This document shows, piece after piece, positions 1 through 37,269 of a stretch of 37,269 nucleotides of DNA. How positions within the stretch are numbered: position 1 is the stretch's first letter; every line of letters starts with the position of its first letter. The DNA comes from an uncultured Dokdonia sp. (GTDB lineage: Bacteria; Bacteroidota; Bacteroidia; Flavobacteriales; Flavobacteriaceae), in contig NZ_CALEMI010000097.1 of assembly GCF_937910895.1 (NCBI RefSeq), forward strand, positions 1-37,269. The letters are read 5' to 3'. The position numbers were made by a program, and so were the translations under genes. Under the pieces are notes generated by a model. The model made no database searches. It saw only the letters and a program-made list of their open reading frames with translations, and was not told the origin of the DNA.

Positions 1-2066
1 TCCATCGTGGTTAACTCATCAGCTGTACCGTCTTCATCACATACTAATAAGTCTGTGGGAGTAGTGGTGGTAGGATTGATGTTGACAATCAAATTAAATG
101 TCGTAATTGCAGTACATCCTGTCAAATTATTAGTGACAGTAGCAGTGATGGTTTCTAAACCTGGAATTGAATTAGCTAGCGGATTTGGTAATGGACTAGA
201 TAAAGGATTACCATTACCATCTAAATATGAAACAGTAACATCTGTTTGCGTTTCTATGATATCTGATTCAACAGTAGAGGTATCAAAAAGATCAAAACCA
301 TCATCATCACAACCCCCTATATTCATTAAATCTGGAATTGTATTTGCAATAGGATTAGGATTCACTATCAAGTCAAATGTATTGGTTGACTGGCATCCTG
401 TTATAGTATTGGTAAGAGTCGCAGTAATTGTTTCTGTAAATAAAACCGTATTTGTCAAAGGATTTGGTAGTGGACTAGATAATGTTACGTTATTACCATC
501 TACATACGTTATTGCTATATCTGTTTGTCCTCCTAGTAACGCCGCTTCTACTCCTGAAGTATCAAAAGATTCTGATATCCCATCATTAGTATTGGCTCCG
601 TCATCGCAAGCTTCTAACGCTGCTACAGGGTTTATAATAGGTAGGGGATCTACAATGATCATAAAACTTGTTGTAGAAAAACAGTCTGCAAATAGATTAT
701 TCTCTACACGCACAAATATTTCTTCCATATTTACATCTACATTTGTATATGTATCTGGATTCATTATAGGAGCTGTATTTGTATCTGCATCTCCCTGTGA
801 TGTATGAAATGTTAGTATAAACTGTGTAGGATCTTGACCATTAAGTATCGTAGCTATGGTTGTTGTTAAATCAAACTCTGCGAAGCCATTTGTGTTATCT
901 CCATCCAGATCATTATCACATATATTAATGTCATCTGGAGTGATCGCATCTGGAGTATCAAACACATCTAATTGAAATGGAATCGTTCCAAAACAATCTG
1001 TAAGACCATTGTTTTCAATTCTTATATAAATATCAGCATCTGCAGAATCGTATGCATTGGTTCCTGTAAGTGCTCCTGTATTTGCATCTGCTTCTCCTTG
1101 AGATAAGTGAAAAGACACCGTGAAATCAGCAGGATTTAAGCCATTAAAAATAGTAGGTAATAAACTATCTAAATCAAATGTGGCTTCTCCATCGCCATTA
1201 ACACCATCACACATTAATTGAGTTATAGGGGCTCCTGGAACAGGAACTTCAAAGAAGGTCACGACAATATCGTCTGTTCCCATATCCCCATCAAAATTAG
1301 TAATAGTCACTTCATACGTACCTGTTTGAGTTACATCGATCATAGCCATACCATCTGTCCCAGGAATTGGAACTGCACCTGTACCATCATCAAATGTCCA
1401 CGTGTAATCTGCTGCAGTAGGATCTGTTGCATCTAGTGTTACTACTGTACCTTCACAAGCATCGATATCTGCTCCTAATGCAGGATTTATGATAGAACAA
1501 TCTGTAGCTCCAGCATCAGGATCTGTCTCATTATCTTGTCTTATAAAAATTTCTCCTTGTGATTGATTGAAATTGGTAATTAAGAAAATATAAATTTCTC
1601 CAACTTGTGCATTAGGAATATTTACATTTTCTACGGCTGCTGCAGAATAACTACAGTCAACTGTATTCCCTGATGTTAAATTATTACACACATTTGTATC
1701 ACTAAAAGGTCCCCATACAGAAAAATCGACATCTAGCGGAGTTCCATTTAAAGTACCATCATCTGCAATATCAGTATTCTGAAAAATGGTGAATTCTAGA
1801 TCTCCAGGGGTTTCAATTTGCAAGAAATACCAAGTAGGGAAAGGCGTAGAGAATAAACAAGTATAGTCTGGTCCTGTTTCACCAGATGAACTACAATTAG
1901 GGTCTGGACTTCCGTTATAGCAATTATCAAAAGGTTGGTTTAGCTCCGCTGTACAAAAAGGAACTGCATCTGCACAAGTGGCACCACCAAGATCTTGTCC
2001 GTAACTACTTGTAAAACCGAGAATAAAACAAATTGAAATAAGGGCTTTGTGTAGGATTTTCATCAT
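1..2066 (-). CDS. Large secreted Ig/PKD-like repeat protein, likely gliding/type IX cargo (3' end beyond window)
   Basis: The minus frame stays open from an ATG at 2063 (a second in-frame ATG sits at 2066) to the window edge, giving about 688 residues without a stop. The first 23 residues look like a Sec signal peptide ending ..SSYGQ. Residues about 24-170 are Cys-rich and contain a WYFLQIETPGDLEFTI-like stretch, which I recognise from the N-termini of flavobacterial gliding-motility-associated cell-surface proteins. Residues about 195-270 look PKD-like (ACEGTVVTLDAT..YTWTFDDGTG). Two types of roughly 100-residue repeats follow, with acidic CDxDxDG / FDL / SFHLSQGDAD and DGNGNPLSSPLPNPL motifs. 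Such proteins usually end in a type B type IX sorting domain, which would lie outside this window. The role as an adhesin or cell-surface protein is inferred. Plus-strand open frames over this region are antisense shadows. Confidence 0.85.
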   Translation of the reverse strand, partial: MMKILHKALISICFILGFTSSYGQDLGGATCADAVPFCTAELNQPFDNCYNGSPDPNCSSSGETGPDYTCLFSTPFPTWYFLQIETPGDLEFTIFQNTDIADDGTLNGTPLDVDFSVWGPFSDTNVCNNLTSGNTVDCSYSAAAVENVNIPNAQVGEIYIFLITNFNQSQGEIFIRQDNETDPDAGATDCSIINPALGADIDACEGTVVTLDATDPTAADYTWTFDDGTGAVPIPGTDGMAMIDVTQTGTYEVTITNFDGDMGTDDIVVTFFEVPVPGAPITQLMCDGVNGDGEATFDLDSLLPTIFNGLNPADFTVSFHLSQGEADANTGALTGTNAYDSADADIYIRIENNGLTDCFGTIPFQLDVFDTPDAITPDDINICDNDLDGDNTNGFAEFDLTTTIATILNGQDPTQFILTFHTSQGDADTNTAPIMNPDTYTNVDVNMEEIFVRVENNLFADCFSTTSFMIIVDPLPIINPVAALEACDDGANTNDGISESFDTSGVEAALLGGQTDIAITYVDGNNVTLSSPLPNPLTNTVLFTETITATLTNTITGCQSTNTFDLIVNPNPIANTIPDLMNIGGCDDDGFDLFDTSTVESDIIETQTDVTVSYLDGNGNPLSSPLPNPLANSIPGLETITATVTNNLTGCTAITTFNLIVNINPTTTTPTDLLVCDEDGTADELTTM
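60..640 (-). repeat. In-gene repeats, about 93 residues (type B)
   Basis: At DNA level, ggatttggtaatggactaga at 181 recurs with one change at about 460, a period of 279 bases (93 codons). Both copies encode an SSPLPNPL motif preceded by a VSYLDGNGN/ITYVDGNNV strand and followed by an ETITAT(V/L)TN strand with GC. They look like tandem Ig-like beta-sandwich modules. Boundaries are approximate. Confidence 0.75.
660..1250 (-). repeat. In-gene repeats, about 101 residues (type A)
   Basis: Two copies are offset by about 303 bases. The similar stretches begin near 790 and 1093 and encode (T/S)FH(T/L)SQG(D/E)ADTN-like segments. Each copy starts with an acidic C-D-N/G-D-G-FDL motif and ends in a D/N-C-F-(S/G)-T strand. 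They are more diverged at DNA level than the type B copies. Boundaries are approximate. Confidence 0.7.
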
Positions 2067-2139
2067 AAATAGGTTTGTGTGGGCGAAAAATAGGGATTTT
2101 TTGTCAAAATTCTGTTAAAATTACACCGCTTTGTATTCC

Positions 2140-2147
2140 CAAACGTA
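2140..2147 (-). promoter_or_regulatory. Possible -7 promoter element for the repeat-protein gene
   Basis: The minus strand reads TACGTTTG here, matching the Bacteroidota -7 consensus TAnnTTTG and lying about 75 bases before the start codon. I do not find a TTG 17-23 bases upstream, so only half of the promoter is supported. Confidence 0.3.
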
Positions 2148-2204
2148 CAAAAAAGAGAATTGGTATATATACTTTTAAATTCTTACGAACGCATTCGTGT
2201 ATAA

Positions 2205-3026
2205 TTATAAAAGTGTCGTATGTAATTGGACACATTCTATCGCAGGCTTTACATCGTGAACTCTCAAAATCGAAGCTCCGTTTTGCAACGCAATCATATT
2301 CAAAGCGGTAGTGCCATTTAACGAAGTAGAAGGAGTACCTCCCAAAGTTTTATATATCATTGATTTACGCGATAATCCCGCAAGTATAGGTACGTCCAAG
2401 TTTTTAAAAAAACTGAGCTCTTTCAAAAGTGTATAATTCTGTGCTACGGTCTTAGCAAAACCAAAACCTGGATCAATAATAACATCATTAATTTTATGTG
2501 TTCTAGCGAGCGCCAATCGTTCACTAAAATAGAAACAAATTTCTTTTAATAAATCGTCATAGGTCGTCAAGCTCTTCATGGTTTGTGGCGTACCCCTCAT
2601 GTGCATCATCACATAAGGAACTTGCAACTCCCCCACTACCTCCATCATATTAGTATCCAGTAGTCCTGCACTTATGTCATTAACCATACACGCTCCTGCT
2701 TGAATTGCCTTTTTTGCAACGCTAGCTCTAAAGGTATCTACAGAAATTAATGCACTAGGAAAGTGTTTCATCACCTCTTCTATCACAGGAATCAAACGAT
2801 TCTCTTCTTCTTCTATCGAAATATCGGTAGCACCTGGTCTAGAACTATATGCCCCCATATCTATAAAAGTAGCGCCTTCCTCCAGCATCTTCCCTACTTT
2901 GGAAATCACTTCTTCTATATTCTTGTATTTCCCACCATCATAAAAAGAATCTGGTGTAAGATTTACGATTCCCATGACTTTGGGTGTTGACAAATCAATA
3001 AGTTTCCCCTTACAATTCATATTCAT
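2205..3026 (-). CDS. folP: Dihydropteroate synthase
   Basis: Dihydropteroate synthase condenses 6-hydroxymethyl-dihydropterin diphosphate with p-aminobenzoate in cytoplasmic folate synthesis and is the sulfonamide target. The 273-residue length is normal. The two family signatures are visible: MGIVNLTPDSFYDGG at residues 18-32 and FIDMGAYSSRPGA at about 54-66. ISVDTFRA, MVNDISAG and IIDPGFGFAKT follow in order, and the C-terminus ILRVHDVKPAIE is the usual closing pterin-site motif. An ATG two codons downstream is an alternative start. It is divergent from the DUF1599 gene; folP beside DUF1599, a DoxX-type protein and tpiA is a recurrent Bacteroidota neighbourhood. Confidence 0.95.
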   Translation of the reverse strand: MNMNCKGKLIDLSTPKVMGIVNLTPDSFYDGGKYKNIEEVISKVGKMLEEGATFIDMGAYSSRPGATDISIEEEENRLIPVIEEVMKHFPSALISVDTFRASVAKKAIQAGACMVNDISAGLLDTNMMEVVGELQVPYVMMHMRGTPQTMKSLTTYDDLLKEICFYFSERLALARTHKINDVIIDPGFGFAKTVAQNYTLLKELSFFKNLDVPILAGLSRKSMIYKTLGGTPSTSLNGTTALNMIALQNGASILRVHDVKPAIECVQLHTTLL

Positions 3027-3090
3027 ACATCACATACAATATGTACTTTTACTACAAGCCATAGCAAGATAGAAAGCACTTGTTTTAAAA

Positions 3091-3098
3091 CAAACTTA
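3091..3098 (-). promoter_or_regulatory. Likely -7 promoter element for folP
   Basis: The minus strand reads TAAGTTTG, matching TAnnTTTG, about 65 bases before the folP start in the 132-bp divergent region. At the -33 distance there is TTCG rather than a clean TTG, so the upstream half is imperfect. Confidence 0.35.
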
Positions 3099-3158
3099 CA
3101 ACCCCATTTTTTATATTACGAATTTTAAGCGAAATTTACGCAAATTCTAGATTCATTT

Positions 3159-3695
3159 ATGAGTACCACCTCAACACAATACGACAACGTCATTACAACA
3201 TGTAGAGATCTTTATATAAACAAAATGAAAGACTATGGAAGTGCATGGCGTATCTTACGACTTCCCTCTCTTACGGATCAGATTTTTATTAAAGCACAAC
3301 GTATTCGTGGGTTACAGCAAAACGCTGTACAAAAAGTAGATGAAGGACAAGTCTCTGAATTTATTGGTATTATCAATTATTCGGTGATGGCACTGATACA
3401 ATTAGAATTGGGTGTTGTAGAACAACCCGATCTCAATCTGGAAGAAGCCATCAAAGCGTATGATCAAAAAGTAGCGATGACAAAATCGCTGATGGAAGAC
3501 AAAAACCATGATTATGGAGAAGCATGGAGAGATATGAGAGTGAGTTCGCTCACAGATCTCATTCTTCAAAAATTATTGCGTGTAAAACAGATTGAAGATA
3601 ATCAAGGCAAAACCTTAGTTTCAGAAGGAATAGATGCTAATTATCAAGATATGATCAATTATGCGGTGTTTGCGTTGATCCATTTAAAAGCATAA
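3159..3695 (+). CDS. DUF1599 (Nmad1-like) tandem-duplication protein
   Basis: This 178-residue soluble protein is built of two homologous halves. The first carries DYGSAWRILRLPSLTDQI..KAQRIRGLQ..INYSVMALIQLELG and the second DYGEAWRDMRVSSLTDLI..KLLRVKQIED..INYAVFALIHLK, each about 75-80 residues. This is the DUF1599 pattern, sometimes named nucleotide-modification-associated domain 1. The conserved D-Y-G-x-A-W and S-L-T-D residues sit at equivalent positions in both halves, consistent with an all-alpha fold made by internal duplication. The biochemical function is not known to me. Its fixed place between folP and tpiA genes in Bacteroidota suggests a housekeeping role. Confidence 0.85.
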   Translation: MSTTSTQYDNVITTCRDLYINKMKDYGSAWRILRLPSLTDQIFIKAQRIRGLQQNAVQKVDEGQVSEFIGIINYSVMALIQLELGVVEQPDLNLEEAIKAYDQKVAMTKSLMEDKNHDYGEAWRDMRVSSLTDLILQKLLRVKQIEDNQGKTLVSEGIDANYQDMINYAVFALIHLKA

Positions 3696-3715
3696 AATGA
3701 TTGTATGGGATAGTC

Positions 3716-3731
3716 CGCTTTCGCGAAAGCG
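3716..3731. repeat. CGCTTTCGCGAAAGCG palindrome, copy 1 (intergenic)
   Basis: A full 16-bp perfect palindrome lying 21 bases after the stop of the DUF1599 gene. No T-tract follows, so it does not look like a standard intrinsic terminator. It is the only copy in the first 12.7 kb. Confidence 0.95.
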
Positions 3732-3825
3732 TATAAAAAATGAATATAGTTAAGACAAAATTTATATCTGGTAAAAGGAATTGAACAAAACACCAAGGCA
3801 TTAAATTAAAATACTAAACTTAAAA

Positions 3826-5565
3826 ATGAAAATACTAGTACACATAGCACGCTTTTTAGTTGGAGCTCTTTTTATTTTTAGCGGATTTATAAAACTAAAT
3901 GATCCTTTAGGTTTTTCGTACAAACTTCAAGAATATTTTGCTCCTGAAGTATTAAACTTAGAATTTCTATCACCGTACGCCTTGTTGATTTCTGTCATCC
4001 TAGTGATTGTAGAAGTATTACTAGGAATCGCTTTGCTTATAGGCTATCGCAAGAAAGTAACCTTATGGCTCTTACTCGCCATGATCTTGTTTTTTACGTT
4101 TCTTACTTTTTATTCTGCCTACTTTAATAAAGTCACAGATTGTGGATGCTTTGGAGATGCGATACCACTAGTGCCTTGGGAATCGTTTATAAAAGATGTG
4201 ATCCTTTTGGTTCTTATCTTATTCTTATTTGTGTTTCAAAAACACATCCAACCCATATTTAAAAACACCATTGTACAAAACAGTATTATATTCTTGTCTT
4301 TTGTAGGCTGTATGTGTTTTGGTTATTATGTATTGATGCATTTGCCTTGGTTAGATTTTAGAGCGTATAAAGTAGGCTCTAATATTGCTGAGAATATGAA
4401 AATTCCAGAAGGAGCACCCGAAGCTGTTTTTGACTACCATTGGAAGTTTAATGTTAACGGAGAAGAAAAAATAATCACGACCTCTGGTGGATATCCTCAA
4501 GTAGAAGGCGAGCTTATAGGATATGAAACAGAGCAAATACAAGAAGGATATATTCCGCCTGTGCATGATTTTACCATAGAAAAAGGAGATGATAATTTTA
4601 CGACTACATTTATGGAGAAAGAAAACCTTATTGTCATTGTAGCCTATAATATTGACAAAACAGAACGAGAGGGGTATTATAAAATTAAGAAGATTACAGA
4701 AGAAGCGATACGTAAAGGATACACCGTCATTGGGCTTACTTCTTCGAGTCCTGAAGTACATGAAAAATTTGTGAGAGATTATAAATTGCCTTTTGAGTTT
4801 TATTATACCGATGAGACGACTTTAAAAACGATTGTGCGTGCAAGTCCTGGTATTGTAAGTATGGACAAAGCAACGATTCTTCAAAAGCTACATTATAATG
4901 ATGCAGAAGATCTAATTCTAAATGAGTTACCAACGGCGCAGCCTAATTTAGATTTTAGTCTAAAATTCCAATTGGATAGTATTGCTGTTTTAGACCAAAA
5001 GTATCGCAGGCTTATGCAAGTTCCTGAAGGCCCCGAACGAAAAGCGCTTGGTGAATCTCTAGGACTTGGTATAGAAGACTACTCAGGAAACATTTGGGAA
5101 CGTCAAATTGCATTGGACACAAGTAATCTTAGAAAAATAGAATCTATTTTAAAAACTAGAGGGTATCCTGGTAAGTCGATGGTAGGGACTCCTTCCAATA
5201 CAGCTGCTTGGTATGTGATCCAGCATTCTAATAAAATACCAGAATATCTTGATCTTATGAAAAAGGCGGGAAAGGAAGGCGAGCTCCCTTTTAGACTGGT
5301 TGCTATGATGGAAGACCGATATCTTATGGGAGAAGGAAAACCTCAAATTTATGGAACACAAGGAATGACCTATAATAATGGAGATCCTTTTATATGGCCG
5401 ATAGAAAATCCTGAAGAAGTTAATAAACGTAGAAAAGAAGCAGGTTTTGACACCACTATAGAAGCGTATGCCAAAGATCTTTTTGGAGAAGATTTTGAAT
5501 ATACCCGCCTCACACTAGAAGAAGCTGAAGCCCGAAGAATCGCCTCCATTCCAGATCACGAATGA
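3826..5565 (+). CDS. DoxX/MauE-type membrane protein fused to thioredoxin-like and DUF6624-like domains
   Basis: 579 residues in three parts. Residues 1-175 form a DoxX/MauE-like membrane bundle with segments near 5-22, 50-73, 78-100, 122-138 and 153-171, and a C-G-C-F motif at 106-109 suited to redox or metal chemistry. Residues about 245-365 (VIVAYNIDKTE..GYTVIGLTSSSPEVHEKFVRDYKLPFEFYYTDE) resemble a thioredoxin/TlpA fold lacking a CxxC. Residues about 375-545 (NLRKIESILKTRGYPG..VIQHS..MMEDRYLMGEGKPQIYGTQG) match what I recall of DUF6624, with H467, D497/R498 and YGTQ at 509-512. DoxX plus thioredoxin-like architecture is known in Bacteroidetes (BT_3928 type). Its ATGA overlap with the permease gene implies translational coupling. 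The biochemical function is unknown. Confidence 0.8.
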   Translation: MKILVHIARFLVGALFIFSGFIKLNDPLGFSYKLQEYFAPEVLNLEFLSPYALLISVILVIVEVLLGIALLIGYRKKVTLWLLLAMILFFTFLTFYSAYFNKVTDCGCFGDAIPLVPWESFIKDVILLVLILFLFVFQKHIQPIFKNTIVQNSIIFLSFVGCMCFGYYVLMHLPWLDFRAYKVGSNIAENMKIPEGAPEAVFDYHWKFNVNGEEKIITTSGGYPQVEGELIGYETEQIQEGYIPPVHDFTIEKGDDNFTTTFMEKENLIVIVAYNIDKTEREGYYKIKKITEEAIRKGYTVIGLTSSSPEVHEKFVRDYKLPFEFYYTDETTLKTIVRASPGIVSMDKATILQKLHYNDAEDLILNELPTAQPNLDFSLKFQLDSIAVLDQKYRRLMQVPEGPERKALGESLGLGIEDYSGNIWERQIALDTSNLRKIESILKTRGYPGKSMVGTPSNTAAWYVIQHSNKIPEYLDLMKKAGKEGELPFRLVAMMEDRYLMGEGKPQIYGTQGMTYNNGDPFIWPIENPEEVNKRRKEAGFDTTIEAYAKDLFGEDFEYTRLTLEEAEARRIASIPDHE

Positions 5566-6638
5566 TCTCATATATCCTAAAAAAAATAATCTATGCGATC
5601 GGAACACTCATTGGAGTGGTTACTGTCATATTTTTTCTATTTAATGTATTACCCGGTGATCCAGCTCGTATGATGCTTGATCAAAATGAAGACCCAGAAC
5701 AATTGACGATTGTAAGAGCAAAGTATGGGTTTGACCAACCGCTATATACGCAATACCTATATTACCTCAACGACCTCTCCCCGATCTCTTTTCACGCAAG
5801 TACACCTGCTAATTATACAAATTTAAGTTCTGGAAAATACAATGCTGTTTCTTTAATTACAGTAGCCAATACCACCGTTGTTCTGAAACCTCCCTATTTA
5901 AGAGAGAGTTTTCAAAAGACAGGAAAACGGGTGACAGATGTTATTGGGGAAACCTTACCAAATACCTTTGTCCTAGCCATCAGTGCTATCACGATTGCCA
6001 TCATTCTGGGTATTTTATTCGGGATTATTTCTGCGCAAATGCGAGATACGTGGGTGGACAAAACGATTCAAATTATAAGTACTTTAGGAATGAGTGTTCC
6101 TAGTTTTTTTAGTGCCATTTTGTTTGCATGGTTCTTTGGCTTTGTCTTGCATGAATATACCAACTTAAATATGACTGGGAGTCTCTATGCGATGGATGAT
6201 TTTGGAGAAAAAATCACCATACAGTGGAAAAACCTGATACTTCCTGCGCTTGTTTTAGGAATTCGTCCGCTTGCAGTGGTCATACAATTAATGCGCAACT
6301 CCTTATTAGAAGTATACAATCAAGAATACATTCGTACAGCAAAAGCAAAAGGATTAAGCACGTATCAAATCATAAAAAAACACGCATTAAAAAATGCCCT
6401 TAATCCCGTAGTAACTGCCGTATCGGGATGGTTTGCTTCGATGCTGGCAGGTGCTGTATTTGTAGAGTATATTTTTGGATGGAATGGACTAGGAAAAGAA
6501 ATCGTAGATGCACTCAATACTTTAGACCTCCCAATAATTATGGGTGCCGTACTTGTGATCGCTACCTTATTTGTCTTTATCAACATCTTTGTAGACCTCA
6601 TCTATGGATGGTTAGATCCAAAAATACGCTTGTCATAA
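5562..6638 (+). CDS. ABC transporter permease, OppB/DppB type
   Basis: This 358-residue inner-membrane permease resembles the first permease of peptide/nickel ABC importers. The N-terminus MISYILKKIIYAIGTLIGVVTVIFFLF followed by NVLPGDPARMM is the family hallmark. The ATPase-coupling EAA loop is clear as EYIRTAKAKGLSTYQIIKKHALKNALNPVVT near residues 245-276. About six transmembrane segments are visible. An insertion around residues 60-120 separates the first helix from the core. The gene overlaps the preceding stop by ATGA. No second permease, ATPase or binding protein is nearby, so partners must be encoded elsewhere. The substrate is unknown; an oligopeptide is the default guess. Confidence 0.88.
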   Translation: MISYILKKIIYAIGTLIGVVTVIFFLFNVLPGDPARMMLDQNEDPEQLTIVRAKYGFDQPLYTQYLYYLNDLSPISFHASTPANYTNLSSGKYNAVSLITVANTTVVLKPPYLRESFQKTGKRVTDVIGETLPNTFVLAISAITIAIILGILFGIISAQMRDTWVDKTIQIISTLGMSVPSFFSAILFAWFFGFVLHEYTNLNMTGSLYAMDDFGEKITIQWKNLILPALVLGIRPLAVVIQLMRNSLLEVYNQEYIRTAKAKGLSTYQIIKKHALKNALNPVVTAVSGWFASMLAGAVFVEYIFGWNGLGKEIVDALNTLDLPIIMGAVLVIATLFVFINIFVDLIYGWLDPKIRLS

Positions 6639-6675
6639 GCCCATTAATTGATTGGAAACTAAGCTCCTTAAGAAA

Positions 6676-6954
6676 ATGAAAATATTTTTAAAATTCTTCT
6701 TTTCTGTTTTAATACTTGATTTTGTAATTGGACTTATTGTAAATCTTGTATATCAAGCGACTTCTAATATGAATATTATCTTGTCCTTTTTAAACTTTAT
6801 GATTTCAGTTCCATTATCTTTTGTCAGTCGTGATTACCCATATTATGCTAATGGCTCCACTTTATTTATAATCATGTTGGTTTTATTGAATACATTTTTA
6901 CAAACAGCTATTATTTATTTTGTTTGGAAACTCATTATAAAATCAAGAAGATAA
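6676..6954 (+). CDS. Small hydrophobic membrane protein, unknown function
   Basis: 92 residues from the ATG at 6676. An in-frame TTG at 6652 would add eight charged residues and is less likely. The sequence is almost entirely hydrophobic, with segments at about 5-24 (FFFSVLILDFVIGLIVNLVY), 32-50 and 63-86, then a basic end KLIIKSRR, so an inner-membrane protein with about three helices is probable. I recognise no family. It lies 37 bases after the permease stop on the same strand and could be cotranscribed, but nothing links it functionally. Confidence 0.55.
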   Translation: MKIFLKFFFSVLILDFVIGLIVNLVYQATSNMNIILSFLNFMISVPLSFVSRDYPYYANGSTLFIIMLVLLNTFLQTAIIYFVWKLIIKSRR

Positions 6955-7144
6955 ATTATCGTTCTTTTTAATTTCATTACACTTTCTTCAATGAAATAAG
7001 CAAAAGCACCTTTTTTTTTACATATCACTAGGTGTACGTTTATCCTATTGAAACATTCATAATTATAACGTTCTTATGGGATTTTATAGGTAGCGTATCA
7101 ATCTTATTGATATTTTTGTCATTCATTAAAAAAATACACTTTAC

Positions 7145-7897
7145 ATGTCTAGAAAACATATTGTCGCCGGAAACTGGAAAATGAATAAGACTCTTTCTGA
7201 AACACAAGCTTTATTAGCTACGCTTAAAGACAAAAAAAATACAGGTGATGCCCAAGTGATCGTTGCTCCTGCATCTATTAACTTATACGCAGCTGTAACC
7301 ATGCTACAGGATAGCCCTATCCAAGTAGCGGCACAAAATATGCATCAAGCAGAAAGCGGAGCCTATACAGGCGAGATATCAGCAGGCATGATTCAAGATG
7401 TTGGTATTGATACAATGATTTTAGGACATAGTGAACGCAGAGCCTACTTTCACGAAAGTGATGAACTGCTTGCTCAAAAAGTAAATACAGCACTAGCACA
7501 CGGATTAACAGTGATTTTTTGCTTTGGAGAAGAATTGGAGGATCGTAAAAATAAAAAGCATTTTGATGTAGTAGAAAGCCAGCTTAAAAATGCCATTTTT
7601 CATCTTACCGCAGCACAGTGGTCACATATCGTACTTGCTTATGAGCCTGTATGGGCGATAGGAACTGGAGAAACCGCTTCTCCTGAACAAGCACAAGAAA
7701 TGCATGCTTTTATACGTAAAACCGTAAGTGAGTCTTATGATAAAACTACCGCAGACCAAGTATCTATTCTTTACGGAGGTTCTGTAAAACCTAGCAATGC
7801 CAAAGAAATCTTTTCAAAACCTGACGTAGATGGTGGTCTTATAGGTGGTGCTTCTCTTAATGCAGACGACTTTTTTGATATCGTAAATGCTTTTTAA
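7145..7897 (+). CDS. tpiA: Triosephosphate isomerase
   Basis: The enzyme interconverts dihydroxyacetone phosphate and glyceraldehyde 3-phosphate in glycolysis. At 250 residues it has normal length and all hallmarks: GNWKMN with N10 and K12, LGHSERR with the catalytic H95, AYEPVWAIGTG with the catalytic E167, and the phosphate-binding LYGGSVKPSN and GGLIGGASL loops. A TATTTTTG at 7111-7118 fits the -7 consensus, but no TTG is found at the expected distance. The 190-bp upstream space and this neighbourhood suggest its own promoter. In other Bacteroidota tpiA also follows the DUF1599/DoxX genes. Confidence 0.97.
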   Translation: MSRKHIVAGNWKMNKTLSETQALLATLKDKKNTGDAQVIVAPASINLYAAVTMLQDSPIQVAAQNMHQAESGAYTGEISAGMIQDVGIDTMILGHSERRAYFHESDELLAQKVNTALAHGLTVIFCFGEELEDRKNKKHFDVVESQLKNAIFHLTAAQWSHIVLAYEPVWAIGTGETASPEQAQEMHAFIRKTVSESYDKTTADQVSILYGGSVKPSNAKEIFSKPDVDGGLIGGASLNADDFFDIVNAF

Positions 7898-7923
7898 AAA
7901 AGGCATTCCTATTATTTTAGAAT

Positions 7924-7976
7924 AACTTTCATAGTATTTTTATACCTTACAAATATAACAACATACTATGAAAGTT
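7924..7976. repeat. 14-bp perfect inverted repeat covering the start codon of the next gene
   Basis: Left arm AACTTTCATAGTAT at 7924-7937 and right arm ATACTATGAAAGTT at 7963-7976 are exact reverse complements separated by 25 bases. The right arm contains the ATG (7968-7970) of the following gene. In RNA the arms could pair and hide the start codon; in DNA they could be a dimeric operator. Confidence 0.9.
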
Positions 7977-8483
7977 TCTTATATACTCCTCTTGCTATTT
8001 TGTAGCTTGTGCTTCTCTTGCCAAGCACAGCAAAGCATCACAAACTCTGACGGTTCTGTCACACTTCTTAAAAACCAAGACAACACCAGCAATGTCTTTA
8101 TTACGCCAAGCGGCAATGTAGGTATTGGTAAAAAAAATCCAAAAGATAAGCTGGAAGTCAACGGGCAAGTTCACGCAAAATCTGTAAAAGTAGACCTCAA
8201 AGAATGGGCAGACAATGTCTTTGAAGATGGGTATGATTTAATACGCTTGCGCGAAATAGAAAAATACATCAATACCTACGGTCACTTACCCGAAATCCCT
8301 ACCACAGCAGATGTCCAAAAAAATGGAATCGAACTCGGTCAAATGAACATGCTTCTTCTTAAAAAAATAGAAGAACTTACCTTACACCTTATAGAAAAAG
8401 ACCATCAAGTAGAAAAACTACAAGAACAATACGATGCTCTTGAATTAAAAGTAGCACGTATGCAAGAATCTATAAAAGGATAA
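7968..8483 (+). CDS. Secreted protein with S74/tail-fibre-like C-terminus and coiled coil
   Basis: 171 residues. The N-terminus MKVSYILLLLFCSLCFSCQAQQ is a signal sequence; the Cys before QAQQ could be a lipobox, though a signal peptidase I site is also possible. VFITPSGNVGIGKKNPKDKLEVNGQVHAKSV is the beta-strand motif common in flavobacterial tail-fibre-like surface proteins. It is followed by EDGYDLIRLREIEKYINTYGHLPEIPTTADVQKNGIELGQMN, related to S74-type chaperone regions, and by a predicted coiled coil at about 125-168. It lacks a long shaft, so it may be a minimal trimeric surface protein. Its stop is 4 bases before the subtilase start, so the pair is probably one operon. The start codon lies in a 14-bp inverted repeat. 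Confidence 0.7.
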   Translation: MKVSYILLLLFCSLCFSCQAQQSITNSDGSVTLLKNQDNTSNVFITPSGNVGIGKKNPKDKLEVNGQVHAKSVKVDLKEWADNVFEDGYDLIRLREIEKYINTYGHLPEIPTTADVQKNGIELGQMNMLLLKKIEELTLHLIEKDHQVEKLQEQYDALELKVARMQESIKG

Positions 8484-8487
8484 TTCT

Positions 8488-10098
8488 TTGAAAACAGTTA
8501 TACGCTATATCATTTTTACAATCCTAGGAACTGCTACCATTTGGGCACAAGAAGATCGTTTTTATATTCGATCTATAGATGAGCAAATAGAAATTCCTCT
8601 AACGACCGAAGATTCTGTAGTTACTTATACAGGTACGCATCAAAAATTAAAATCGCTTTTTAAGAAACACCGTGTGAAAGTATTTAGAAAAGGATTCAAA
8701 TATGCCGAACGCGATAAATTAAAACGCACCTATTTTGTCATTGCAGATAGCCCCAATTTCCAAAAAGCATTGTTAGAAGAAGTATCAGACATTTTTGAAT
8801 TTGGCGAAAGCCTACTTCCAGAAAACCTTAAGATATATGAACCTAATGATTATGGTACCACAAGTACGATAGGAAAAAATCTAGGAATACAGGCAAATCT
8901 GGATTATTATGATTTTTTAGGTGTTCCAGAAGCTTGGTATTATACAAAAGGGAGTAGAGATGTTATTGTAGGAATTTCTGATGGATATATAGATCCAGAA
9001 GACCCTGAATTTGCGGGAAGAACCACCGTCATAAAAAAAAGCTCGCATTCTAAAGGACACGGGTTTGCTGTGGCTGCAACGGCTGTTGGTCAGGGAGATA
9101 ATGGACACGGAATCGTTGGTATTTGTTACAATTGTAGCATTTATACAACTACGTATGGAGATTTTAAATTTTTAAATCAATTACTAGAATTATCAAGAGC
9201 GGGTGCCAAAGTAATTAATTGTAGCTGGGGAGGTACGCGGTATTATGAAACAGCCCAAGAAACCATTAATGAAATGAGAGACAACGGGACGGTCATTGTT
9301 GCTGTGCCGCACAACCCTTCTTTTAATGTTACTAAAGGAAAAATACCTCGATATCCTGGTGCTTATGAGCATGTAATTTCTGTAGGAAGTGTGCAACACA
9401 GATTTGATGATCCTTCCGAAACGCTACATACCACCGAAAAAGGAGATCTTTATGCCATAGGTCTAAAATATTACGTAGGACGTGCGGTAGGGCTTAAAGG
9501 AAATGATGTTAAAGGTGACCAATTTATTTATCAAGCATCTACAAACAACTTAGATCCCTACGTAGATATTCTAGCACCTGGAAATTTTATATTCAGGTAT
9601 AATAAATATCTGGAAACAGGAGATATCTTGTATAATGAAATAGAAAAAACATCGCCTGCAGCACCACTTGTTACAGGAACTATCGGGCTTATGTTCTCTG
9701 TCAATCCCTGTCTTTCTGTAGACGAAATCAATAGTATGATAAAGTTAACAGCAACAAACATAGATACTATAAAAGCCAATGCTCCTTTTAAAGGAATGTA
9801 TGGCGCTGGAAGTTTACATACAGGGCGTGCTGTCAAAATGAGTTATAATATGCTTCAACCCGAGTTGTATACAGTCATTGAAAATCAAAATTTCAGTCGA
9901 TGGAAATTTACCTTAGAAGCTCCTTATCAACTAAAAATCAAAAATCAAAAATTCACAGATAGTGTCTCTGTCAATTTTACTGCAAAAAATGAAATTCTAA
10001 TTGAAAATGAAACTGTACTTTTGCCTGACGAAAATGGAGAAATACTATTAAAAATTAATCCAGAAGCTTCGTATAACTGCAAAGAAATTAAAGAATGA
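8488..10098 (+). CDS. Secreted subtilisin-like (S8) serine peptidase
   Basis: 536 residues starting at TTG. The TTG is chosen because it directly begins a clean signal peptide (KTVIRYIIFTILGTATIWAQ) and lies 4 bases after the previous stop. Residues about 22-110 look like a prodomain. The catalytic triad is present in unusual contexts: Asp165 in VGISDGYID, His191 in GHGFAVAATAVG, and Ser389 in TSPAAPLVTG; Asn276 or a neighbour would form the oxyanion hole. The usual D-T/S-G, HGTHVAG and GTSMAAP motifs are therefore degenerate but retain the catalytic residues. Residues about 450-530 form a beta-rich tail without an evident type IX sorting signature. It overlaps prmA by ATGA, an odd coupling of a secreted protease with a ribosomal methyltransferase gene. 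Confidence 0.85.
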   Translation: MKTVIRYIIFTILGTATIWAQEDRFYIRSIDEQIEIPLTTEDSVVTYTGTHQKLKSLFKKHRVKVFRKGFKYAERDKLKRTYFVIADSPNFQKALLEEVSDIFEFGESLLPENLKIYEPNDYGTTSTIGKNLGIQANLDYYDFLGVPEAWYYTKGSRDVIVGISDGYIDPEDPEFAGRTTVIKKSSHSKGHGFAVAATAVGQGDNGHGIVGICYNCSIYTTTYGDFKFLNQLLELSRAGAKVINCSWGGTRYYETAQETINEMRDNGTVIVAVPHNPSFNVTKGKIPRYPGAYEHVISVGSVQHRFDDPSETLHTTEKGDLYAIGLKYYVGRAVGLKGNDVKGDQFIYQASTNNLDPYVDILAPGNFIFRYNKYLETGDILYNEIEKTSPAAPLVTGTIGLMFSVNPCLSVDEINSMIKLTATNIDTIKANAPFKGMYGAGSLHTGRAVKMSYNMLQPELYTVIENQNFSRWKFTLEAPYQLKIKNQKFTDSVSVNFTAKNEILIENETVLLPDENGEILLKINPEASYNCKEIKE

Positions 10099-10961
10099 CA
10101 CCCATCTATTTAGGATATACCTTCACTGTACAACCACTTGCTCCTGCTACAGAAATATTAATAGCAGAGCTAGGCTATGCGGGCTTTGAAAGTTTTACAG
10201 AAACAGCCACTGGAGTGATCGCATATATCCAAAAAGAAGAGGCTTTTCCTAACAATACGCCTGTTCATTTTGAAAGTCTGCTCAATGACATTCAAATTCT
10301 ACAGTCTGATGAGTTTGAGATTTCATATACTGCTGAAGAAATTGAGCAAGTCAATTGGAATGAACAATGGGAGAAAAATTTTGATCCCATTGAAGTAGAT
10401 GGGCGTTGCGCGGTGAGAGCTCCTTTTCATGAAAAAACTGATGTTGAATTTGATATTATTATTGAACCCAAAATGTCATTTGGAACAGGTCATCACGAGA
10501 CCACACACATGATGATAAAACACCTACTCAAACTAGATGTGACCAATAAAAAAACATTGGATATGGGCTGTGGCACAGGAATTCTTGCAATTCTTGCGGA
10601 AATGAAGGGCGCACATCCCATAGATGCTATTGACATTGACAATTGGTGTTACCTCAACTCCGTAGAAAATGCTGAACGTAATAATTGTCATCATATTACT
10701 GTATATGAAGGAGATGCATCTTTACTTAAAGGAAAAGAATACGAGGTTATTATAGCAAACATTAACAGAAACATCTTATTACAAGATATCCCTATGTATG
10801 CACACTGTCTTTCATCAAATGGAATTTTATTAGTTAGTGGTTTTTATATAGACGATATTGCATTAATTACAGAAATATGCAATGAAAACGAACTTTATTT
10901 CGTTGGTAATTATGAACGTAATAATTGGGTTGCTTGTAAATTTGAAAAAAGAGAATCCTAA
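10095..10961 (+). CDS. prmA: Ribosomal protein L11 methyltransferase
   Basis: PrmA trimethylates ribosomal protein L11 using S-adenosylmethionine. The 288-residue protein has an N-terminal substrate-recognition domain (about 1-100, with VNWNEQWEKNFDPI) and a Rossmann methyltransferase domain. The family signature MSFGTGHHETTHMMI lies at about 127-141, SAM-binding motif I DMGCGTGILAI at about 156-166, and IIANINRNIL later corresponds to the NIL/NPP-like motif IV. The start overlaps the subtilase stop by ATGA. Confidence 0.95.
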   Translation: MTPIYLGYTFTVQPLAPATEILIAELGYAGFESFTETATGVIAYIQKEEAFPNNTPVHFESLLNDIQILQSDEFEISYTAEEIEQVNWNEQWEKNFDPIEVDGRCAVRAPFHEKTDVEFDIIIEPKMSFGTGHHETTHMMIKHLLKLDVTNKKTLDMGCGTGILAILAEMKGAHPIDAIDIDNWCYLNSVENAERNNCHHITVYEGDASLLKGKEYEVIIANINRNILLQDIPMYAHCLSSNGILLVSGFYIDDIALITEICNENELYFVGNYERNNWVACKFEKRES

Positions 10962-11040
10962 CTTTTATGTTATAATGTGCTACTATTTTTAATTAGTAAG
11001 CAATAAATTTTGTAAATTTCTATTTAAAAAGTATACTCAA

Positions 11041-11316
11041 ATGAGTACAAAAGAAAAATATCAAGAAGACCTTGACGTCTTGACAGAAGAACAAAAGCAA
11101 CACGAGATTGTTCTCTACAATGATGAAGTAAACACATTTGATCATGTTATCAACTGCCTCATAGGCGCTTGCGATCATACCGAAGAACAAGCACATCAAT
11201 GCTCTCTCATTGTTCATTATAAAGGAAAATGTACAGTAAAAACAGGAGATTATGATGATCTTGAACCTAGATGTTCCAAACTTTTACAAGCAGGTCTAAG
11301 CGCTGAAATCGTATAG
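11041..11316 (+). CDS. clpS: ATP-dependent Clp protease adaptor
   Basis: ClpS delivers N-degron substrates to a ClpA/ClpC-ClpP protease. The 91-residue length is typical. The core HEIVLYNDEVNTFDHVI carries the conserved N-D-x-x-x-T-F/M segment of the N-end-rule pocket, followed by CDHTEEQAHQCSLIVHYKGKCTVKTG, matching the HxxG-like face, and an LSAEIV end. Flavobacterial genomes commonly place clpS just after prmA, as here. An AT-rich 79-bp gap precedes it; a near-consensus TAAATTTTG there is one base too long for the -7 element. Confidence 0.93.
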   Translation: MSTKEKYQEDLDVLTEEQKQHEIVLYNDEVNTFDHVINCLIGACDHTEEQAHQCSLIVHYKGKCTVKTGDYDDLEPRCSKLLQAGLSAEIV

Positions 11317-11372
11317 TCAGCAGGCTTTCTATAAATACTTGCCTATAACATTCAATTTTAATCTAAAAACTA

Positions 11373-11403
11373 TTGCGCTCCCGTAGCGCTTTTGTTACTT
11401 TTG
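11373..11403 (+). promoter_or_regulatory. Promoter of sucC (TTG-N20-TACTTTTG)
   Basis: TTG at 11373-11375 and TACTTTTG at 11396-11403 are spaced by 20 bases, an exact match to the flavobacterial -33/-7 consensus, 35 bases before the sucC start. The spacer holds the inverted repeat GCGCT-cccgt-AGCGC (11375-11389), followed by TTTTG. The repeat could be an operator or part of a terminator for clpS. Confidence 0.75.
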
Positions 11404-11438
11404 CACAGCACAAATTAAGCACCATATAAAAAGGCATT

Positions 11439-12629
11439 ATGAATCTACACGAGTATCAAGGAAAAGAAATGTTAGCAAGTTTTGGCGTACGTATCCAGAG
11501 AGGTATTGTTGCCACTACACCTGCAGAAGCTGTTGCTGCTGCAAAAAAACTTACTGAAGACACTGGAACAGGTTGGCACGTTATAAAAGCACAAGTTCAC
11601 GCTGGTGGTCGTGGTAAAGGTGGTGGTGTAAAACTCGCCAAAAGTCTTGAGCAAGTAGAAGAAATTGCTGGTCAAATTATAGGGATGAATCTTGTGACTC
11701 CGCAAACTAGTGCAGAAGGCAAAAAAGTACACCAAGTACTTGTTGCAGAAGACGTATACTACCCTGGAGATCATGAACCCGAAGAATACTATATGTCAGT
11801 TCTTTTAAATAGAGCTACAGGTCGTAATATGATCATGTATTCTACAGAAGGAGGAATGGATATTGAAACGGTTGCCGAAGAAACACCACATCTTATTTTT
11901 ACGGAGGAAATAAATCCTGCAACTGGATTATTAGGCTTCCAAGCACGTAAAATTGCCTTTAACCTTGGATTAAGCGGTACTGCTTTTAAAGAAATGACAA
12001 AATTTGTTGCTTCTTTATACAAAGCCTATGTAGAGACAGATAGTTCTTTATTTGAAATCAATCCTGTACTTAAAACAAGTGACGATAAAATTATGGCAGT
12101 AGATGCTAAAGTGACTTTAGATGAAAACGCACTTTTCCGTCATAAGGATCTAGCCGCATTACGTGATGAGCGTGAAGAAAATGCTGTAGAAGTAGAAGCG
12201 AAAGCTGTAGGACTTAATTACGTAGACTTAGATGGTAATGTAGGATGTATGGTAAATGGTGCAGGACTTGCTATGGCAACGATGGATCTTATCAAACAAG
12301 CGGGCGGAGAGCCTGCAAACTTCCTTGATGTAGGAGGTACCGCAGATGCCGAACGTGTGGAGATCGCATTTGATCTTATTCTTAAAGATCCTAATGTAAA
12401 AGCCATCCTCGTAAACATATTCGGAGGGATTGTTCGTTGTGATCGTGTTGCGCAAGGAATTGTAGATGCCTATAAAAATATGGGGAATATCTCAGTTCCT
12501 ATCATTGTTCGTTTACAAGGAACTAATGCAGATATTGCAAAAGAATTAATAGACAATAGCGGTCTTGATGTACAAAGTGCTACCGAATTTCAAGAAGCTG
12601 CAGATAAAGTTCAGGCGGTTTTAGCATAA
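11439..12629 (+). CDS. sucC: Succinyl-CoA ligase, ADP/GDP-forming, beta subunit
   Basis: The beta subunit of succinyl-CoA synthetase, which makes ATP or GTP in the citric acid cycle. The 396 residues match the family. The start MNLHEYQGKEMLASFGV is the ATP-grasp signature. HVIKAQVHAGGRGKGGGVKLA binds nucleotide, SLFEINPVLKT and VDAKVTLDENALFRH follow, and the C-terminal ligase-CoA domain shows GCMVNGAGLAMATMDL, PANFLDVGG and ILVNIFGGIVRCD. The alpha subunit gene sucD is not adjacent, which is common in Flavobacteriia. A good promoter precedes it and a strong terminator follows, so it is probably a single-gene transcript. Confidence 0.97.
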   Translation: MNLHEYQGKEMLASFGVRIQRGIVATTPAEAVAAAKKLTEDTGTGWHVIKAQVHAGGRGKGGGVKLAKSLEQVEEIAGQIIGMNLVTPQTSAEGKKVHQVLVAEDVYYPGDHEPEEYYMSVLLNRATGRNMIMYSTEGGMDIETVAEETPHLIFTEEINPATGLLGFQARKIAFNLGLSGTAFKEMTKFVASLYKAYVETDSSLFEINPVLKTSDDKIMAVDAKVTLDENALFRHKDLAALRDEREENAVEVEAKAVGLNYVDLDGNVGCMVNGAGLAMATMDLIKQAGGEPANFLDVGGTADAERVEIAFDLILKDPNVKAILVNIFGGIVRCDRVAQGIVDAYKNMGNISVPIIVRLQGTNADIAKELIDNSGLDVQSATEFQEAADKVQAVLA

Positions 12630-12650
12630 ACTATTCTTTACAAGAATAAT

Positions 12651-12694
12651 AAAAGCTCTTTTAGCGTAACGCGTTAAAAGAGCTTTTTGATTTT
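12651..12694 (+). terminator. Intrinsic terminator after sucC
   Basis: A 13-bp perfect stem, AAAAGCTCTTTTA at 12651-12663 and TAAAAGAGCTTTT at 12675-12687, with an 11-base loop. It is followed by TGATTTT and lies 22 bases after the sucC stop. The A-rich left side would also allow some termination on the minus strand. Confidence 0.9.
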
Positions 12695-12751
12695 AAGATC
12701 TTAAGCAGCTATATCACTAGATCTTAATTTCAATTTTAAAGATATTTCTTA

Positions 12752-12767
12752 CGCTTTCGCGAAAGCG
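12752..12767. repeat. CGCTTTCGCGAAAGCG palindrome, copy 2 (intergenic)
   Basis: A full 16-bp copy, flanked by ttA and TAc so that symmetry extends to TACGCTTT..AAAGCGTA with one-base imperfection at the edges. It sits between the sucC terminator and the GTTAA repeat array, 140 bases before the next gene. Confidence 0.95.
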
Positions 12768-12788
12768 TACCCTAACAATTACCCGATT

Positions 12789-12824
12789 GTTAACTACCGT
12801 TAATGATCGTTAAACAATGGTTAA
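12789..12824. promoter_or_regulatory. Four phased GTTAA direct repeats
   Basis: GTTAA begins at 12789, 12799, 12809 and 12820, with spacings of 10, 10 and 11 bases, close to one helical turn. All units therefore face the same side of DNA. The array lies 83-118 bases upstream of the small periplasmic protein gene at 12907, a position suited to a transcription activator or repressor. The remainder of 12695-12906 shows no clear TAnnTTTG element. Confidence 0.6.
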
Positions 12825-12906
12825 ATAGCACCTGCGCTTGTAACGAAGTATAATAAGAGGGCGTCTGTTAGGTATATCAATCTTTTAATCTTTAAAAACG
12901 AATCGT

Positions 12907-13248
12907 ATGAAAAATCTAAAAATTTATGTAGTCGCCATTTTAATGGCCGTAGGAACAACGGTATCTGCAAACACAATTACTCCAAAAAAGGACAGTAAAA
13001 AAAGTGTAGATGTCACTACTCAAATCGCCGAACTTCTTAAAAACCCAGAAATGGTCATCAATGAAGATATCGAGGCAACAGTTACTTTTACAGTCAATGA
13101 CAAAAAGGAACTTGTCGTGATTAATGTAGAAAGCAAAAATGAAACTGTAGGTGCATTTATTAAAAGCAGACTTAATTACAAAAAATTAAGCGTCACAAAA
13201 ACTGGAGATGAATGGGTCGTGCCAATACGCATTATCCCTTCAGCTTAA
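12907..13248 (+). CDS. Small periplasmic/secreted protein, unknown function
   Basis: 113 residues with a signal peptide (MKNLKIYVVAILMAVGTTVSA) and a mature part of about 92 residues. The mature part is a single alpha-beta module: a helix (TTQIAELLKNPEMV), a strand pair (EATVTFTVNDKKELVVINVES) and VGAFIKSRLNYKKL. I recognise a common family of small flavobacterial exported proteins whose layout recalls the TonB C-terminal or STN fold, but no established function. It is flanked by its own upstream regulatory region and a downstream terminator, so it is probably monocistronic. Phased GTTAA repeats upstream hint at regulated expression. Confidence 0.75.
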   Translation: MKNLKIYVVAILMAVGTTVSANTITPKKDSKKSVDVTTQIAELLKNPEMVINEDIEATVTFTVNDKKELVVINVESKNETVGAFIKSRLNYKKLSVTKTGDEWVVPIRIIPSA

Positions 13249-13270
13249 TCACCTTTAGGGATATTTATTT

Positions 13271-13303
13271 AAACCGAGTCATATTTTATGATTCGGTTTT
13301 TTT
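13271..13303 (+). terminator. Intrinsic terminator after the small periplasmic protein gene
   Basis: The stem AAACCGAGTCAT (13271-13282) pairs with ATGATTCGGTTT (13288-13299) through one G-T pair around a 5-base loop, and a run of T residues follows immediately. Confidence 0.88.
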
Positions 13304-13339
13304 ATGTTAAAAATCTATCTCCGATGATCACATACATTT

Positions 13340-13369
13340 TTGAATTAGTCTATGGCTAATTTACTTTTG
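13340..13369 (+). promoter_or_regulatory. Promoter of the DUF4105 gene (TTG-N19-TACTTTTG)
   Basis: TTG at 13340-13342 and TACTTTTG at 13362-13369 are spaced by 19 bases. The -7 octamer is identical to the sucC one. Transcription should begin near 13375, which excludes the upstream ATG at 13352 and supports the ATG at 13391. Confidence 0.75.
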
Positions 13370-13390
13370 CTTACTATCTTTAGTCCTGTT

Positions 13391-14602
13391 ATGAAGCACC
13401 TTTTTTTAAAACACCTTTTTTTAGCTTTCTTCTGTATGATATTACATACAGTTCGAGCTCAAAACAACACCATACAACTTTCTAGTGAAGCCGAAATAAG
13501 TCTTATCACGATAGGTCCTGGTCCAGAATTATATGATTCATTTGGACATACGGCTATCCGAGTAAAAGACCCAAGGCGAAATATAGACTGGGTATTTAAT
13601 TATGGTCGTTTTAACTTCAATACACCCAACTTCTATATGAAGTTTGCAAGAGGTCAACTTTTATATACGTTATGGGTGACTCCTTTTGATGAATTTATTG
13701 AAGATTACAAAGTTCAGCGTCGGTGGGTAAAAGAACAAATACTGGCATTAGATACACAAGATAAAAAGCTCTTTTTTGATTTTTTAAAAAATAACGCAAA
13801 AGATGAGAATAGAGAATATCTCTATGATTTCTTTTTTGACAATTGTGCGACACGACCTTTGGATGCGCTTAAAAGTGTTATGGGCAAACAATTAAAAATA
13901 GATTATAGTAGCTTCCCAGAAGGATTTACACATAGAGAACTTATACGTGACAATGTACATTGGAATACTTGGGGAATGGTAGGTATGGACATAGCCATAG
14001 GTTCTGTCACAGACAGACTTGCTACCAAAGAAGAATATGCTTTTCTACCAGAGTATTCGATGGAGGCTTTTGCAAATTCAACCATATCAGACGGAAATAC
14101 AAAAGAACCGTTGGTCTCAAAAGCAGAACCACTGTTTATTCCAGAAAAAGAGAATACCTATAAAGAATTATTTGTGATAAGTCCTATCGTTATTATAAGT
14201 CTCCTTTCTCTATTGTTACTCTATAAAACATATACCGATCATAAAAATGAACGTCCGCTAGGCTTTGTAGATGCGCTCGTTTTATTTTGTACAGGAATTA
14301 TAGGAATTCTTTTAGCATTTTTATGGTTTGGCACAGAACATACTACTACAAAATGGAACTATAATTTATTGTGGGCTTTCCCTTTTCATATCATTGCTAG
14401 TTTTGCAATTAGAAAAGTAGCTCCTCCACGATGGATATATCCGTATATGAAGCTTTCTGTAATTCTACTAGCATTACTAGGTTTTCATTGGATAATAGGA
14501 GTACAGCAATATGCGTACGCGCTTATCCCTTTATTCATTGCTTTGGCAGTTCGATATATGTATATGCTCAAAGTGATAAAGAAAAGTAGAATGACTGTTT
14601 AG
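13391..14602 (+). CDS. DUF4105 (Lnb N-terminal periplasmic domain) membrane protein
   Basis: 403 residues from the ATG at 13391, preferred over an in-frame ATG at 13352 because a consensus promoter -7 element lies at 13362-13369, between the two. A signal peptide (MKHLFLKHLFLAFFCMILHTVRAQ) precedes the periplasmic DUF4105 domain. That domain has ISLITIGPGPELYDSFGHTAIRVKDP, FNYGRFNF and the FFFDNCATRPLDAL motif, whose His, Asn and Cys residues recall papain-like or NlpC-type active sites. After about residue 265, five hydrophobic segments follow (VISPIVIISLLSLLLLY, ALVLFCTGIIGILLAFLWF and later), giving a C-terminal membrane bundle. The family is widespread in Bacteroidota without a settled function. 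Its end is only 9 bases from the convergent polysaccharide cluster. Confidence 0.85.
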   Translation: MKHLFLKHLFLAFFCMILHTVRAQNNTIQLSSEAEISLITIGPGPELYDSFGHTAIRVKDPRRNIDWVFNYGRFNFNTPNFYMKFARGQLLYTLWVTPFDEFIEDYKVQRRWVKEQILALDTQDKKLFFDFLKNNAKDENREYLYDFFFDNCATRPLDALKSVMGKQLKIDYSSFPEGFTHRELIRDNVHWNTWGMVGMDIAIGSVTDRLATKEEYAFLPEYSMEAFANSTISDGNTKEPLVSKAEPLFIPEKENTYKELFVISPIVIISLLSLLLLYKTYTDHKNERPLGFVDALVLFCTGIIGILLAFLWFGTEHTTTKWNYNLLWAFPFHIIASFAIRKVAPPRWIYPYMKLSVILLALLGFHWIIGVQQYAYALIPLFIALAVRYMYMLKVIKKSRMTV

Positions 14603-14611
14603 GAAAGCTAT

Positions 14612-16006
14612 TTATTGCCCTCTATAAAAAACAACTGTGCTAATAGTTTTTAGTACAATACTTAGGTCCATAAATAAGTTACGATGTTTTATATAATACA
14701 GATCATATTGGAGTTTTTCCAGCGCATCGTCTGTAGAGCTTCCGTAACTTCCCATGACTTGTGCCCATCCTGTTAAACCAGGTTTCACCACATGTCTTGT
14801 TTCATAAAATGGGATTTCTTCAGAAAGTTCTCTTACAAAAACTGGGCGTTCAGGTCTAGGCCCTATCACACTCATTTCGCCAAAAAGTACATTGAAAAAT
14901 TGTGGAATCTCATCAATTCGTGAACGTCTTAAAAATTTACCAAAACGAGTAATCCGAGTATCATTTTTTTGTGCCCACACAGCGCCATCCTTTTCTGCAT
15001 CTGTAATCATGGTGCGTAGCTTTATAATTTTAAATGCAATACCGTTTCGACCTATACGTGTTTGTGTATAAAATATTGGACCTCTATTACCTATGAGATT
15101 TCCTATTACAATAAGAGGAAAAATCACCATAAAAAAAGCGATTCCAGCAATTGCTGTGATGATATCAAATAATCTATGAAAAAGTTTATAAAACTTATTT
15201 TGGTTACTTCTACTAAAAGGGAAATAGCGATAAAAATCTTTATCTACATATTGTACAGGAATACGTTGTGTAATCTCTTCATATACCTGCATATATTCTC
15301 GTATAGAAAAACCAGACTCTAATAAATTGATGAGTTGTAAATACAAAGGTTTAGAGACCCCATCACTATAATCACTTGCAACAACTATTTCTGAAATTCC
15401 CTTTCTGGAAACGGTAAATGTCAAATCTTTAATGGGATATTCTTCTACTGCTTCTGGAACCTCTCCTACTCCTTTTGAACTATCAGTATTTATATAACCA
15501 ACAATTTTATAATTAGGATCGGCTCCTTCTAGGTTGTTTATAATCTGTTTGATATCAAATGAGTCACCGACAATCAACACTCTCTTATAAAAACGAGGAG
15601 ATGATATGAGTGTGATATACAACCATCTCCATAACAAAATCCCGAACGCCATTGCCAAGAAAAAATAAATAATCTGGAGTCTGTTTTCTGGAAGTTCTGG
15701 TGTATAGAAAGGAGTTAATAAATAAAATAATGCAGTGGCAGAGACGGTAAGAATGGTATTTTTTAGAATGGTTTGAAACTTAGAAGCCTGCTGTAAGTTA
15801 TACAGTTCAAACACAGTTCCAAAAATGCTCAAATAACCCGTTAATACAATAATCCACACCCAATTTTCTTGACTAATTTTAAAATAATCAAAATCAAAAA
15901 AATTACCAACCAATTGCAAACAAATAAGCACAAATACAGTATCCAGTATACGCAAAAGGACTTTTCTTTCAGAAATTTCAAAATGAATTACTGGTAATAG
16001 TGCCAT
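14612..16006 (-). CDS. Polyprenyl-phosphate sugar-1-phosphate transferase (WcaJ/WbaP type)
   Basis: Initiates lipid-linked polysaccharide synthesis by moving sugar-1-phosphate to undecaprenyl phosphate at the inner membrane. I start it at the ATG at 16006 (464 residues), just before MALLPVIHFEISERKVLLRILD. A longer frame reaches 16084 but would overlap the upstream gene and adds polar residues before the first helix. Four N-terminal membrane segments precede a CoA-binding-like Rossmann domain (RVLIVGDSFDIKQIINNL). The catalytic sugar transferase domain runs from about residue 270: a re-entrant helix, GPIFYTQTRIGRNGIAFKIIKLRTM, then FLRRSRIDEIPQFFNVLFGEMSVIGPRPE and KPGLTGWAQV. It is the last gene of the cluster and converges on the DUF4105 gene. 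The sugar is unknown. Confidence 0.93.
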   Translation of the reverse strand: MALLPVIHFEISERKVLLRILDTVFVLICLQLVGNFFDFDYFKISQENWVWIIVLTGYLSIFGTVFELYNLQQASKFQTILKNTILTVSATALFYLLTPFYTPELPENRLQIIYFFLAMAFGILLWRWLYITLISSPRFYKRVLIVGDSFDIKQIINNLEGADPNYKIVGYINTDSSKGVGEVPEAVEEYPIKDLTFTVSRKGISEIVVASDYSDGVSKPLYLQLINLLESGFSIREYMQVYEEITQRIPVQYVDKDFYRYFPFSRSNQNKFYKLFHRLFDIITAIAGIAFFMVIFPLIVIGNLIGNRGPIFYTQTRIGRNGIAFKIIKLRTMITDAEKDGAVWAQKNDTRITRFGKFLRRSRIDEIPQFFNVLFGEMSVIGPRPERPVFVRELSEEIPFYETRHVVKPGLTGWAQVMGSYGSSTDDALEKLQYDLYYIKHRNLFMDLSIVLKTISTVVFYRGQ

Positions 16007-16041
16007 ATAGGGGTTAGTTGCTGTAAATATATTACAATTTT

Positions 16042-17058
16042 TTACGAGAGTACGTCGTTCCACGAGATTTTGACTTTCTCCCAATCAAAACCTCTGGCAC
16101 TTTCTCTTGCCTGTTGTGATATTCGACTTGCAGTTTCCTCATTTTCTATTAATTGTATCATCTTATCTACAAAGGCTACTACATCTTCTGCTGGACTTAA
16201 CAACCCATTTTGTTGATCCTCTATTAGAAAGGGAATTCCCCCCACATTTGTAGATACAATAGGGAGCCCTAAAGCCATTGCTTCAATGATACTAACAGGA
16301 GTATTGTCAAAATTTGTCGTATTTATAAATAGATCATGAGCGGGTGCTAGTGAGATCCATGCTTCTTTAGATAATTTTCCGGTAAATATGACAGAGAGAT
16401 TATTTGCTTTCGCGAAAGCGTAACAACGATCAAAACTTTCATCCTTTTTTGGTCCGACCATCGTAAGCGTTGCTTCAGGATATGTTTTTTGAAGCTCTTT
16501 TAAAACCTGAAGCGCCATCATAGGATTATAAATAGTGGCAAAAGAACGTACCCACAATACCTTAGGAGCACACTTTTTCCTTAACTGAAATGGATATTTA
16601 GTGAGATCTATAGTATTAGGAATATGACGTATGTTGCTATATCCTTCCTTTTGAAAAGCTTCTAGAAGATATGAGGACGGGGCGACATTGATATATGCCC
16701 TACCAAATAATTTTCTAGCACTAGAAGCGCTTTTTTTGATGCGTTCTGGTAAGTTACCACCATGAAGGATCGGGATATAAGGTATTTGGTAAAAACGACA
16801 AAGTTTTGCAACCCATACTGCATACCAATAGTTGGTTGTACTATAGGTGTCTATGAGCACAATATCAACTTGCTTTTTATATTGGATTACAGCACGTAGC
16901 ATATCCCATAAACGTCCTATTTTATTTTGAATACGAGATACTACCTGTACATCATAGCCTTCATTGCGCAAAGATGCACTAAGTGTGTCTATCGTAGTTA
17001 CAGTAACATTTTTATGCGTTAATGCGTTTCCTATGTACAGGATTTTTTTTCTTTTCAT
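16042..17058 (-). CDS. Glycosyltransferase family 4
   Basis: 338 residues with a GT-B fold. The N-terminal Rossmann half begins MKRKKILYIGNALTHKN and contains IPILHGGNLPERIKKS. The C-terminal half has VLWVRSFATIYNPMMALQVL, LTMVGPKKDE and the nucleotide-sugar-binding E-x7-E stretch TPVSIIEAMALGLPIVSTNVGG. The start overlaps the end of the O-antigen polymerase gene by 47 bases, a deep overlap consistent with coupling. The AFAKA peptide in CYAFAKAN is encoded by a copy of the iterated palindrome. Acceptor and donor are not predictable. Confidence 0.92.
   Translation of the reverse strand: MKRKKILYIGNALTHKNVTVTTIDTLSASLRNEGYDVQVVSRIQNKIGRLWDMLRAVIQYKKQVDIVLIDTYSTTNYWYAVWVAKLCRFYQIPYIPILHGGNLPERIKKSASSARKLFGRAYINVAPSSYLLEAFQKEGYSNIRHIPNTIDLTKYPFQLRKKCAPKVLWVRSFATIYNPMMALQVLKELQKTYPEATLTMVGPKKDESFDRCYAFAKANNLSVIFTGKLSKEAWISLAPAHDLFINTTNFDNTPVSIIEAMALGLPIVSTNVGGIPFLIEDQQNGLLSPAEDVVAFVDKMIQLIENEETASRISQQARESARGFDWEKVKISWNDVLS
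16406..16420. repeat. Iterated palindrome, copy 3 (15 of 16 bp, in GT4)
   Basis: GCTTTCGCGAAAGCG, with T instead of C at the left outer position. It is read in the phase GCT TTC GCG AAA GCA on the coding strand, giving AFAKA. Confidence 0.95.
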
Positions 17059-18376
17059 TTACGATATTTAAAAGGCATAACGAATAAATAAAAGCAGGTG
17101 CTGCGATACGCATAGAGGAGTGATTGATAGTCAAAAACCAAAAACCAAGCATGGAGAAAAACAAGAAATTACGCCGGTTACTTAACCTAAAAATTAAAGG
17201 ATACACACCTAGAATTAAAAGTGCTAATAGTCCTGAAATCCCATGTTCTGACAACATTCTACTTAACTCATTATGAGAAGCAGCAGAGATTCCTTCAGAC
17301 TCTTCTCTATATTCTTTTATTTTTCCTACCCCAATTCCTGTTAATGGATTTGCAAAAAAAGCTTCTAACTCTGACGAGATAAGCTCTCCTCTACCCGTAC
17401 TTAAATCTTCTTTTATACGACCCGCAGCATCTTTATTTGCATATCGTTTATCAATGAGTCCTGATGTTCTCACAGAAGTTAAGATATATGTAAAACTAGC
17501 TGTTAATACAAGAAATAATATAGGCAAAATAATCCGTTTTTTGGTTTTAAGATTACCAGCTTTAAAATAAAATAAAATAAAAGCGACGCTTATCACTAAG
17601 GCAGTAATAACTCCTCCTCTTGAAAACGTAACGATTCCTCTATAGGTAAGCAATGACAACAATCCTAAGTTAATAGCCAGTAGCATCACATTTTTGCTGT
17701 TGGTAAATAATTGTATCACGAGGCAAAACATTCCTATTCCGATAGCAGTAGACACCTGATTAGGACCAAACCCTCCCGAAGCAGCAAAGTTAGATCCTGT
17801 TCCAGACAAAACAGACCGCATATCGGGAGTGTAGAAAAACAAATATACACCCATAGCCACAGTAGGCATTAAAAGAGACCATATTACATACTGTAATTGT
17901 TTTCTTGTAATTCTGCGATCTACACAATATAATGCAGCGATCCCTAAGCAAAAAGGGCCACTTAAATTAAATATAATGGCTTTTCTAAAATTGGTATCAT
18001 AGCCAAGAGTTGATGACGCATAGACGATACCTGGGATCAACAGTAGTAAATACAACCAATAAGGTCCTGATTTCCTAGAAGTCCCACTAAAAAAAAGACC
18101 TAATAGTATAAAACCAATCACCCCATATTTACCTGCCTCATAAATAGGAACGGGCGAAGCATCTGTCATTCTAAAAAGGACTTCGGCACCTGTGATATAA
18201 GCGGCAGCATATAATGCTTCGTTGTTCTTATTTCCGTTTTTAAATAAGTAAAAAAGAAAAATACCTATTGTCGCTAAAAAATAAATTTTTGCTAGAGGCT
18301 TAAACGCATAAATACCAAATCCAATAGCGACGTGTGTCACTATTAAAAATAGATATGGATTTTTAGAAAAATTCAT
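17012..18376 (-). CDS. O-antigen ligase/polymerase-like membrane protein (Wzy/WaaL)
   Basis: 454 residues with about 10-12 hydrophobic segments and a long periplasmic loop, the layout of O-antigen polymerases and ligases. In the loop, GRGELISSELEAFFANPLTGIGVGKIKEYREESEGISAASHNELSRMLSEHGISGLLALL carries the Wzy_C-type pattern NPLxGxGxG and the SHNxxxxxLxExGxxG motif with its conserved His. It could polymerise repeat units or ligate them to lipid A core; sequence alone does not decide. It has a 4-bp overlap with the gene upstream and a 47-bp overlap with the GT4 downstream. Confidence 0.88.
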   Translation of the reverse strand: MNFSKNPYLFLIVTHVAIGFGIYAFKPLAKIYFLATIGIFLFYLFKNGNKNNEALYAAAYITGAEVLFRMTDASPVPIYEAGKYGVIGFILLGLFFSGTSRKSGPYWLYLLLLIPGIVYASSTLGYDTNFRKAIIFNLSGPFCLGIAALYCVDRRITRKQLQYVIWSLLMPTVAMGVYLFFYTPDMRSVLSGTGSNFAASGGFGPNQVSTAIGIGMFCLVIQLFTNSKNVMLLAINLGLLSLLTYRGIVTFSRGGVITALVISVAFILFYFKAGNLKTKKRIILPILFLVLTASFTYILTSVRTSGLIDKRYANKDAAGRIKEDLSTGRGELISSELEAFFANPLTGIGVGKIKEYREESEGISAASHNELSRMLSEHGISGLLALLILGVYPLIFRLSNRRNFLFFSMLGFWFLTINHSSMRIAAPAFIYSLCLLNIVNEKKKNPVHRKRINA

Positions 18377-19446
18377 ACGCTTATTTTATGATAAAATTTA
18401 ATTAATAGACTTACAGAAGATAATTCACTGTAGGATTGTATCACACGGTTTTTAAAATCAGTTCCTAATTTAGATCGATATGGGACATCACTCATGAGTT
18501 TTAGTAAGGTCTTTGATCCTTCTTCTTCTACGTTATTTATTACGACTCCTGAATCTTGCACTACTTGAGCGCATTGCCCTACATTGGTTACCATGACGGC
18601 AAGTCCTGCAAGCCCATACTCTAATAATGCCAATGGTAATCCCTCTGATGTAGAAGCTAATACACCAATATCCATTTTTTGTAAAATGGCATTAACATCC
18701 GTTCTGCTGTCATATAAATAAACGGTATCAGAAAGATGATTAGCGACAATATACTCTTTTATGGATGCACTCGTATCATCATTAAAATCTTTTCCCACTA
18801 CATGTAGCGTCCAATCAGGAAATTGAAGTGTAATATCTTTAAAGATTTTTAATACTCCAATATGATTTTTCTGGGGGCGTAAATTAGCTAGACATACTAT
18901 TCGTTTTCCGTCTACTCCTGAAATTTTTGTGGTGAGTTCTTGATCCTTGTTTTCTACAACAAAATTAGGAAGAAAAATCACTTCTTTGCAATGAAGTTGT
19001 TCTCTCGCCCATGCGGCTAGATCTTCATTACACGCTATAATTCCAGACATATATCTAGATATGATTTTAAGGATTTTCTGTGAGGGGCGTTCTTTTACAA
19101 ACTCACTCAATCCATAATGATCATGCCATACAAGTTTCAGTTTAGGGCGTATTAATTTGATGATAAATGCCGTATAAATAGATGTAGAATGCGCGTGTAC
19201 GATGTCTATTTTATTCTTTTTTATAAATTTTAAAAGCTTGCGAAGTGCTTTCAGATCATGAAAACTCCGTTTCCCTGCTATACAACTTAGCACTTCTTGA
19301 TGAATAGCGCTTTCTAGAATTCCGCCCCTACGAGTAGCACAAATATATCCAGTATAGGCATGATTGACACTCGCATTTGCAAGGTTGACTGCCATACGTT
19401 CAGCGCCACCAGCATCTAATGTATCTATAAGTTGTAATACCCTCAT
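18373..19446 (-). CDS. Glycosyltransferase family 4
   Basis: 357 residues. MRVLQLIDTLDAGGAERMAVNLANA at the N-terminus is the classic GT4 opening with a GGAE loop. IVHAHSTSIYTAFIIKLI and VWHDHYGLS follow, then RIVCLANLRPQKNHIGVLKIF and GVLASTSEGLPLALLEYGLAGLAVMVTNVGQ with the E-x7-E motif. It overlaps both neighbours by ATGA (4 bp). It is probably a retaining transferase acting on the cytoplasmic face; the sugar is unknown. Confidence 0.92.
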   Translation of the reverse strand: MRVLQLIDTLDAGGAERMAVNLANASVNHAYTGYICATRRGGILESAIHQEVLSCIAGKRSFHDLKALRKLLKFIKKNKIDIVHAHSTSIYTAFIIKLIRPKLKLVWHDHYGLSEFVKERPSQKILKIISRYMSGIIACNEDLAAWAREQLHCKEVIFLPNFVVENKDQELTTKISGVDGKRIVCLANLRPQKNHIGVLKIFKDITLQFPDWTLHVVGKDFNDDTSASIKEYIVANHLSDTVYLYDSRTDVNAILQKMDIGVLASTSEGLPLALLEYGLAGLAVMVTNVGQCAQVVQDSGVVINNVEEEGSKTLLKLMSDVPYRSKLGTDFKNRVIQSYSELSSVSLLIKFYHKISV

Positions 19447-20552
19447 AGCAGTTCCTTTATTGAATTTTCAAAGGCGTCTAAGGTGTATTGATGTGACCAT
19501 TGCTGTCCTTGTATAGACATTTCTTTTAATGATTTACTGTCTTTTAACGCTTTCGCGAAAGCGGATACATCGGTGCTTACATCTAAATCTAACAACATTC
19601 CTCTTGACCCTTCTCCTAACATCCAAGGTACGCAAGAAATAGGGGTTACCAGCGGAATCACTCCCCAAAACATCGCTTCTGCAATTACTTTTGGCCATCC
19701 TTCTGACTTAGAAGGCAATATCAAAAAATGAGCTTTTTGATACGCTTCTTGCACCACCTCCGTCGGTTGATTCCCATATAATACCACACGATCTTGAAGT
19801 TGATGCTGACTTATATACGTTTCTAAAAGAGGTCTTTGCAAACCTTCACCATAAAAATGCACACGGATGTCTAATCCTTGTGCAAGACATTCTTTTGCCC
19901 ATTCTAACACATACATAGGTCGTTTGCCAGGAGATAGACTTCCTACAAAAAGAATCTGTATAGGATACGTAAACTCTGGTGTTCTCATAATAGGTACTTC
20001 TGAGTCCCTATAGGTAGCTGTAAAAAAAGGGATTATATTTTTGGTTTGATGTTGCCAATTCCCATACACAAGCACGCTCATATTTTTAGATAAAAATTCG
20101 TTGCTCAATATCCATTTTTGAAGTTTGTAACTTAGCGGTTGCTTTGTTTTTGGACTCCAATTCCCTGCATACTTCACTGTTTTTTTCTTGGAAGGAAAAA
20201 AGATTTGAATAAAAGAAGCTATCAATCCTATGGTAGCTGGACAACGTAAGTGAATATGATCTGCCTGACGCATTGCTTTAAACAATCGCATACAAATAAT
20301 GGGGAATGCCCCTATCGATTTTAAGATAGTAGAAACCGTTCCAAAACTAATGTCAGGAATGGATATAACCTCCAAATCATTTCTTTCAAAAGGTGCTTTG
20401 AGTAGTTTTTGAGTGTAGGAAGTAGGTGATACAATAGTGACCTCATCGACATATGAAAACCAAAGATTCATCTCTTTTACATAAGGCGCATAAGAATAGT
20501 ACTTCTCATTTTCTAAAAGTGTTGGCGCTAGTGTAATGACTAAAAATCGCAT
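19443..20552 (-). CDS. Glycosyltransferase family 4
   Basis: 369 residues with a GT-B architecture. The C-terminal half is clear: IQILFVGSLSPGKRPMYVLEWA, VHFYGEGLQRPLLE, VVLYGNQPTEVVQEAY and ILPSKSEGWPKVIAEAMFWGVIPLVTP with the E-x7-E motif. The N-terminal half (DHIHLRCPATIGLIASFIQIFFPSKKKTVKYAGNW) is typical of transferases acting on lipid-linked acceptors. Gene ends overlap by 1 base upstream (TAATG) and 4 bases downstream. SAFAKAL near the C-terminus is encoded by a palindrome copy. Confidence 0.92.
   Translation of the reverse strand: MRFLVITLAPTLLENEKYYSYAPYVKEMNLWFSYVDEVTIVSPTSYTQKLLKAPFERNDLEVISIPDISFGTVSTILKSIGAFPIICMRLFKAMRQADHIHLRCPATIGLIASFIQIFFPSKKKTVKYAGNWSPKTKQPLSYKLQKWILSNEFLSKNMSVLVYGNWQHQTKNIIPFFTATYRDSEVPIMRTPEFTYPIQILFVGSLSPGKRPMYVLEWAKECLAQGLDIRVHFYGEGLQRPLLETYISQHQLQDRVVLYGNQPTEVVQEAYQKAHFLILPSKSEGWPKVIAEAMFWGVIPLVTPISCVPWMLGEGSRGMLLDLDVSTDVSAFAKALKDSKSLKEMSIQGQQWSHQYTLDAFENSIKELL
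19548..19563. repeat. CGCTTTCGCGAAAGCG palindrome, copy 4 (in GT4)
   Basis: Full 16-bp copy read as GCT TTC GCG AAA GCG on the coding strand (AFAKA). Confidence 0.95.
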
Positions 20553-21097
20553 TAAATATATCCTTTAGAATCATTACTACTCACCACTTGCGCAGGAACT
20601 CCTACAACCGTTGTAGCCTCATCTACATCTTTTACCACTAAAGAATTAGCTCCTATTACAGCATTATTCCCAATGGTGATATTTCCCGCGATGGTAGCAT
20701 TTGCTCCTATATACACATGATCCCCAATGACAGGTACACCGCGATGTGCTCCTCTCCCACTCACTCCTATAGTAACCCCTTGTGAGATATTGCAATTATG
20801 TCCTATAACGGCATTGGCATTGATAATTATACCTCCAAAATGACCTATATAGAATTGTCGCCCTACGGTAGCACTATACGGAAGCTGAATTCCTGTTAGA
20901 ATCTCTATATACTTCTGTGAAAACACACCCCATAAAAGCAAGATATTTTTAAATAGTTTAGGGAGTTTACTTCTGTAAATCTTATTAAAAAAGCGATAAC
21001 AAAACAACGCCCATAATCCCTGCTGGGTTAACAGAAGCACTAGTGTAGACTTGCCGCTATACTTCTTATATTTTATGAGATCTTCTGTAAATCGCAT
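20552..21097 (-). CDS. Serine-acetyltransferase-like hexapeptide acyltransferase
   Basis: 181 residues. The N-terminus is basic and helical (about 1-70). Left-handed beta-helix hexapeptide repeats then run from about residue 75 to 165: GHFGGIIINANAVIGHNCNISQGVTIGVSGRGAHRGVPVIGDHVYIGANATIAGNITIGNNAVIGANSLVVKDV, ending VVGVPAQVV. This is the CysE/EpsH-like form. In a polysaccharide cluster it most likely O- or N-acetylates a sugar using acetyl-CoA rather than serine; the short N-terminal region also argues against a true CysE. It overlaps the following GT4 by one base and lies 4 bases after the GT2 stop. Confidence 0.88.
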   Translation of the reverse strand: MRFTEDLIKYKKYSGKSTLVLLLTQQGLWALFCYRFFNKIYRSKLPKLFKNILLLWGVFSQKYIEILTGIQLPYSATVGRQFYIGHFGGIIINANAVIGHNCNISQGVTIGVSGRGAHRGVPVIGDHVYIGANATIAGNITIGNNAVIGANSLVVKDVDEATTVVGVPAQVVSSNDSKGYI

Positions 21098-21101
21098 TGA
21101 T

Positions 21102-22109
21102 TTATATGTGTTTTGGTTTGTTAAATATAAGGCTTAGCCAGCCAACTATACGTCCTAAGCTTTCGCTAAAAGCGGCTTTTTTATCATTCCCACGTAGGGA
21201 GTTACTCAATCTCACTAGGGTGAGGACATACGCAGTAAGATTCCATAAAAAGCGTTGTTCTAATGTAGGCTTAGGATATTTACTTCTCCAGATATACCAT
21301 CCATTACGGATCACCATTTTACCATATTTAAAATGATTAGGCCTTCCTCCTGGATCATGGTAATGGTGTAGTTGTGCATTTGTATTAATATAGAGCGGTC
21401 CTTTTTTGGATAATCGCAACGTATAATCGGCATCTTCGTATAGACCATATCCTTCAAAATATTCAGAGAATTTTTGAGATTTCAACGCTGCTATTTTGTA
21501 AGAAGCCACACCTCCCATAAGTTGTTCTACTGGATAGATCTTTCCAGAAGGCGGCAAAAAACTAATAGATCTCCCGTGGGAAAATGTAGGCAAATACCCT
21601 GGAGGTCTATTGGCATCTAGTCCTAACTTTTTTCGGAGGACATATCGAGAACCATCAGATCGTACATAGCCGTCAAAATAAAACTGATTGATAGCAGGTG
21701 TAAAAGGTTCGTTTACTTTTTTCCAACTAACTTCATTTACAATATAACCGCCTACCCCTAATGCATCAGGATACACTTGATAGGTTTTAAGAATTTCTTC
21801 AAAATATGTAGTTTCTAACACAATATCGTCATCAAGGAAACAAACAATCTCTATGGTGTCTCCTACTAAGTCAATTCCGTAATTACGCTGTTTTGTTAGA
21901 CCTCTATGTTCTGGTGGCACTTTGAAATAGGAAAGGTTTTTGTATTTGCTTTCGCGAAAGCGGTCTTCTGTTTTATCATCTGTAGAACCGTCAATAATCA
22001 AAATTTCATCTGGATACGTTGACTGTAACTGCACACTATCTAGTAGCGTACATATAGCCACAGGTCGCATATATGTGCAAACAATTAAACTAAGTTGAGT
22101 GTTATGCAT
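21102..22109 (-). CDS. Glycosyltransferase family 2
   Basis: 335 residues with a GT-A fold. LSLIVCTYMRPVAICTLLDSVQLQSTYPDEILIIDGSTDD is the GT2 start, EIVCFLDDDIVLE carries the metal-binding acidic motif, and the second half has GGVASYKIAALKS and FEGYGLYEDADYTLRLSKKGPLYI, giving the ED base/receptor motif. It is an inverting transferase that adds a sugar to the growing unit. Start and upstream stop overlap by 8 bases. EDRFRES near residue 50 is palindrome-encoded, and a damaged copy underlies AFSES near the C-terminus. Confidence 0.92.
   Translation of the reverse strand: MHNTQLSLIVCTYMRPVAICTLLDSVQLQSTYPDEILIIDGSTDDKTEDRFRESKYKNLSYFKVPPEHRGLTKQRNYGIDLVGDTIEIVCFLDDDIVLETTYFEEILKTYQVYPDALGVGGYIVNEVSWKKVNEPFTPAINQFYFDGYVRSDGSRYVLRKKLGLDANRPPGYLPTFSHGRSISFLPPSGKIYPVEQLMGGVASYKIAALKSQKFSEYFEGYGLYEDADYTLRLSKKGPLYINTNAQLHHYHDPGGRPNHFKYGKMVIRNGWYIWRSKYPKPTLEQRFLWNLTAYVLTLVRLSNSLRGNDKKAAFSESLGRIVGWLSLIFNKPKHI
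21948..21962. repeat. Iterated palindrome, copy 5 (15 of 16 bp, in GT2)
   Basis: GCTTTCGCGAAAGCG, with T at the left outer position. It is read CGC TTT CGC GAA AGC on the coding strand (RFRES), a different phase from copies 3 and 4. Confidence 0.95.
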
Positions 22110-23643
22110 CTAATGGTAATTTTTTAGCCCAATGGGTACTATTTTTCCAAGCTTTCTTAAAGTAAGAAATATAAGAAAAAGGATTTTTGATCGGTTGATG
22201 GGAATAATATTTAAAGAAAAGCATCCATTTATATCCTTTTAATTGTGCTTTTGTAGTGTTTTTTGTACGATGAAATAAAATCTGAGGTGCTGGTTTTGGG
22301 AGTATCGCATCCTCCTCCCAAGGGAATGTCGGTAAACTTCTAAAACCACCTATGGGTGCTTTAAGATGTAGGATTTGTATATGAGGCGCATAGATCACAT
22401 CATATCCAAGATTACGTATTTGCATGCCAAAGTCAACATCTTCTCCATATCCATGCTCTAATGCCATGTCAAAAGAAGCGTTTTTAACAATGTCACGATG
22501 TACGACAGAACAACCTGAACCAAAGGTTTCCCATTGGGTATACGTCTTGTGCTTTTCTACTTCGCCTTCTTGTAAGTAAGACATATTGATACAATGAGAT
22601 CCTGTTTCTTTAATAGCTGCTGCTATTTTTTCCAAAAGATTGGACTCAAATCTATTATCATCATCAAAAAGAAAAACCCAATCGGCTTCTGTTTTTTCTA
22701 ATGCCAAGTTCCGTGCATTACAAGCGCCTGTCTGATGGATAAATTGATGTTCTATAGGAAATGGCCATGATGCTGTAGTGATATAATCCAATTCGGAGCT
22801 ACTATCAGGATCAGGGTTTTGTTCTACAATAACGATCTTTTGAGGAAGTATAGTTTGCTTAGAAAAGTCCTTAAGCACATCATATAAATAGGTTTTTCTT
22901 CCTAGTGTAGGAATAATCACATCGATCTCCAATTTTTCTAACAACTTCTTTGAAGACTGGAAAGGAATTGAGGTTAAATCTATAAAGACTTCTTTTTTCT
23001 GAACAAATAACAGTGCGTTTAGACAAGCAAAAAGTGGAAACTTTTTTTCATAGCGTATATGACACATGAGTAAGAAAAACAACCATTGTGATTTAAAGTG
23101 TTCTTTTACAAAAGCGTATTGTAGTTGTGTGTTCGCTTTTTTAATAGTGTCTTTACTAGGGAATCTCTTTATTAACAACGGTTCGTGATAACAACATATT
23201 CCTGCTGCTTGTCCTTTTCGCGCAAGCGAATTCAAAAAATAATCAAATCCTCTTGTGATGGTAATCTCATTTCCTGAAGCTAGCAATACACTCGCGTGTA
23301 TCGCACCAACGGCACTACTCATACACCACGTAGGATAGCTTTTGTTAGCAATTATTTTTAAAAACGGACTGTCTTCTATATAGCCAATGGATGGTGATAA
23401 AAAAGGATATTGTGCATTCCCAAGACTTACCATACGCCTTTTATGATGTAGTAATTCAGGTAGTGCCTGTATATTAAGCATCTCTTTATTAGTTACGTGA
23501 CACCAGATAATCCACTCTTCAGGATACCGTTCTGCAATGGCTAAAAGGGCTTTTGCAGGTTCTTTCTCTTGAATGGAAACAGGTATTGCCTGATCATCTA
23601 CGATCTCTTGTACAGTATCGTGTATGTGATATAAAAAGATCAT
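22102..23643 (-). CDS. Glycosyltransferase family 2 with ~235-residue N-terminal extension
   Basis: 513 residues. From about 240 onward it is a standard GT2: IDVIIPTLGRKTYLYDVLKDFSKQ, QKIVIVEQNPD, GACNARNLALEKTEADWVFLFDDDNRFE (metal motif DDD), then a second half with SYLQEGEVEKH, GSGCSVVHRDIV and EHGYGEDVDFGMQIRNLGYDVIYAP. Residues 1-235 are unusual. WIIWCHVTN, AVGAIHASVLLASG and RGFDYFLNSLARKGQAAGICCYHEPLLIKR follow the order of a GT-A domain but lack an acidic DxD, so this half may be a decayed or regulatory GT2 domain. It overlaps both neighbours (4 and 8 bp). Confidence 0.85.
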   Translation of the reverse strand: MIFLYHIHDTVQEIVDDQAIPVSIQEKEPAKALLAIAERYPEEWIIWCHVTNKEMLNIQALPELLHHKRRMVSLGNAQYPFLSPSIGYIEDSPFLKIIANKSYPTWCMSSAVGAIHASVLLASGNEITITRGFDYFLNSLARKGQAAGICCYHEPLLIKRFPSKDTIKKANTQLQYAFVKEHFKSQWLFFLLMCHIRYEKKFPLFACLNALLFVQKKEVFIDLTSIPFQSSKKLLEKLEIDVIIPTLGRKTYLYDVLKDFSKQTILPQKIVIVEQNPDPDSSSELDYITTASWPFPIEHQFIHQTGACNARNLALEKTEADWVFLFDDDNRFESNLLEKIAAAIKETGSHCINMSYLQEGEVEKHKTYTQWETFGSGCSVVHRDIVKNASFDMALEHGYGEDVDFGMQIRNLGYDVIYAPHIQILHLKAPIGGFRSLPTFPWEEDAILPKPAPQILFHRTKNTTKAQLKGYKWMLFFKYYSHQPIKNPFSYISYFKKAWKNSTHWAKKLPLDA

Positions 23644-24779
23644 GAGGCGATAATGCCTTTATAGAATTTGATATTTTCTTCTGCAATTTGGTCTTGTGTA
23701 AAATGTGCTAAAATACGCTCACGAGCTTGTACTCCCATCTTTTTTGACAGATCCATATCTTGTAATAAACGTACGATAGCTTCTGAAAGTTTTTGAATAT
23801 CGTCAGGAGAAATTATATATCCTGTCTCTCCATCTATCATGAGTTCCTTTGCCCAGCCAATATCTGAAGTCACCATTGCCTTCTCTAACGCCATCGCTTC
23901 TAGCCAGGTCATAGGAAAGGCTTCTGCATAACTGGGTAAGCAAACCACTTGAGCACTTCTAATCGCATTTGCCACTTCGCTATATGGAATTTGCGCTGTA
24001 AACTTGGCTTGCTTTATGGCTTCTTTATTTAGTATAGATTGCAATAACGCAATCGTACTCGTGCCTGTTTTTGCGTCAATCACATCTTTACCTATGAATG
24101 TTAATTGTGCGTTTGGTTCTTGTAGGATCACCTTATTGAAAGCTTCGGCTAATGAAAATACCCCTTTTTTACGAATGACACTTCCAAAATAAAGTATAGA
24201 AAAAGGGATGATCTTACTATTATCTGGTGTAAATGCGTCTACATCTACGCCGTTATGTATCGTGGTTATGGTGTCTTTTATACCAAATAGCTCTGCTGTT
24301 TTTTGAGCTGTAAATGCACTTACAGATAGAATATAATCTGCGCTTGTTAATGCCATTTTTTCAAAGTAGAAGTTCTTCTTTTTTTGAGGTCTTCCTTCTA
24401 AATGACAAAAATAGGTGTCTGATCCGTGGAGTCGTATCACTACAGGGATTTTAAATTTCATAAAAGCCGTAATTCCCGTCCAGTCTGGTGCTTCTATTGC
24501 ATCGATATGTTGTTGTTTTACAATCGTATTTATATACCGATTGATATGCTTTCGATATAAATACCATCCTCCAATAGGATACTTTTTATGTTTTATAAGA
24601 TGTAGCGTAACTCCATCTTCTTCTATGATCGTATCTTCTGCCTGACTATATATAAATACAGTTACTTGTATATGCTTTCGCGAAAGCGCAATAGCAAGAT
24701 TTTTAATACTTGTGCCTATTCCTGCTGCACGTTGGATGCGTGGATGGGGATATTCTGGAGTGAGGAAGGCAATATGCAT
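23640..24779 (-). CDS. Glycosyltransferase family 4
   Basis: 379 residues. MHIAFLTPEYPHPRIQRAAGIGTSIKNLAIALSRKHIQVTVF is the GT4 donor-side opening with a GIG loop. The second half has FSILYFGSVIRKKGVFSLAEAF, LTFIGKDV and VCLPSYAEAFPMTWLEAMALEKAMVTSDIGWAKELMIDGETGYI with the E-x7-E motif. LSRKH at about residue 34-38 is encoded by a palindrome copy and sits in the first helix, where GT4 proteins tolerate variation. A 21-bp gap separates it from the upstream gene. Confidence 0.93.
   Translation of the reverse strand: MHIAFLTPEYPHPRIQRAAGIGTSIKNLAIALSRKHIQVTVFIYSQAEDTIIEEDGVTLHLIKHKKYPIGGWYLYRKHINRYINTIVKQQHIDAIEAPDWTGITAFMKFKIPVVIRLHGSDTYFCHLEGRPQKKKNFYFEKMALTSADYILSVSAFTAQKTAELFGIKDTITTIHNGVDVDAFTPDNSKIIPFSILYFGSVIRKKGVFSLAEAFNKVILQEPNAQLTFIGKDVIDAKTGTSTIALLQSILNKEAIKQAKFTAQIPYSEVANAIRSAQVVCLPSYAEAFPMTWLEAMALEKAMVTSDIGWAKELMIDGETGYIISPDDIQKLSEAIVRLLQDMDLSKKMGVQARERILAHFTQDQIAEENIKFYKGIIAS
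24674..24688. repeat. Iterated palindrome, copy 6 (15 of 16 bp, in GT4)
   Basis: GCTTTCGCGAAAGCG in the context ATGCTTT..; read CTT TCG CGA AAG CAT on the coding strand (LSRKH), the third phase. Confidence 0.95.
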
Positions 24780-24800
24780 TTGTATGTAGATAAAAGTTAA

Positions 24801-26195
24801 CTAGTTTTTTGTGAGTTTTTCAATTCCATCCCAAATTCTATCTGGAGCTTCTATGGCTGGTTGTTTATTAATAATTCGAAACCAATCTTGTGCTGCGGTG
24901 ATCGTTTTTGGCACTCCTTGTAACATAGTTTCTAATGAATCAGCAATGGTATCTGGATGGTCTAACCAAACAACCGCATCGGGTGAAGGCATGGACCTAA
25001 AATGAACAAAATCATAAATGTACACACCCGCTTCTACCGCTTCATGTGTATTGAGATAATTATAATTCAGATACGCACAAGGCTTTTCTGCTGTCGCATA
25101 ATCAAATACCATACTTGATCCCAGATTGACAACAAATTCTGTATGGGCTATTAAGTTAACTTGTAAAACTAAGTCTTCTCGTGTGGGAAGAATAGTATTC
25201 CATCCTTCACCTATCTTATTCCATAGCGGTGGAAGTACGACAATAACATCTTTATATGTTTCTATAACCGCGTCATATCTCGTAGAAAAATCTACAGGAC
25301 ATCTTCTAAAAATAATTCCTAAAGGAACTCCTCTCTCGTTTAAACTGCGCACAGCACTTGCGATGTCTCTAAGATACAATTCATCTTTTGGCGAAGTTGT
25401 GATATCGTCACCACTGAAGCAGATGTATTTCTTTGTGAGATCTAAACCGTGTTCCTTAAAAAATGCTTCTTTACTTACTAAAATCTCTTTTTGAAAGTGG
25501 GGCTCAAACTGAGGCGTTCCTGTGACAATGATTTGCTCTGGTTGGATATATCTCTGGTAATGCAACAACTCATTTTTCATGTGGTCACTCCAGACAAAAT
25601 AATGATCTGTGGTCACTACGGTGGTGGCTTTGGGGACATTGTCCCAAGAAAAAATATAAGAAACCGTTGGGATATCTAAATCCTGTGCCGCGGTAATAGG
25701 TGAAATAGCTATCACAGATCGCTGACTCGCACAAAACAGGATATCAGGTTGTTCTTTTTGTAACATGGCTTTGCAAGAACGATAATAGGTGGTCTTGCGC
25801 TCCTGATCCATCATACGTTTTCTAATAGCTAGTAAACCTGATTCAGAGCCATATCTATAACAAAACCATTTGATGAGCGCTTTTTTAAGCCTTCCTTTTA
25901 ATGATCCAGACGGCAACGGAAATTTATAGGATTGATAGACATCATCGCTATCACGTTGTGAAAAAAGATTTAATTCAATACGGATACAAGCCGTTTTTAA
26001 GACATCCGTCAACCAGTGTGGTTTTTCTTTTTTAAAAACAACTTGATTAAATCCTAGCTCCTCAAGATCAAAAGGCGTGTGATTCCAAAACAGCACTTCA
26101 TGCCCTTTCTCTAATCCTTTTTTATAAAAAGAGGTATAGGCAAAATTTCTAAGGCTCACGCCATCAGGAAGTAACACAAGTACTTTTTTACTCAT
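24801..26195 (-). CDS. GT-B-like protein of the polysaccharide cluster, family not assigned
   Basis: 464 residues from the ATG at 26195 (MSKKVLVLLPDGVSLRNFAYTSFYKKG). A longer frame to 26264 lies inside the upstream formyltransferase and is rejected. The N-terminus is a Rossmann-like strand plus helix. A middle region has DILFCASQRSVIAISP, VSYIFSWDNVPKA and IIVTGTPQFEPHFQKE, where DN and GTPQFE recall CDP-glycerol-type and capsule GT-B transferases. The end has TEFVVNLGSSMVFDYATAEKPCAYLNYN, a typical C-terminal nucleotide-binding loop. It probably transfers a sugar or nonulosonic acid; the position directly after the neuBCA-asnB group makes the latter attractive but unproven. It overlaps the upstream gene by 8 bases. 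Confidence 0.7.
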   Translation of the reverse strand: MSKKVLVLLPDGVSLRNFAYTSFYKKGLEKGHEVLFWNHTPFDLEELGFNQVVFKKEKPHWLTDVLKTACIRIELNLFSQRDSDDVYQSYKFPLPSGSLKGRLKKALIKWFCYRYGSESGLLAIRKRMMDQERKTTYYRSCKAMLQKEQPDILFCASQRSVIAISPITAAQDLDIPTVSYIFSWDNVPKATTVVTTDHYFVWSDHMKNELLHYQRYIQPEQIIVTGTPQFEPHFQKEILVSKEAFFKEHGLDLTKKYICFSGDDITTSPKDELYLRDIASAVRSLNERGVPLGIIFRRCPVDFSTRYDAVIETYKDVIVVLPPLWNKIGEGWNTILPTREDLVLQVNLIAHTEFVVNLGSSMVFDYATAEKPCAYLNYNYLNTHEAVEAGVYIYDFVHFRSMPSPDAVVWLDHPDTIADSLETMLQGVPKTITAAQDWFRIINKQPAIEAPDRIWDGIEKLTKN

Positions 26196-26997
26196 ACGTA
26201 GCGGTAATGATAGGTTGGTTTGCTTTATGAATATGCGATTGCTCCAAATATAGTACAATACCACGATTTGCTAGAACTTTATGTGCTTTTCGAATGGTAT
26301 CAGGGGTAAAATCTTTGATCCTATACTCTTTGGATGTAGTGATTTCTTTTTGTGCTACAGGCTGAATCAATCCTTCAATATAGCCTTTGACAATTTTTGG
26401 GTAGAGTACCCCAGCTTGCTCAATTAATCGATTGCCAATGGTATGAATCGTATCCTCTTCGTACAAGGTCTCCAATCGTAATTGATGTAAAATACCACCA
26501 GCATCTACTTTACTTGTAGCGATATGGATCGTAGCGCCTATACAGGCAAATTCATTGTTGACAATAGGGAAAAAATTAGTTCCTGATCCTTTGTAATAAG
26601 GTGACAATCCTAAATGAAGATTGATCACTTTGTTTGGAAACTTTTCTAAAATAATAGGCTTTATGATAGAAGTTCCAAAAAGAAGGATGTAATCCACTTT
26701 ATGTGTTTCCAAATAAGAAACTGTTTCTTCTGAGTTTATTTTTCCAAACGCTAAAGAAATATGTGGTACCACATCAGGAAAGCTTGTGTATTGTCCAAAG
26801 AAAGCCTCCTCAGCAATTGCTCTATCCTTAAAATGGGTATCTAATAATTGCTGCTCTTCTTCACTGTATCCACTTCCATCTTCGATGGCTTTATTTTTTT
26901 GTTCAGTAATAATCAAGACGATATCTAAGTGTGCCTTGAGTTGTGTTGCAATGTATTTATGCCTGAGATGATTACTTGTGAATAAGGCGATACGCAT
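26188..26997 (-). CDS. Formyltransferase (sugar N-formyltransferase-like)
   Basis: 269 residues from the ATG at 26997; the longer frame would need a TTG at 27003. The N10-formyl-THF transferase core is intact: IALFTSNHLRHKYIATQL at the start, DYILLFGTSIIKPIIL, then VINLHLGLSPYYKGSGTNFFP with catalytic Asn126 and His128, and IATSKVDAGGIL with Asp165. It lacks the C-terminal anticodon-binding domain of methionyl-tRNA formyltransferase, and PurN would be shorter and differ in context. Beside sugar genes and an overlapping deacetylase gene (26 bp), it probably formylates an amino sugar after deacetylation. The substrate is inferred. Confidence 0.82.
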   Translation of the reverse strand: MRIALFTSNHLRHKYIATQLKAHLDIVLIITEQKNKAIEDGSGYSEEEQQLLDTHFKDRAIAEEAFFGQYTSFPDVVPHISLAFGKINSEETVSYLETHKVDYILLFGTSIIKPIILEKFPNKVINLHLGLSPYYKGSGTNFFPIVNNEFACIGATIHIATSKVDAGGILHQLRLETLYEEDTIHTIGNRLIEQAGVLYPKIVKGYIEGLIQPVAQKEITTSKEYRIKDFTPDTIRKAHKVLANRGIVLYLEQSHIHKANQPIITATYE

Positions 26998-27925
26998 GAT
27001 CAAAAGCTTTTTGATTTTTACCTAAAGGTAGGTCATTACAGTCAAAACGTTTTAACAGAAGCGGATTTTCATCACCTCTATTAATGCTTCGCTCCATGGT
27101 AAATCCAATGGTATGTGCTGCACTTTTTGCCATCTCCTCTACAGGAGCTGCACACGCTTCACGACTACCATACGGATAACTTACATAGGGAATGTCTTTA
27201 TTGGTAAGTTGCTCCAGATAGTTTTTTGAAGTCATATATTCTTTCGCTATGACATCACGGTCTAAATACCCTAATGGCAAATGACTATGTGTATGGCTTC
27301 CTAACATCCCTTCATTAGCAAGTTGTATCAGCTGCGCTTCTGTCATATACAAGCCTTTTACCACCTGATCCGTATCAAAATGACGATCAAAAATAACGCC
27401 TATAAGATCGCGTTGCTCTTGGATTGATAATTTAAAATTTAAAGTGAATTTTAAAAGTGCTGTTTCCTCGTCATCATAATTATAGTGTATGATCGCTTGG
27501 ACCTTTTCATCTTTAGAGAGCACTGTCTTTCCCTCAATATCAAACGCTTTTAAAATATCAAAAAAAGCAGGGGTAGACATTTGAGATCTCAGCAGATGTA
27601 TTTTATGAACGAGCGTGACTTCTTTTTCTATAAAATTAATACTATTGATAAAAAACAATGCCTTGATCTCTAGTTCATCGAGTATCGGTTTTGCTTGAAG
27701 GTATTGCTCTTTCAATCCATCATCAAAGGTGATCAAGATATAATGATTGGGAGACTGAATCACTTGTTCTCTATTTTCCAGTAATTCTTGAGGTGTTATA
27801 AAGGTTCCTATCTCTTTTAAAGCAACTAATTGTTCTCTGAAAAAGGTGGGAGTTACACCAAAAATACTGGGATACGGCGCTGCAAAATCATTTCTAATGT
27901 AATGGTAGTTACCTACAGTAAGCAT
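26972..27925 (-). CDS. Polysaccharide deacetylase (NodB-type) family protein
   Basis: 317 residues. The NodB motifs are visible: ILITFDDGLKEQYLQAKPIL at 63-82 with TFDDG (66-70), and MLGSHTHSHLPLGYL with metal-binding His211 and His215 in an HTxxH pattern, followed by VSYPYG. Between them is a ~110-residue insertion (about 98-200, HKIHLLRSQMSTPAFF onward). There is no signal peptide, so it acts in the cytoplasm, consistent with removing an acyl group from a sugar precursor rather than from wall polymer. It overlaps the formyltransferase gene and starts 31 bases after the asnB stop. Confidence 0.87.
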   Translation of the reverse strand: MLTVGNYHYIRNDFAAPYPSIFGVTPTFFREQLVALKEIGTFITPQELLENREQVIQSPNHYILITFDDGLKEQYLQAKPILDELEIKALFFINSINFIEKEVTLVHKIHLLRSQMSTPAFFDILKAFDIEGKTVLSKDEKVQAIIHYNYDDEETALLKFTLNFKLSIQEQRDLIGVIFDRHFDTDQVVKGLYMTEAQLIQLANEGMLGSHTHSHLPLGYLDRDVIAKEYMTSKNYLEQLTNKDIPYVSYPYGSREACAAPVEEMAKSAAHTIGFTMERSINRGDENPLLLKRFDCNDLPLGKNQKAFDHAYRLIHK

Positions 27926-27956
27926 AAGGGGGGAAATTAATTATGTTTGGGGGTAA

Positions 27957-29660
27957 TCAATTATGGCGCAAAGATACTAATAAGCTAGCATTAATCCATT
28001 GCCAAATATGAAAACTACTATCCTGATCTCCATTTACATAGCGAGTCCATTCTTCCTGTAATTGTTCATAGTCAAACCAAGAAGTGTCTTTAAGTCCTTC
28101 TATGGTATTTTCTACCCAATCCTTAAGATCTTCTGCCAGCCATTCCCGCTGTGGCGTTTGCAAAGGGCGTTTGGGTGCATAGGTAATGCTATCCGAGAGA
28201 TATTCAGATACGATAGCACGTAGTAGATATTTTTGTACGCCATCATGTATTTTATACGTAAGCGGTTGTGCAAAAGCAAACTCTACAAGCCTATAATCCA
28301 AAAAAGGCTCTCGTAACTCCGTACTGAATTGCATAGAGACTCGATCATTAAAACGAAGTGCTCTCGGAATCTTTGTATAAAATAAATCTCGGTATTGTAA
28401 ATTTAAGATTCGGTCTTTAAAAGGTGTTGGATAGATTGGTTTTTTTGCTTTCGCGAAAAAGTCCGCAGTCAACACCCCCGTTCTAAAAGGAGATTTGGAA
28501 ACCCCTTGAATAACATTATCTGATGTCTTCGTATAATAATCATACCCAGCCCACTGTTCATCCATCCCTTGACCGTCTAGTAGTACTTTGACCCCTTTTG
28601 ATCGTGCTTCTTTAAAAAGTTCGCCATACGCCACGGTGGGTACACCACCATAAGGCTCATCTTGTTGTATTGCCATGACCTCAGCAAGAGAAGCAAGATG
28701 ATCTACTTCCAGTTGTATTTTAGTCAATGGATTTTTGGTATGCGCAATCAATCCCTCTACCCAAGGCAGTTCATCATACCGATCGTCTCCTGTATAAAAT
28801 GTAAAGGCTTCTATATTTTCACCCTCTTCCAACCGATTGACCAACGCCAATAACGCCGAACTATCCAATCCCCCACTTACATTAAAACCAATAGGAACAT
28901 CAGCTCTAAAGCGCAATCGAATACTATCATCCAGTAATTGAAGATATCTGGCTTTTACGATTTCAAAAGAAAGCGCTATATCGTATTTCTTGACAGCTTC
29001 TTCAAAGTCATACCAACGTGCTATGGCAACCTCCGAATCATCCAATGTTAAAAAATGTCCACCTTGTAATTGGTGGATACCTTCCCAAAAGGTCTCATTA
29101 GGCATTCCATAACTTCCATACGCAAAATAACTAGCCCAAACGGATTCGTTAGGTGTTTTGGAAATTCCAGCAGCAAACAGACTCTTTATTTCAGAAGCAA
29201 AATAAAAAGTGTTTTCAACCACCGTATAATAAAAGGGTTTTACCCCAAACCGATCTCTAGCTGCAAAAAGTCGTTGTTCTTTTGTATCCCAAATGGCAAA
29301 GGCAAACATGCCATTTAGTTTAGAAAGACACGCGTCTCCCCACGCTTGATAGGCTGCTAATAAGACTTCGGTGTCTGAGTTTGTTGTAAAAGAATATGTA
29401 GACGCTAATTGCTTTTTGAGTTCTATATAATTATAAATTTCTCCATTAAAAACAATGATAAATCGAGAATCGTGAGAAAAAAATGGCTGATTTGCTTCTG
29501 GAGATAAATCAATAATTGCCAACCGATTATGACCTAGAAAAGTATCACCTTTCATGTATCTTCCAGTAGCGTCAGGACCTCGATGCGCTTGCGCTTCCAG
29601 CATCGCATCTAGTTGTTTTTGAGAAGCTTTATTCCCTATGATTCCTGCAATACCACACAT
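27957..29660 (-). CDS. asnB: Asparagine synthase-like glutamine amidotransferase
   Basis: 567 residues starting MCGIAGIIGN, since Cys2 is the glutaminase nucleophile; a frame extension to 29702 would bury it and is rejected. AHRGPDATG, FNGEIYNYIELKK and the ARDRFGVKPFYY segment complete the N-terminal Ntn domain. The synthetase domain has the PP-loop VSGGLDSSAL (261-270) and DGQGMDEQWAGYDYY. The start codon overlaps the neuA stop as TAATG. In surface-sugar clusters AsnB homologues often amidate carboxylates of uronic or nonulosonic acids; general asparagine synthesis is also possible. FFAKAKK is encoded by the damaged palindrome copy. Confidence 0.9.
   Translation of the reverse strand: MCGIAGIIGNKASQKQLDAMLEAQAHRGPDATGRYMKGDTFLGHNRLAIIDLSPEANQPFFSHDSRFIIVFNGEIYNYIELKKQLASTYSFTTNSDTEVLLAAYQAWGDACLSKLNGMFAFAIWDTKEQRLFAARDRFGVKPFYYTVVENTFYFASEIKSLFAAGISKTPNESVWASYFAYGSYGMPNETFWEGIHQLQGGHFLTLDDSEVAIARWYDFEEAVKKYDIALSFEIVKARYLQLLDDSIRLRFRADVPIGFNVSGGLDSSALLALVNRLEEGENIEAFTFYTGDDRYDELPWVEGLIAHTKNPLTKIQLEVDHLASLAEVMAIQQDEPYGGVPTVAYGELFKEARSKGVKVLLDGQGMDEQWAGYDYYTKTSDNVIQGVSKSPFRTGVLTADFFAKAKKPIYPTPFKDRILNLQYRDLFYTKIPRALRFNDRVSMQFSTELREPFLDYRLVEFAFAQPLTYKIHDGVQKYLLRAIVSEYLSDSITYAPKRPLQTPQREWLAEDLKDWVENTIEGLKDTSWFDYEQLQEEWTRYVNGDQDSSFHIWQWINASLLVSLRHN
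28447..28458. repeat. Iterated palindrome, copy 7 (damaged, in asnB)
   Basis: GCTTTCGCGAAA is intact for 12 bases, then continues AAG instead of GCG. On the coding strand it reads TTT TTC GCG AAA GCA (FFAKA). It is the only copy of the eleven that has lost one outer arm. Confidence 0.85.
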
Positions 29661-30358
29661 TAATCTTTCCACTTTTTGACGAGTTCTTCTGCTTTTTTCC
29701 AATCGTCCATTGTGTCAATATTGACATGCCATACGGGATCAGATTCGATATAACTAATGCTTGAACCGTACAACGAATTTTGTTCTAAAAGCACCTCGCT
29801 TTTAGTCATATAAATTGCCCCATCACGGATGTAAGCATCCGGCAAATCTTGTCTTCTTTTAATGATTTCTTTTTCGCCTGTTGCGATCTGGAGTTTCCCA
29901 TCTTTGGTAGCTTCAAATACCCAATGCGGATTGTACTCATGGGGTACTTTCAATACCGATACGAGGGAGTCTGTGTTCGCTTTCGCGAAAGCGGAAACCG
30001 CCTTATCAATCAGCTGCGCACTTCGAAAAGGGTTGGTGACTTGTAGCAAACAAACCGCATCATACTGCTTGCCTTGGGATTGCATAAACTGCAATGCATG
30101 CTGTACCACACCCAGCGAACCAGAATGATCTTCGGCAAGTTGTTGCGGACGTTGGAAAGGTACTGAAACCCCTAAATCACGTGCTAACGTCATCAACTCC
30201 TCATCTTCTGACGAGAAAATAAGCGTATCTAATTTTGTTGCCTTCAATCCTGCTTCTATGGTATAGTGCAATAAAGGATGTCCGCCTAGTAATTTCTTAT
30301 TTTTACCGGGAATTCCTTTGCTACCGCCTCGTGCGGGTATAAGGCCTAGCACTTTCAT
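29660..30358 (-). CDS. neuA: CMP-nonulosonic acid cytidylyltransferase
   Basis: 232 residues. MKVLGLIPARGGSKGIPGKNKKLLGG is the CTP-binding signature of CMP-sialate/KDO-type cytidylyltransferases. LIFSSEDEEL, PFQRPQQLAEDHSGS and VCLLQVTNPFRSAQLIDKAV follow, and IRDGAIYMTKSEVL and VNIDTMDDWKKAEELV close the fold. Together with the neighbouring neuB and neuC it should activate a nonulosonic acid with CTP. The exact sugar (Neu5Ac, legionaminate or other) cannot be read from sequence. SAFAKANTDS is encoded by a full palindrome copy. Ends overlap both neighbours by one base. Confidence 0.9.
   Translation of the reverse strand: MKVLGLIPARGGSKGIPGKNKKLLGGHPLLHYTIEAGLKATKLDTLIFSSEDEELMTLARDLGVSVPFQRPQQLAEDHSGSLGVVQHALQFMQSQGKQYDAVCLLQVTNPFRSAQLIDKAVSAFAKANTDSLVSVLKVPHEYNPHWVFEATKDGKLQIATGEKEIIKRRQDLPDAYIRDGAIYMTKSEVLLEQNSLYGSSISYIESDPVWHVNIDTMDDWKKAEELVKKWKD
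29978..29993. repeat. CGCTTTCGCGAAAGCG palindrome, copy 8 (in neuA)
   Basis: Full 16-bp copy read GCT TTC GCG AAA GCG (AFAKA). Confidence 0.95.
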
Positions 30359-31515
30359 TAATACGTAATGGTTTTATGATAAGATAATGGGCAGGTTGCG
30401 AGGATATCAGCAATCTTTTCTCCCGCTTCTCCATTACCATAAATCGGCGAAGAAGGAATTTTTGTTGCTGTCAATTGCTTTTTGATCGCTTCTCCAATGG
30501 CTTCTTTGGTATAATCTACATCAATCACATTGGCACCACGATCTCTCCCATGTTGGCGCGTTCCTATATTAACCACAGGCACACCGAGATAGGCACATTC
30601 TCTAATGCCGACACTACTATTTCCTATCAAACATTTTGAGTTGACAAGCAACTCCAAAAAGTCATTAGGCTCCATATTTTTAAAGAAACGGATGTTTTTT
30701 GGGTTGACGCTTTCGCGAAAGCTTCTAATTCCATTACTTGTACCGTCAGATCCTGCATCTACATTCGGCCAAAACCAATAGGTAGGAATCCCCAATTCGT
30801 GGATGACTTCTAAGGTAGTCAACACATCTTTTTTGGCAGCTCCATACTCCGTTGTTACAGGATGTTGCATCACAACTAGATAGTCGGCGTCTTTTGGAAT
30901 GGCAGCACCTACGCCTCCGTATTTTTGAGAAGGATCAAACGTAAATCCTGGATTTTCTTTTACACTTTTTGCAATGTCTATAGACGGACATCCTGTGTTG
31001 TGTACGGTATGTTCTTCTTCTCCTAGTTTGAGCACACGTGTTTTTGCGCTTTCGCTCGCAACTAGATGAATATCTGCCAGCTTGGTATTGGCATGGCGTA
31101 CTTTTTCATCAATATTTCCTGTGACTTCGCCTCCTTGAATATGAACTAAAGGTATATTTTGATAGGCTGCGGCAATCGAGGTTGCGATAGTTTCAAAACG
31201 ATCAGCAATCGTGACGACCATATCGGGTTGTAGTTTATAAAAAACAGTTGCCAACTCCATCACACCGAGTCCTGTGGTTTTTGCCATAGCGGTTTTGTTT
31301 TCGCCTTCGAGTACCATAAATACTTTTTCGGCAATCTCAAAACCATCTTGCTCAATATAATCGACAGCATTGCCATAACGTCCTAACAAAGCAGAGCCTG
31401 CGATCACAAGCTGTAATTCTAGATGAGGATGTTCTTTAATGGCTTGTAACGCCGTTTTAATTCTGCTATACGAAGGTCTTGCCGTGACAACCACACATAC
31501 TTTTCGGTTACTCAT
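30358..31515 (-). CDS. neuC: UDP-N-acetylglucosamine 2-epimerase, hydrolysing (NeuC type)
   Basis: 385 residues. KVCVVVTARPSYSRIKTALQAIKEHP is the NeuC N-terminus. PDMVVTIADRFETIATSIAAAYQNIPLVHIQGGEVTGNIDEKVRHANTKLADIHLVASESAKTRVLKLGE is the sialic-acid 2-epimerase signature, including the IDEKVRHA stretch. SKCLIGNSSVGIRECAYLGVPVVNIGTRQ lies near the C-terminus. It would convert UDP-GlcNAc, or UDP-diacetamido-bacillosamine, to ManNAc or an analogue for NeuB. Its start overlaps the neuB stop by 8 bases. SFRESVN is palindrome-encoded, and a damaged palindrome lies at SESAKT. Confidence 0.92.
   Translation of the reverse strand: MSNRKVCVVVTARPSYSRIKTALQAIKEHPHLELQLVIAGSALLGRYGNAVDYIEQDGFEIAEKVFMVLEGENKTAMAKTTGLGVMELATVFYKLQPDMVVTIADRFETIATSIAAAYQNIPLVHIQGGEVTGNIDEKVRHANTKLADIHLVASESAKTRVLKLGEEEHTVHNTGCPSIDIAKSVKENPGFTFDPSQKYGGVGAAIPKDADYLVVMQHPVTTEYGAAKKDVLTTLEVIHELGIPTYWFWPNVDAGSDGTSNGIRSFRESVNPKNIRFFKNMEPNDFLELLVNSKCLIGNSSVGIRECAYLGVPVVNIGTRQHGRDRGANVIDVDYTKEAIGEAIKKQLTATKIPSSPIYGNGEAGEKIADILATCPLSYHKTITY
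30708..30722. repeat. Iterated palindrome, copy 9 (15 of 16 bp, in neuC)
   Basis: CGCTTTCGCGAAAGC then T. On the coding strand it reads AGC TTT CGC GAA AGC (SFRES), the same phase as copy 5. Confidence 0.95.
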
Positions 31516-32506
31516 GTATACAATCTTGGGTTAAAAAGTCCCACTTTTTTAATGCCTTGGTGATGGGTTTTCCAATCACTGACTCAAATTGAGAAGCGTC
31601 TATGCCATACCCTTTAGGCTTTTTTGCTTCTAAATCATTAAAAGTGAGTATATATCCTTTCGGCAGGTCTTTGTTTACCGATAAAGATTTTTCAAAAATA
31701 CGTTTTAATTCGGCATATTGGGTACTGTTGGACTTATCAATGGGATGCTTTCGCGAAAGCGTAATATTGCGGACACTTTTTACCATGGTAGGAATATCCT
31801 TGATCTCTATAGAAGAGGTCGCGTCAGGCCCAAAATCTGAATGAGAAAACACGGCGTGAAATTCTAAAATCTCAGCACCTAAAGCGGTGGCTGCAATGCA
31901 CGTTCCAATATCCGCCGAATGATCTGAATAGCCGATTGGCACGTCATATCGATCTTTTAATTCTTGTATAACGTTTAATCCATACTGCTCTGGTGCAGTG
32001 GGATAGCTGGTCGTACATTGTAGGATAGAAAAATCTACCTTCTTTTCTTTAAGAAACCGTACGGTCTCATCGAGCTCTGCAAAAGAACTCATGCCAGAAG
32101 ATACAATCACAGGTTTTCCAGTAGCAGCAATTTTTTCTAATAGCAGAAAATTATTAACTTCTCCAGAACCCACTTTATAGCGTTGCATTCCTATTTCTTC
32201 CAACAGATCTACGGCCGCATTACTAAAAGGCGAAGACATAAATTCTAGTCCCGCTTTTTTGCAACGTCTTTTGATTTCTATCCATTGTTCTTTAGAAAAC
32301 TCCATACGTTTCCAATAATCAAAACGGGTAGCGTCTTGATCTGAAAACTTAACTCGAAAGGGTTCGTGAATACTACTCTCTGCCTCGGCAATATGGGTTT
32401 GAAACTTGATGGCGTCTATGCCCGTTCCTTCCAGCGCATCTATGTAGTCATACACTTTTTGTATACTGCCATTATGTGCTTGTGCTATTTCTGCGATGAT
32501 CAACAT
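31508..32506 (-). CDS. neuB: N-acetylneuraminate (nonulosonate) synthase
   Basis: 332 residues. MLIIAEIAQAHNGS is the NeuB start. DAIKFQTH, FMSSPFSNAAVDLLEEIGMQRYKVGSGEVNN, KPVIVSSGMSS, ILQCTTSYPTAPEQYGLNVIQEL and VPIGYSDHSADI form the TIM barrel that condenses a six-carbon acyl-amino sugar with phosphoenolpyruvate. Residues about 270-332 (KRIFEKSLSVNKDLPKGYILTFNDLEAKKPKGYGI) are the C-terminal antifreeze-like SAF domain. It opens the neuB-neuC-neuA block. LSRKH in ITLSRKHPID is palindrome-encoded. The product sugar is not resolved by sequence. Confidence 0.94.
   Translation of the reverse strand: MLIIAEIAQAHNGSIQKVYDYIDALEGTGIDAIKFQTHIAEAESSIHEPFRVKFSDQDATRFDYWKRMEFSKEQWIEIKRRCKKAGLEFMSSPFSNAAVDLLEEIGMQRYKVGSGEVNNFLLLEKIAATGKPVIVSSGMSSFAELDETVRFLKEKKVDFSILQCTTSYPTAPEQYGLNVIQELKDRYDVPIGYSDHSADIGTCIAATALGAEILEFHAVFSHSDFGPDATSSIEIKDIPTMVKSVRNITLSRKHPIDKSNSTQYAELKRIFEKSLSVNKDLPKGYILTFNDLEAKKPKGYGIDASQFESVIGKPITKALKKWDFLTQDCIHE
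31747..31761. repeat. Iterated palindrome, copy 10 (15 of 16 bp, in neuB)
   Basis: GCTTTCGCGAAAGCG in the context ATGCTTT..AAAGCGT; read as LSRKH on the coding strand, the same phase as copy 6. Confidence 0.95.
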
Positions 32507-32517
32507 GTATCTGTTTT

Positions 32518-33204
32518 TTATAAATTCTCAGTAGGTATGTCATTCCTTTTTGCTTCACAACAAATCATCGTTCCTCTTTGCATTAAGTAGACTTTCGTGA
32601 CACTAAGATTTGAATATTTTTCTATCACATTTTTTAATGTATACGGGCTGTACCAAGCATTATGATCAGGATGTACCACTTCTGTAAATACACCATCTTC
32701 GATATGATAATTTTGTTGACGTGCTTTGGAAAAGCAATTAGGTGCCGTAATTAAAAACTTTGTGGCATTAATGGTCGATATATTCTTTAGAAATTGCGCG
32801 ACATTATCAACGTGTTCAATGGTTTCTGGGATTAAACATACATCATATTTTTTTGAAGGAAGGCTCTCAAAATCAGAAAAATAATCTTGATCTACATATT
32901 TTCTCAGATTTTCTATACCCGGTTTATCGATATCAAATCCATCTATCGATTTGGTATATTCCGATAGCATCATGTGCAAATTATTCTCTGCATTAAATAC
33001 GGGCCAATCTGTACAACCAAAATGAAGAACGTCCTTATGTTCACATTCCTTCCTAAAAAGATCAAGCCTGTCATCAATATTTTTATAAGGCATTTTTTGA
33101 ACCCAATATTCCTTTACCGTTTTATAGTGTGGCTTTGTTGACTTTGAAATCTTTTTAATACGTTGCTTCATTTTAAAAGCTTTGTGTCTTAAAGATTTGA
33201 TCAT
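32518..33204 (-). CDS. Class I SAM-dependent methyltransferase-like protein
   Basis: 228 residues. After a basic N-terminus (residues 1-45), the Rossmann core begins with KDVLHFGCTDWPVF, in which the motif I glycine pattern is reduced. It continues with SIDGFDIDKPGIENLRKY (acidic ribose-binding residue), KKYDVCLIPETIEHVDNVAQFLKNI (motif IV/post-I helix, with ETIEH typical of UbiE-like enzymes) and ATKFLITAPNCFS. It may methylate a sugar hydroxyl or cap the chain. It lies 11 bases before neuB, and a 131-bp gap separates it from the upstream gene, so a secondary promoter could be there, although I see no TAnnTTTG. Confidence 0.75.
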   Translation of the reverse strand: MIKSLRHKAFKMKQRIKKISKSTKPHYKTVKEYWVQKMPYKNIDDRLDLFRKECEHKDVLHFGCTDWPVFNAENNLHMMLSEYTKSIDGFDIDKPGIENLRKYVDQDYFSDFESLPSKKYDVCLIPETIEHVDNVAQFLKNISTINATKFLITAPNCFSKARQQNYHIEDGVFTEVVHPDHNAWYSPYTLKNVIEKYSNLSVTKVYLMQRGTMICCEAKRNDIPTENL

Positions 33205-33335
33205 AATTTAGGTTGATTTAATGGGGTTACAGTTACAGGTGCACTAATAAGTAGGAACAAACAAAGATGCTGATTTCATTTAAAAGCAGCTATTCTATGG
33301 GAATATTCATATATAAATGTATCACTTTTTATTTT

Positions 33336-34136
33336 CTAATCTCTTTTGTACCACATCTCTGGCAATACCACAGGAGTGTTAGGGGTATTGTCTTTATCTA
33401 ACACATGAGGAAAATCATTTCGGAATCCTTTTGCATCACCTCTGTCTTTTCTTATAAAAGTAAACTCAGCGACACTAGGGATTGCGATCCCATGTTGCAC
33501 ATAAGGAGATGAAATATTATTAGGGTGAATATGTACACAATAATGATTTTGTAATAGTTTCTGAAACACAAGACTCGTGGTTAAGAAAAACTCTTTATTC
33601 CAAAGTTTATGGAGATTATGAAACTCAATGATAATGACTCTAAACTGTTTTAGAAGCTGTTCTGACGTATTCAGAATGGTTACATACTCATAGCCTTCTA
33701 TATCCATTTGTAACATAAGATCTTCGTCATGAGTACCTATAGAAGTTCTTACCCAGTCATCTAATGTGGTATAGTCTTCATTATTTATGGGGCCTACATA
33801 TTTTTTTAAAAAATTGAGTTCTTTATGTTCTGCCCCTGGACCATCTACAGATTTATCTGCTAAGAAAAGTTGCATTCCGTATTCTAAGCAAGAAACTTCA
33901 AAATTACTCATCCTCCCAACACCTGGTGAAAAGCAAGCTTTTATATTTTTTAAATCATCGGGCACTAAATAACCACCATCATGATCTGGTCCTAAACGGA
34001 TCAATTCTTTATCCGTTTTTACTGGGTAAAGTGATTTTATTAAAGAAGCTACAGCTTCTTTTGACGTACTCTTTTCTACGTAAAGTCCTTTAGAGCGGAG
34101 CTTATTTTTGATATATGCTTTTATAGAATTGAACAT
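33336..34136 (-). CDS. FkbM-like methyltransferase
   Basis: 266 residues. The SAM domain shows FSPGVGRMSNFEVSCLEYGMQLFLADKS (motif I plus acidic residue) and the diagnostic DLMLQMDIEGYEYVTILNTS, in which MDIEGYE corresponds to the FkbM D-(I/V)-E-G-x-E motif. FRVIIIEFHNLHKL follows. The N-terminal 30 residues are basic and helical. FkbM-type proteins O-methylate sugars or natural products. The gene is 3 bases downstream of the GT10 gene stop, so it may methylate the residue added by that enzyme (inference). Confidence 0.75.
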   Translation of the reverse strand: MFNSIKAYIKNKLRSKGLYVEKSTSKEAVASLIKSLYPVKTDKELIRLGPDHDGGYLVPDDLKNIKACFSPGVGRMSNFEVSCLEYGMQLFLADKSVDGPGAEHKELNFLKKYVGPINNEDYTTLDDWVRTSIGTHDEDLMLQMDIEGYEYVTILNTSEQLLKQFRVIIIEFHNLHKLWNKEFFLTTSLVFQKLLQNHYCVHIHPNNISSPYVQHGIAIPSVAEFTFIRKDRGDAKGFRNDFPHVLDKDNTPNTPVVLPEMWYKRD

Positions 34137-34139
34137 AGG

Positions 34140-35090
34140 CTAGTTTGTTATCATTTTAAGCTTATTTACAATGGCTTCAAGAGACTTCTCACGTTCTCGC
34201 TCTGCAAATGATTTTCCTTTTTCTTTTATAGATTGATAGACTTTAATACACGCATTCATTCTATCTCTATAGTCCGCATCTGATAGGTTTTTAACAAATG
34301 AGAATACTTCTTTAGGATGATTAAATGTACTATAATCTATAAAACTATTCTCAGGAAATAATTCATAAATCCCATTATGCTTTCCGTAATATATGGGTAA
34401 GCAATAGTTGGCAATACTATCCCATATTTTTTCTGTAACGTAATATTTTGTTGATGTATTTTCAAAACAAAGATTAAAATAATAGTTTTCAAGCAAATCT
34501 TTCTTTCGAGTCACCCAATCGCCTGATCTACTATCTTCTTTAGAAACCCCTTCTGGCCATCCTCTACCATATACGTGAAAAGCTTCTTCTTTTTGACCTG
34601 CTAATGCTATTTCTGTTCGGGTCTTAATCAAATCAATATCTTCGCCGTTTTTATAAACGGCGGCTGTTTTTTCTCCTTTAAAATAACTCATCAACCCTAC
34701 AATTTGCCTATTAGGCAACGTAAAATCTTCTGGAAGCACTTCTAGTTCTTCTTGTATGAGTTGTGCGTGAAAAGACAACGGACTTTTAAAAACATCTTCT
34801 GTATACAAATTCATAATATGACATCTCACCAGTCCAAACAATTCTTTACGGTAAGGTCTAAAAGACACATCAAATCGAGGTTCTTGGGTCCAAATAAGAT
34901 ATTTCTTTTTGCGTACATACTTTCTGAAAAAGGGTTTTAAAAACTTACGGTGTCCACCTATAAGTACATCGGCTTCTTTGATGTTTTTTACAATTTTTAT
35001 ATCATGCGATTCTAAATACGGAATATCTATAGGATTAAACCCTCCAAAAGGAGTATAGGGCATTGGTTTTACTAAAAATATACGTATCAT
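34140..35090 (-). CDS. Glycosyltransferase family 10 (alpha-fucosyltransferase-like)
   Basis: 316 residues. Early motifs are DVLIGGHRKF and YLIWTQEPRFD. The C-terminal donor site is the GT10 signature: NYYFNLCFENTSTKYYVTEKIWDSIANYCLPIYYGKHNGIYELFPENSFIDYSTF, with FENT, YVTEKIWD and P-I-Y-Y-G all present. GT10 enzymes transfer fucose from GDP-fucose in alpha-1,3/4 linkage. No GDP-fucose synthesis genes are in the window, so donor supply would be elsewhere, or the donor may differ. A 4-bp ATGA overlap connects it to the upstream GT4. Confidence 0.85.
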   Translation of the reverse strand: MIRIFLVKPMPYTPFGGFNPIDIPYLESHDIKIVKNIKEADVLIGGHRKFLKPFFRKYVRKKKYLIWTQEPRFDVSFRPYRKELFGLVRCHIMNLYTEDVFKSPLSFHAQLIQEELEVLPEDFTLPNRQIVGLMSYFKGEKTAAVYKNGEDIDLIKTRTEIALAGQKEEAFHVYGRGWPEGVSKEDSRSGDWVTRKKDLLENYYFNLCFENTSTKYYVTEKIWDSIANYCLPIYYGKHNGIYELFPENSFIDYSTFNHPKEVFSFVKNLSDADYRDRMNACIKVYQSIKEKGKSFAEREREKSLEAIVNKLKMITN

Positions 35091-36208
35091 CCTCTATCAA
35101 CTTTTATCGTGTCATACGCTTTTAAAACTGACTGTTGTATGGTCTGTCGTTCCCATTGTTTTTTAAGATCCTGATTATACAAAAAAGCAGTTGCTACTAA
35201 CTCCTGATTTTGCAATGCCATCAGTATATGCTTTTCAATTTCAGCAGGGTCTTCACAATCTTCAATAAGTAATCCGTTTATCTCGGGTGTAATGACTTCG
35301 GCTGTGGCATCTCCAGGATTGGATTGGATAGGAAATGCTCCCATACATATTGCTTCTAATACCGTATTGGGCATTCCATCTGAGTTACTATTACCAATAT
35401 AAACTACTGACGCTCCCATCAATTTTAATATCCCATGATGTGACATCTGTTTATGAAATATCCACTGACTGGGTACATTCACTTTAAAATCAAGTGTCTC
35501 AGGACTGCATCCAAAGACAACAACTTCATAATCATTTAATTCCTTTTTCATAGCGTTGAGAGCTTGAAGGATGGGAATTGCTCTTCCCGATCTTCCTTGG
35601 TATCCTTTTACTAAGATCAGCTTACGATCTGCTATTGGTTTGATATAGCTTTTTGTTTCTTCTAATTCAAAACCGCCTCCTCCGGGAAAAACACCCAATG
35701 ATCTCCCTGAAAAACCTAGTGTTTTAGCTAGTTCTTGATCTCTGTGGCAATCAGTAAATAAATAATTGATTTCTGGCAACACGGCTTCTATATCGCGTCT
35801 ATAGCTAGGAATGTCTTTGAAATAAAATAAATCGCTTCCCCAAGAAGAATAGATCCAAGGAATTTTTGATGCCTTCATGACGTTTAAAATCGGCGTACAA
35901 GAAACATATAAGGCAAAACTGTGAACTACGTCTGGTTGGATTTCTTGTAGTTTTTCTTTAAAAATTGTCTCTATATTTCGTTCAAAAAAAGCTGTCAGAA
36001 ACGGAAGTTTAGTACTTATTTTTTTGAACAGATATCGCCCTTTTTTAAACCGATATTTCCAATTGATATGTTGTTTTACAAAATCTAAAGATGCATTTCC
36101 CGCTCCCCCACGTACATCAAACCAATGTACCTCATGACCACTATCTCTCAACTGTTCTGTCCAACGCTGAAAGTGAATCGAATTCATAGAAACCATAAGT
36201 ATTTTCAT
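35087..36208 (-). CDS. Glycosyltransferase family 4
   Basis: 373 residues. MKILMVSMNSIHFQRWTEQLRDSGHEVHWFDVRGG opens a GT-B fold. VVHSFALYVSCTPILNVM and WIYSSWGSDLFYF are donor-half motifs. The second half has RKLILVKGYQGRSGRAIPILQAL, YEVVVFGCSPE and VVYIGNSNSDGMPNTVLEAICMGAFPIQSNPGDATAEVI with the E-x7-E-like motif. It overlaps both neighbours by ATGA. Confidence 0.9.
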   Translation of the reverse strand: MKILMVSMNSIHFQRWTEQLRDSGHEVHWFDVRGGAGNASLDFVKQHINWKYRFKKGRYLFKKISTKLPFLTAFFERNIETIFKEKLQEIQPDVVHSFALYVSCTPILNVMKASKIPWIYSSWGSDLFYFKDIPSYRRDIEAVLPEINYLFTDCHRDQELAKTLGFSGRSLGVFPGGGGFELEETKSYIKPIADRKLILVKGYQGRSGRAIPILQALNAMKKELNDYEVVVFGCSPETLDFKVNVPSQWIFHKQMSHHGILKLMGASVVYIGNSNSDGMPNTVLEAICMGAFPIQSNPGDATAEVITPEINGLLIEDCEDPAEIEKHILMALQNQELVATAFLYNQDLKKQWERQTIQQSVLKAYDTIKVDRG

Positions 36209-37269
36209 AAAGACGATGACAGATTTATGGTACAGATGATTTTTTCATTCTTCCTATCAAAAGAATAGGTATACGGTGTATTGCGATGATTTGCAATCAG
36301 GGTCTCCAAAAGTTGAGCGTTTGCCTCTTCTAAAGGTATAAAAAGCGGTGTTTTCTTTTTAAGTAGTTTTTTGACGTTTGTTTTGATGCCCTTTGCATCT
36401 GGATGTGGTTGTACTGTGAGTTGTACAACACCCTTCCAAACGCCTTCTGAAAGTTGAAAACAAAAGGCAGTAATTGCATCCAATGTACCAGTACATTGGA
36501 TACTCACATCAGGTGTTTCGAGCGCTAAATAGGCTTTTTCATTAGGAAGAACTCCCCACTCATTCCCTTGGTTTGCATAGGTTTTTTTATGCTTTCGCGA
36601 AAGCGAAATATACTCAAAATTAACACGTTCCAAAGCAGGGTGATACGGCGCTGTACTTTCTTTGGATCTATAAAATTTAGGATGCCATTGATGTAATAAT
36701 AAGCATTCCTCTTGATTGAAGTGTACTGAAATTCCTTGATTGCGTAATCGTACATGTACATCGGTATCTTCAGATCCCCAGCCGTGATAAAACTCATCAA
36801 AACCATTGATTTCTTTTAAGATCGCTGTTGGAAATAAGGTCATTCCTGTAGCTTCTTCATTGGTATAAAATTTTACTTGATACTCGTTGAATGGCTTCTC
36901 CAATTTACTTTCTTCTTCGGTAAGAATCCCTACGTTAAAATATGTCACCTCAGCAGAGTGAAGATGCTCTTGAATTTTTGTGACGAACTCAGGATGAAAA
37001 AGCATATCCATATCTGCAACCATAAAATAGGGTGTGTCACATTGCTTTAAGGCAATATTTATGGCTCTTGTTTTTTGCCATAATTGCCCTTGTGTTGGAC
37101 ATTTTATTAATGTCACTCCATTTAAGGCAGCAATATAGGTTTTGAGATCTTCTTGGTATGTTGGCTCACTGCCATAGTCTACCACAACTACATTTACGTC
37201 TTTTCCTAATTGCATTCCAATAGAGGTAAGCGTACGTTTTACGGTAGCTATATCTCTATTACGATTTGG
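36205..37269 (-). CDS. Glycosyltransferase family 2 (N-terminus beyond window)
   Basis: The open frame continues past the ATG at 37215 to the window edge without a stop. The 18 extra residues (PNRNRDIATVKRTLTSIG) fit the GT2 start, so that ATG is probably internal. DVNVVVVDYGSEPTYQ, TRAINIALKQCDTPYFMVADMDMLFHPE (D-x-D metal motif) and INGFDEFYHGWGSEDTDVHVRLRNQGISVHF (galactosyltransferase-like C-terminal motif) are clear. The last ~100 residues are a less conserved tail. LSRKH in ISLSRKHKKTY is palindrome-encoded. The stop overlaps the next start by 4 bp. Confidence 0.9.
   Translation of the reverse strand, partial: PNRNRDIATVKRTLTSIGMQLGKDVNVVVVDYGSEPTYQEDLKTYIAALNGVTLIKCPTQGQLWQKTRAINIALKQCDTPYFMVADMDMLFHPEFVTKIQEHLHSAEVTYFNVGILTEEESKLEKPFNEYQVKFYTNEEATGMTLFPTAILKEINGFDEFYHGWGSEDTDVHVRLRNQGISVHFNQEECLLLHQWHPKFYRSKESTAPYHPALERVNFEYISLSRKHKKTYANQGNEWGVLPNEKAYLALETPDVSIQCTGTLDAITAFCFQLSEGVWKGVVQLTVQPHPDAKGIKTNVKKLLKKKTPLFIPLEEANAQLLETLIANHRNTPYTYSFDRKNEKIICTINLSSSL
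36591..36605. repeat. Iterated palindrome, copy 11 (15 of 16 bp, in GT2)
   Basis: GCTTTCGCGAAAGCG in the context ATGCTTT..; read as LSRKH on the coding strand, the same phase as copies 6 and 10. Confidence 0.95.

What the first reader, a model, noticed from the sequence alone, without database searches (positions are those of the whole stretch)
3716..36605. Eleven copies of a 16-bp palindrome, CGCTTTCGCGAAAGCG, in 37 kb
Copies lie at 3716, 12752, 16406, 19548, 21948, 24674, 28447 (damaged), 29978, 30708, 31747 and 36591. Ten match at least 15 of 16 bp; a given 15-mer would be expected far less than once in this length. It has no T-tract, is not at gene ends and lies mostly in coding sequence, so terminator or simple operator roles do not explain it. 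It is reminiscent of the cyanobacterial HIP1 element but has a different sequence. Possible roles: a target of an orphan methylase or nucleoid protein, a DNA-uptake or recombination signal, or a self-spreading short element.
Basis: partly seen in the sequence, partly recalled or inferred. Interest (0 to 1): 0.85.

Follow-up and report, generated by a model that had tools for sequence, protein, structure and literature searches.

The report
Genome-wide palindrome, probable DNA-uptake signal
A marine bacterium of the Dokdonia group and two related genera carry one exact 14-letter DNA palindrome hundreds of times per genome, spread and preserved the way DNA-uptake "address labels" are in other bacteria.

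Summary
GCTTTCGCGAAAGC occurs 10 times exactly in the window and 878 times in the host genome (reversed control 0; composition expectation 0.006). All 18 held genomes of the genus (nearest named relative Dokdonia) carry 369-905 copies; a second genus 288-857 in 23 of 23; the one sampled genome of a third, 408. Among 397 family and 395 class genomes sampled, none outside these genera exceeds 19.

Copies arise by in-place substitution, not insertion. They sit at permissive protein positions in all three frames, or between genes (4-5-fold enriched), often just after stop codons. Orthologous positions are either perfect or unrelated, rarely near-misses. Copies avoid lying within 1 kb of each other. 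Outer bases differ between genera ("dialects"), and a G/T-rich 5' flank reaches about 20 bp each side.

This matches most computable hallmarks of DNA-uptake sequences (DUS/USS), except that those described are not palindromes. Best explanation: a palindromic uptake signal, undescribed for Bacteroidota in the literature searched (about 0.55; uptake untested). Main rival: a chromosomal protein-binding site. A HIP1-type methylase role is weakened: three carriers lack all three methylase families tested.

The parts
3716..3731 (.). exact CGCTTTCGCGAAAGCG, intergenic, begins 21 bp past the end of ORF 3159-3695
12752..12767 (.). exact 16-mer, intergenic, about 120 bp after the ORF with ATP-grasp/CoA-ligase domains at 11439-12629 (succinyl-CoA synthetase beta-like)
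16405..16420 (.). 14-mer exact, outer base T; encodes YAFAKA in a glycosyltransferase (16042-17058, -)
19548..19563 (.). exact 16-mer; encodes SAFAKA in a glycosyltransferase (19443-20552, -)
21947..21962 (.). 14-mer exact, outer base T; encodes RFRES in a family-2 glycosyltransferase (21102-22109, -)
24673..24688 (.). 14-mer exact, outer base T; encodes ALSRKH in a glycosyltransferase (23640-24779, -)
28446..28461 (.). partial copy: core intact, both outer bases of one arm of the 14-mer differ (the commonest class of two-mismatch copy in G001); in an asparagine-synthase-like gene (27957-29702, -)
29978..29993 (.). exact 16-mer; encodes SAFAKA in a cytidylyltransferase-family protein (29660-30358, -)
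30708..30723 (.). 14-mer exact, outer base T on the right; encodes SFRES in a UDP-GlcNAc 2-epimerase-family protein (30358-31515, -)
31746..31761 (.). 14-mer exact, outer base T; encodes TLSRKH in a NeuB-family protein (31508-32506, -)
36590..36605 (.). 14-mer exact, outer base T; encodes SLSRKH in a glycosyltransferase (36205-37215, -)
8244..8259 (.). weak 3-mismatch resemblance, not counted as a copy
23213..23228 (.). weak 3-mismatch resemblance (CCTTTTCGCGCAAGCG), not counted as a copy

Best explanation
GCTTTCGCGAAAGC, with genus-specific outer bases (TTAC...GTAA in Dokdonia, TTC...GAA in the second genus) and a G/T-rich 5' flank of about 20 bp on each strand, is probably a DNA-uptake (self-recognition) sequence. 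Model: a surface or periplasmic DNA receptor, probably a symmetric dimer, binds the palindrome on free DNA and admits that DNA to the ComEC-type competence channel; homologous recombination then replaces chromosomal alleles with site-bearing ones. This biased exchange builds and keeps exact copies wherever protein or intergenic constraint permits, about one per recombined fragment. SHOWN: genome-wide iteration, confinement (in the samples) to three genera, in-place origin, permissive location, all-or-none conservation, short-range avoidance, intergenic enrichment, dialects, presence of ComEC in all 11 carriers tested. INFERRED: that it acts in DNA uptake, that a receptor reads it, and that recombination spreads it.
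For: 878 copies in the own genome; 18 of 18 genus genomes with 369-905; 23 of 23 of a second genus with 288-857; one genome of a third genus with 408. Short-range avoidance: gaps under 1 kb 4 of 99 and 5 of 93 against 22.7 and 18.3 expected; in 20 spaced 20-kb windows of G001 and of G418, 4 of 85 and 1 of 80 against 21.9 and 19.6. Counts per 20 kb have variance below the mean (2.7 against 5.25; 2.5 against 4.95). Exact copies far outnumber one-mismatch copies (105 to 7; 99 to 14; three rearranged palindromes have 0 exact and 0 one-mismatch). Over 240 orthologue pairs: 68 exact, 8 with 1-3 mismatches, 156 with 4 or more, 8 gapped; 960 control windows: 19, 244, 671 and 26. Amino-acid identity among palindrome-free orthologues 0.366 at the site against 0.607 around it, lower in 20 of 20 (many of these sites are the same position in several species, so not independent). 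Intergenic 48 of 105 (10.2 expected) and 34 of 99 (8.7 expected). Dialects. Published parallels: Neisseria uptake sequences have homologues that are one mismatch away or unrelated, lie in permissive regions and have spacing matched to conversion fragments (PMC2397512, passages); significant even spacing is quoted for uptake sequences (PMC1939737, passages). Riemerella columbina, a competent flavobacterium, prefers its own DNA, with no established motif (PMC7965970, section 16). ComEC family in 11 of 11 carriers; DUF5689, whose Riemerella member is essential for transformation (PMC8459023, sections 19 and 21), in 9 of 9 carriers tested.
Against: Known uptake sequences are not palindromes (PMC1939737). 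No competence or biased uptake is shown for any carrier. ComEC and DUF5689 are about as common in non-carriers (10 of 11; 8 of 9). The DUF5689 tree forces at least two changes between carriers and non-carriers; the barrel tree's best form also needs two, though one is not ruled out. No recent gene exchange between the two main carrier genera appeared in the sampled DNA (0.46 against 0.76 Mb): of 152 matches of 300 bp or more the only one at 80% or more is the 16S rRNA gene. Overall gap variation is below random in G001 (CV 0.74, P 0.0006) but not in G413 (CV 0.92 against 0.99, P 0.25). The G/T-rich, 3-nt-periodic flank is not explained. Avoidance and sharp conservation would also follow from a chromosomal binding site.
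Confidence: 0.55

Rival explanations
1. Binding site of a chromosomal protein (nucleoid organiser, condensin loader, nucleoid-occlusion or ParB/Noc-like factor). A dimer reads the 14-bp palindrome and its flanks; spaced sites package or order the chromosome.
For: Perfect dyad symmetry of the core and symmetric flanks; short-range avoidance; conservation over divergent species; no dependence on the competence machinery, which non-carriers share.
Against: Gaps of 17-30 kb without a copy exist and one sampled 20-kb stretch has none, so dense coverage is not required; copy number hardly follows genome size (r 0.34 over 13 genomes); no ori/ter gradient is visible by eye (origin not located). Copy number far exceeds the Noc, MatP or ParB systems that I recall. 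ParB/Noc families were not searched.
Confidence: 0.25
2. A highly iterated palindrome of the HIP1 kind, created or kept by a DNA methyltransferase and methyl-directed mismatch repair.
For: Palindrome with a CGCG/TCGCGA core; both outer bases of one arm are lost in 18 of 24 two-mismatch copies of G001 (3 of 9 in G418, 6 of 16 elsewhere), and one-base deviations of HIP1 also favour its ends (PMC4390886, abstract).
Against: G004, G007 and G422 (757, 808 and 563 copies) have no above-cut-off PF00145, PF01555 or PF02086 protein; C5 methylases are absent in 7 of 11 carriers. A 14-bp specificity at all positions exceeds type II methylase sites. Density 0.12-0.27 per kb against 1-2 per kb for HIPs (PMC4390886, discussion part 1 of 3). 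PF02384, PF07669 and others were not searched.
Confidence: 0.08
3. A self-spreading short inserted element (REP/MITE-like) that copies itself into new sites.
For: Exact identity of hundreds of copies; flanks share composition near the copies.
Against: Gaps at the site about as common as in control windows (8 of 240 against 26 of 960); copies avoid each other.
Confidence: 0.03
4. A transcription terminator or mRNA hairpin signal.
For: In G001, 24 of 47 intergenic copies with genes on both sides begin 4-25 bp past a stop codon, and density is highest between convergent genes (12 in 3.3 kb against 29 in 23.5 kb tandem and 6 in 10.4 kb divergent).
Against: More than half of copies are inside genes (57 of 105; 65 of 99) and in G418 convergent gaps are not richer than divergent ones by much (6 in 4.9 kb against 9 in 8.0 kb). 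Flank pairing beyond the core lies within about 2.3 sd of shuffles, above in some bins and below in others. Only 1 of 24 two-mismatch copies in G001 is a symmetric compensation. The 3' flank is A-rich, not T-rich.
Confidence: 0.04

Closest known systems
DNA-uptake sequences: Neisseria DUS and Pasteurellaceae USS
   Same: Hundreds of copies, sharp core plus looser flanks, in-place origin, permissive positions, exact-or-unrelated homologues, spacing constraint, intergenic enrichment, genus dialects.
   Different: Perfect palindrome of 14 bp (20-22 bp with outer bases); Bacteroidota; fewer copies per Mb; strand-asymmetric G/T flank; no uptake data.
HIP1 (GCGATCGC) and alternate HIPs of cyanobacteria
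   Same: Highly iterated palindrome, mostly inside genes, spread over the whole genome.
   Different: 14 rather than 5-8 bp; about 4-17 times rarer per kb; no common methylase of the three families tested; enriched between genes.
Noc-binding sites / parS (Bacillus), recalled
   Same: 14-16 bp palindromes with TTTC...GAAA arms.
   Different: Noc sites number tens, not hundreds, per genome (recalled); membership not tested.
REP/BIME elements (recalled)
   Same: Abundant palindromic repeats.
   Different: REPs are extragenic and inserted; this one is substitutional and often coding.

Membership tests
DNA-uptake sequence (DUS/USS) | Genome-wide over-representation in hundreds to thousands of copies | tested here: met
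DNA-uptake sequence (DUS/USS) | Spacing more even than random | tested here: met
   close neighbours strongly avoided in all four samples; overall gap variation below random in G001 but not in G413
DNA-uptake sequence (DUS/USS) | Arises in place; homologous loci exact or unrelated; permissive positions | tested here: met
   (one genomic region, 18 genomes)
DNA-uptake sequence (DUS/USS) | More copies between genes than chance | tested here: met
   (own ORF caller)
DNA-uptake sequence (DUS/USS) | Host carries a competence channel (ComEC) | tested here: met
   11 of 11 carriers; not discriminating (10 of 11 non-carriers)
DNA-uptake sequence (DUS/USS) | Non-palindromic core, as stated for known cases (PMC1939737) | tested here: not met
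   the 14-mer is its own reverse complement; a departure from known members rather than a functional requirement
DNA-uptake sequence (DUS/USS) | Raises uptake or transformation of DNA that bears it (the defining function) | not testable with these tools
   needs an assay
HIP | Highly iterated palindrome | tested here: met
HIP | Matching methyltransferase in every carrier | tested here: inconclusive
   none of three families above cut-off in G004, G007, G422; other families not searched
REP/inserted element | Presence adds length relative to the empty site | tested here: not met
Intrinsic terminator | Lies at gene ends with a T-tract on the 3' side | tested here: not met
   most copies in CDS; 3' flanks A-rich
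ParB/Noc-type binding site | Bound by a ParB/Noc-family protein | not tested
   no family search or binding data

The most novel reading that the evidence does not exclude
A palindromic DNA-uptake signal in Bacteroidota, read by a symmetric receptor and possibly part of an outer-membrane-barrel (not type IV pilus) uptake route, kept with the same core but different outer-base dialects, with a G/T-rich, 3-nt-periodic flank that may serve strand entry or recombinase loading.
Probability: 0.45. Interest if true: 0.9.

Novelty: new variant of a known kind. Interest (0 to 1): 0.8.

Why it matters
The papers seen describe uptake sequences in Neisseriaceae and Pasteurellaceae only (PMC7811141 and PMC1939737, passages). 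A flavobacterium (R. columbina) prefers its own DNA without an established signal. A palindrome with most computable hallmarks of an uptake sequence, in marine flavobacteria, makes self-recognition in Bacteroidota directly testable, gives a motif with which to fish a receptor, may offer a transformation tag for genetics in these bacteria, and may trace gene flow (efflux-gene islands in palindrome-poor genera carry it). If instead it binds a chromosomal protein, it would be an unusually abundant genome-organising site.

Tried and rejected
Insertion element: not supported by orthologue alignments. Hairpin maintenance: symmetric compensation seen once in 24 two-mismatch copies of G001, and flank complementarity within about 2.3 sd of shuffles in either direction. 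C5 methylase: absent in 7 of 11 carriers. Riemerella-type surface protein as specificity determinant: trees of 14 of 17 loci (three not sorted by my motif rule and dropped) do not single out carriers, though for the barrel protein one clade is not ruled out. Analogous palindromes elsewhere: in 76 named loci of at least 9 kb, one of them the Dokdonia locus, a few other palindromic 10-mers had 3-4 copies (most TTTCTAGAAA, 4 in L039); of the six locus/word pairs looked at none extends to a longer shared palindrome, and two copies in L094 belong to a short tandem repeat. Non-palindromic motifs were not searched. Naming the second genus: contigs of G413 found no informative plasmid record; Nonlabens is my guess from genome size and species number, unverified. 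So the phage P12024S, of a host now called Nonlabens, with 0 copies in 35.0 kb, bears on the question only if that guess is right. Consensus search in plasmid and phage records: nothing in plasmids, weak partial matches in 6 phage records. Literature: the 14-mer in no held paper, the 10-mer TTTCGCGAAA in 10 papers whose titles and abstract starts look unrelated; topic searches (listings and abstract starts only, apart from the papers named) showed no description of this element. Only open-licence papers are held. Rows dropped: copies near locus ends and duplicate flanks. One search counts rest on my simple ORF caller, not on an annotation.
Full report
OBSERVATION. The 16-mer CGCTTTCGCGAAAGCG has 13 matches with up to 3 mismatches in the window against 0.06 in shuffles: the eleven copies listed (coordinates right to 1 bp) and two weak ones. 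The invariant unit is the 14-mer GCTTTCGCGAAAGC, 10 exact copies in 37 kb against about 1e-4 or less expected by Markov models trained with the copies masked. Nine of the eleven lie in genes, mostly a surface-polysaccharide cluster (glycosyltransferases, NeuB, epimerase and cytidylyltransferase families), in all three frames; two lie between genes.

GENOME AND TAXA. The own genome (4.81 Mb, 169 contigs) has 878 copies, reversed control 0; base composition predicts 0.006. All 18 held genomes of the genus have 369-905. The window's triosephosphate isomerase is 88% identical to an uncultured Dokdonia, the next best 71%, hence the genus name used here. In the family sample 80 of 397 genomes have any copy, but hundreds occur only in this genus, in g11 and in g191 (one genome, 408); the next highest is 19. 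All 23 held g11 genomes have 288-857. In the class sample 24 of 395 have any, none above 4 except the own genome. Copy number hardly follows genome size (13 genomes, r 0.34); density is 0.12-0.27 per kb in the 13 genomes computed.

WHERE IT LIES. In 20 spaced 20-kb windows each of G001 (Dokdonia) and G418 (g11) there are 105 and 99 exact copies, against 0 for each of three rearranged palindromes. No gradient along the chromosome is visible by eye; the variance of counts is below the mean. Gaps under 1 kb are rare: 4 of 99, 5 of 93, 4 of 85 and 1 of 80 against 22.7, 18.3, 21.9 and 19.6 expected (two of the four samples are of the G001 chromosome). Overall gap variation is below random in G001 but not in G413 (P 0.0006 and 0.25). 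By a simple ORF caller 48 of 105 and 34 of 99 are intergenic (10.2 and 8.7 expected). In G001, 24 of 47 intergenic copies with neighbours on both sides begin 4-25 bp past a stop codon and convergent gaps are densest; in G418 convergent and divergent gaps are alike. I looked into the two longest gaps listed in each of G001 and G413: they hold two ORFs of 4,431 and 5,052 aa, and a block with DUF3375, DUF4194 and SbcC-like proteins (Wadjet-like; label recalled), a STAND/Mrr-like ATPase and an RHS-repeat protein. These were picked because they lack copies, so they illustrate rather than test. One low-GC stretch of G418 with none looks like a sugar cluster (read from the ORFs, not searched), whereas the window's own polysaccharide cluster has nine.

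HOW IT ARISES. In 36 coding sites of the tpiA region over 18 Dokdonia genomes, 240 orthologue pairs gave 68 exact, 8 with 1-3 mismatches, 156 with 4 or more and 8 with a gap at the site. The 960 control windows in the same alignments gave 19, 244, 671 and 26 gapped. So a site is perfect or unrelated, and copies are not inserted. Among orthologues without the palindrome, amino-acid identity at the site is 0.366 against 0.607 around it, lower in 20 of 20 testable sites: permissive positions. Many sites are one position in several species, so these counts are not independent events. One-mismatch copies are few (7 and 14) beside exact ones. In G001 18 of 24 two-mismatch copies have lost both outer bases of one arm, 3 of 9 in G418, 6 of 16 in other loci; symmetric compensation is seen once in the 24.

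EXTENDED MOTIF. Dokdonia copies extend to TTAC..GTAA, g11 copies to TTC..GAA. On each strand the 5' flank is G/T-rich and C-poor out to about 20 bp (G+T 64 and 67% at -6 to -20 in strictly intergenic copies, background 52 and 51%; coding copies too), with a 3-nt rhythm (0.77/0.53/0.61 and 0.77/0.56/0.66 by phase over 96 and 66 arms; 0 of 5,000 permutations each). The two flanks are not consistently paired beyond composition: per bin from about 2.3 sd below to 1.8 sd above shuffles. I have no firm reading: recombinase filaments bind three nucleotides per subunit (recalled), or a receptor may open the strands.

MECHANISM. The pattern matches what Treangen and colleagues (author name recalled) describe for Neisseria uptake sequences (PMC2397512, passages read): homologues one mismatch away or unrelated, permissive regions, spacing linked to recombination fragments, majority intergenic. 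PMC1939737 (passages) quotes significant even spacing, itself doubts that it is even enough for compaction, and states that uptake sequences are not palindromes. In flavobacteria, transformation of Riemerella needs ComEC, DprA, ComF, RecA, a DUF5689 protein and a predicted outer-membrane barrel protein among others (PMC8459023, sections 19 and 21 read), and R. columbina prefers its own DNA; a k-mer count there gave only A/T-rich words (PMC7965970, section 16 read). ComEC is present in 11 of 11 carriers and 10 of 11 non-carriers, DUF5689 in 9 of 9 and 8 of 9: the machinery is there, but not specific. Trees of the DUF5689 and barrel proteins do not set carriers apart, though for the barrel one clade is not ruled out. 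Recent exchange between the two genera was not seen in sampled DNA; the only match at 80% or more is 16S rRNA. The uptake reading is therefore an inference from distribution, at about 0.55.

RIVALS. A chromosomal binding protein would explain symmetry and spacing and is not excluded (0.25). The HIP1-methylase idea (PMC4390886, abstract and part 1 of 3 of the discussion read) predicts a matching methylase in each carrier: G004, G007 and G422 have no above-cut-off member of PF00145, PF01555 or PF02086, though other classes were not searched. HIPs run at 1-2 per kb, about 4-17 times denser.

GENE FLOW. Small clusters of copies in palindrome-poor genera (L283-L290) lie in efflux-pump, P-type ATPase-like and Fur-like genes shared between those genomes at 71-97% DNA identity (gene labels read from the peptides, not searched). 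They had no match in the carrier DNA sampled here, so an origin in carriers is inferred from the palindromes alone. A pair of copies 933 bp apart recurs in G095, G104, G118, G231 and G177.

NOVELTY. The 14-mer is in no held paper; topic searches showed no such element in Bacteroidota. Only open-licence papers are held, so absence from print is not shown.

Noticed in passing
window 14612-37215: Surface-polysaccharide cluster (initiating sugar transferase, Wzy_C ligase/polymerase, many glycosyltransferases, NeuB, UDP-GlcNAc 2-epimerase and cytidylyltransferase families) with nine copies, unlike an apparently similar low-GC cluster in G418 (L278) that has none.
   Followed up: partly
L283-L290: Efflux/P-type-ATPase-like islands in palindrome-poor genera carry 2-5 copies per locus of 10-20 kb, including a pair 933 bp apart seen in five genera: a possible tracer of transfer from carrier lineages.
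   Followed up: partly
L330 1127-14422, L331 925-16083: Two neighbouring ORFs of 4,431 and 5,052 aa, each next to a short gene with the same first 25 residues, in a stretch without palindromes inside them.
   Followed up: no
L332 4489-9396: DUF3375/DUF4194/SbcC-like gene set (Wadjet-like) near a STAND/Mrr-like ATPase in a palindrome-free gap.
   Followed up: partly
flanks of copies in L239-L278: G/T-rich 5' flank with a 3-nt rhythm out to about 20 bp, in intergenic as well as coding copies; unexplained.
   Followed up: partly
G416:C1:886737-887006: N6/N4 methylase fragment with an in-frame stop.
   Followed up: no
G093, G303 (g77) and G068 (g52): Intermediate copy numbers (16, 19 and 17): transferred DNA, or decay or build-up of the system; positions not examined.
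   Followed up: no
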